This document shows, in pieces, positions 1 to 64,000 of a stretch of DNA of 64,000 bases (positions are counted from its first letter, which is position 1; the number at the start of each line of letters is the position of its first letter). A program made the translations under genes and the position numbers. A model generated the notes under the pieces. The model had not been told where the DNA came from, ran no database searches, and saw only the letters and a list, made by a program, of their open reading frames with translations. Source of the DNA: Urechis unicinctus (Eukaryota; Annelida; Polychaeta; Xenopneusta; Urechidae); the NCBI GenBank assembly GCA_034190875.2, contig CM067343.1:55619945-55683944 (forward strand). Reading direction: 5' to 3'.

Positions 1-716
1 ACCGTAATTCATTTGACAAATCACTTGCACAATGATACATTTTACGATACTACAAAAAGCAATTGACTGGTGAAAGCAACTATCACACGGTGGCAAATAA
101 CTTGCCGCCATTAATTTCCGCAAAGTACTATTCCGTTCTTTTTATTAGTATTCTACGAGTAAACATATTCAGGCAGAGTAAGCATAATTTACATCGTGTG
201 AAATACAAATGTATTTAACCTATCGAAACGATGGTAACAATAATATATGCTTAAATATGTAATGTAGCAGGAGCGTCAACCGATTTTGTACAAAACCGTT
301 ACATGTTATATGCACATCTATGCGGCTAGCTTAACACTTAATGTGTTTTTTTGGTCAGCAGAGTACAATCGATATAATTGTTGGGCCATCATGTTAACTG
401 ACTTCATTGGCTGATACCTACTGCACGTTGTTATTGATAGTCATGATGCATTTTAAGTCGTTCATGTCCCATCTGACGAACGGAAATTTGGCTGCTTTAA
501 GACCCACAACATGTGACTATTCAATGTAAACAGCTACCCCATCAACTGATCTGTTAAGTTAAGTGTAATGAGGTATGTTTGTCCATCGTGTTTGGAAATC
601 AAATGAAGCTGGTAGTTACAGGGCTGATGACCCGCATAACCTTGTAGAGAATTATTGCAGCTGGGCATTTTAGACACGACCGTAAAAACCTATATGTTAG
701 TGGGGGAAAATCGCAA
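1..716. other. Unique left edge, no feature seen
   Basis: AT-rich sequence outside the duplicated block. I see no coding exon, RNA gene or inverted repeat. The counterpart upstream of copy B (before 38,262) does not resemble it, so the duplication boundary lies at its right edge. Confidence 0.5.
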
Positions 717-1189
717 GCCGTGAGCTTTGCGCGATTATAACTTGATTAACTGCCACAAAGAAGATTCATGTAAAATAACATGTTTTGTGCCTCCTGTCAC
801 TGCAACTTGTGGTCTCCTTAATTCTTATGACGTCTAAAGCAATGTTTAAGTATTAAAATGGTGCTCACGGGGATGCCTAATGCTAACCAAAAAAGCCTCG
901 GCGCAACACTTCCACTAATGAGTCTGTGGTATGTGCATATAAATTGCAATCATGGAACCTGTTAGATGAAAACTATCACTTGCTATAAAAGGCAAGAAGT
1001 TATGAATGTATGTAAAGTAGTCTGGGCGCGTGGGGATATAAAGCAGTAAAGATCAACATACAATACCACATATGTTCTTGAGAGGGAGAGGACGACACCT
1101 TTAAACGAGCTGTTAAAGGTACCGTGTGTCAGCAAGGCATGGATAGCTCGTCGATCATTGTCGGTTAATGAACAATTACATTGCGCTAC

Positions 1190-2565
1190 TTGATACATGG
1201 GCTTTTGCAAATATTCACGCCCGCCGGGTCCAGCAACACTTTAAAAGGCAGCTCGATTTTATTTATAAGTAATCACACAAACGTAAATAAATGAAAGCAA
1301 AATTATCCAATTCTAAATCGATTTGACGATGCAAAGCACTAGAAATCCAAACTTTCCCATTTGATATACTTTGTCCGACTAAGAATATTAAATGGTCATC
1401 TAGTGTATGCTGTGGTGAAAGGAAAGAGAAGGTGGCAATGTTGTTGATTTGTAAGAAAACATGACTAATGTTGTACCTGTCTGGTGTAACAACAGAATAG
1501 AGGATGCTTTCGTGGATATAAGCTTAATTAACCTGGATGTTATATCGCATTTTCATGTACCGTATTAATCTGGCTATCCCATCAACGCCCCTTTCGAACT
1601 TTGCTCAAATACCAAACCGTCGTGTACAGCCTTAATCCGGCTCATTCGCCAATACATGGTGTTGATCGCCCCCGGGTCGAAACGGAAACTTGCTGTTCAA
1701 TGTTTCTACCCCTGAAGACTGCATGTCGGTTCCAAGGCATGGTACTGATACCATTACTGACCGAATATATGCACATGAAAAAATAACTTATGTATTGAGA
1801 ATGATTATAGCGATATGATGCACTAGGGGACGGAAGCAGCTAAGGTTATTTTCGCAATTAATATATACCGCATTTTGCTTGTCTAGCCTGACCCTAAGTA
1901 TAGTGTATACCGTAACATCTTAATGAGATAGATCATACACCAATGTACCCTAAATTACCTATTTAAAACCTAAAAGTATACAACAACTACTTATGGTCTT
2001 AGTTTAATTAGATCAGCGAATCATTGTCCAGCTCAACATTTGCGCATGAGCATGCACATACCACATGTGTCTTCGTAAGGTAAAACAAGTATTGTACACT
2101 TGAGTATATTCTAGCATCGATGGCCAAAAAAATATATATGGTAAAACCAAATTGATGTCCAACTTTACTTTACGAAACATTAGGCGGAAACGATATATTA
2201 AACACCATGCGTGCCAAAACCTTAATTCACTTAACCGTCGAATCATTTATGAGAAGCACTTTTGTTTTTATCTTGAGATAATGCAATTTCGTGTCAAATA
2301 GCGAGTATGAGGTATAGGTCCAGAGCCTGTGTTGCTTTCTATGATGTTCATCTACGGCAGTTGACGTTAGATTAATGTATAATCAGAATAATATCACAGT
2401 TACGGTTGCATCAAATGACATATTCAATATTATAAGTCATCCGCTATGGATATGTAAAAAGTAAAATGGCCCACAGAGGCTGTTGTGATGCATTTCAATT
2501 GCATTTTCTGTTTGGCGTAATTATTAGCGGGACACGATTGATGTAAGCTCACTCCTATTCTTGCT
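1190..2565. other. Copy-A-only segment, no feature seen
   Basis: Present in copy A between two aligned blocks and missing in copy B, where the flanks meet near 38,750. No TIR, poly(A) tail or coding signal was recognised. Whether it was inserted in A or deleted in B cannot be told from the window. Confidence 0.6.
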
Positions 2566-2949
2566 TATTAAAAGATGTATGTCAGCGGGGAATTGTAGAT
2601 GCATGTGACGAGCTGAATTTTAGTCGATCATTGAAGTGGTTAATATATAAGATATATATTTGGTAGGATATCTATGGTCAGATGACGTACTGACATTGAT
2701 GACAAATAACTCAAATAGTATTTGCAAACAGTGAGATTGTGCGCATTGTGTGTGATTCATTTACATCTTGCTATAAATGCATTATGAGAATAACTGAGAG
2801 CAATGATTAAACTTCCAATGATAAGAATATTATGAGAGTATGGGCGCCATGGCAAGGCACCATCATACTGGCTAATACTACTTCCTTAATTATATGCCTG
2901 GAATCACAAACTGTTTTGAATCTGAAAATGCAAATGCAATTGCTCAATG

Positions 2950-3640
2950 ACTTAGTAGCTCTTCGGCGAAAGACTTTCCATTAGCCTGTATAATTACATG
3001 GTTGATGATACGTGTCAGCAACTTTCAACCAATCGTTTGCTAAAATGCTTTAGATGGCTAGTAATGATACAGTATTGTTGTGTATGTTTACAATGATACG
3101 TATTACAGTGATTGATTATAAAGCATGCCATATTCAGCTACAATGTGACGTTATATTTCCAATAACTGTTTGGTTCCATTGATATATGTAGCGACAAGCA
3201 TTGGAAATTTGACTTAAATTAGTTGCTTCGTCGCAAAATTCACTCACTCGTATGATGGAAAACCTAGTATCTGGAGTTAGCTAGACGGGCTGTGCAAGTA
3301 CATTGCGGGTGTTCTCGGAACACGGTGTTTATTGTCATTTCACCATGTAATCATTCCCTTTAAGCAGCCTGGAATAAGCCTCAAACACAGCCAATAACCT
3401 ACGACCCGCCAGGTATTTAGCATATGATATTCCTTAAAAAGGCTAGTGATGCGAATTACAAGAGCAGCATTGTTCTTTTTCAATACTTATTTGGAAATGT
3501 CAGAGTGATTCTCGTAGCCAATTTGCTTTTCGATGTCGAATTCGTTGAGGCCATGCAATCTTAAGATCGAATATATACAATCATGCGATTAAATTGAACT
3601 GTTTTGTCTGAGGCTTACCATATGAAGCAAAACGCCATGT
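2950..3640. other. Copy-A-only segment, no feature seen
   Basis: About 0.7 kb that copy B lacks near 39,130-39,165. It is AT-rich, with no recognised coding or repeat structure. Confidence 0.5.
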
Positions 3641-4574
3641 AGCAAAACAATTTGTTTTATTTAATTTTTGTAAGGTCCAATAGTTGGACCACTGTCTACA
3701 CTAGCTGATAAGAAATACGTTGCGACTGATACAATATTATATAATACAGCACCATATGCAAATGACATATCAATGTGTTCACGACGACAATTATCTTAGT
3801 TCACAAGAGTAATCCAACTGAATCGGTAACAGGCACGTACTTTGATAATGTAGGCATAATTCGAACATTGAAGTATAGATAAAGCGGAGTAACTTCCCCT
3901 AGGCATGAAATCTAAATGCCTACAATATGACTTTGCTTGGTATATGACAAAGTGACAATGTTCATAATTCACCAGGTGTATTTACTGATAGTGGGTCGCT
4001 GTGTGATAGGTTGACATATATGTGCATATTAACGGAATTAATTGTGTTTATAGGGCCCATTATCTGTTACTAAGGATAACAATGAACCATGAACGATAAA
4101 ATGGCATTTAAAGTTAAGAGTTAACTAGTCAAGTCTCATTTTCTGATTTGATATCCTACTGGGGATTCAAAAAAGCATTTAGGTTGCAACATCATTGTAT
4201 TGGAAATGATAACACATGTTTGATTTTAAAACAAGGCGTGTTAAAACATAATCAACTATATCATAGTGCAGGCTCATCAAGTGTTCGATAATGTTTGGTG
4301 TGCACCGACTGTGAATCAATAAAATACCAGCCGATTAAGTTTTACTTGGGCAATGAAGTAGTAGTTAAGAAAACATACCGGTTACCGGTTAAACTGCAGC
4401 GGTGCCTTTGTTTATGTAAATGACGCAAAGTGTCCGATGTTCGTGCGTTCTTCTCGTATTAATGCGTGTCCACTTCAGATATCTATTCATAATTCATTTG
4501 CACACATTTAATGCGGAATTATTGGCTTCATTAATATGTAAATTTACCCGACATCGCCGACCAAAGTTGTGATT

Positions 4575-4790
4575 GGAGTATTTATGACAAGCATTGCGCT
4601 ACTACAAGGGTTGCTGGCTCCGCTGGATGTCGTTCACAAAGCCACAATTGTTCTAGTAGGTGATGAGTATAACACGGTACTTTGACAACAAAAGAGCGTT
4701 GTTTTCTTCTCTATTCTAAATTAAAGTACTAGTAAAAACATTAATTTTGCAACGTAACAAATCAGTGCGCGGGCAGCAAAATGGCTGTTG
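4575..4790 (+). repeat. Dispersed sub-repeat R, instance A1 (diverged)
   Basis: Starts with a ggagtatttatgacaagcat phrase shared with 43,600. Further shared phrases around 4,675-4,790 include ttttgcaac. It is the most diverged instance of a roughly 350-bp family that recurs about three times in each copy of the duplicon. Its orthologous position in copy B is about 41,530-41,740. Confidence 0.5.
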
Positions 4791-6825
4791 TTCAGTTTAA
4801 TGTCCGCCAAGACTTTATGTCATAGCCGCCGCGATCAAGATGTGTGCCTTAACATAGAAAACGGTTAGTTATAACTTACCCCGTTTCTCGGGCGAACTTT
4901 CATGAAATATACCATATTGTAACATCTTAAGGGCAATATCGAAAGAGTTTATGCTGTTCAGCATCAGTGTTTTGTGACATAATATAACAATTTGATGTAA
5001 GCACAACACACTTTTGATCACATCTCTGGATTGTGTTTGGTTTAGCAGGTCGTAAATATGTCGATTACATAACAAAAGCGCCCATACAATAACACATCAT
5101 TTATTGCATCTGCGTGACAATATCTAATTCGAGATCCTCTCAAATAGCCCCTAAGCAGTCAATCCAATGTTGTATATTCGCGAGTTTGCGCGAACAACAT
5201 TACGCATTGTGACAGCATCAAGTAACAATTTCGATGAAATGTGTGTGCCCACAGACTAACAACGTTTCCAATGCTGAAATAAGAAGATATTGGCACATGT
5301 GTTGACGTTTTCTCAGAAGAAATATACCCTCTGGAAGTCAACACATGAGTTGATGGATGACACCCATAAAATAATTATCTATTCAATCGATAAATGGTAA
5401 ATGTCATATAATAAGCCATTTTAAGCCCACATTATTGTCTCACAAGAGTCGATATCATCACATGCGATATCTTGCCGTGTTATATTGCCTTACTGATAAC
5501 ATTGAACCTTTGATCTGTTTTGACGAATAAGGAAACTGCTGTTGAAAAGACTTATTATGAATATTTTCTCGGAACTATTGAACGGAATCGTTTTGACTGA
5601 GATGCATAATATGGGTCATTAAGCAATGACAAATATATGGTTTTTATCCTCAATTGCATTGAAGCGGAGACCTTTTCATTAAACACATTATTCTTGATCT
5701 CGTATCTCTTTCCAAAAAGGTAGACTATAGCCGCACTTGCATATCTTTGGACCTAATGCAAATGTGATCTCAACGCATACATGAAAACGAAACCTTAATA
5801 TGTCCAATGACGAATCAACTTATCTGAATATGCTGCAATGTTTGGCATAGTACATATAAGCGTATTTCAAATTTTGGTCGCACTAGGGACTTTTATCTTT
5901 AATTACAATCTATTTGCGATGTTATGTAGCATTATCACAAACAGCACGTTCTTATAGTTTCGGGTGTTTTTGTTCTTGTAACCCTAAATACTGATTGAAT
6001 TTTGCTCAGCCCCTTAGGCATCACAAGACAAATTCATGACGTTATGACGGTAAAACAATTATTTACCTTACATTATTGATACTTAAAAAAGTAGTGCATC
6101 TTATGCCGTCAAAGTATATATATCTGTGTCTCACATCCTGCCAGGTAAACTGTACTGAAAGGATTTTAACTATTGTATTCTGGTATGGTTTCAACAACAT
6201 GCTGCGTTTAGAGACGGGTGAAATTTTCCTCATCGACGATACAACTCGAGCAGGACTATTGAATGATTACCGGGCTAACAGCGCCATTGCTTATGCTTAG
6301 ATATATTCTAAAGATTCGGTAATGATCCCTGCGAAAATGGAATGGAATTTAAATCTACCTCTTTTACTTGAAAATGTAACCCATGCTGACATGCAACTGT
6401 AATGAAATAGCGTGTTTAATTAGACAATATACTCGGACAAACAGGCTGTTAAGTTATTTTGATTGTAAATCTAAAGGTCGATATATATTTACTCAATACT
6501 TGAATTATGAATTGGATAGGGTGGTGTGCAATACATTAGATACTTATTGACCTGTACAAAATAACTACGGAAGCAGCTCCAGTTATTTTCAAGGACATTA
6601 CAAAATGACTTTTGCATCTTTAAACATTTGAGCTTATAACAGTCACTCCGTAGATAACGCACTAAGTTTGAATACTCTGCTATTCAATGCGTGTCAAAGC
6701 CGGATTTCAATTCAATGTTTTATTTAATTTGCCCGAAGTAATTATAGAATTATGGGTCACAAGGGATGCAGGACTATATTGATAGCGACAAATGAACCAG
6801 GCGTAGCTTATGAAGCCCTAGCCAC

Positions 6826-6930
6826 TATGTGTTTCCAAAGAAGGAGCCGCCACGATAAAAGGCTACAATATGGACGGTAACATATGTACTGGGAAGTGTT
6901 ATGGCGTCCCGTTCCCTAACGTATTGTCAT
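6826..6930 (+). repeat. Dispersed sub-repeat R, instance A2 (3' part only)
   Basis: Carries the right-hand phrases of the R family: gagccgccacgat, then gaagtgttatggcgtcccg. Copy B at 43,583-43,866 retains the left part, which is missing here, so this instance has probably lost about 260 bp. Confidence 0.55.
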
Positions 6931-7099
6931 AGAATATATTATATATCACCATCTCATGGGCTTGCATGATGTTCCGCACAAGTCGTTAAAAAACATCACT
7001 TTACATTGTAAGCACAATCAACATTGCATCATGTGATTAAGCACGTCGTACAATTTTGTATTACATGAGTAAAGCACCCCTAATATCACCAAACATCTA

Positions 7100-8350
7100 T
7101 TGCAGCTTTGGGTATGGCAAACATTTATGCGTGGCCCGTGCAAAGCTTCTCTGTTCATCAAAACATATATACCAAAATTCGAGGGTTTTTTCGGAACAAT
7201 ATTGCACTTTGCGACCGCGAAAAGTTATGTGTTTACTTGATTACAATGTTAATTATAAAATCTACAAAATTATCCCAAACCTCACGTTATTTGTACCCAT
7301 AACCATATCCGAAATTCAATACGTTCAAGAAGTACCACAGGTTGAGACGTCCCTTTGTAATATTCCTGTTGCAATATTGAAATTCACGATGTATGATGAG
7401 TCTTTCAGGTCCTATTTGAAAAATACATATTTGTCTGTATCTACTTGTCCCGAGCTACTCTATGACAAGCCTGGTGCGGAATCGCCAACAAAACGGTAGA
7501 TATCAACATAGCCGGTAAGTCGCCTGCAGTATCGGAATAGAAAGAGAAAGTGAGCAGCAATACCAAATTCTGCTAAAATAGAACATTGAGACATTAGCTC
7601 ACACAACCATCGAGTCTTCGTTTTGAGATTCATACAATCGCAATACAGATGGGTGGCGGGCAGGAAAGTTGATGGTCATGTCATGATAAATAATGACAAG
7701 GCAGATAAATCCATCAGCTACTGCTCAGCGCTGCACTATTGCAAATGACTCCCGCGATTAAAGTTGTCGAATTTTATCGTCATTGCAAAGAGACGTATTG
7801 TACAAAGTGTTAAATGAGACGCAATAAATAGAGCTTGATTGCTTCTGTTTGAATAAAACGCGGCTAGGCCCTACAAGCCAAGTGTTCGTTACTACGTAGC
7901 TAATCTTATTGCTCCCTCTTCAAATGATTAAGCAACGTACTGCACCGATGATGTCCGTCAATGATATCAGGAAAAAACTAATCCACTGACGACGGTTCGA
8001 TTTTCTGTTTCACTTCGTTTGAGTTAGTGAATGTGTTCCTTGCTAGGTAAAGAAATAATCAGCTGTTGAAATGTTATCTTGACCTTCGGATTCAATGGCT
8101 TTGCTGATATTTTATAAAGGGACGTAGGCTCATACCTAAAAAAGAGTTCATGTGTGGATTTCTACCAGTGAAAATATATCTGCCCTCTGATTAATTCTGC
8201 CTTTTGTTTATGGTAGCGTGGATGACGCCGATGCGATTATATTTCTTATTGCATTTGAAAACAAACCTCCATGTTTTGAGCAATCTTGGATTTATTATCT
8301 CCTTCCTCACTTTTGAAACGTCTTAAGGAGTGTATACATTCAAGTATTGT
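7100..8350. other. Copy-A-only segment, 1.25 kb
   Basis: Copy B goes directly from the block ending at 44,125 to the one starting at 44,132. A 147-codon open frame (7,056-7,499, plus) straddles the left junction, but it resembles no family I know, has no neighbouring coding signal and is cut off in copy B. I do not call it a gene. Nothing else was recognised. Confidence 0.5.
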
Positions 8351-9159
8351 AATGTTTGTTTCCTTGACGTTTAATATCGAAGAGTACTGACCTCTTCTCA
8401 TCAGTTGGCGCACGGATATTGCTATGTTTACAATTTTAAAATCTAGGTTTTTGCAAACAGGCATGCAACGCAAATATACATCCAACCAATCAATATTAAC
8501 TTCAAGTACAATGCATTTTACTGAAGCTTTTCGCAGGTGTACCATGCATGCTTTCGATAATTTTATTATGCAAGCGTTTGACAAATCCATGCATTGATGT
8601 CTCGGAGACCAGTGTCTTTTGTATTCATATTGAGATTTTTGAGAGGCAAACATCTATTTACTCTTTGCGTATATCAATTAATTCCTTGTGGTTGTTCTCA
8701 ATTATCATATGCCTTGAAAGCCATTTATCTATGCGCTGTTAGGGTAGGCAATCGTTCAGGAGATTCATGTAACAAACCATACAAAAAGAGATTTGTATAC
8801 GTTCATGTGCCACATGCCACATTCCATGCACACCTCATTAAACCCCACCAATTTAGGCGCCCACGGTACTATTATTCAAATACAACTGCCAAAGGTATAT
8901 TGATTGCTGGTAAGTATACATCGAACAAAGCACCTTGCGATAGTTTTATAGTTAGAATGCATCACTGGTAGGGCAAGATCCTGATATTGGTCCGATATAT
9001 AAAAAGGCAATGGCTCGCGTGCGGCATACGCAACACATTTTTGGTTTCATCTTCATGATTACTTAACCTTAATCTGACGTTCTATAGGCAACACTTTATG
9101 ACAAAGATAGAGTTTATATGTCAAAAGTGTCAAACTTTATCTAGTTAGCTGTTAACTTG

Positions 9160-9440
9160 GGGACTAGGAATTTGTATGTATCTAATAGACGGTTACGAAA
9201 TGTAGATAAATAAGATATTTTTTTTTTTGCCGAAGGTTGGTCAACATATAACGGGAATGTTCGGGCATCTGCAACTTGCAGAATGACGGCATTTAAGGAT
9301 GTAAGAACTGTATTGCCGCGAATGAGCAAAATCGTGACCAGCTTGTGTTTATGTGCCCATTGACACCCCTGCAACTGTAAGATATTGAAGTTGGTGTATC
9401 CGGCGATTCAAGCTGATTGAGAGATAAGCGGATCAGACAG
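9160..9440. other. Copy-A-only segment, about 0.28 kb
   Basis: Absent from copy B near 47,372-47,410. Contains a short T tract near 9,221. No other structure was seen. Confidence 0.45.
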
Positions 9441-11149
9441 AAGACTGCTATATATAACTAACAGTTCTTAACGCAGCAACATTTTGTAATTCAATCACAG
9501 TATCTCTTGTTAAATCTTTTCACCAATGTTATTATTCTAGGACTCTGCAATGCTATGATGTCTATAGATAAGCTTTTCAAACAAATCATTGCCGAATTAA
9601 TGGCTGAACGCTTCTAATGTTTCGTAACTGGTGATGATATTAACTTCATTACCATGTAATAATGGTTAAGTCAAAGTTTTACGGCAATTTATTGTTAAAA
9701 TAGTAAACGTGTTGCGCACTAACCGTTTTATCTTGTGATAAGTGCATGTAAGACTCTTTAAAATGTTAACGGTATGCTTAATGCTAAACGATCTAAACAT
9801 TATAGCTTACGGGCTTTTACACGAGCTGACATACATTATGTCGAAATCGACTCTTGTTATATCGATGTTAATGGCAGTATGCTCGTTGTATTTTTAAATC
9901 TAGAACCATAAATATATTAACGAAGGGGACTACAGTTATGTAATGTCAATAGGCAGTGCTTGTATAATGCAGCACTTTTGGCTTTATGTTGTAACAAGGT
10001 TGCGCATTTCAGTGATCCATAGAGAAATGCAAAAAGCATACCGTTCCAAAGTCAATCTGCATATCGCCACTCTAATGTCGCTTGTGAAGGTTTTCAAAAT
10101 CTACACATGTCTGAATTGTCTCAAACGTTGGACATTGTAAATATATGCAACTGTTTATATGTTTTGTATGTTAGTCGCACCATACACTTTTACGCACTAT
10201 TTAACGGAGGTTTATATCACATTGCAGAAAATCGTCATCATTCCGCCTGCCTTTCGCAATCCCGAAAACAACAAGACAAGCATTCGGACGGGCTGATATT
10301 TACAAAGTGTTCAAAAGTGAGATACAAGCTTTGGGTTGCAACGCTAATCTATTGTACGAATTCGTATTTATCCCTTTCTAATTCCGAGCAAAATACTGTC
10401 TGAGTGGTTTCTGGTTTTGGAACTCAGTCACATAATGTGCGGTTATTATTTTTTCTCGGACTCCATCTGTTAATGCCAATCACACACAGTAATTAAAGAG
10501 ATGGCTGCACCTCACATGTTTTTCATTTGATTATAACATAGATGATTGGGCTATGTATATGACGTTTTCGCGAGTACAACGCTGTGGAGTTATCGAACAA
10601 CAAGAGGAAGTACAAAGCAGCACAAGAGGCGTTCAATTATGATGGTACTGTCCTTATAAACGGAGCATCACATAACTTCGTATTTGAAGTACAAATGGTA
10701 GCATCAAAGCGATCACGATCTAAAAAACCTGCATACTAATATTCAACAGCTCACAGGGTGACATCACAGCTGCAGAGAAAAGCTTTTCCTGCTCACGTGG
10801 ATCTAGGTCGCATTTTCACAAAGAAAACTCGAGTACATTCCGATTGTAAACCTCGCTGACAAATCTGCATTGTTAAACACTTTCTCATAGAATGTGATCA
10901 GCCCCTCACTAAGAACTGAGTAGGTCGTAAGCTGCATTCACATTATAGCATCGCCTCATCCATTTCCTTTGCATAATCACGCAATACGCTTTTCTAACCA
11001 GTCTAAGAATATACACAGCGATGTATAAATCAAGGTAACGATGGATTACATAATTCAAAACATCTGAACAATACATCAATCAAGCGGAACGATGCTGCGC
11101 AATTATTTACACAATGTAGTTTTAATTTTATTACCGCGGTTTGGAAAAG

Positions 11150-11800
11150 ATATTTGCGCTGCGATTGGCCCTCATAATGAAGATATCGTCTAATATGATG
11201 ATATTATTCGCTTGCGTCACTGGTTTATAATCCGTCTTGAGGTATATCCATATTAAATGCTTTGTTCGAAATGTCATCCTGGTCTGATGGGAACTTTCCA
11301 ATATGGCTTTGTCAAATACTGCCCAAGAATATCGTTTGGTGCTGCATAGAGAATAAATTCTCCTTGAAAACACCAGCGTCAGGATAAAATAAAACATGCA
11401 AGCCTCTCGGGTGTCCAAGTTATGTGACTCTTTCTGGTTAGGTTTGTTCTGGTTCACACATAACGAAATAAATTATCTTATCTTTATCTTATCTTAGCTT
11501 AGCTCAACTCCTCCCTCAAATCAATAGCTCTTACGTGGCTCTTTAAGAAATGTTTCGTTGACTTTAAGATCGAAACAACACCGGTGTGGTGAGGGCTGCA
11601 TGGTAATCAATTGTTATGACGATCCGTTCGTTCGTTGGATCAAAGTATACGCATGCGTTGATAGTGTAGCCTATGCATATATACTGTGAACAGCAAGACG
11701 TAAGACACATGGATTGTGCCTACTTACATTACACATTTGGAATTGTTCTCCACGTTAGGGATATGTCAGTTGTCGATGTATGGGGATCGAGTTAATGATT
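11150..11800. other. Copy-A-only segment with short TTATC repeat
   Basis: Absent from copy B near 49,585. It includes a short imperfect (TTATC)n run at 11,473-11,505. No coding sequence recognised. Confidence 0.5.
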
Positions 11801-12599
11801 TCAAAAGTAAAACTGTTCTGCAATTGTCTCATCCATCGACCAAAGATTACATAAACCCTCAGCATTTGTTTGGTCATGACATTCTTGACGTCGAAGTAGC
11901 ATCGCTCATTTGCTGGACAACAAATGAAGATGCATATAACTAATGTTATTTGTAGGTTAGGACAACAAAGTTGTTGAACATGTCTGCTCTTACAGTAAAA
12001 TACTCTTAAATATACTGTACACTTCATAAGTTATTCAAGCATTTACCATGTAATCAAAAATTGTAGATTCAAAATAAGTGTTGATGAATCTAAATGCATC
12101 ACACGCAACGGCAAATGTATTTCGGGATTATTGACAAATCACCAATCTTGCACCTGTTGTACAATACGCCTTGCTCCTGGGCACTTAAGGAGAATACCGA
12201 CTATCAAACTAAAAATCCGATATTGCTTTAGTTAACATAAGCCTAAGTCGGCTAACGGGAATTTATCAATGTCCCAAGACAGCAAGCGGCATGGATTTGT
12301 GACCTATCCTTACTCGGCGACGCTTACTGTTCCTTCCAAATGTGAAACAATATCTAATTGTTCTCTTGGAAGATGGAAAAATATACTCACTTATTTCTTT
12401 ATATCGGGGAAAGACTGTCAAACATGGTTGCAATTTTCATTTCATGTTCCGACAGACAATCAATGCATAGTGATATAAGCGATATGAATAATTCAAATAT
12501 ATTTGATGAATTTACTGAGATCAGGTGTTCAAATATGCCGCCGTAGTCTAATGGATGTCAGGATTGTTGCATCGGCGCACAATATTCGCCGTGCGAATA

Positions 12600-12945
12600 T
12601 AATGTGTTACTGCAGTGCCACAAGGCTTATGAGTCTAGCCTTATAGCGACATTGAAGATCACACGTTAGGCGCCATTTGCCCTAGGTAGTGTAGCATCCT
12701 GTGTAAATTTGCAAACGGTACGGTATCAGTAATCCTACGTATTTTTCGACATCACGTTGATTTAGGATAGTAGCAAAAGCAACTGATTTGCAACGTATTT
12801 GCGAAGGTTGGAGACTGCCACAATATCTTATTATAGCCGCAGAGTCTTCTCAAATCATTAGCCGCCACGATCATCAACTATAATTTGAGCTGTAACTTCT
12901 AAGCTGGAAAGTGTTATGGCGTTCCGTTTACTTACATACGTTCAT
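12600..12945 (+). repeat. Dispersed sub-repeat R, instance A3 (full)
   Basis: The best-preserved copy-A instance. Ordered phrases include cagtgccacaaggc, gcaaacggtacggta, gacatcacgttgatt, attatagccgcagagtc, agccgccacgatcat and ggaaagtgttatggcg. It aligns with 55,879-56,225 as its duplicon partner, and more distantly with 43,600-43,965 and 4,575-4,790. Confidence 0.65.
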
Positions 12946-13059
12946 GCTACATAACATATTACATCATCCGAAAAGCAATACTGATTGTTTCGAATGATAT
13001 TCAGCGACATAGTCCCTAGACAGAGACGACAACAGGCTACAGGGTTGCCTTGACAACCA

Positions 13060-16000
13060 ATTGGTATATGTTTGTGACGAAAAGATCGGTGTTTACTGCC
13101 GCCTCACCAATATCTGCGTTGTTTTTAAGTACAACGGAATAACGACCGGGGTGCTGTAATACTTGTCTTTGTGGTGGCACATGTATTTCTATCTACAAAG
13201 AGATCATCAAAATAAATTATTCGAGCTGTCAACGCGGTTCATCAGGGTAGCAATGCACACATAAGTTGATCAATGCAGCATCAATAATGAGCCGCCGGAA
13301 GACAATGTGGCGCCTTTAAAGCTCCGCTCCTTTGTTGCTTGAGCGTCCTTCCACATACACTTGAGCTGATGAATCTAGCCCTATTATGGTATTAGCTATA
13401 CATTGCACCATTCGCCCGATTCATCAATGAGCCACGTAGTATTCACTACATTGTAGTGTAGCGATATTAAAGTTGAAGTGCTTTGGCCCCTAAAGATTCA
13501 CATACTTCTCTCAATCGGGAATGTCAATATTAGTAAATAAAAGGAACATTGTTAATTTTTTCTGCAGTGGGCCTCAGCAACTCTATCCGGAAACAATTTA
13601 TGGATTTTAGCTGACATCAAAAAAGATGTGTAACATGGGCATATGTCGATAATATTGGCATAAAGGATATACTTTTCATTAGTTCGTTCGCCCAATCAGA
13701 ATGAAGTTGCTTTTTGCATAAGAGACAATATCATACATATACCAATACTCGAATATGTTTAATAGACAAGTAGCACTCGACTACAGCCAATACAACGCAT
13801 CATGAAGATTTAAAAACATCTAACCCAATGTCCACATTAGTGTAACATGGTGCCCACATCAATCATCAAACCAACACATATTAAGCGCGCCAGGCAATTG
13901 ACACACCCTCTTAATCTGCAGATTTGACTTACCACTGGTATGTAACTTGCGTGCAGTTTCCTCTTATAGCTTCTCGAATGACCACAGCTGCTTATTATTT
14001 CACTCTTTTGTTTGCATAATGTGAGTGTATTGACAATTGACTAACCAACAACGATATGTGAAGCTCTAAATAACGAATAACCATTGTCATCTGAAACGCA
14101 ATTACGGTCACTCTCATTCTTCATGTGGTCACATTAACTTGTACTTGTGCGGATTTCAAGAATATTTAAAAGTCAAGTTCAATAACAATGCTGTGCGATG
14201 ATAAAGTATAATATTACTACATCGATTACTGGCCGTTAAAGCCAGACAGAGGTGTCTTTTTTTCAAGCAAGATACTCGTTAATTACTTGAACTACATAGG
14301 GTGAATATCCCTTTGTAAGTATGAGTACCGAATGCATTAGAGCTAACACTCGATGGATGGACCGTATGTGAATCGAATAGCCTCTTTTACCATCTCCCGG
14401 TAATTATTGGTAACGGACAAAATGAGGCCTACACCATCACACCAAAATTGTTTCACCTAGTCGCCCCTACTTCTACACCACCAACACCGGCGAATTCGGG
14501 CAGATATTCCTAATTGACCATTTCATGTTTTAATACTGATATTAGAGAGTTTTGAAGCTAATTATGGTGCACATGATTTATGGTCATACACTTATCGCAG
14601 CAAGATTTTCTTGTAAGAATAGCTAATACAAGTGAGAGTTTTACTGGTGCTGATATAACAATAACAACCCTTATTATTAAATTTGTAAATTGATATACAC
14701 ATCCAGCTGCAAATATATTTAAGGCAACAGAAACACATTATCATTGCATCATTGCTAACAGAGTGGATCACATAAACGTCACACTGCCCAGACACATACG
14801 CACGGTAATATCAGCAGTGAACCATAAGCATATTTGAAGCTTGGGGCATTAATACTTATATCTTTTGAAGCAACGAATAAATATCAGGCGTTAAAAAATA
14901 AGACATGCCGCGCAATATGGTCCCAAATAAAAGTCGAATACTGGGAATCATTTGATACACAAACATTGGGGCGCTAAACTTTTCTCTGCTAGGAACTAAA
15001 CGTCGCACATAAGCTTGTCACAGAATTTTGTAATGGGATTTATATCCTCAACAATTACTTGGAGGAGAATATTTAAAACGTGGGCAGCGCTTGCAAGCAT
15101 ATTTGATCAGCATGACCCTTATCGCATGCCTTTTAAACGATGATTTGATTTCCTGACAACGCGTGTAGCTTACGGTGTTGTACAGTGACCTTATTTGACA
15201 TGCATGCAATATGACAGCATATATGTTTTTATTTAACATCAATGATATTCTGATATCATAAAATTTAATCCACAGCGTATCTTATGTTTGTTGAGCTGAT
15301 GCGTTGGATCGATTTAAACAATATGTATTGCGGTTTGAGTGTTATTACTGATGCAGTGAATAATCCGTCTGATTTTCCAGAATTGCGAAAAGTTGAATGA
15401 CAAGTACATCCATTAAGACAACAACACATCAGTGATTTTTCATCGTGAGTCGCATCGATTCTAAAAATCATCTAAAATGGTGCCATAGTTAATCGCGTGA
15501 TATAACAAGGAGAACAAATAGAGAGTTGTAAGGAGCTTTACAATCTGCTATTAATTTAGTTTAGCTTGTTCCGTAATTGGTTGTTCAATGTCGTGGTTTT
15601 CAATTATTCGGATGCTTGAGGCAGGATGTGACAAAGTGTTCATCTGTTTTGGTGCTTTCCTTGGAACACTGTCCGTCGAATTTCTTTGAAACTCAATCCT
15701 AAGGTTCGAACGTAACCCATAGCACAATGTACATGATGCATCAATAATTACATTGATGAAATAAACAGACATCAATATACGGGCGGATAATGTTATTTTT
15801 TTTCGCGAACCAAAAGTCAACATCAGGATATAAAGTAATTTTAGCCATAATCAACTTTAGGTATTACGTAAATCTGATTATCGTGTGTACCTGTGATGCA
15901 CTAAGTGTGACTTGATTGTTTTAGATGTCCATTCATGAATTGTGACTGAAGTAGCTTTAAGTTTACTAACACAATTTGACGTTGTAAATGAATTGACTAT

Positions 16001-16390
16001 ATCGCAAATCCAGGTTACTTTCCTCAACGCAATCAACAGAAAAGTTTTATTCCGCGATAAATGGATTGCGAATTATTCCATCCAAAGCACCCGCAACTTT
16101 TTCTACTATTTGATAAGCATTTAACTTTGCTATCTAAGAAAAATGGATAACTTGTAGAATAACACGATGATATAATTGTTAATAATATGATTGTAAATGC
16201 ATTAACCCCTCACATAACTACAACCACACAATTGCGTCTATCTGTGATCGCTTTGTTAAATGCTATCGATGACATAATATAGTTATTGGTGGCGCTACAT
16301 CTGCCAATCTGGTCTAAGGAATGATAGATGCACCTTTCTTCTTAAGCTTGTAGAACAGGCTGACTATGTGATCATTTCGGGAAGAACAAA
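13060..16390. other. Copy-A-only segment, 3.3 kb, no feature seen
   Basis: The corresponding place in copy B (56,330-57,000) holds only AT microsatellite. I found no recognisable protein family, TIR or RNA gene. Open frames here are short and have no homology I can name. Confidence 0.5.
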
Positions 16391-16834
16391 CATGTATGTT
16401 AAACGTTGTGCCTGATTTAGGGTGTTCTATAATCCATCGCAGCATATCTGAGGGGTTGACAACAGTCCGAAAAGGAGTGAATTCAGCAGTGTTAGTTACC
16501 AGGCAAAAAAAGTAGGTATTGATGAATAATAGAATTCGCATGTGCACTAAAATGAAATCTGTTCGCAAACATATAGATGCTATTTTCAGATCAGAAAAGA
16601 CACCCAAGGAATGATGGACGACCTTGTAGAAGATTTTTGTTTCATGCATTGTAATTTTACATAGTTGCAATTAATGACGTCGGCTTATCTGTAATTTATC
16701 ACGGGAAAGTTAGGAATTTTGGAACGAAAGAAGAAGTATCTCTGAATCATTCATGAGATTGACCAGTTCACAACATGATAGATCATTATTTCAATTGTGA
16801 CATAATTACCTAGCTTGGTATAAACAAAGCAATG

Positions 16835-17900
16835 CCATGACGCTAATAGACCATGGTTTTGACCTTTGGATTTTGAAGAGTTTGATGTTCTGGCGCAACC
16901 ATTATTGCATTAATTTTGAGCATGTCATCTTGGTTGGCGTGAACTTTTTGAGGTCAATTAAATGATTCCAATAAGAAACCAATTTTTAAATTGCATTGTT
17001 GAAAGCAAGCGTTACAGATGTGAGAAGAAATCAATTGCAAGTTCTTCTTATATGATCGTGCGGATCATATATCAGGTTGTTGCAAGGTCTGTTCATACAA
17101 ACAGACAATTCTAAGACAGCGCTGCTAACGGTCACTATGTTGATTATTTCCGAGGAGCACCGGCAAACTGTGAAAAATAATTCAACATAGAAATGAAAAC
17201 GAGTAGCTATGATTTGTCTACACATAACTAAAACAAAGGCTCATAATGCGTCCACGAGCGTATATAAAGCTGCTTACAATGTTTTTGACAATAAAAACTT
17301 CCAGCGTAGCCATATGGTTCAGATCGAGTGGCGATAGGGCATACGGAAAAGCTACCTCGTCAAAAGCATCAACAGCTACAGATTCCAGTGTATTTAGCTC
17401 TTGTAAAACTACTAAATTGAACTGCCGAATCAATTTCGTGGACCAACTTTGGTACCGTTTACATATATCAACATATAATATGCCGTTAACATACGGCCAT
17501 TTCAATCGAACAGCAACATAAGATTTAGTGCGATTTTCTTGTTGATATACTGCAAGATTTGTCCTTTGTCCTTTGATCGCTTGCATATATTGCGTGGTTT
17601 ACAGACAGGTCTGAACAAACTAGCTTTTATCATTTCGTCCAGAAGATTAAACTAATAATCAGCGATAATTATATAAGAGGTCATTCCATTACTGTAATAT
17701 AAAGTTAAAGCTTTGGATATTGCTAATCGGCTGCCTAAACATTCTTTGCAACCGATGCCTAATAATGGTGCATCTGTAATCTCATGTACACAGATAGCAT
17801 TTTATCATCAATAATATCCGATTGTTAATGATAAAGAAGTTGAAAGTCGATCACTTATCTTCACTCTAATAAAACCATTTTACTAAAACAAAGCTAGTCT
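16835..17900. other. Copy-A-only segment, about 1.1 kb
   Basis: Not matched by copy B (58,522-58,930). It holds a 122-codon minus-strand open frame (17,218-17,586) with unremarkable composition, no recognised domain and no splice or poly(A) context. I leave it uncalled. Confidence 0.4.
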
Positions 17901-18559
17901 ACATTACAGGCCGGTTTTGTCATTCGACTAATAAGCCAATTGCTTATTAAATGGAACACACATCTATTCAAATGCGTATTCAACTATAGATTTCGAAATT
18001 CAATTCGAAATTTAATGCTATTAAATATGCGCAATATGTTCAATAGCGTTGTCATATGTTAAAATCCGACAAATAAAAGCTTTTTACTTCGGCGGTCGGA
18101 ATATGTATGGAGATGTAAAGTTTACAATCAATGGAATATTGACAAATAGGCTTATTTTTTCCTGTAATTTAAATAATCTCCATCGAGGAAGAATACAGCC
18201 ATATTACGCAATGTAAGGTGTAAGCGTATGCGCCACCATTTGACTCCAGGAAATGTTTGTAACCAAAAGTAAAGCTCTTGGTTTTGGCAAATCTTTCAAG
18301 ACGTTAATAGGCAGTGATTAATGGTTTTGTTTGACGACGATGATGTTCAACACTGCTTGCAAATATATACACGCGACCATGTCCTTCTAGCAGCGCAGTA
18401 CTTTGGCGTAAACAGCCACTGGCTGCTTTACCGTCTTTCCTCACTGTTGTTGAATCATCCGATTACCAGACATGTAGCACCAAACCCTAAAGCGTAATTT
18501 ATTATATTTTAAAATTCGAGTTCAGTTGCAATAGACGCATCACCTCTGATTGCCACAGA

Positions 18560-20155
18560 TGCGTTCTCGATTTGTTATAACTCGTCCCAGGGATATTCAT
18601 CATACCTGTGAGATTCTCCATAGTGAACATGACAGCTGCATTGACAGTTAAGCTACATTTGGTTAGTTACAAATGAAATTGTAGGTTATGTCTGATTATG
18701 CTTATGCCTAGACATATTGTCTTGACATGAATGGTAACATTATAACCACAACAATGTCACTGGTTTGTAATGTCTAAGATAAGGCTATGCAATATGGAAA
18801 AATGTGTGCTGATTTCACACGTACTTTCTCTCAATGTGATGCATATAACCAGGGTCATCTTCCACATTAAGGCTTGTGAAAACGTGAAGGCAAATAAGTC
18901 GTCCATAAGATGTGTGAATAGGCAACAAAACGAGCACACTTTATGCGTGCAATTTGAAATTTTGCAATATTGACAAATATCCCCCATGAAGCTACTGAGT
19001 ACACCTAACACTAAGTGATATATATTTAATGCTATTTGATGATTGATATAAGTTCCAACTGAAATGTGTTTGCCACATGCAAGGTACTCAACACCAACAA
19101 CGGACATATGGTAAAGATAGCTGAAAGAGGCAGCTAGCGTGCCAGATCATACGACGACGACTAATTACGGCTACGGAAGCCACGTAGGGTTGCTCCTCAA
19201 GACGGCCAAATTGATTTTTCTGTATCGAGACATTTGAAGTAGGGCAACAAATCAATTTGCATATCGTACAATACATATGGTTGAACATTTCGCATACTGT
19301 GGCGTATGGTACTCGACAGGCCTTTCATATCTGATCAAAGTGCTAAAAAATAAAGAAAGTAAGATAATTCGTAACCATGGGCTACATAAAGCCATAGCTG
19401 AATGAATATTGAATGTAATAGGTGTGGAACGCTTACTAACGTCGAAAGAGTGCTGAATAATAAACTATAAAAATCGAACCGTGTTTCAGATTACACCATA
19501 AAGCAAGCGTTGAAATGCCTGGGGAACAATTGTACATCAAACATGACTGAAACCGTGTCATTGTTCTTGATAAAACTGCTTTCAACATAGTTTACCATCA
19601 GCCGATGAAAGATAAACCCTTAAAGTTTGCAAAATATTTTGCGTAGTGGCGATGAGGAATGATGAATTTGCTTCGAAATTATCTTTTGTGTTATAAAGGA
19701 AAATATCATTCCAAACCTTATACCTAATAAGTCGGATGCATTTTGATCGCAGTTGACATTCGATTATATACATGCAAATGATTTAAATTGGTGAGTGCGA
19801 TTCTTCGTGGTGACCTTTGCGATAATTTTTAAATCTTGAGAGCTTTATATCACATTCACATTGAAAGGGCCTTAAATTTCGCTTCGAATGCAAACAATCA
19901 CATGACACAAATTTTGGGCAAAAACAACGGCATTAACTTCATAATGAACACGCTTATTGCTGTCCCTGTTGAGGGATCCTCGTGGTGTTACATTCGGGCT
20001 TCACGAATTGTATGCATTGATTAGTGTTTCTGGCGTTGTAAGTTGATTAGGGTAATTGACGCAGATAAAGGCAATTGAATTCTGCGATTAGACTCTTTGC
20101 ATGCCAAGCATTTAACAATAACATAAAAAAAGGATAAGAATGAGCCACTATATGC
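18560..20155. other. Copy-A-only segment, 1.6 kb, no feature seen
   Basis: Copy B has 59,580-60,212 instead, a tandem duplication that does not resemble this segment. No coding or repeat signal recognised. Confidence 0.45.
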
Positions 20156-22409
20156 GGCTTATAACTGCTGGATACATTTATCACAACAGTAATAGGCAGG
20201 TAGTGTGTTTCACATAATCAGCATGCGCAGTAGACAAGGCATTGTTTGTTGTTATTGTCAAGCGATGCCCATTATTTCATCGTTGGCACATATGCAGAGG
20301 AAATGCAGTAAGATCTTGAGTATAGCGTTCATGATGTTTGTCAAAATGACTACAAATTGAAAGACTATCTAAAAAGTAATCTGCCAGGTAGTACAAGAAA
20401 GCCGCATTCCATTTACAATTATGACGAAAGGCATCTATATAGTCGTGTTCTTTATTTAAATATAAGGTCGCCGCCATGCTATTGGTGTCGGCTTTTCTTC
20501 GCACGTACGATATATTTTGCATCTTTAGCAAGGAAGACCCGAAACAAAAAGCAAGATCATGCTTCTTGAACTCACACGATGTACATGCTTTTGTAAATAG
20601 AACGTAAACATACAAACCGAGTCACATACTGATAGTAAATAATTATGCTGCCAGTGTTACACGAGACTAATTATGATCCCAACGTGTCATAATCGGAGCT
20701 ATAGGCGTCACATAAAGAAAGTGTGTGACCAAGAGATATTACTACTCAAATAGCGCATAGGAAAGCTCTTTCTATTTGATGTCCATCCATTCCAAATATG
20801 TTATGCAGAAAGAAATAAAATTATTGATAAATTATGCATTACCTGGTTACACCTACGTAACAGTGTTGTTAAATTGAATGGTGGGCAACATATCCAGAGA
20901 GAAGGGTTACGTGAGTAAAGCGCCATAATAGAAGATATATCATAGCGACAATAAATTATTCACTTATTTGTCCGTTTGGCGCCCGCCATTTCGTGTTTAT
21001 AACCAACAATTCACTATAATATCACGACATATCGCGCAAGTGCGACTCCAAACATCTTTTGTTATGCAATACTGTGTGATAAGCGGCCTTTCCATGGTTA
21101 GTAGAGGAAATGCTGTCTTAAAATTTTAGCAGCCGGCTAACCGATAACTAATAGCCAACCACAGTGCCTATGGCGGATGTCATGAGCGAAATGCGAGCAG
21201 GTTTATGCACTGATTAGGTTACAGGCGTTTTGATTGAATTCGGCACGAGATGATTGCTCCAATGAATGGCTAAATGCAAGTAGTGCAAGCTCCTCAAATT
21301 TGTCAGACCACATTATTCTCGGCCTTTTCCATTGTGAAGAGCCGAAGAAGAAGGCGTGATGTTTGACGATAGACAATCTGCATTTATTCTATTTTGGGCA
21401 AATGATACCGGGCGTAACTAATAAAGACACCGCACCCAGCGGCTTGGTTCCAATACAGTATAACATGATGCTGCTTGTCAGTGCAGTGAGCGAATCTTCT
21501 CATTGTATCTTCTCATTGTAGCATAAAGTGTTTTGGCCCAGTGCTGTTCTAGGACGCCGTTGATGAACCGTCATTTTAGCACGGCGTAAATTATAAATGA
21601 TTTAAGAATCCCTGTGTAAAATTCATTTTATTCGCCATCGATTAAACTCGGCGTGCCGGATCATGATGTGAAAGGCATAGACTGTAAGCATGGATAGTGC
21701 ATAAATAATTGCCTGGGCGAGCAGAAATATTCACGGTTGCAGCTAAAAACGGTGGATTAGTAATGGCCCGGCATTAGATTTATCCAACGAGATGGACGAG
21801 TCGCAGTGTTAATTTCCACAAGGCGTGAGTACTACATTCCATTTTTGCCATACTTAAAAGACCACGTGGGATTGTCAGAAACAGTAAGCGTCAACAGAAT
21901 TGAATGTGCATATTTGCATAGTGACTCTTCAGCCTTCTTATTGAGACACTGGCTTAAAGCGTCCTCGTGTTATTCGAGCACCTAAGTTAGCAGATCTATA
22001 TAAATTACGAAAAAAAATGTAGCTCTCAAATAATGTAGCTCCTGTATTGATCACATTGAAAGACGTTTGCACGTTTCTCGTCTAACGGAATGTTTAATAC
22101 CCCCTTTTAGGTCATGTTCGATAAACAGCTTCTATGAAGCTTCGATAGTAGATTATCCGGGGAAACCATAAAAGTGGGATCAAATAATTGGATTCCATAA
22201 GCGCATACACAGTCTGCTTAGCCTTTCTGGTTTCTGAACGATAGCAACATTAAAGGCTTCCGCGACGATTACTTTCCAATTTTTCTCACATCTATCATAT
22301 TCGTTATCGCTTGCCTCAATCTCTCTCACATGGAGGGAGGCACACAATTGGGTTTTGATACGGGTTATTAGTGTACAATACGATATGCTGTACTTAGGCA
22401 ATATGTGAA

Positions 22410-24948
22410 AAACCAGTGTATGCAAAGCAATTATACATTTCGTACCATTCTCTACCCAAGTAGCATACTCCAATTTGCAAGTCGCATTTGTTTTGCTAGT
22501 CTGTCTGCGGGAATATTAAGCGAATTATCTATCATATCACACTATTTATACCAGCAAAAATACACAGGCTTCGTGTTTGTTACTGGTATTCTTGTCAACA
22601 TTAAATTCCCAATTCTGTAAGTGCTCATTAATTGTCTATATTACGTACCTTTTGTTCTGTTTTCATTACATGCTTGCCTATATCCCACAATGGTTGCGTA
22701 GCCATGTACTACACGCTCGTTGTGTGACAGCATTCTTTGTCAGCCAGCAATTAATTTCTTCCATGCTAACTTGTTTTTATCTCCATTCAATATTGGTTAA
22801 TGCTTCCTGTTGTCAGTGCGGAAATATTTTGTTAAAAGGGTGTTGTAATTTACTTTGTTGCCGACATCATGGTGGCCCAGAAGCTGTTAAAGAGCACAAT
22901 TCCTGATCGAAACCTGATAAGCAACATATGAGAATCAACAGAGGGTTCCTCGCTGACTCAGTGTTTGCCAAAGGGACACAAAAACAACTTAGCGCTTCAA
23001 CATCGACTTTTACATCGGATGTAAAGATATGAGGATTTAGTGAATTGCTATTATTGGCTTTTATAATCTGTGCGGTGTTTGTCCACGGAATATTGTTCAC
23101 TTATCTAAACATCCTGTCGTCGAGACAGCTCTATGCGCATCAGCCATAATATGAGAGGTGCTTGTAACCACAGTATGCTTGTGCTGCCTATCATACTCCA
23201 CCTCGTTCATTGAAATAAGTTGGATGTCCATTTAATGGTGGTAAACATGGATGGTATAACGATTTCATGTTTTCAAAAGGTATCACTCGCCATAGCTTTT
23301 TTTGATGTGTTGCATCATTACACAATATTGAATGGTGCCTTCAGCATGTTTTGAGACATTTTTATACTTATTTATATATTATTGTATTGGTAACAGTAAT
23401 AATTGGTTTATGCAAATGTAACCACTCAATTTGTTTAGTAGATTCCTACTTCCAACGATGACAACTTTTTACAAGTAACTTATTTTTTTTTTGCAACTTG
23501 ACCAAAACGATGTTTAAGTATGTGCGTTATATGATAGACGTGCACCCATCCAGGCTCACTCAGTGCTTATAGCAAGATACAAATTAATCATTCTAACAAT
23601 GCTGTCTAATAAATCGGTAGGCGAATCGCTTCCTTCTAGCTGCACCCTACTTCTTGGACAAAATCTAAGCTGTGTAGTATATTGGATGTCTCGTACACAG
23701 TGTCTATAATGCCATCCTTTTGGTCATTATTATTTTGTAACATACTTAGTAGCATGTCCCATTATGCCGATAGCAGTAGAATACCTTCTATCTGGCAAAT
23801 CAAGAAAACCACTTTTGATCTGGCAGCGTAATGCGAGAATATTATTTAACGATCTGTATTCCCCCGTTGCAAATTGTACGCTGCAACAAATTAAGTCATA
23901 ATTTACCATTCAATAGAAACCTAGAATATGTGCAATTACCAGTTAACAAGTCCTCTGCGTTGAGAAATCACAAAGTTTGTCTGCTTAAATATTAACAAAT
24001 GGTAATCTATGCCGATGGATCACATATTTGGAAAAATATTTCAGTTTCGTTCATGTTGTGGTATTTTTGGATTGAAACATAACAATCAGTCTGCTAATAT
24101 ATAAGTTTACTGTTATTACATTTGTTAGACGCCAGTTTCATCGTACAAACGGTAATTAGCATGCGTTAACCAGTCGTCATACATACAGTTGTCTTTCTCA
24201 TAAACCCATTAGGGTCCACTAAAATGCTAAGATATATTTTGGGGGCAAACTTTGGAGAAAACCGCGTTTCATAATCCACTCGAGCGTCTAGGATTAGTCA
24301 ATAGCTTATTATCCTAGATCTCGGTTGGCTTATTGTTATCAGAGTTGTCTGGTGAAATGGACAGACGATATTTTCGCGGGTGACAGATTTTGTAGGTGGA
24401 GCGCCACAAAGATTGTTAAGCATGACAATAGTTAATAAGACGACTATGAAATTAGAGAGTTATCTATAATGTCTACAGCCTGATATAAAGGATTTTCAGT
24501 ATCAAGCGACCTTTATGCGGCAAAGCCAATATTGGTAGCAATGATAATTCCTAGGTTCTGTGACATCTAGCAACATTACTAACGCGTATATATGATATAG
24601 AATATTCTGCGCTTGTTTTGAATTGATGGGAATAAGTTAAGAAGCATGCGCTGTATTTTAACGGAATGATAATTAAGTGTATATGTCGTAGCCCCTAAAG
24701 TCAGGTTGGTGCTGTTTTTGTGATGACATATATTCCGCCAATACATAGAAACAGAGGTGATTTGTTTGACCTTTCGCCATTCAAGGCATAACAGTAACAG
24801 ATAATTAATGCGTGGAGTGTACTGTCGAGCTTGCATGAAAGATGGGACATTAGATTTGCTCGTAGGCCCGATACACGAGGCTGAAAAAAGGCCTTAATGC
24901 GTACAGAATTCATTCGCTGAGGTTTCTACGTCTGCATTGATGGGCCCA
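22410..24948. other. Spacer, left part
   Basis: Unique sequence beyond the right end of copy A. A less AT-rich patch at about 22,855-23,040 has a protein-like frame on the plus strand (...DIMVAQKLLKST...), broken by a stop. Its family is not recognised. The rest shows nothing I can support. Confidence 0.4.
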
Positions 24949-25219
24949 TTTCTAACCACAGCTAATAGGACGTTTTACTTAATTAACCTAACTCCCTCTA
25001 TGTGTTTGCTAACATTGCATTTCTAACCACAGCTAATAAGATGTTTTACTTAATTAACTCAACTCCCTCTATGTGTTTGCTAACATTGCATTTCTAACCA
25101 CAGCTAATAGGACGTTTTACTTAATTAACCCAACTCCCTCTATGTGTTTGCTAACATTGCATTTGCTAATAGACGTTTTACTGCCCAACTCCCACTACGT
25201 GTTGGTTAACATTGCATTT
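24949..25219 (+). repeat. 71-bp tandem repeat, about 3.8 copies
   Basis: Units start at 24,949, 25,020 and 25,091 with exact 71-bp spacing. Each contains tttctaaccacagctaata, cgttttacttaattaac or close variants, and ctaacattgca. A fourth, shortened and degenerate unit runs from 25,162 to about 25,219. The first three units differ at only a few positions, so the array is young compared with the surrounding duplicon. Confidence 0.9.
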
Positions 25220-25718
25220 GTAAGAATGCTCATATCTAGATAAGAGCCCGCTAATGCAAAGCAATAACCAGTATTTAATGCGATTTTGCTACATATGCAT
25301 TGATTTATTCTGAACGGGCTGTATATATAATATCCAATGGGAAGAATCATCTTTTGCGCTATATGAGCATTAATATCTTTTGGACATTCTATTACCTATG
25401 ACTCCTTATGCTTCGGTAAGGAGACGCTCGGGTCGGAAATATTCTCGTTAAACCTTGATATTACAATGTTGTCATACGTGAAGGTCTTTAATAGTCATAT
25501 TTACCATCAAAAGTATACTTTTATAACGCATGTTTATTAACTATGAGTATATGATCCTAATGGTCTTTGTACATTCTATATTGCTAAGTATGTACTTTTC
25601 GGGAGTTCTAAGCAGCTTTAGCTTTAACAAATCGATTCGATAATATTTTTACAACAACCGGCAAGCGCATTATTTCATTGAGCGTCTGTTTAAGTTTCGA
25701 AGCGGGAGTATATTTTGA

Positions 25719-25846
25719 ATGTCATTCAACATGTTTCCCCCTTACCCCGACCCTGTAGATTCCGATGGTTCGTGGAATGATGAATTCAAACTCAGACTTT
25801 TATCACAGAAGTGGGAGTTGGTCAGTGATTTCAAATTTCCATCGAG
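25719..25846 (+). CDS. Proposed exon 1 of the hAT transposase
   Basis: An open stretch of 42 codons plus 2 bases. A TGA lies directly before the first ATG, a second in-frame ATG is at 25,731, and a good donor follows (atcgag|gtacgtg at 25,847). It ends ...SDFKFPS(R), which in my memory of DUF4371-type hAT proteins is what normally precedes the GKxRxF...W segment at the start of exon 2. The assignment is inference. An alternative is that it belongs to an unrelated gene or is chance. Confidence 0.45.
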
Positions 25847-26165
25847 GTACGTGTGGCTGACAGATCTTTAATCGGAAAAGTTTCGGACAAAAATAAATTA
25901 TTATTGTCTTAGTTTATCATAGAACAAATGGTAGCAAGGAATTGCATTATAACCTTAATATTTGATATTTTGCATTTTTCTGCTGTATTGATATTATGTT
26001 CGTAGTTACTTGTTAGTTTAAAGGGAATACTGTATACTGTACACCAAATTGGCTCCCCCAATTTTTTTTTTCTGTAACGAATCTCAGGACAATATTTAAA
26101 TAAAATGTTTTACTCTTTGATATCATAATTGTAAAGAAAATACCAAAATGTAAAAAAACAATCGA

Positions 26166-26213
26166 GTCGGAGACAGGGTTCGAACCGTTGTATCCACTGT
26201 GCTACGAAGGCTT
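26166..26213 (-). other. tRNA-derived relic (A-box and B-box like)
   Basis: On the minus strand an A-box-like tagcacagtggata (26,191-26,204) is followed within a few bases by a B-box-like ggttcgaaccc (about 26,176-26,187). The anticodon arm is missing and the acceptor arms do not pair, so this is not a functional tRNA. It is more likely the head of a SINE or a deleted tRNA pseudogene inside the hAT intron 1. Confidence 0.4.
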
Positions 26214-26589
26214 ACCCTTAATCGATGGAATATTTAAGCTATATACATTACTTGGTAATATCACGTGAAAAATATCGACTAGCCAATACGCATAATAATA
26301 ATGAAATCTAATTAATTTAATGGACAAATACGAAAATAAACTGCTAAAATTAATTGTAAACTATGTGGTACTTCAGTTTGTTAGTTTCAATGCATTGTAC
26401 ACATCGATACCAAGTTTATGTCAGTTTTTGACAATTTTCTTGTCATACAGTGTATAAAACTTTAATAAACTTATGCCCATTTATGTAAACACGGTACGAC
26501 GACCCACCAGAGTGCGGACTCTACCTTCACCTTTTATCCGTCACGAAAAATGTATAAATATATACTGCTCAGTACTATATTTTACTGCT

Positions 26590-27060
26590 ACTTTGCCCTT
26601 CCGTTCGTCCGTCAGATCGTCCGTTCGTTCACCCATCTATTCATCTATGCATCCGCCTGTACACCTGTATTTATAAAAGCTATATTTTGTGGTTTGGGCT
26701 ATGGTCAGGAATAGGTGTGTAGGGTTTCATTTAATTGTTCAGTCTGTCATTGTGGGGTAAAACCATAAAACTGGATAATGGGGTTATAAAAAAACATTGT
26801 GGGGTTAAACAGATGAAAACACAAGAACCCAGAATATATGTCTCGTCTCTTAAGAACGTCCGTCCTAACACAATCCGTCCGTACATTCTACTATCGACCC
26901 GGCAGTTTATCCATCGAATTGTCATTCAGCCCACCTCTTCGTTCCTGTCGTAATTCTATTCTTCCCTCCAACCCCACTTCAATCCATCCGTACGCAAACC
27001 AATCTACCCAACAGCCCGTCTTTACTGCGTCCATTGATCCGTCCATCCATACATGCCCGT
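26590..27060 (+). repeat. Degenerate TCCG/TCCA tetranucleotide repeats
   Basis: Three patches (about 26,596-26,665, 26,855-26,890 and 26,940-27,060) are dense in TCCGTCC, TTCGTTC and ATCCATC words. The open frames reported across this stretch (rich in R, S, P, I and H) are by-products of the repeat. The area between them has two gtggggt-containing phrases near 26,750 and 26,798. Confidence 0.6.
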
Positions 27061-27098
27061 CAATACAATATTTAAATATTTACAGCTTTTCTTTTCTA

Positions 27099-27603
27099 TA
27101 TTCTATGGCATATTACTGCGTAAGTTAACCTGATTGTGTTTGCGAATTGTTTCGTGTTAACCATTTAATTTTCGCGTTAATTATCTAGCTATCTAGTTAA
27201 TATTCGCAATTCTTTTTGGTAAGATATATATCTTATCTAGTAAACCAATTATAATGTTACTTATTAAGTGGTATTCGCAAATCATAACTAGATAACCATT
27301 TACTGCTAAAAGCCAAAAATGCATTAATAGAGAAGTGGTAATACGAATCTTATCATTACCAGTTATTATGTTACTTATTAAGTGGAATTCGCAAACCTGT
27401 TAATGGTGTTTTCAACTAAAACAGGTAAAAGAGTTCTGGCACTTTCAAGTCAGTTTTTAGTTTAGTGATATTTATGTTACCGAAAAGTTTTGCGAATATT
27501 AACTAGATATCTAGATAATAAACGCGAAAATTAAGTGGTTAACACGAAAAATATTGCGAACGTTAACAGGTTATCTTACGGCAGTTATATGCTACCATAG
27601 TAT
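27099..27603 (+). mobile_element. MITE-like element with about 120-bp inverted repeats
   Basis: The left arm (27,099-27,222) and right arm (27,479-27,603) are near-perfect reverse complements. Shared words include cgtgttaaccacttaatttt, tagatatctagttaatattcgcaa and ctatgg...gtaag at the outer edge. Between them a 33-bp direct repeat (27,248-27,281 and 27,363-27,395, acttattaagtgg) recurs. It encodes no protein. It ends only a few bases before the exon 2 frame of the hAT transposase, exactly where the exon 2 acceptor should lie. A clear target duplication was not found. Confidence 0.8.
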
Positions 27604-27609
27604 TCTACT

Positions 27610-28956
27610 ATGCATGTTATGTTGTATAATTATAATGCTTCATGTCATTTTATAAATATTGGCGGAAAGGAGAGAAAGTTTAATGCTAGCTGGTTGTCCG
27701 AGCACACATGGCTACGCTACTCCTTGAAGAAGGACGCTGTGTTCTGTCCTTGTTGCCTGGTGTTTTCAAAAGGTGAGAAGGAAAAGACATTTATCAGGAC
27801 CCCTGTTAACGACTGGAAGAACTTTGCGAAACTTGTCAAAACGCATGCATCGTCTGCAAATCACAGAGGTTGTTCAGTTCTTACTGAAAATTTTGTTGAT
27901 GTATCCAATGGTAAAGCTCTCTCCATTAATCAGCAAATGTCATCGTCTATTAAATGCACAGTGGAGCGAAACAGGCATGTGCTATATGAAATTATTGAAA
28001 CCTTGGTTCTCCTAGGAAAGCAGAACATTGCTGTAAGAGGACATACTGAGGATAGGAGTAATTTTATGGCAATTTTGCAGTCCAACGCAAGGAATGACGA
28101 AATTCTGGCAGATCATCTTGCAAATGCTCCATCAAACGCAAAGTACACTCCGCCGGATATTCAAAACGAACTGTTGGGTATCGGTGCCGATCAAGTTGTC
28201 AGTACAATCATATATCACTGTAAACTGCCCGGTTTCTTCTCTGTTATGGCTGATGAGGCAACTGACTGTTCAACAAAGGAACAACTTTCTGTTTGCGTTC
28301 GTTTTGTTTCAAAGGTAGAAGAGAAGCATGTCGTTCGGGAACAGTTTTTAGGGTTTGTCACTTGCAAGTCTATAAATGGAGTATATTTGGCACAAGGAAT
28401 ACTTGAATATATACAAGGCACTGGCTTAGATATTTTGAAGATTCGGGGTCAGTGTTATGATGGCGCAGGAAACATGGCGGGCAAGTACAATGGTGTTCAG
28501 GCGCTCATCCGTGAAAGATCACCACTCGCTAACTACACCCATTGTAAGTCGCATTGCCTTAACCTGTCATTGGTTCACAGCTCCACACTTCCATGCATCA
28601 GGATCATGATGTCTACAGTGCATGATATCGCCTTTGCGTTTGACTACTCTGCGAAACGCCTCACAACATTTGCAGATGAACTGTCAGAAGACGTTGTTAC
28701 AAAACAAGCAATGGAAGGCCGACAGAAGTTGTTGACCTTGTGTGAAACAAGGTGGATGAGCAAGGCAGATGCGCTTCGTACATTCAAGAATTCCTACCGC
28801 GCAGTCGTCCATGCGCTCGAAACTCTGCAGGAAAATGGTGACGTCAAAGCCAGCGATCACCTCAACGCTATACTGCAGTTCCAGTTTATTGTTACTCTTG
28901 TGGCAACAGAGCACATTTTGAGCAATCTAGTAGGACTAACAGCAGTTCTTCAAGCG
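27610..28956 (+). CDS. hAT transposase exon 2 (zinc finger, DUF4371, catalytic core)
   Basis: 449 uninterrupted codons. The frame is open from 27,601 after an in-frame TAG at 27,598. The family-like part starts at about 27,652 (INIGGKERKF), so the first dozen residues may be non-coding. The exon ends ...TAVLQA at a phase-0 donor (caagcg|gtaata). Base composition is clearly less AT-rich than the flanks. Family features in order: CPCC zinc finger, WKNF, D215, D284, C312/H315, W382. Confidence 0.9.
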
Positions 28957-29261
28957 GTAATAGTTTGTGCTTATTACAGCATGCGACTCAAGTTAATATT
29001 TTTTTTTAAAAAAAGATAATGTATTTAAATGAAAAAAACCCCCAAATACAACAAATACATAAATAAATAATAACTTCATGAATTTCAGAATTATTCTCAG
29101 AACAAAACGTGTTGCATCCTTGAGATTTATGTATGATGATATATAATTAAAAGTAAATCATCAGGTAAAAAGTATCTGTCTGTTTTCCTTTCCTTTACAT
29201 ACACGATGAAACAGTGACTTTATGCATAAACATAATATATACCTATCTCATATACATCTAG

Positions 29262-29393
29262 GTGGACATGGATCTCTTGGAGGCAATCGAGCAAACGAAG
29301 GTGGCCATGCAGATATATCAAGCTGAGAGGGATGACCCCCTTGTATGGGATGCCCTTTATCAGGAAGCTGTTACCTTAGCTGATGAGTCCCAT
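29262..29393 (+). CDS. hAT transposase exon 3
   Basis: 44 codons, phase 0 at both ends, between catctag|gtggac and cat|gtacat. It joins smoothly to exon 2 (LQA then VDMDLLEAIEQT), as in related transposases, where this alpha-helical segment precedes the C-terminal part. It ends ...LADESH, and the open frame that continues beyond is intron. Confidence 0.75.
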
Positions 29394-29466
29394 GTACATG
29401 TGTACACATACTACCTGTATTTGCATGTTGATTTCATGTGGTTGCCGATAAATATATGCATTGATC

Positions 29467-29725
29467 TACTTTCCCCAATTTCTCGAAACTTCTTAAGCTT
29501 AACAGGCTTAAGTTGCTTATTTCAATTAGCCAAAATACATACAAAAAGTGAGATTTTATAAATGAAAAATGGTTTATTGTGATAATTGTAAAGATAATAC
29601 CTCTCTCAAGTATTAACACATTTAAACGAGTATATAAAACGAAAAATATTGAAAGACAAAAATAGAGGGCTTAGCTTAATACTGTTATAAGAGATTTAAG
29701 AAGTTTCGAGAAATCGGGGCCTGGT
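29467..29725 (+). mobile_element. MITE in hAT intron 3
   Basis: Inverted termini: ccccaatttctcgaaacttc (from 29,473) and, at the right, gaagtttcgagaaatcgggg (ending at 29,719). Together they give about 23 bp of near-perfect TIR around a 200-bp AT-rich core with no coding potential. The pentamer tgcat flanks both sides (29,457-29,461 and 29,724-29,728) and could be a target duplication, but that is weak. The TIR is a type I associate with abundant bivalve MITEs. Confidence 0.75.
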
Positions 29726-30005
29726 GCATACAGCAAAACGTCTTAACGCAATAATTTACAATTCAACGGAACACAATGATAAAAACGTATTTGTAACAGT
29801 TCGAAATGCATCGTGTTTTTGCCAGATTGCAGACTGATAATTTTAAAAAAATGTGCTAGCTGCATTGATATTTCGATTTAAATATAATGAGATCCAGATA
29901 TACTTGGTAAACTTCTACTAGGTATTTTGCATCCTTCTACTGAATGGTTTAATCGATTCGGCAATTAACGATAACGATCGAATGTTTTATTTTTGTTTAA
30001 TCTAG

Positions 30006-30607
30006 ATTGACCCAGCAGGGCCACGACAAGCAGCCAGACAGAGGAACAGGGCGAACTATGATGTACAGGACCCGAGTCGGTATTGGAAGTCTCCGTCTTC
30101 TACGTTTTTGTGGACCACCTGTTTCAAGAAATGGATACTCGTATCCTGAAGAATGAAGAGCGCTTCCAGGCTCAGTGGTTAATTCCGACCAAATTTGACG
30201 GTCTCCTGCCGGCCAATGTGGACAGGATCTACGAGCCCTTTGAACCAGACCTGCCCAAGACTCAACAAGAGTTCAGCGAGGAAATAAGGAGGTGGAATCT
30301 GCGATGGCAGCTGAATGACGCAAAGCCTTCGCCACTGCTGGCGACACTTAACAAGACATCGGAGGCAGCTTATCCCTGCATATACATTATACTACAGATA
30401 CTGCTGACCATGCCTGCCACATCCGCCTCCTGTGAGCGCTCCTTCAGTTCCATGAGGCGTATCAACACATACCTTTGTTCAACAATGACCGGCGAGAGGC
30501 TATCCTTACTTGGCGTCCTCCATATTCATCGCGATGTCGAGATAGACATAAATAAAATCATACACACATTTGCCTCAGTTAAATGCAGGAACTTGGATTT
30601 CATTTAA
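30006..30607 (+). CDS. hAT transposase exon 4 (dimerisation domain), frameshifted
   Basis: Acceptor tctag|att at 30,005/30,006. The first frame reads IDPAGPRQAARQRNRANYD...SRYWK to about 30,088. The family-like continuation (SVFYVFVDHL) is in another frame, starting at about 30,089, so one base has been lost. The second part is open to TAA at 30,605-30,607 and contains the hAT dimerisation motif with SCERSFSSM and the L-rich tail. No other exon is needed to complete the protein. Confidence 0.85.
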
Positions 30608-30763
30608 AGACCCTCGATATATCATCGTAAACAAAACCAAATAGACACGCTTGTTTAACCATTACTTACATATTTTCTAGTTTAAAGCTTTTTGATAATG
30701 GTAACATGTAATATCAAGCTTTGTATTTCAGTTCTCTTACTGAACATTATACGTAAGACAAAA

Positions 30764-30769
30764 AATAAA
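30764..30769 (+). terminator. Polyadenylation signal of the hAT gene
   Basis: AATAAA, 157 bp after the transposase stop codon and before the element's right end. Confidence 0.5.
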
Positions 30770-31229
30770 TTTTAGTCAAGTGCATTATGAAGCTATTTTT
30801 GATGACTAAAAAGGCTCCAGATATACGCCAAATCGCACCATATTGGATCTTTAGTTTAAGAAAATCTCGGGGGAGGTCCCCCGAACAACCCATACCATTA
30901 CTTCGTAATAGGCCCAGCTACGCCACTGAAAGGCCCGTTGTCAGGAAAAGCGTTTGGTGTATTACTGCTGCTGACGGTTCACTGACGTACACCTCATAAT
31001 TATCTCAACCTCGTTACGTCGTCATTCGTATTAGGCCAATATTAATTGCTAATAATCCTGTGAGTGTTTAAATGGGAAGCTGGTGCATTAATCTTCTGGC
31101 TTACCCGGATGCTACAATTTGATGATATTTACCATTGAATGTTGATACACACGATTATTTGTGTCACTTGGCTGCATAAAAAAGAGGACACTATTCCTTT
31201 CTCGATCATAGCTGTCAAGCAGGTAAGAT

Positions 31230-32697
31230 CTGGGGCCGTATCCATAAAGAATCTTAACTTGAGTCGTCTTAACTTGAGTCGGCGTGCTGAGCTAAGTCGG
31301 TGAACTCAAGCGTATCCACAAAACAAATTGTTAGCGAACTCAGCTGAGACCGCCAGCTCAAGGCTGGCAAACAGCCAAAAACGATTGGTGGCTATAATTT
31401 CACTCATGTACCTTCGCGATCATATTTTATATCTGTGTTCATTAGACAGGAAATTGAATAAAGTGGCTAAGACTGTTCGATTTAGACGAAGGAATGGAGG
31501 TGGTCTAGTCTGACTATTTTAAATTATACAGTCTAGACCTAGTATTGTCTTTATCAACTGATCGTTTATCAAACAAAGTAAAAAAGGAATAGCCTTTAAA
31601 CGGTTGTTTATGAATATGTCACTCACCTTTATTCAATCCGACTGTACAATATTATATGGTATCAAGTATAATATACGGTGATATCAGGTATAATATACAA
31701 GTTTCAATATACTCTCAGCACTCCAATCTGCGGCATTGTAATGATTGTTATCCATGAACATGACCACAAGGCACAACGCCAGCGGCACGATGAACCATTG
31801 TTTATAATCGGCAAAATAATCACAGCTTATCCACACGATTGGGAAATAATTCCATCGACCATGCTTGCACTAATAACATTATTATTCCGCGATAAATATA
31901 AACACTCCTTGTTGAGTTTTGTTGTTTGACAGTCCGTTGGAATTCAGGCCTTACTGGGTCACTGCGCGTCATTAGTCTATGACGTTTCTTCGTCTTTGAC
32001 GCATAAAACGGAGTTTTTTTTATCGCAAAATAACCCTTGTCGTTGGTGTGCTTTGGGGGCACTTTCAACATCTGCTATGTTATCATGAAGTGGATTCACA
32101 GACTTGTAGGCTTAGTGCCTGCTTTCCTGATATTCAATAATACTAAATGTGAATCTTGGCGCCGTGGTTCTTATTGTGAAGTTAAAAAAAAATTACTGTA
32201 ACATGACCAATCGTGAATAATTGCGCTATTGATATAGAAACTCCCACCCACTATGATCATTCCACAAACCATTCCTAATTCAAATCTACTGTAAGCAAAC
32301 TCGCTCTTTGGTAGACCCACAAAAACACTGTCCGAAGCGTTTGCGAAGAATTCCCCGCTTCGTTATTACGAAAACAGCTTGCGGCGTGAATAATTTAAAT
32401 ATCCCGATAAAAATTGGTGTGTCATTAATATCGAACGGCTGATTATGTTTTGGTTCATTTTAGGAACATACATGTTCTTATTCATATCTGTGAAAGCATT
32501 TTCCTGGAAATATTAACGTTGGACCGCCATTGTTAAGTTTGAGCTAGCGAACTTAAGTCAACTACCTAGCTGACTCAGAGTTGAGCACGCTAGGAGACTT
32601 AAGATTCTTTATGGATACGGTTAAGACGGCCAGCTCAGCTTGCCGTCTCAAGAACCTGAGTTTGCGGACTTAAGTTTCTTTATGGATACGGCCCCAG
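31230..32697 (+). mobile_element. Non-autonomous TIR element, 1.47 kb
   Basis: Left end ctggggccgtatccataa at 31,230. The right end reads its reverse complement, ending at 32,697, and the first 29 bp match at all but two positions. Similarity continues inward as subterminal repeats: a second tatggatacgg copy at 32,596-32,620 and a degenerate gtatccacaaa at 31,312-31,325. cttaactt/gcgtgctgagct-type words occur on both sides. The core contains a repeated tataatatac phrase near 31,665-31,700 and an open frame of 83 codons without recognised homology. No transposase was seen. No convincing target duplication was found, so the superfamily is undetermined. Confidence 0.8.
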
Positions 32698-34074
32698 GTC
32701 ATGTCGCTCCAAGTATATTTCCGATGATCAATCCCAAACGGGTCCATTCAAACACACTGCCATTCTTTAAAACACATAGGTAGCAGATTTATGTGCGGAT
32801 TTTGGCAACCGGATGTAGTCAAACAATGACCTAATAGAGATAGGACCTTTTTGACAGTATGTTTATGCCGGCAAAACACGGAAGCAATAAAACCGTTAGC
32901 AAACAAGAAGACTAACACAACCGTAAATGTCCATCACACTGATTTACAAAGCAAAAGAAAAGCACAATACATCACACCGAACCAGGACATTACCAAACTA
33001 CTAACCTTGTTATCTGATGTAAAACATTCTAACAGCTTATTGGTCTAATCAGTGGCAAGCACGTAAATCGCCACCCCACCACTAGGGCGATGATCCCGGC
33101 GTTTTAAAACTCTTACCGTTTGAATGCCAACAAATCTTAAGGGAGCTTAAGAGTCACGCGGGAAAGCAAATAACAATCTCAGGACCGTAATAATATTACG
33201 AGCGAGAGTGGGCTACAGATGATAGCCAGTACTTGTAAGCGTGACGTCAGGAGCTAAGCTATATGCAGATATGTGCATTAAAAAACGTGCAGATTAATGA
33301 TTGTCATTCAATACAATAATGCATTCCCTGACTGCAGAACGTGCATGCAGAGAGCCCATAAAAGGCTTTATTGAGCCTTATACCGTGATGTATGTTAAAG
33401 TATATTGGGTGATTTGACGAAATTCCCTTCGAGGGTTGCTTTTTTTCATTTGCTAGTTAACCGCTCAACCTAGCGCAATCCGGTGTGTCATATTCATCCT
33501 ATTCCTATTTTTGCACGTTTCAGTTCCTACAACGCATAGTAGCCAGGAGGCGCTTGACATTACAGTGACTATTTCAATCACAATATATACTTAAGCGCAT
33601 AGAAATCAGCCCGAAACGCTGGCTAAATACATGATGAGTATTACACTTGCCGACTAGTGAAGTCTGATGTTTTGGGAGAGCTCAGCGCATCCAATCTCGT
33701 ATCCTACAATGATCCTGTGGCCTTTGAGTGGCACATAGGCCCCACCATCAATCCTATATCAATTTAATCTTTCACGCTGCACATGATAATTGCCAACAGT
33801 CATTTTGTAGCGGTCAAAACGCCAAGTGAAATTAGAGGCAGCTTTATTATACCTATGCAATTTTAACTTGTGAGGTAAAGTTATTGAGATCAGATGGCCT
33901 GCTATATACGTCACAGTGTCGCTTCATATTAATATTGAAAGGTAAATCCTGGTATGAAACATTAGAACATCAAATCTGAGATGGGCCACATGCAAAGTTC
34001 TCTTAACTGACTACTGGATTCAACTTAAAAGTATATAATTGTAATTGTAATAGAGGGGTTAAGATGTCACTTGT
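32698..34074. other. Spacer, no feature seen
   Basis: Unique intergenic sequence between the TIR element and a less AT-rich patch. No RNA gene or coding exon recognised. Confidence 0.4.
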
Positions 34075-34290
34075 ATGAACGAGGCATTGAAAGATGGGGA
34101 TCATTGTGTTGCTTTGACCGCTCCCTTTAAGTGCCGGTGCCCACTTGGCACAAACCCGTTGTCAACACTGAGCTGCAAAACCGCTGGGGCGATGGTGCAC
34201 CTCCGTACTATCATGCTACCGGTCAGGCTGCAGCCTCTTTCAGAGACGGAACAGTCATTAAACGTGATCATCTGAGCCACGGGGAACTGG
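34075..34290 (+). other. Coding-like, less AT-rich patch
   Basis: Two overlapping plus-strand frames are open. One starts at ATG 34,075 (66 codons). The other runs from after a TAA near 34,130 to a TAA near 34,310 and reads like protein (...ELQNRWGDGAPPYYHATG...). I do not recognise the family. It could be an exon or an old gene fragment. Confidence 0.25.
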
Positions 34291-38261
<3,971 letters not shown>

Positions 38262-39519
38262 GTGAGCTGTGTGCGATTATAACTTCTTCGTGTTATCACA
38301 TTGAGTGATTAACTGCCAGCAAAGGAGGTTCATGTTAAAAAAACATGTTTTATGCCTCTTTTCACTGCAATTTGTGGTCTCTGTAATTCTTCTGACGTCT
38401 AGAGCAATGTTTTAAGCATTGATATGCTGCTCCAGGGGATGCCTAATGCTAACCACAAAAGCCTCAGCGCAACACCTTCATTAATGAATCTGTGGTATAT
38501 GTATATATATTTGAATTTTGGAACCTATTGGATGAATTCAACCACTTGCTACAACAGGCAAGAAGTTATGAATGTATGCAAAAGTAGTCTGGGTGCGTGG
38601 GGATGTAAAACAGTAAAGATCAACACACAATACAACATATTCTAATGAGAGGGAAATGACGACGCTGTTAAAGGCATGTACCGTGTGCCAGCAACGCATG
38701 GATAGCTAGTCACTTATTGTCGGTTCATAACAAATTACATTGCGCTACTGGCTTATTAAATAAGCGCAGCAGCGGGATTTGCAGTTGCAAGTGAGTAACT
38801 GAAGTCCAGTCGATTACTAAAGTGGTAAATATATAAAATATTTATTTAGTGGAAAATCGATGGTCAGATGACGTGCTGACATTGATGAAAATTAACCAAG
38901 TTAATATTTGCAATCAGTAAGGCGTGCGCATTGTGTGTGGTTTATTTACATCTTGCAATCATAATATCAATGCAAATTGAGAATCACAAAAAAGCAATGA
39001 TTAAAATTCCTATGGTAAGAATATTATAAGAGTATGAGCGCAATGGCAAGGCCCCATCATACTGGCTAATATTTAGTTCTTAATTATATGCCTGGAATCG
39101 CAAACTGCTTTGAATCTGAATCTTCATAAACATATTGATTAATCGCAATTGAGCATGTAACAAACAATTGTCTTGATTTAAATTTTTTAAGGTCCAATTA
39201 ATTCGATAAACACGATATTCGTTGTCATGTTTACCTGTCTCAATAGATAAACCACTGTCTACACTAGTGGATAAGAAATACGTTGCGACTGATACAATAT
39301 TTTATAATGCAGCACCTTACGCGAATGACATATCAATGCATTTGCGTTTACGACGACAACTATTTTAGTTCACCAGGGTAATCAAGCTGAATCGGTATCT
39401 GGCACGTATGTTGACACTTTATGTAGGCATGATTCGTACATTGGATAGCTTAGACAAGGCCGAGTAATTCCCACATGGCATGAAATCTAAATGCCTACAT
39501 TATGACTTTGCATAATGGA

Positions 39520-40345
39520 TGACATGGATTGGTGCAGGTGATGTGGTACAAGCGTCTGTGGCAGAAAAATGTATGGATGTAGCTGATATGAATCTTACAC
39601 ATAAATTTGTACTTTATTTAACGGTGGTCGCAACGTGACATTATGAAGCAGTTAATGCTATTTATGCCACATAAATAGTAATCGACTATAGCTGCCACTG
39701 GTCGATGGCCACTGTGAATGTATATTGGATATATGAATATACTTTATTCATCTTTATACTATATGGGCATGGGCATCGTTTCCACAGTGCATACAGTCCC
39801 CCAAGATTCTCGAATCTACTAGATTTCATAATGGCAAAGATACCTGCAATAATGTTATCAACCATTTGATGGTCGAATTGGAATCATTTTTAAAAAATCA
39901 TAACTAGTGTTCTAAGGTGACCAGGAGATCTTCGAACGTGACATTGTTGACAAATTGATAGTAAATGTAACTCTCTACATGACCCAGACAAATAATCTTT
40001 TTACAGCTAGAAGCTTTGCAACATATGCTACCGAATGTTTTGTATCAAGATGACGGCATGATGTATATCAATAAGGAATAAACCAAACGATATCCGCCAT
40101 TTCGCATGCTGACGGCGTAGGACATTGCAGTTGTGAGAAGTGAGATAAATCATTATTGAGTTTTGACAGGAAAGTACATTTGAAAGGCGACGCCAACTTC
40201 ATGATCTTATCACAAAATAAGAGACCACTTTGTCCTCGGAAGTCGGTACGAGATCTACTATTTTTTTAAATCATTCAAGAGTTCTTCATCAGATTTCCAT
40301 CAATGCTTAGAGAGACATACCAAACAGAGCGAAAATGATCTTAAT
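39520..40345. other. Copy-B-only segment, no feature seen
   Basis: About 0.8 kb absent at 3,960-3,968 of copy A. AT-rich, with no TIR or coding signal recognised. Confidence 0.5.
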
Positions 40346-40889
40346 GTACCAGGTGTATTCACTGATAGAGTCAAATATATCACTGCAGTGTGATAGGTAG
40401 ACATATATGTGCTTATTAACAGAATTAATGGTGTTTATTTGGCCCATTACCTTTTACTTATGATCACCTTGAAGTTCATGACCGTGAACGGGAAAATGCA
40501 TTTTAACTTTAGAGTTAACCAGTCGAGTCTCATTTCCTGATTTGAGACCGTGTTGGAGAAAAGATACGTTGTTTGGGATGCAACATCAATATATTGGAAA
40601 TGATAACAAATGTGTGACTGTGAGAAACTTTAAAACAAGGCGTGTTAAAACATTAATTCAGGCGCACCTCAAGATGCACTGCAGCATAATAAACTATATT
40701 AGAGCGCAGGTTTATCTAGTGTTCCATAACGTTTTGTGTGCACCGATTGTGAATCAACAAGTTCGAGCGGATTAGGTTTTACTCCGGCAATGAAGATGTA
40801 GTTAAAAAAACATAACGGTTACCAGTTGAACTGCAGCGGGACCTTACTACTCCTTTAACTGTGATTTGTATGTGTAAATGAAGCAAATT

Positions 40890-41368
40890 GTGCGAACAAT
40901 CTTCTAAAACTAATTTGACAGCGTCTTTGCTTTTCTGTTGCTGATAGAGTGGTGTTTGACAAACTGAAAATTCCTTCAGTGAATAACTAGACGGCTTACG
41001 AAGCTGGAAGGTGAACATTTAGCTGTCCGTAGAGACGAAATGCACTGATGATGGTTATTGGCTACCTTGCACGTTCTTACCTAAAGCATATGCCATTTCA
41101 TGGGAGCACCTCTTGGATCAAACGTTTTGGAGTGTAAGCTGACACATATTTCGAAGCGTGTTGGTTAGAACATAATACTAAACAGGATAATAGTTATATA
41201 GATAATCATAGTTATATGGAAATGAAATTCTTATAATAGTGTTTAGAGCGTTTAAACCCAGCGGTTGAGAAATACAAAATGGATACTAGATTTATTGATT
41301 GAATTGGATGGTTGGCAACGATACGAATAACAGTACAGAGCAGTTACTCATTTGATTAGGTAAGAAGT
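40890..41368. other. Copy-B-only segment, no feature seen
   Basis: About 0.48 kb absent at about 4,440 of copy A. No recognised content. Confidence 0.45.
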
Positions 41369-41529
41369 TCGTGCGTTCTTTTCGTATTAATGCGTGTCCC
41401 AGTCAGATATCTATTCATAATTCCTTTGCACACATTTACTGGGGAATTATTGGCCTCATTGATATGTAAATTTATCAGTTTAGCTCCCCGAGCGCGCAAC
41501 AACACAGACTTAAGATGAAATTGGAGTAT

Positions 41530-41740
41530 TTATGACAAGCATTGCGCTATTACATGGGTGTGGCTTTCGCCGGTGCCGCTGGATGTCGTTCACAAAGCCA
41601 CATTTGTTCTATCAGGTGAAGTGGGATATGACACGGAACTTTGACACAAAAAGAGCGTTGTTTTCTTCTCTATGTTGATTTATGATACTAGTAACAACCT
41701 TTATTTGGCAACGCAAACATTCAGTGCGCAGCAAATAGCA
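41530..41740 (+). repeat. Dispersed sub-repeat R, instance B1 (diverged)
   Basis: Duplicon partner of 4,575-4,790, starting ggagtatttatgacaagcat. Confidence 0.5.
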
Positions 41741-43599
41741 GCAAATAGTCCGCCAAGACTCTTGTCCAAGCCGCCAATAACAAGATCTGTGCCTTTAATA
41801 GAAAGTTTTTATGTTATGGGCGTGTTATCAGCAATATCGAAAGATTTTATGGTGTTCAGCATCAGTGTTTTGTGGCATAATATTGCAATTTTATATAAGC
41901 GCAACACACTTTTGATCACCTCTCTGGATTGTGTTTGGTTTAGCAGGTCGTAAATTTTTCGATGTCATAACAAAAGCGCCAATAAAATCGCGCATTATTT
42001 ATTGCATCTGCGTGACAATATCCAATTCGAGATCCTCTGAAATAGCCCCTAAGCAGTCAATCAAATGTGGCATATTCGCGAGTTTGTGCTAACAACATTA
42101 CGCTTTGTGACAGCATCAAGTAACAATGTCGATGAAATTTGCGTGCCCACAGACTAACAACGTTTCCAATGTTAAGATAAGACGATATTGTCCCGTTTGT
42201 TGGTGTTTTCTTCGAAGTCAACCCTTGAGTTGATGGTTGACATCCATAAAATCAATATTTCTCATAATAGTCGGCATTATCACATGTGATATAAAATATT
42301 TTGCCGTGTGATATTGCCTTACTGATAACATTCAAGCATACATCTGTGTTGACGCATTAGGAAACTGCTGTTAAAAAGAATAATTATTTCTATATGTTTT
42401 TGGGACTTTTGAAGGGAATTGTTTTGACTAAGGTGCATTATATCAGTCATTAAGCCATGACAAACATATGGTTTTTATCCTCAATTTCATTGAGACGGTG
42501 AATCCATTCAGTAAACACATTATTTTTGATATCGTATCTCTATCCAAAAAGAGTTGGCTTATAGCCGCACAGGTAGATATTTGGACCTAATGCAAATATG
42601 ATCTCAACGCATACATGAACCGAAACCAAAATATGTCCATTGACGAATCACCTAATCTGAATATGCTAAAATGTTTGACATAGTAAAGTTAAGCATATTT
42701 CACGTTCCTGTCGCACAAGAGTCTTTATTTTCAATTGCAATCTCTCTTTAAGTATTATTATCACAAATAGCACGTTCTTATGATTTCGGGTGTTATAGTT
42801 CTTCTAACTCTGATTGAATTTGGCGTAGCCCCGTAGGCATCACAAGACAAATTCATGACGTTATATCGGTAAACAATTATTTGCCTTACATTATTGATAC
42901 TTAAAAAGAGTAGTGCACCGTCAAAGTAAATATATCTGTGTCTCAAATCCTGAAGGGTAAACTGTATTGTAAGGATTTTGACTATTGTTTTCTGGTATCG
43001 TTTCAACAACATACTGGTTTTAGAGACGGATAAATTTTCCACATGGACAGATGCTACTCGAGTTGGACTTATGAACGATTACCGGAATTTAAATCGTTCA
43101 GCTGCTTTTCTTACATGGAAATTGAACCCATGCTGACATACAACTGTTATATAATAGCGTGTTTAATTAAACCAATTACTCGGACTTTTGAATATCGAAG
43201 AGTACTTTTCTCATTGGATGTAAACACTAAAAATCGGGTCGATAAGAAATTACGCAAAATTGGTGTAAAACTAAGGGTCGATATTTATTTACTCAATACC
43301 TGAATTACGAATTGGATAAGCGGTCTGCAATACATTAGATACGTATTGCTCTGTAAAATAATTATGGACGCAGCATCAGTTATTTTCTAGAAAACTACAA
43401 AATAACTCTTGCATATTTAAACATTTGGGCTTACTACAGTCACTCAGTAGATGACGCTCTACGTTTGAATACTCTAGTATTCAATACGTGTCAAAGCAAA
43501 GTAATTATAGAATTATGGGTCACAAGGGATGCAGGACCATATCGATAGCGACAAATGAACCAAGCGTAGCTGATGAAGCACTTGGTAAAACCGAATGAC

Positions 43600-43965
43600 G
43601 AGGTTATTGGAGTATTCATGAGAAGCATTGCTTTTTGCCATTGGTGTTAAGGGAGTCCCATAAGGCACATATGTCTAGTCTGCATTTGCCTCAGTTAATG
43701 AGGCGTTAAATACTAATTCGCAAACGGTTCTGTGACAACAATCAAATGGATATTTCAGCATTATTTGTGTTTATGACAGTAGCAAGAACCGTTATTTTGC
43801 AACATAAACATAATTCATATTATTGCGCAGTTTAAAAGGCTACAACAATATCTTGTTATAGCAACTGTGTGTTTCCAAAGAACGAGCCGCCCCGATAATT
43901 GGCTACAATTTGAGCCGTAGCATCTGTACTGGGAAATTTTATGGCGTCCTGTTCCGTAACGTATT
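43600..43965 (+). repeat. Dispersed sub-repeat R, instance B2 (full)
   Basis: Contains both the ggagtattcatgagaagc start and the right-hand gagccgcc...ttatggcgtcc part in one piece. It links the left-type instances (4,575, 41,530) with the right-type instances (12,600, 55,879). Confidence 0.6.
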
Positions 43966-44696
43966 TCATATTATATATCACCATCTCAAGATCTTGCATG
44001 ATGTTCCGCACAAGTCGTTAAAAAACATCACCACCAATTGAAAGCACAATCAACATTGCATCGTTTGATTAAGCACGTCGTAAAATATTGCATTACATGA
44101 GCAAAGCACCCATAATATCACCAAAAATTTTACTGTTCGTTTCCTTGACGTTTAATATCGAAGAGTACTGACTTCTTCTCATCAGTTGGATGTTGCAATG
44201 TTTACACTCTTAAAATCGTGGTTATAGCAAACAGCCAATAAGAAATGTTACGCAAATATACATCCATGCAATCATTATTTACATCGAGTAAAATGCACTT
44301 TACCGAAGCGTTTTGCTGTTGTACTATGCATGCATTCGATAATGATATTATGCAAACGTTTGACAAATACATGCATTGTTGTCTCGAGGACCATTGTCTT
44401 TTGCATTCATATTTCGATTTTTACGATAAAAACAGCTATTTGCGTATGCCAATCAATTCCTTGTGGTTGTTCTTATTCATCATATACCATTTATCTATGC
44501 GCTGTTAGGGTAGGCAATCAGGCGATTCATGCATCAAACCATACAGAAGGAGATTAGTATACGTTCATGTACCACATGCCACATTCCATGCATACCACAT
44601 CAAAGCCCACCAGTTTAGGCGCCCATGGTACTATTTATGTCAAATACAACTGGTATATCAATACTCTATTTCCCGATAACCCCAATTACGCATGCA

Positions 44697-44706
44697 CGCA
44701 TGCGCA
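44697..44706. promoter_or_regulatory. NRF1-like palindrome upstream of the SAP/YqaJ gene
   Basis: CGCATGCGCA, close to the NRF1 consensus GCGCATGCGC, lies 65 bp before the proposed ATG and inside the inserted element. It could be the promoter. Inference from motif only. Confidence 0.35.
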
Positions 44707-44771
44707 ACAGCGCACCTGGCGTAACTTGGCACGTAGACCCGGTACAAACAAAGAGGTTCATGTTCACAACA

Positions 44772-44867
44772 ATGGCGCACAAAACAGATTTTTCGTGTTG
44801 GAAAGTCGAACAACTGCGGAGTTTTTGGATGGATAGCCGGGTTACTACGACGTATTACCGACTGTAG
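44772..44867 (+). pseudogene. SAP-motif exon of the YqaJ relic
   Basis: ATG in a good context (acaacaATGG). 31 codons with a SAP-like segment WKVEQLRSF, ending at TAG. In the next frame (from about 44,863) SRAKLVL continues the SAP second helix, so one base has been gained or lost near 44,863. SAP motifs bind DNA. Confidence 0.5.
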
Positions 44868-45007
44868 TCGTGCGAAATTAGTATTGCCCCCGTGCTCGGA
44901 GTCTAGTTTTCAGTTCTCCGCTGACTTTTCTGTGGTAATCCGGAGATTACTCTCTACGATATTTTCAACTATTTGATAGCATCGCGCTCTGACTACGACA
45001 AAATGAA

Positions 45008-45130
45008 GTGAAGAGCTACAAGTCTTTCGAAGACTATATACTTTTTGCTGATGGCCATGTGCTCCAGCAAAGACGTTCAAGACAGCACGACTATCCTGTT
45101 CCAGTACAGGATATTGCAATTAGAAGTGCG
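45008..45130 (+). pseudogene. Second exon-like fragment of the YqaJ relic
   Basis: Open from after a TGA near 44,992. It reads VKSYKSFEDYILFADGHV and continues to a donor-like gcgag|gtgag at about 45,131. The assignment to the YqaJ gene rests on my memory of similar segments in related proteins. A further possible piece with donor acag|gtatgg lies at about 45,240-45,375. Confidence 0.4.
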
Positions 45131-45518
45131 AGGTGAGACAAATATTTTGGCTCATATGAGATAACATAAGCTGTATATATCCCAGGCTAAAGTTGTCAGT
45201 TAGGATTATTAAGTCCATGAGTAATTTCTACTATCATTTTTGTATCTGTTCTAGGTATAGAACCGAACTAGAGTCATCACTTGATAAACAAGTTGATGCA
45301 TTTTAGCCTTGTCAAGTGACAGGTTGCCCACCTCAGAGAAACAGCTACAGAGCCCCAGCACACAAAATCAGACAGGTATGGAAATGCTTCAGTTTATTGC
45401 ACATATGTTAAAATGAAGCCGAATAAAGTGCAATATTTATAGAACTGATTGTACAAAATAGACAACTGGGGTATGCATACAGAATGAAGTCAGTTTATTG
45501 ATTATTTCTGTTTAACAG

Positions 45519-46209
45519 AGCAATCCTCATGCTCAAGTCCTCGAACTACTCGAAAGACCCGAGTCAACCTTCATCCAAGTCTCCAGAGCCAGAGCCAACA
45601 TGCCTCTCACTGGGTGTGCTGGATAGAGCAGAGGAGTTTGTCGGGCACATCATACAGTCTGCTCGAGCCATACCGGGAGTCACCACAGTTGAATGCACTG
45701 CAGATAATTTTGTCCGATTTGTCAAATACGCCCCTGCTGATTTTGAACTCATTGATTCAGATACTAAAGGGCAAACCGATAACTCAGCCTGGCATGCAAT
45801 GAGGCTAGGACAAATCACAGCCTCGGTGTTTCAACCATCATGAACAAACCAGATACTGACCCGTCTGTGCTCATTTCTAAAATAATGGGAGACAATTTAC
45901 CCGTTACCACTCCAGCTCTCGATTGGGTTCCAAGAAAGAGAAATGTGCCCGTTCTGTATACACTATGGTTAATTGAAAGATGCACAGCTTCTTCACCTCA
46001 AGCACTACAGTGCTTATTACACTCAAGTTCAGGGACAGATGGGAATTAATGGTGTACAGAATTGTGACTTTGTGTTGTACACAATAAAAGGCTTCCTTAT
46101 TGTCAGCGTACCCTTTGATGAAGAAAAGTTTGCAGAAATTGCGTATAATGTGTCGAATTTTTTTTTCATTATTTCTCTTTCCAGAATAATCAAGTTGGCA
46201 CAGCAATAG
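45519..46209 (+). pseudogene. YqaJ nuclease-domain exon, two frameshifts and internal deletion
   Basis: The acceptor tttaacag precedes 45,519. The first frame runs to a TGA at about 45,841 and includes LDRAEEFVGHI and RLGQITAS. The second frame (from 45,840) gives MNKPDTDPSVLISKIMGD and TPALDW. A third frame gives KKEKCARSVYTMVN and stops. A further frame (from about 45,973) gives the C-terminal YqaJ block through stop 46,209. Only about 20 bases separate the last two parts, where the family has several dozen residues. Confidence 0.75.
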
Positions 46210-46310
46210 TGTTCTTATTTTTGCTGTGCATTAATGTTTTGATGTATAGTTTGTTTTAATTTATAATGTTGCTTTCAATGTTCTGGTTCATAATAGCCAT
46301 AGCGTTTATA

Positions 46311-46316
46311 AATAAA
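46311..46316 (+). terminator. Polyadenylation signal after the YqaJ relic
   Basis: AATAAA about 100 bp downstream of the stop codon at 46,209. Confidence 0.4.
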
Positions 46317-46455
46317 TGGTACTCGGTTAAATGCAATGGAAGTGTGTTTATTATTCATTATTGTAAAATTAATCAGTGTTTTGTAGAGTCGGCAAGGAAC
46401 TGTCTTGTTATATTCAGGGGAAAAATATAACAAATAGATATAATCTGTTTTGATC

Positions 46456-46973
46456 TTAATTGCAGTTAAGAAAAAAAATCATACTTTTAACACTAACATA
46501 TACTTGAGTCTTGAGAACCAGTTTATGTTTAAATATGGTTACTTGGTTCTTGTTTTTGCTGCTTTGGCATGGGGGGATCAACACAGGATGTTTCTTTATG
46601 TGCAGATTTTTGATTTTACGCATGAAGCGCTGAAGTTCAGTTTCTGATTGGGAAGTAACAGGTATTGGGTTAGGATGCTCAATTGTTGGACCGTTTCCAC
46701 CGATGAAATGCTTTGTACAGATACAGGTGCCCTCGTTAACCTTCTCTGGCCCAAAATTTTCCCGTCCATTAGCCGCGCACGACGGTAATATAAATATATC
46801 AACAAGACGTCTTGCAAGGTTACCTGTCCACATGCCCTGGCCCACTCTCTGTATTTCTTTAGATTGGAGCGTAGCTTTGGGAAAGGAATGAAAGACTCGC
46901 CATTCAATCTTCCACGATCTCTATATCGGCTGTCTGAGTTGCACCCACCCCAGCAGCAATGTTTTGTGGGCAT
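46456..46973 (-). pseudogene. THAP-type zinc-finger gene relic, interrupted
   Basis: THAP domains are C2CH zinc fingers that bind DNA, frequent in transposases and proteins derived from them. Starting at ATG 46,973 the frame gives MPTKHCCWGGCNSDSR, then FIPFPKL and EWARACG. The remaining part, NEGTCICTKHFIGGNGP with the second zinc pair C-x2-H and the following PNPIP, is in another frame (46,456-46,767). Between the halves lie 62 extra bases (46,768-46,829). The first ATG of the frame is at 47,051, but 46,973 fits the family because THAP starts within a few residues of Met. Downstream of the finger the frame runs to a TAA with no recognised domain. It may be the N-terminal part of a lost transposase. 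Confidence 0.75.
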
Positions 46974-47111
46974 TCTGGTTCGATGTGATCCGTAATTATT
47001 TGGCAAAAACAGTTTCATAGCATCATTTACGTTATGCTGCAAACTGTTCATACAGCGTCGCTAAGGAAAAGCTTGTTACGGGTAGCAACAAGACAGGGTA
47101 CAGGAAGAACT

Positions 47112-47119
47112 ACTTCCGG
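47112..47119 (-). promoter_or_regulatory. ETS-like site upstream of the THAP gene
   Basis: CCGGAAGT on the minus strand, within the right terminal region of the inserted element and 139 bp before the proposed THAP start. Motif evidence only. Confidence 0.25.
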
Positions 47120-48839
47120 GTCACCGGGAAACGGCCTATTGTTCGTAAATATTTATCGCGCAACGCATCTTCCGACGGTATTAAAGTTAGGATGCATGAC
47201 TGGTAGGGCATGACACTGATATTGGTCCGATATATAATAAAGCAATGGTTCGCGTGGGGCATACTCAACAAATTTGGTTTTATCTGCAAAATACTTAATG
47301 TGACTTTCTATAGGCAACAGAAAATGACAAAGAGAGAGTTTATATGTCAAAATTGTCAACCTTTATCTAGTTAGCTTTTAAGGGGTGTGTTGATATGGAG
47401 CCTGGGTACTATGAATAACTAACAGTTCTGAACGCAACAACATTTTGTAATTACATCACAGTAGCTTATCTTAAGTCTTTTCATAAATGTTATTGTTCTA
47501 GGACTCGTCTGAAACGCTATGATGATCACAGATAAGCCTTTCCACCAAATCATTACCGAATTCATGGCGGAACGCTTCTTATGTTTCGTAAATGATGATT
47601 ACATTAACTTCATTACAATATAATAATGGTTTAGTCAATGTTTTACAGCGAGTTTTGTTTGAATTATCATAATAGTAAATGTGTTGCGCACATAAGTGCA
47701 TATAAGACTCTTTAAAATGTTAACGGTATGCTTAATGCTAAATGTAGCGATCTAAACATTATAACTTACTGGCTTTTACACGAGCTGACATACGTTATGT
47801 CGAAATCGACTCTTGTTTTATGGATGTTAATGGCAGTATACTAGTTGTATTTTTAAATCTAGAACCATAAACATATTAACGAAGGGGACTAAAATTATGT
47901 AATGTCGCTAGGCAGTCCTTGTATAATGCAGCACTGTTGGCTTTATGATGTAACAAGGTTGCGCATTTCAGTGATCCGTAGAGGAATACAAAAAGCATAC
48001 AGTTCCAAAGCCAATTTGCATATCGCCACTCTAATGTCGCGTGTGAAGGTTTTTAAAACTTTACATATGTCTGAATGGTCTCAAACGTTGGACATACTAA
48101 ATATATGCAACTGTTTATATGTTTTGTATGTTAGTCGCACCATACACGTTTACGCATTATTTAACGGTGGTTTATATCACATTGCAGAAAATTGTCATCA
48201 TTCCGCCTGCCTTTCGCAATCCCGAAAACAACAAGACAAGCATTCGGACGGGCTAATATTTACAAAGTGTTCAAAAGTGAGATACTGGCTTTGGGTTGCA
48301 GAGCTAATCTATTGTACTAATTATTATCTATCCCTTTATAATCCCGAGAAAAAGACTGTTTGAGTAGTTTCTGGCTTCGGAACGCAGTCACATGATGTGT
48401 GGTTCTCTGTTAATGCCAATCACACACAGTAATTTAAAATGGGTGCACCTCACATATTCTCCATTTAATAATAACATGGATAATGGGGCCATGTATATGG
48501 CGTTTTCGCAAGTACAACGCTGTGGAGTTATCGAACAATAAGAGGAATTACAAGGCACCACAAGAGCCGTCCAATTTTCATGTTACTGTTGTTACAAACG
48601 AAGCCTCACATAACTACGTATTTGAAGTACAAATGATAGCATCAATGCAATGAAACCGGTCTATAAAAACCTGCATATTAATATTCAACAGCTCACAGGG
48701 TGACAGCACAGCTGCAGAGAAAAGCGTTTCCTGCTCAGGGGTATCTAGGTTGCGTTTTCAAAACGAAAACCTCCCTGACAAATTTGCATTTTTAAACACT
48801 TTCTCAGGGAATGTTATCCGACCCTCATTGGGAACTGCT

Positions 48840-49378
48840 ATTTCTATGATTAAATGTTGCCAAATACTGCTACAAGAGTTGATTTGTAATTTCCGGATTT
48901 ATGGCACAAATTATAGAATATTTAAATGCTAATTTTATATTATCATCAGCTGCACTTCAGGTTGCAGTTTTTCTGCTCCGATGTTACAAGATTACCAGAT
49001 TTTTTATATTTTGTTTACTCATGTAATATATTCATGAAAGCGTGTCTGTAAATCTTATGCTAGCCTTGCATGATTTAGCTGCGGAAAATGTTGCGCATGT
49101 ACTCCCGTCAAAGTAAATTGATCGGCTGGATCATTAATCAGGCTAAGTAACCAGTGATTTTCAATACAATAATGCACTGCTCCGTGTTGTACATCTCCAA
49201 GCAATGAAAGGTAATTGTACAAAAACTAGCTTTGTTCAGACTGCCTGTAAAAATGTCATGCAGATAATTCTATCTTTAATGAAATTTGTTTTGTCGTGCA
49301 AGCATTATATTAACAAGTAAGGGCGACGTATTTGAGTACAGTAAAATCTTAACATTATTTACAAAAGTGTTCCGTGTC
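48840..49378. other. Copy-B-only segment, no feature seen
   Basis: About 0.54 kb absent at 10,922-10,945 of copy A. No recognised content. Confidence 0.45.
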
Positions 49379-49776
49379 AGTATGGCATCGCCTCATCCAT
49401 TTCCTTTGCTTAATCAATACGCCTGTCTAAACAGTCTAAGAACATACACAGCGATGTATAAATCAAGGTAAGGATGGATTACTTAATTTATAACATAGGA
49501 ACAATACATCAATCAAGCGGATAGATGCTGCGCAATTATTTACAAAATGTAGTTTTTTATTTTGTTACTTCGGTTTTGAAAAGATAGAAAGTGAAACTGT
49601 TCTGCAACTGTCTCATCCATCGACCACAGATAACCAAAACGTAAATCCCTCAGCATTTGTTTGGTCATGACATTTCTGACGTCAAAGTAGCATCACGCAT
49701 TTGAAGGACAACAAATGTAGATTCCGATAATAAATGTTATTTGTAGGTTAGGACAACAAAGTTGTTGAACATATAA

Positions 49777-51075
49777 ATTTAGGTTGAATATTGCGCAGAA
49801 CGGAGTTTCAGAGAGATCAGACCGTAGCGTATTTAGCACTAATATTTAAACCCAAAACTGTTTTATTCAAGTAAACTCGTTCATGACAGGTTACGTCCAC
49901 ATAAATTTAATTGAACACGGGGGAAAGTTAAGGGTGTATTCGGATTGAATAGTTAAGGGGTTAAATGTGCGTTTAATCGAATGACATTGGTTGTCTTTGG
50001 GGCAGAAAAAATTGACTGGGTTTGACGACTACTCCAAGTATTGTATATGGTTACATGAGTATGCTTATGGTAGGAAACAACGTTTGCGCCAGACATATTT
50101 GACGTGATAAAATACGTTGATATTTGTTTTTGATATTTGATCGGCAACGCGGGTTACAAAAATCCATTGTTCCTTAGCCAGAAGGATACAATGCTTAGGA
50201 AATCGAGCAGGAACTTCTTGTGATGCCTCATGTGTCATGTAGCGCGCCTGAGGATAATCAATAAGTCAGTGCAAACCCATATCGTTCGTATAGATAAGTA
50301 GCGAACCAGGTTAGCGCTTGTCTTTCGATGTCTCGTGTAGCCTTAGCTGCGTGAAGCTAAATAGAGAATTTAGATAATATTTACAATTGTCCATGAGTGC
50401 ACTTTTCAAGTATACAGATACTTATGATGACTGAAATGAACCGCGAAACCACCACAGAGAGCTGGGTAGATGTTCGAACAACATTCCAGCCGATAGAATA
50501 CCAAATTGGCGGCGAAGTTTTTAGCCAGATGGACTATAACTGCGTTTACAAAGTTGGTTGTTCGTTCACACTTACGTTATGGGAATTTAACAGAATGTAC
50601 AAGCGCATAAAAAGAACAACAGCGCATCATCAGTCGTCGTTCTCGATAAACGTTCCATCAATTTATTGAAAATGCAATTTGTTTTCACAATTTCTTAATT
50701 TGTCTGCTGATGTTAGTTCAAAATTGATTTCCAGCAGCAGCGACATTAATCATTAATGACTTTTTCGATGTCGTTTACAATTTGTGTTGTTGCTGTCATC
50801 GACCAGTTGAACATTAACTGACTCAAATGCACACCAGCGACACGCTATGAATTAATTAATTCCCAAGGAAAATAATATATCAGAGGCAAATGCTCACAGT
50901 GCCTTGGCAATATTTCGTAGGCCAGTCATTCCCATACACTCTCTCGGGACATTGCATAGCTGCCTTAAATCGCGTTGACTTAATCTGTCCAACCGGAAAC
51001 TTGATCTCTTCCGTGTCCACATCGACTACAATGACAATTTGGCTGTTAAAGAGTTCGCTAATAGGAAACACATTA
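49777..51075. other. Copy-B-only segment, 1.3 kb, with a coding-like right end
   Basis: Copy A runs straight from aagttgttgaacat to gctcttacagtaaaata (11,980). In copy B 1.3 kb is inserted between these. No TIR found. Open frames at 50,397-50,669 (90 codons, plus) and 50,890-51,075 (plus) are more protein-like than the surroundings. Only the second suggests a family. Confidence 0.6.
50890..51075 (+). pseudogene. Possible kelch/beta-propeller fragment
   Basis: The frame includes LSGHCIAALNRVDLI, reminiscent of the SGHC-x-V-x-LN start of kelch blades in invertebrate proteins, followed by TGN and TTMTIWL. It is one partial blade and ends at the right junction of the copy-B-only segment. A minus-strand frame (50,880-51,071) overlaps it and is considered the shadow. 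Confidence 0.25.
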
Positions 51076-51977
51076 TGCTCTTACAGTAAAATAATCTTTG
51101 ATATACTGTACACTTCATAACTTGTTGAAACATTTACCATGTTATCAAAAATTGTCGACTGAAAATTCGTGCTGATGAACCTCAATGCATCAAACGTCAT
51201 TTAGATGCAACGGCAAATGCAATTCGGGATTATTGACAAATCACCAATGTTGCACATGTTGGACAATGCGCCTTACTCTTCGGCACTAAAGGAGAATACC
51301 GACTTTCAAACTAAAACTCCGATATTGTTTTAAGTTAACATAAGACTAAGTCGGCCAACGGGAATTTATCAATGTCCCTAGACAGCAAGCAGCGTGGATT
51401 TGTGACCTATCCTTACTCGGCGACGCTTACTGTTCCTTCCAAATGTGAAACAATATCTTATTGTTCTCTTGGAAGATGGTAAGATATAGTCACTTATTTC
51501 TTTGTTAAGGGAACGACTGTCGCACATGGTTCCTATTTTCTTTCACGCTCAGACAGACGTACAATGCATAGATATATGCGATATGACTAATTCAAATATA
51601 TTTGATGAATTTACCTTGCAGAGACTGGTCGAACATAATGCTGATAAATGAATCATAAGATTGACGATATGCTTTGTTTTAGGACATACCAACGATGCAA
51701 TGAGCCAGCCGACCAGTATGTTGCTTATCAAATAACTGATAAATAGATAAGTTTTGTATGCGTTTGAATTATTTCTTTGTAAGGAGCTTTCAGTTGAGCG
51801 CAAGAATAAGGTTACCTTTTATAGATACTTCAGCATTCCATCAACTCCACAGCAAGTACTTTCATGCAAACAATATTTAAATGTCGCACAATGTTCTTTG
51901 CAAATGTTCTTTGCTTCAAAACTGGCAAACAGAATATCAACAACCCTTATCGTGAAGTAGCTACTGCCCTGTCAGTG

Positions 51978-53400
<1,423 letters not shown>

Positions 53401-55878
53401 GGAAATTCCCCTCGTTCTGTCTCGCGACATCGGGCTTGAATTTGGATTCTGACGTGAACTATTAAGTTATTTGTAGTAAATGTGTGACAAAATATTATAT
53501 GTTGTGATTTGTTTAAAAGTTGATACAAATTTGAAGGGTAGTGGCGAGGTAACTGTGTGTTGTGCTATATTAGTTGTAGAAAGGTAAGTTTACTACATAG
53601 TGAAACTACGTATTTGATATGTATTCAGTACGTATATCTGTTTGCTAGTACATCACTTTGGTTGTGTTGAAATGTGATATTTTCAGGTTGACATCTAATA
53701 TATCGTTTATAAATGAATGTCAGTATTACAATTATCTTTTAAGCGCGATGGGGGACAACTCACGCCATTGGAAGCTAGGTTCATGTTAAATAACTATGCA
53801 ATGAATGGAAAGAGATTGTACCATACACGGTCCGAATTGCCACTTACGTCGCCTAGATAGAAGTGGAAACGCTTTCAGGAAGAGCTTTGATTCATCATGT
53901 TTTGCACAATCCTTGGTGATATATTATATTTAGAACTAGTCTACGTCCCAGACTCCAGGGGTTCCGCTATGCTTCGTGCATAAGAGTCTACGACAAGACA
54001 AGGTCTAAAACTGGGGCGTCTGTTGAGGCGTCACGTTGTGACCCGGATTGACATTAGTTGCGAGCGTCTGGCTCATGAAACTGGCTTGTGATACGCACAC
54101 TCGGTTTAATGTGATCTCATGTACATTGTTGCGGTCTGAGAATAAACTTCCGTTCTGGTGAAAAGAGGTGTATAACGGAGCGTACCAAAACAAATACTGG
54201 CGCCGAATCTTCGGAAAATGTGACATTGACCAACGAGAGACAATGACTCAAAAACACCCGAGAGTGACCGAGAGACACGGCCTCTGATTGGAGCATCCCA
54301 AATCTGGGATACCGCATCCTAGCCTAGACCGTTGGCGACACTATTGAATTTCATTAACATATAAACAGGGCCCGCAGCCAAGGGGCTAGGGGACCTTGAC
54401 TATTAAGAACTGAAATATTCGAGAAAATCTCTGTAGCAATTTTGATCAATGACGCTAAAACAAAGTCAAAGTCACAACCGGCCTCATTTGCGAGTGTTTG
54501 TGAGTGTTTGCAATGTATTCGATCACCAAACTCGGTATTATTACTGGCAATAAGAACACGAAAGTGTTATCAGTTTTCATTTAAAAGCGTTCAGTTATCA
54601 TAACATTGTGCGCATTGTTAGATCAATACCTCGTCAAATACCAGAGACTCTTGCATTTCGTTGGTATGTATGTGTATATGTGCCTGTTTATTTGAGATGC
54701 AAAATCTACTCTGGGTAACCTTTCTAAAAAGTGACCGAACGCATTAGGCATTTGTTGCACTTCCTACAGCAGTTGATGGATTCGTCTCATTTGACTGTGT
54801 GCAACACATCTTGTTTTCCGGTACATAAGTGGTAATGGGTGACGTATAGTTTATTTTACGATTCGTCTTAAAACGCTACCACATTTAGTTCCGCATTTGT
54901 CCGATAAAAAATAAAACAATATATCTTGCATAAACGATGAACTATTTGTCAAGCGGTAATATATCACAAATATGGAATCATCAATCTTCAACCGAGAGCT
55001 TGCCCTAGTCCGGAGTAGTTGGAAATCTGTTTTACTGCAATACATCTAGCTATAATGTAAACAACCACGTTAGGGTCTACTATTGAACATTATGGTTGTG
55101 GTTACCGTATGCTGGTTCATGGCGACGTGTAACATTGACGATGTGACATCCATGAAGATAATACATGGTGCCAGATGTTGTTCGTTTTAAATAACCGCTG
55201 CACTCAAAAGCGTGCAGAGTGATATGCACTGTGATAACTCTATATGTTTAAAGATCCGATTTCATGCTAATATCACTTAGTATGTATTGGACATTCGCCT
55301 CGCAAAATAATTGGATAAATACCAATCACGTAGTGAATGCCTGCGATAATTGCTTGTTACCAAGACATGTAAACCTCGCATCGACAATCGTGTTTGCATG
55401 AGTTATTGACAGGTGACTTAATTGAATAATTAATTGCAGCTTTATTGTGTACCGTTCCAAAACCTAATAAACATACATTTTTTGTAAAGTAAGCTAAACA
55501 CATTTGGAAATATTGTTATGGATAGCTCGTTCGTAGGTTGGTCGCATAGAAATAAGATGTTCTTAAGCGGACATTGAACCATTATAAAATCAGGCATTGT
55601 ATTTAAAAAGTATGGTGTTCTGGTCTATTAAAGTTTGAGTTAAACAAACATGGAACGACGGATTACATCGGTTGGTTGGCCACCGATACGTATGGCCCTG
55701 TTCAAACCTATTTGAGTAACAACAAAAAGTATTGATTACGATCATATTGATTAACTACTTGACACGTGTAGTTAATGATTGATGTCGGCGATTATTGATA
55801 GCGTCTGATTCAGTTAATTTAGCTGCTCGAACACACAACATAACCGAACGACAAAGCATCGTGGTAATCATGTGCAAG

Positions 55879-56225
55879 ACTAATGTGTTTTTGTGTTAGC
55901 GGAGTGCCACAAGGTTTTAGAGTCTAACCTTATAGCGCCATTGACGATCACACCCAAGGCAACATTCGCCTCAGTTTGTGCATTATGCTGTAACAATTTG
56001 CAAACGGTACGGTACGACATCACGTTGATTTATGATTGGAGCAAAAACATCTGATTTGCAACATCAACCCTTGCAGTGTTTACGTCATTGCACAGCTTTG
56101 AGACACAGTTTCTTGATATAGCCGCAGAGTCCTCTCGAATCATTAGCCGTCACGATCATCCACTATAATTTGAGCTGTAACATCTAAGCTGGAAAGTGTT
56201 ATGGCGTCCCGTTTATTGACATAAG
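55879..56225 (+). repeat. Dispersed sub-repeat R, instance B3 (full)
   Basis: Duplicon partner of 12,600-12,945: gagtgccacaagg, gcaaacggtacggta, gacatcacgttgattta, atagccgcagagtc and ggaaagtgttatggcgtccc, in that order. Confidence 0.65.
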
Positions 56226-56360
56226 TTCATGCTACATATCGTATAAATCACCGATGAGCGTTACGGATGGTTTCGGATGATATTCAATAACATAGTCCCT
56301 ATACAGAGGCGACAACAAACATTACTTTATGTCGTTATTACTAGTTCCATAGAGTCGCAA

Positions 56361-56455
56361 CACTTAGGCATATAGTGCAATAGTGGACCATATTATTTAT
56401 ATACATATATATATATATACATAAATATTTATATATATATATATCTATATATATA

Positions 56456-56495
<40 letters not shown>

Positions 56496-56783
56496 GTAAC
56501 ACTTAGGCATATAGTGCAATAGTTGAAAATATATATATACATATATATATATATAGATATATATATAATATATATATATATATAGGCATATAGTGCAATA
56601 GTTTGAACATATATATAAATATATATAATGTATATACATATATATATATATGTTAATACTTATATATATAAATATATATAAATATATAATATATATAATG
56701 AATATATATATATAAATATGTATCCCTATAAATATATTGATATATATATATATCATATATATATATAAATGTATTTATATATG

Positions 56784-56816
<33 letters not shown>

Positions 56817-56850
56817 GCATATATATTTATATTTATATATATACACATGT
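56361..56850. repeat. AT microsatellite cluster with a repeated unique phrase
   Basis: The phrase aggcatatagtgcaatagt occurs at about 56,366, 56,505 and 56,584, each followed by an AT-rich tract, which shows unequal expansion of a unique word plus microsatellite. Repetitive frames rich in I and Y on both strands are artefacts. Confidence 0.85.
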
Positions 56851-57219
56851 ATGTGTGTGTATATGATTGTTTTAGTGATGTTTGTTGCACGGGTAACCGG
56901 TCTATTTGGTCTGCTTTATAAGATGCAATCCTGATAGGCACGTTGTACAGACAACGAGCCAAAGAGCACAGTTATCTCTCATATTTATCCACGTGTGCCT
57001 GAGTTAGGGTGTGTTATAATCCCTTGCAGCATGTCTGAGGGGTTACACAATAGTCGGAAAAGGAGGCAATTCAGCAGTGCATTAAATCAGGCACAAAAGT
57101 AGGCATTGTTGAATAATCAGTTTTGCATGTGCGCTGAAGTAAAATCACTTCACTAACATATAGATGCTATTTTCAGATGGGAAATACAACCAGGGTTTAT
57201 TGGACGACCTATGGAAGAT

Positions 57220-58345
57220 TAATGTATCAGGCATTGACCGAAATGTCGCTACATGACCGGTTACGTCCCAAGTAGCGGACACCCGATGATCTTGCAATTA
57301 TTTTTTTTATCAGTAATCGACAGGCAGCCTGAACTTGAGAATATTAGCTGAATTTGGTTGTCGAGGCGAACCTAAAGACACCTAGGTAGCAGAATGACTT
57401 GCAATGCACCCTGTAAACGAGAATTTAAAATAGACATTTGCTATCGAACGGTTGTCAATATTTATTTAATTAAACTGCTTTTTGATAGAAACGTAATGCA
57501 AATGTAGGAGGTACAGTCTGCAAATAGGATTGTTCATTGTTATACAAACCGGCCTTTTGTATTATGCAGTCAAACGAGTGAAAGAATATACAAATATGTA
57601 TTGTGCATTTTGACCGATTTTCTATTACTTCTAGAATTGCGAAATTCTGATGACAACCAGTAGGAGTGTGAATAGCTACTTACAGCACAGTTACTTTACG
57701 TACATGCATATAATTTAGAATGCTCTCATAGAAGCTCATTTAACCATACATACTTATTGCTATGAGTTTCATGTTATGAGAGATTAATACAATAGCTAAC
57801 GTTGAATGGGATCTCGACTTCAACCTTTTCCCAGCCCGATACATAAACATATCAGTTGACGGAAGTGCAAATCCAAATTTCGGTAATGATGTTGTTTCAT
57901 ATTTCCATATATGATGACAGATTAGTTCTGCTGTTTATCTGATTACGGCTGTGCACTTCAGTTGACTCCTCTTATGCACCGTTTTCTAACGATTATGCGA
58001 AAATTCAATTTGGTACTCAATAATATTGAATATATGTGATCAGGTGATATACTCCGGGAAAGCTGACCAACAACCTCTACTGATTAAAGTGGCGCTCAAT
58101 CATCATCCAATCACCCGATGGCGGCTTTATGTACACAGCCGACGCATAAACATCAACCCTCTGGATGATATTACTCCTGTATAACGATCGTCTTTACATA
58201 GTTTTTAGCACAGGGTTATAACCATGTTCGCTCACCATGCGATACTGAATACAGAGAGTAGTGACTTCTTCAACGGCACCTCCATTACATTGAATATGAT
58301 TAATTACTAGTTTACAAGCCATCGGCATTAAGCGAGCTAAAGATT
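57220..58345. other. Copy-B-only segment, no feature seen
   Basis: About 1.1 kb between blocks that are adjacent in copy A (16,640-16,660). No coding sequence or TIR recognised. Confidence 0.45.
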
Positions 58346-58521
58346 TGTAATTTTTACATAGTTGCTATTAATGACGTCGGCTTATCTGTAATTTATCCTG
58401 AGAAAGTTAGGGATTTTTGAACGAATAAAGAAGTATCTCTTAATCACTTGAGATATTCACAAAATGATAGATCGTTATCTTAATTGTGACATGATTACCA
58501 TGCTTGGTATAAACAAAGCCA

Positions 58522-58930
58522 TTCGCACAGCATTGCAAATAATTGTTAAACTTTTGTTTTCTCGCATGAACAGTGAATTCGAATGGTTTTTAAGCACGGT
58601 GAGATAGCTCCTAAACACGGTGAGATGCACATCGACTACCGTTCAACGGCTTGGATGCTTTGTCTATAAGGAACGGACAGGTGAATCGTTAATTATCCAA
58701 ATGCTTCAGTTCCGCTCTTGATAATATAGTACCGTGCCTTAAAATACACCTCTCCAAACCGAATGTCGATATTCTAATCAACCCTATACGATAATGAGTG
58801 GCCTTTTACTCTGAGAGTATTTAAAAATAACTTATTAGACAGAGTCATGGTTTCGTTCTCGATAATAAAGAAGCCGGCTATAAAGAACACGTTTCCTAAC
58901 CAAAGCAAATGTAGACATTGGTAATTTCGA
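58522..58930. other. Copy-B-only segment, no feature seen
   Basis: Stands where copy A has 16,835-17,900, and the two are unrelated by eye. A short repeated phrase cacggtgagat occurs near 58,597 and 58,616. Confidence 0.4.
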
Positions 58931-59539
58931 CATATGCTGATACAAATTCTACGAGCGACGTTAAACATCTTATGTCTAGACACAATGTAACTAATCCGAC
59001 TGATACGCCAATTGCTCATCAAATTGAACACTCCTCCATTCAAATGCGTGTTCAACTACTGATTTCTAATTGTTTGGCATTTTTATTACTCTTTAGTATG
59101 GGCAATATTTTCAATACCTTTGCCGTATGTTCAATTCCGACGAATAACAGCTCGTTATTTCTGTGGTCGGAATATGTATCGCGATGTAAAGTTTACAATT
59201 AATTGAATATTGAGCAAATAGGCTTATTTTTTCCTTGCATTTTCATTTCCTACATCGGGGAAGAATACAGCCATATTACGCTGTGTAAGGTGTAAGTGTA
59301 TGCGCCACCATTTGACACCAGGAAATGTTTGTAATCAAAAGCAATGCTCTTGGCAAATCTTTCAAGACTTGAACGGTTTTGTTAGATGACGATGATGTTC
59401 AACACTGCTTGCAAATATATACACGCGACCATGTTCTTCTAGCAGCGCAGTGCTTTGGCGTCAACAGCCACTGGCTGCATTATCTCAATCTCTCGGTGTT
59501 GTTGAATCATCCGATTACCAGACATGTAGCATCAAACGA

Positions 59540-60060
59540 TAGAGCGTAATTGATTTTGTTTTAACATTCGAGTTGCAATTGACACCACGCTATTTGCAGT
59601 TGTGTATGCCCATAACTCCTGTACAGTTATCTTTGTCGAATATAAGAATATAACAATCCGGGGCTGCCTGATTGATCATTAGATATGAAAATACTCATAT
59701 CGTTTGGAGGTAGAGCGTAATTGATTTCGCGTTTAACGCGAGTTGCAATGGCATTCAGGGCTAGTTACATATAAATCACGCTCAGTATGCCCATAACTCG
59801 TGTACAGTGGTATCCTTGTCGAATATAAGATGATTCCTTAACACCGGGTAACCACTAAGTTGATTTAGATATGACAAGGTACTCAAATGCACATTTGGAG
59901 GTAAGCGCTTCATATATTCGCGTAATACGAAATGCGTGTTGCTCGGAAATTTGATTGTAGTATTATATGCATTCAGTTTGTACGGACTCTACAGAATCTA
60001 GCTTGTACGCTATGCATTCGTCGTCACGGTGTTATCCTTATTGATTCGTCAGAGGTGATA
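59540..60060 (+). repeat. Tandem duplication, 171-190 bp units, two and a partial copy
   Basis: Units start at 59,540 and 59,711 (tagagcgtaattgatttt or close variant). Both contain gagttgcaat, tatgcccataact, gtacagt and gtcgaatataag, and end in tttggagg. A third, diverged partial unit begins at 59,901. Copy A has only one counterpart of the unit start, near 18,490, so the amplification occurred in copy B. Confidence 0.75.
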
Positions 60061-60859
60061 TATGCTTCATAATCACTGCGGATACAATCTCCAACTCCTT
60101 GATTGTAATACCATATGCCTCATGTTTGCAATGGACTCTTGACGGTTGTACGGAGCATTTTTGCTGTTGTTGTCAATAAAGGATTGGTTATTTCCACTAA
60201 TGTTGGCTCATTAACTGCTGGATACATTTAGATCACAACAGCATAGCCAGGTTAGTGTGTTTGTCACAAACAATGAGCTTGCACGGTTGACACGGCATTA
60301 TTTGGTAATCTGTTATTGTCAAGCCATGCTCATTATGACGAAGAGCGTCAATGTTCATAGTCATTTGCATATTTAAAATGCAGTTAGATCTATAGGTGTC
60401 GGCGTTCTTCGATGTTCGTACGAACTGAAATGGAATCTTTACTAAGGAAAATGGAAAAAAGAGATAGAACAAATTCCTAGAACTCGATGAGTACATCTAT
60501 AGTTGTATTATGAATGATATATGGCACGTCTATAGTTTAAATCGCGTCACTATACTGATAGTAAATAATATGCTATAGGTGTCGCTTTTCTTCGCATTAC
60601 ATATTGTGTATGCAGAAGGAAATAAAATTATTGCAGATGTGCGTACATAACAGTGTTGTTTAATTGAATAGTAGGCAACATATCCAGGGAGAAGGGTTAC
60701 ATGAGTAAAGCGCTATAATAGCAATATATCATAGCGACGATATATTATTCACTTATGTGTCCGTTTGGCAACCGCAATTTCGTGTTCATAAGCAACAATC
60801 AACTATAATATCACCACAAATCGCGTTAGTGCGACTGCAAACTCCAAATATCTTATGTT

Positions 60860-62045
60860 ATGGTACTATATCTGTAGCTAAAGCATATAATACCCGTTTG
60901 ATTGTCATCGGCGGAAAAAATGCCATCGTATATCGCAGCCTGAATAAGAGTCTTTAAGGGCTCCAACACATGGATGGTTAATTTGATTTAGAACACATAC
61001 ACTAGAGTGTCGTTTCATAAAAATCAAGCCAATGAGCCATGCCTTATGATTCTCAAACTAGCAGATAATATTTCATTGCATATAAATACGCGTTAGCATG
61101 GCGTGGTTTTGCCTCTGAGTATTGCCTTTGCCAAGTATAGGAAATTTCATGTCAATGTTGTGTGCAATACATATATATTTCTCAGTTCTACTTCAAATTT
61201 AATATGCACGATTTCTATCATTAAGAGATTTGACAATCGTGATTGCGTACCTGGTAGAATATGCTGCCATAACAGTCAAACTTGTCACCAGTATCAGTAC
61301 TGCGAGTCAGACAGATAGTTAGTTCCGTGGATGTAAACCTGTCCTGTAGGAGATATTAAACTCGACCGTCGCAATTGATGATTGATAAGTGAAGTCATAT
61401 TTACAATGTCAAACTAGAACTGCATATTATAGTTCAATGACTTCAGGATTACCCTCTTGTGTGCCAAGAGTATTATCTTGTGAGTGTAGATGGGTGAATG
61501 ATATTTAGGAATATTACTTATTTCTAAAAAAAATATGTTCGTTTCTTAATATTTAGTTCTGCATACAACAAATGAGTCTAAGGCCGTGTACAAAAACCGT
61601 TCAAAACGGTCTAATGCGAGGTCTCATTGCTGATATGGATCGCCCAACCTAATCTGCAAGACCCTTCCTCATTGCTTGGTAACTCAGTTATAGACGGCTA
61701 ATATAGCTTTATACGAAGAATAACGGTTGGAAACGTGGGTTCAAACTCATTTCCTGAACAATGCTTGTACAGCAACACGACACGACATCCAGTGGATGAC
61801 GGCTAATTACGGCAAACGCACTGAGTGAAAGTTGCAGCGGTGAGTTAAAGAATTCTGCCCTGTTTAACTGTCAAATAGAAATCCCGCCTAAGGCGCCAAA
61901 GCAATGCATCAAGTGACATCGAGTGCCGCAAAACGTGAACATTTGTGACCTGTTCCAAACAAACTCATCTGTGTATGCCTCAAAGGATTTTCATTTTTGT
62001 GCAATGCCCTCTCACTGTCATTGCACCACCGAACAACCAGCGAGC
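60860..62045. other. Copy-B-only segment, no feature seen
   Basis: About 1.2 kb absent at about 21,065 of copy A. No recognised gene, TIR or RNA gene. Confidence 0.45.
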
Positions 62046-63399
62046 AATATTGCATGATAAGCGCCCTTTCCATGGTTAGCAGAAGAAATTCCGTCTTGAA
62101 ATTATGAAGCCGGCTAGCCGATAACTTCTAGCCAACCGCAGTGGATATGGCGGATGCCATGAGCAAAATGCAAGCAGATTTATGCACTGATTAGGTTACA
62201 GGCGTTCTGATTGAATTCGACAAGAGATGATTGCTCCAATGAGTGGCTTAATGCCAGTATTGTAAGCTCTTAAAGTTTATCAGACCACATTATTCACGGC
62301 AAATGATACCTGACGTAACTAATAAAGACACCACACCCAACTGCTTGGTCCCAATACAATGTAACATGATGCTGCTTGTCAGTGCAGTGAGCAAGATGAT
62401 AGGCTTTATCTTCTCATTGTAGCATAAAGTGTTGTGTTCTAATGCTATCCAAGGACGGCGTTGATGAATAGTCATTTTAGCACGGCGTTAATGAATATAA
62501 ATTATAAATGATTGTAGAAGCCCTGTGTAAGTTCATTTTGTTTGCCACGTGCCTGTCATCAATTACACTGGGCATGCCGGATCATAATGTGAAAACCATA
62601 GACTGTATGCATGGATAGTGCATAGTGCCAGAGTGGGCAGAAATATTCACGCTTGCAGCTGTTATCGATTAAATGGGCCAACATTAGCTCGATCCGATCA
62701 GACAGACGAGGCGCAATGTTAATTTCCACAAGGCGTGAGCACTACAGACCATATTGTATCTTTTGCCATACTTAAAGGACCACGTGGGATTGTCAGAAAC
62801 AGTACGCGTCAACAGTGTTGAATGTGCTTATTTATTTGATGCACACCATGCATTGTGACTCTTCTGCCTTCTAATTGAGACACTAGCAATAACGCGCCTC
62901 GGCGATACAGCTGTGTCCTTGGCATCTACGATACGCGTCAATTGTTTCTTTTAAATGCACCTCATTCATCAGATGTATATCAATTAGGGCAGAAATATAG
63001 TGCTCTATAATGTAGTTCCTGTATTCATCACATTGAAAGACATTTGCACGTTTCTCGTATAACGAAAATTTTCTAATATCCTTTTATAGGTCAGGTTCAA
63101 TAAACAGCTTATATAAAGCTTGGAAAGTAATCTGGGGGAAACCATAATAATGGGATCGAATAATGGGATTCCGTCAGCCCATACACAATCTGTTAGGCCT
63201 ATCTGGTTTCTGAACGATAGCTACATTAAAGGCTTCCGGCGAGGATTACTTTCCAGTTATTCTCACATCTATATCATATTCGTTATCGCTTGCCTCAATA
63301 TCTCTCACACGGTGGGAGCCACCAAATTTGGTTTTGATACGGTTTATGTGCGTACAATACGCGATACTGTACGTTGGCTCTATGTAATAAGCCAATTTA

Positions 63400-64000
63400 C
63401 GTATTGGTGATCGGGTCGAAGCCCTATTAATGATGCTCCCTTAAATGATCGTCAATAACAGCATCCCAACTTTGACTTTGTTCGTTAAAACCAGCTAGGT
63501 GGCATCAATCTACTGAATGGTTTACCTCTACCGTAGATGCAGTTTCGATATTAGACATTAGCACTTCGCAAACAACAGAAACATCGCCTTCAGTCTCACT
63601 TCTTATATGTTCAGAAAACTGATGCCATATGCCTTTGCCTTGCAATTGAAATTGACACTATAATGTGTTTCGGTAACACTTTTTCAAGCTTGTAGGACAG
63701 TTCATAACATTTGCAGCTTGTTTGTTCAGTTTGAGTGATTCTCAACACATTAAAGTGCTTGACCCCAGACTGAGATCCTTGGAGTTTTTCTCTTGCCAAT
63801 TGAAGGGTCTTACCCTGTCGCACTCATAAATAGACCACTGATAGGTAGCAACACTATCTTTCAGGTTCATCAGTGTCAATGTACTCAGTGGAGCCAAATA
63901 TCTACGCGCCAAACTGCTCCAATAGAAACACATCTAACGCCTAACAATAGCGGTTCGTCTCTCATGCAATTGGATATGAGTATAGTTGCAGAATAAATCA
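63400..64000. other. Right flank beyond copy B, no feature seen
   Basis: Does not align with sequence after 22,410. Short open frames only. Confidence 0.4.

What the first reader, a model, noticed from the sequence alone, without database searches (positions are those of the whole stretch)
717..63400. 22-25 kb direct duplication without conserved genes
Nearly two thirds of the window consists of two collinear, diverged copies (717-22,410 and 38,262-63,400), yet no shared block contains a reading frame conserved in both. Frames that look long in one copy are broken or absent in the other, and substitutions fall without codon pattern (for example 9,943-10,403 against 47,902-48,363). A large non-coding unit kept in order suggests a low-copy macro-repeat, a long non-coding locus, or one step of a longer array.
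Basis: seen in the sequence. Interest (0 to 1): 0.75.

Follow-up and report, generated by a model that had tools for sequence, protein, structure and literature searches.

The report
Gene-free 38-kb repeat array, clam chromosome
The window holds a little more than one and a half steps of a long head-to-tail row of roughly 38-kilobase repeats on one clam chromosome, with no host gene found in it, which looks like DNA multiplied by unequal exchange and then left to decay.

Summary
The duplication is real but is only part of the structure. Two copies align collinearly in about 20 blocks (10,308 ungapped positions, 84.3% identity). The window lies on contig C2 of a held 1.19-Gb genome, by its transposon a clam near Mya. 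In 340 kb fetched around it, 77.6% of readable bases have a direct copy more than 3 kb away; direct matches sum to 389 kb, inverted to 3.5 kb. Much of the 'spacer' belongs to the unit too: 84% of the window has a copy. Mapped to one unit, the region falls into ten successive phase runs; array sequence was found from 55.420 to 55.788 Mb. Three blocks searched genome-wide match only here. No coding signal: dN/dS is 0.826 in open frames, 0.826 and 0.804 in wrong frames. No host gene, Rfam or tRNA match was found; substitutions show no strand bias. Different segments have different nearest units, the mark of unequal exchange. Best reading: a neutral tandem array of very large gene-free units.

The parts
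743..38305 (+). Array unit 1 (taken here as the reference unit, 37.6 kb; its start is an arbitrary phase zero)
   Evidence: Collinear with window 38306 onwards and with eight other phase runs in C2:55.44-55.78 Mb
38306..64000 (+). Array unit 2, cut by the window end (continues to about C2:55.695 Mb)
30929..38305 (+).
24100..25220 (+). Another part of the 'spacer' repeated in other units
9446..10918 (+). Best conserved long block between the two window copies; 5 genome matches to 9943-10403, all in this array
4436..6190 (+). Internal sub-repeat alpha (second copy 41364-43003)
   Evidence: About 56-61% alike to beta and gamma, same strand
6684..7227 (+). Internal sub-repeat beta (second copy about 43437-44309)
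12603..13034 (+). Internal sub-repeat gamma (second copy 55892-56387)
27601..30607 (+). Unit-1-specific hAT-type transposon remnant (DUF4371 frame 27601-29019; hAT dimerisation frame 30062-30607)
   Evidence: Pfam E 1.2e-22 and 1.6e-11; no array copy listed for window bins 26-30 kb
44666..47137 (+). Insertion absent from unit 1 and present in the unit at 55.728 Mb: frame weakly like viral alkaline exonuclease (+, E 9.9e-5) and sub-threshold THAP-like frame (-, E 0.024)
34035..34290 (+). Dispersed short repeat (SINE-like by number; class not determined) inside the unit
   Evidence: Search with 33950-35850: all 31 off-array matches fall on query 86-341; 40 of 1144 first-look candidates scored
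52159..53365 (.). Long imperfect (AT)n arrays; others at 36503-36634 and 56390-56843

Best explanation
The finding is one stretch of a head-to-tail array of about 38-kb units (20-58 kb as they stand) at one place on chromosome-scale contig C2 of a Mya-like clam. Shown: one direction, ten phase runs in 340 kb and array sequence from 55.420 to 55.788 Mb, no second locus for three blocks searched genome-wide, no coding signal in the window's units, unit-specific insertions and losses, and segments of one unit whose nearest relatives lie in different units. Inferred: a gene-free segment was first doubled in tandem, then misaligned exchange between sister chromatids or homologues repeatedly added and removed units, while each unit decayed at a near-neutral rate and collected transposons. 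An older round of the same process left the sub-repeats alpha, beta and gamma inside each unit. No function is needed to explain it.
For: Direct 388.6 kb against inverted 3.5 kb of matches in 340 kb; 77.6% of readable bases repeated. Ten phase runs; array sequence at 55.420 and 55.786-55.788 Mb. Genome-wide: 9943-10403 has 5 of 5 matches in the array, 11985-12566 has 6 of 6, 4436-7098 has 25 of 25. Coding scan: global dN/dS 0.826 in open frames (n=830) against 0.826 (n=786) and 0.804 (n=787) in shifted frames. Mosaic kinship: window about 19-57 kb is mostly nearest to 55.706-55.741 Mb, window about 57-63.6 kb mostly nearest to 55.589-55.597 Mb, and marker trees disagree. Of six complementary substitution classes (6,089 polarised substitutions), none is strand-biased at p<0.05.
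Against: Identity between the two window copies varies more than shuffled mismatches allow (200-bp variance 0.00261 against at most 0.00101 in 500 shuffles), which could mean constraint. Profiles of disjoint unit pairs give a mixed answer (the script stopped with an error after 11 tests, 2 of them with too few windows to judge): of 9 usable tests, 7 were unremarkable (9-49% of circular shifts as high), one was positive (c1/c2 against b/d, 80-bp windows, r 0.39, none of few shifts as high) and one negative; and sites differing in both pairs were 1.45-3.57 times as many as expected, so rates do vary between sites. The column-shuffle control of the coding scan gave 25 frames with p<1e-3 against 5-11 in six shuffles; the wrong-frame control (7 against 8 and 13) removes this. 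Four of the 30 best-scoring frames have no stop in the other copies (53628-53738, 5524-5619, 39907-40044, 9185-9292; 32-46 codons each). 27.5 kb of the region reads N and was not seen. The genome search skips very common words and scores only the best candidates, so single-locus is not proven for every part of the unit.
Confidence: 0.85

Rival explanations
1. A non-coding array kept for a role: a long non-coding RNA, a regulatory or chromatin domain, or centromere-like DNA, with copy number under selection.
For: Old array (many unit pairs 72-89% alike) kept in one orientation; conserved stretches such as 10102-10341 at 95%; identity heterogeneity above chance; one of 9 usable tests of shared conservation positive and site rates uneven.
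Against: No Rfam match at gathering scores; 13 of 14 folds of conserved stretches have z above -2, the best is -2.5; no strand bias of substitutions; conservation mostly not repeated in independent unit pairs.
Confidence: 0.08
2. A decayed tandem gene family: the founder unit held a gene whose copies all became pseudogenes or lost their exons.
For: Bivalve gene families do grow by tandem duplication (C1q-domain genes, PMC6835236, title and start of abstract seen); units of this size could hold one gene each.
Against: 100 open frames (94 in shared blocks of copy 1, 6 of 98 in copy 2): one Pfam match at E up to 0.01, a CCCH-finger model at 0.0052; a 510-aa query of fragments from the shared blocks found no protein at E up to 1 among candidates of 0.55-1.75 times its length; frames show no residual codon pattern.
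Confidence: 0.05
3. A large mobile element inserted repeatedly side by side.
For: Units carry transposon remnants.
Against: Blocks 4436-7098, 11985-12566 and 9943-10403 match only this locus; nearly all matches run one way.
Confidence: 0.01
4. Assembly artefact: allelic copies placed in tandem.
For: Units c2 (55.658 Mb) and e (55.723 Mb) are about 91-97% alike over long runs.
Against: Most unit pairs differ by 10-28% with different insertions; ten phase runs exceed two haplotypes.
Confidence: 0.01

Closest known systems
Macrosatellites (human D4Z4, DXZ4, NBL2)
   Same: Head-to-tail large units at one locus or few loci.
   Different: Their units are described as up to a few kilobases (PMC8122249, passages seen); here about 38 kb, fewer copies, far less homogeneous (72-97% in the markers), and no gene found in the unit (that D4Z4 carries DUX4 is recalled).
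Tandem segmental duplications and tandem gene clusters of bivalves (e.g. C1q-domain genes, PMC6835236, listing only)
   Same: Units multiplied in tandem, diverging and rearranging.
   Different: Those are known by their genes; no host gene was found here.
Non-coding tandem arrays made by unequal crossing-over (Smith's model, as described in PMC8122249, passages)
   Same: Unconstrained DNA becoming repetitive by unequal exchange; mosaic kinship of units.
   Different: The unit is very large and the array old and only partly homogenised.
Higher-order repeats of centromeric satellites (recalled)
   Same: Larger blocks can be copied together.
   Different: No short monomer; only three sub-repeats in part of the unit; position relative to the centromere unknown.

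Membership tests
Tandem segmental duplication array | Several same-direction copies in line on one chromosome | tested here: met
   Ten phase runs, direct 388.6 kb against inverted 3.5 kb
Tandem segmental duplication array | High identity (usual threshold 90% over 1 kb, recalled) | tested here: inconclusive
   Met by some pairs (c2 and e, about 91-97%), not by most (72-89%)
Macrosatellite | Unit of up to a few kilobases | tested here: not met
   Unit about 38 kb, 20-58 kb as found; definition from passages of PMC8122249
Macrosatellite | Copy number varies between individuals | not testable with these tools
   One genome held
Transposable element | Dispersed copies elsewhere in the genome | tested here: not met
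   all listed matches in the array. Block 21000-22430: 15 matches, 9 in the array, one inverted at C2:55.393 Mb, five short ones elsewhere. Block 33950-35850: 31 of 55 matches elsewhere, all to one 256-base piece
Tandem gene family | A reading frame conserved between units | tested here: not met
Structured non-coding RNA locus | Match to a known family or a conserved fold | tested here: not met
   No Rfam match at gathering scores in the window and 28 loci; one of 14 folds below z -2
Transcribed long non-coding RNA | Transcript across the unit | not testable with these tools
   No RNA data; indirect strand-asymmetry test negative
Ribosomal DNA repeat (also tens of kb, recalled) | rRNA genes in the unit | tested here: not met
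   No Rfam match at gathering scores

The most novel reading that the evidence does not exclude
The array is a retained non-coding macro-repeat: its ten or so large units persist because the repeat itself (as a chromatin or centromere-like domain, or as a source of long non-coding RNA) is useful, making it a 'giant macrosatellite' with a unit more than ten times as long as those named in the review passages read here.
Probability: 0.1. Interest if true: 0.75.

Novelty: new member of a known kind. Interest (0 to 1): 0.4.

Why it matters
Arrays of this unit size are usually noticed through their genes. A gene-free one with units of many ages in one place gives a clean record of how unequal exchange builds, mixes and erodes tandem DNA without selection on coding sequence, and could serve as a neutral yardstick for bivalve gene clusters. 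Of the paper searches made here, those listed nothing, and those (12 of 30 shown) listed nothing that by title and start of abstract describes such an array in a mollusc.

Tried and rejected
Coding exon in the shared blocks: frame tests on two copies and on all copies, column-shuffle control (25 frames with p<1e-3 observed, 5-11 in six shuffles) and wrong-frame control (which removes the excess); rejected. The ungapped beta-gamma core and the apparent EGF-like frame 34063-34272 (Pfam E 0.076; the cysteines are not all kept in the three aligned copies; it lies in the dispersed repeat) were followed and rejected. Structured RNA: folds of seven stretches on both strands and Rfam at a lax threshold (10 hits, all below gathering score, 9 of them in AT repeats). 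Transposon: terminal repeats of the insertions (only weak short candidates). Conservation shared by independent unit pairs (the script stopped with an error after 11 tests; mixed result, told above). Papers: searches; passages seen of PMC10663159, PMC8122249, PMC13130569; no whole paper was read. Labels such as SINE, Polinton, D4Z4/DUX4 and the 90% threshold for segmental duplications are recalled.
Full report
Observation. A self-alignment of the window shows about 20 same-strand, collinear blocks between 743-22,424 and 38,306-63,403. Realigned globally they hold 10,308 ungapped positions at 84.3% identity, block identities 71-90%, transition/transversion 0.80, indels mostly not multiples of three. 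Of the 19 gaps between blocks, 14 are one-sided (277-4,228 bases), four two-sided and one small. Some one-sided gaps are losses rather than insertions: 43,583-43,858 of copy 2 aligns with the gamma sub-repeat.

Organism. A 472-aa hAT-type frame at 27,601-29,019 (Pfam DUF4371, E 1.2e-22) has bivalve relatives; the best named hit, P0002, is from Mya arenaria, 80% identity over 92% of the query. P0002 searched against the window's own genome (71 of 582 candidates scored) matches best, at 93%, the window's own copy, so an identical copy was not found. The genome is probably a Mya or close relative and is not shown to be the M. arenaria reference. G000 has 1,190,315,542 bases in 926 contigs, and the window is C2:55,619,945-55,683,944 on a 73.7-Mb contig. 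A passage of PMC10663159 gives 1.22 Gb and 17 scaffolds for M. arenaria.

Extent. A 461-base stretch (9,943-10,403) has 5 matches in the genome, all on C2 at 55.526-55.733 Mb, all in the same direction. I fetched C2:55.440-55.780 Mb; six stretches in it read N, 27.5 kb in all. Of the readable bases, 77.6% have a direct copy more than 3 kb away; direct matches sum to 388.6 kb and inverted to 3.5 kb. Mapping bases to the phase of unit 743-38,305 (which is itself run 6 by construction) gives ten runs, starting at about 55.440, 55.452, 55.476, 55.515, 55.559, 55.620, 55.658, 55.696, 55.723 and 55.765 Mb. Within a run the phase rises with a few small back-steps from local duplications; a new run is a drop of more than 8 kb. 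The first and last are cut by the fetched region; the second and third begin only at phase about 13 kb, and the eighth at about 6.5 kb. Three 2-kb samples outside gave array sequence at 55.420 Mb (several units, up to 84%) and at 55.786-55.788 Mb (71-82% to 55.460-55.461 Mb and 73% to 55.486 Mb, at a consistent phase); the one at 55.800 Mb matched only 55.601-55.605 Mb, the stretch with virus-like frames, partly inverted. Array sequence thus lies between 55.420 and 55.788 Mb, 368 kb, with 55.422-55.440 and 55.780-55.786 Mb not seen; its ends are not fixed.

Single locus. Block 11,985-12,566: 6 of 6 matches in the array. Block 4,436-7,098: 25 of 25. Block 21,000-22,430: 15 matches, 9 in the array, one inverted piece at C2:55.393 Mb (72%), five short ones elsewhere, three at C2:41.3-41.5 Mb and one each on C15 and C8. 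Block 33,950-35,850: 55 matches, 24 in the array at nine positions from 55.4396 to 55.751 Mb; the other 31 all fall on query 86-341, a short dispersed repeat; only 40 of 1,144 first-look candidates were scored. The tool skips very common words and scores only the best candidates, so these are lower bounds. On this evidence the unit is not a transposon.

Inside the unit. Apart from AT-rich stretches, profile searches with 193 tiles find one triple of older direct sub-repeats (alpha, beta, gamma; about 56-65% alike), one inverted pair (about 20.3-21.0 kb, and 60.7-61.3 kb, against 24.3-25.6 kb) and a few marginal matches.

Coding and RNA. For two copies, 60 frames open in both for 30 codons or more have median dN/dS 0.88, best p 0.0136 uncorrected. 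With all copies, 821 frames have median 0.83; of the 30 best-scoring, 26 hold stops in other copies and four short ones do not. A column-shuffle control left a mild excess (25 frames below 1e-3 against 5-11). The sharper control, reading the same DNA in the wrong frames, gives the same global ratio (0.826 in frame; 0.826 and 0.804 shifted) and no excess (7 frames against 8 and 13), so there is no sign of codon-level constraint. Pfam scans: of 100 frames (94 of copy 1 with more than half in shared blocks, 6 of 98 such frames of copy 2) one weak match, E 0.0052; of 138 further window frames the hAT and alkaline-exonuclease-like frames and five weak matches (DUF6973 E 0.00097, Cep3 0.0041, DUF659 0.0053, Fer2_4 0.0061, DUF5613 0.0084); of 106 frames chosen from the 140 longest of 433 outside the window, YqaJ (2), Viral_alk_exo, Endonuclease_7 and Capsid_N. 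No host gene was seen, though small exons outside the window could have been missed. No Rfam match at gathering scores and no tRNA in the window or loci L006-L033. Fourteen folds of seven conserved stretches: one at z -2.5, the rest above -2.

Evolution. Marker alignments give identities between units from 72% to 97%, and trees that disagree between markers. Window about 19-57 kb is mostly closest to 55.706-55.741 Mb (matches 80-93%, marker B12 97%; tied with other units in places); window about 57-63.6 kb is mostly closest to 55.589-55.597 Mb (76-90% with gaps; markers B16 and B20 90% and 93%). This mosaic is what unequal exchange between units leaves. Substitutions polarised by agreement of the other units, 6,089 in all, show no significant difference between complementary classes (smallest p 0.086), so there is no sign of strand-biased germ-line transcription; whether such a bias would be visible in clams is not known. 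Identity along the two window copies is more uneven than chance. Profiles of disjoint unit pairs mostly do not agree, one pairing excepted, while sites that differ in both pairs are 1.45-3.57 times as many as expected. I read this as mixed exchange ages and uneven mutation rather than constraint, without being able to exclude weak constraint.

Conclusion. What remains open is whether the array has any role; nothing here asks for one.

Noticed in passing
L022 (C2:55,600,001-55,610,000): Several long open frames side by side that look virus-like by eye (polymerase-, endonuclease- and capsid-like); the scan of 106 frames that included them listed Endonuclease_7, Capsid_N and YqaJ families but not which frame matched. 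Possibly an endogenous DNA virus or a large virus-like transposon inserted in one unit. Described only.
   Followed up: partly
window 44666-47137: Insertion in unit 2, shared with the unit at 55.728 Mb but absent from unit 1, with weak alkaline-exonuclease-like and THAP-like frames and ends that are roughly inverted repeats (14 bases, 86%).
   Followed up: partly
window 34035-34290: Short repeat dispersed over the genome (31 scored off-array matches on many contigs), SINE-like by number; its class was not determined.
   Followed up: partly
C2:55,393,431-55,394,216 (minus strand): An inverted, 72% alike piece of block 21000-22430 left of the fetched array, perhaps marking an inversion at the array's edge.
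   Followed up: no
C2:41.31-41.45 Mb: Three short matches (46-52 bases, 87%) to one spot of block 21000-22430, perhaps a shared small element.
   Followed up: no
window 36503-36634, 52159-53365, 56390-56843: Long (AT)n arrays, one perfect over 132 bases and others strongly degraded.
   Followed up: no
window 24947-25169: Three copies of a 71-base tandem repeat, 94% matches.
   Followed up: no
window 12252-12400 (minus strand): Conserved stretch that folds better than shuffles (z -2.5, 3 of 200 shuffles as good); the best of 14 tried, so possibly chance.
   Followed up: no
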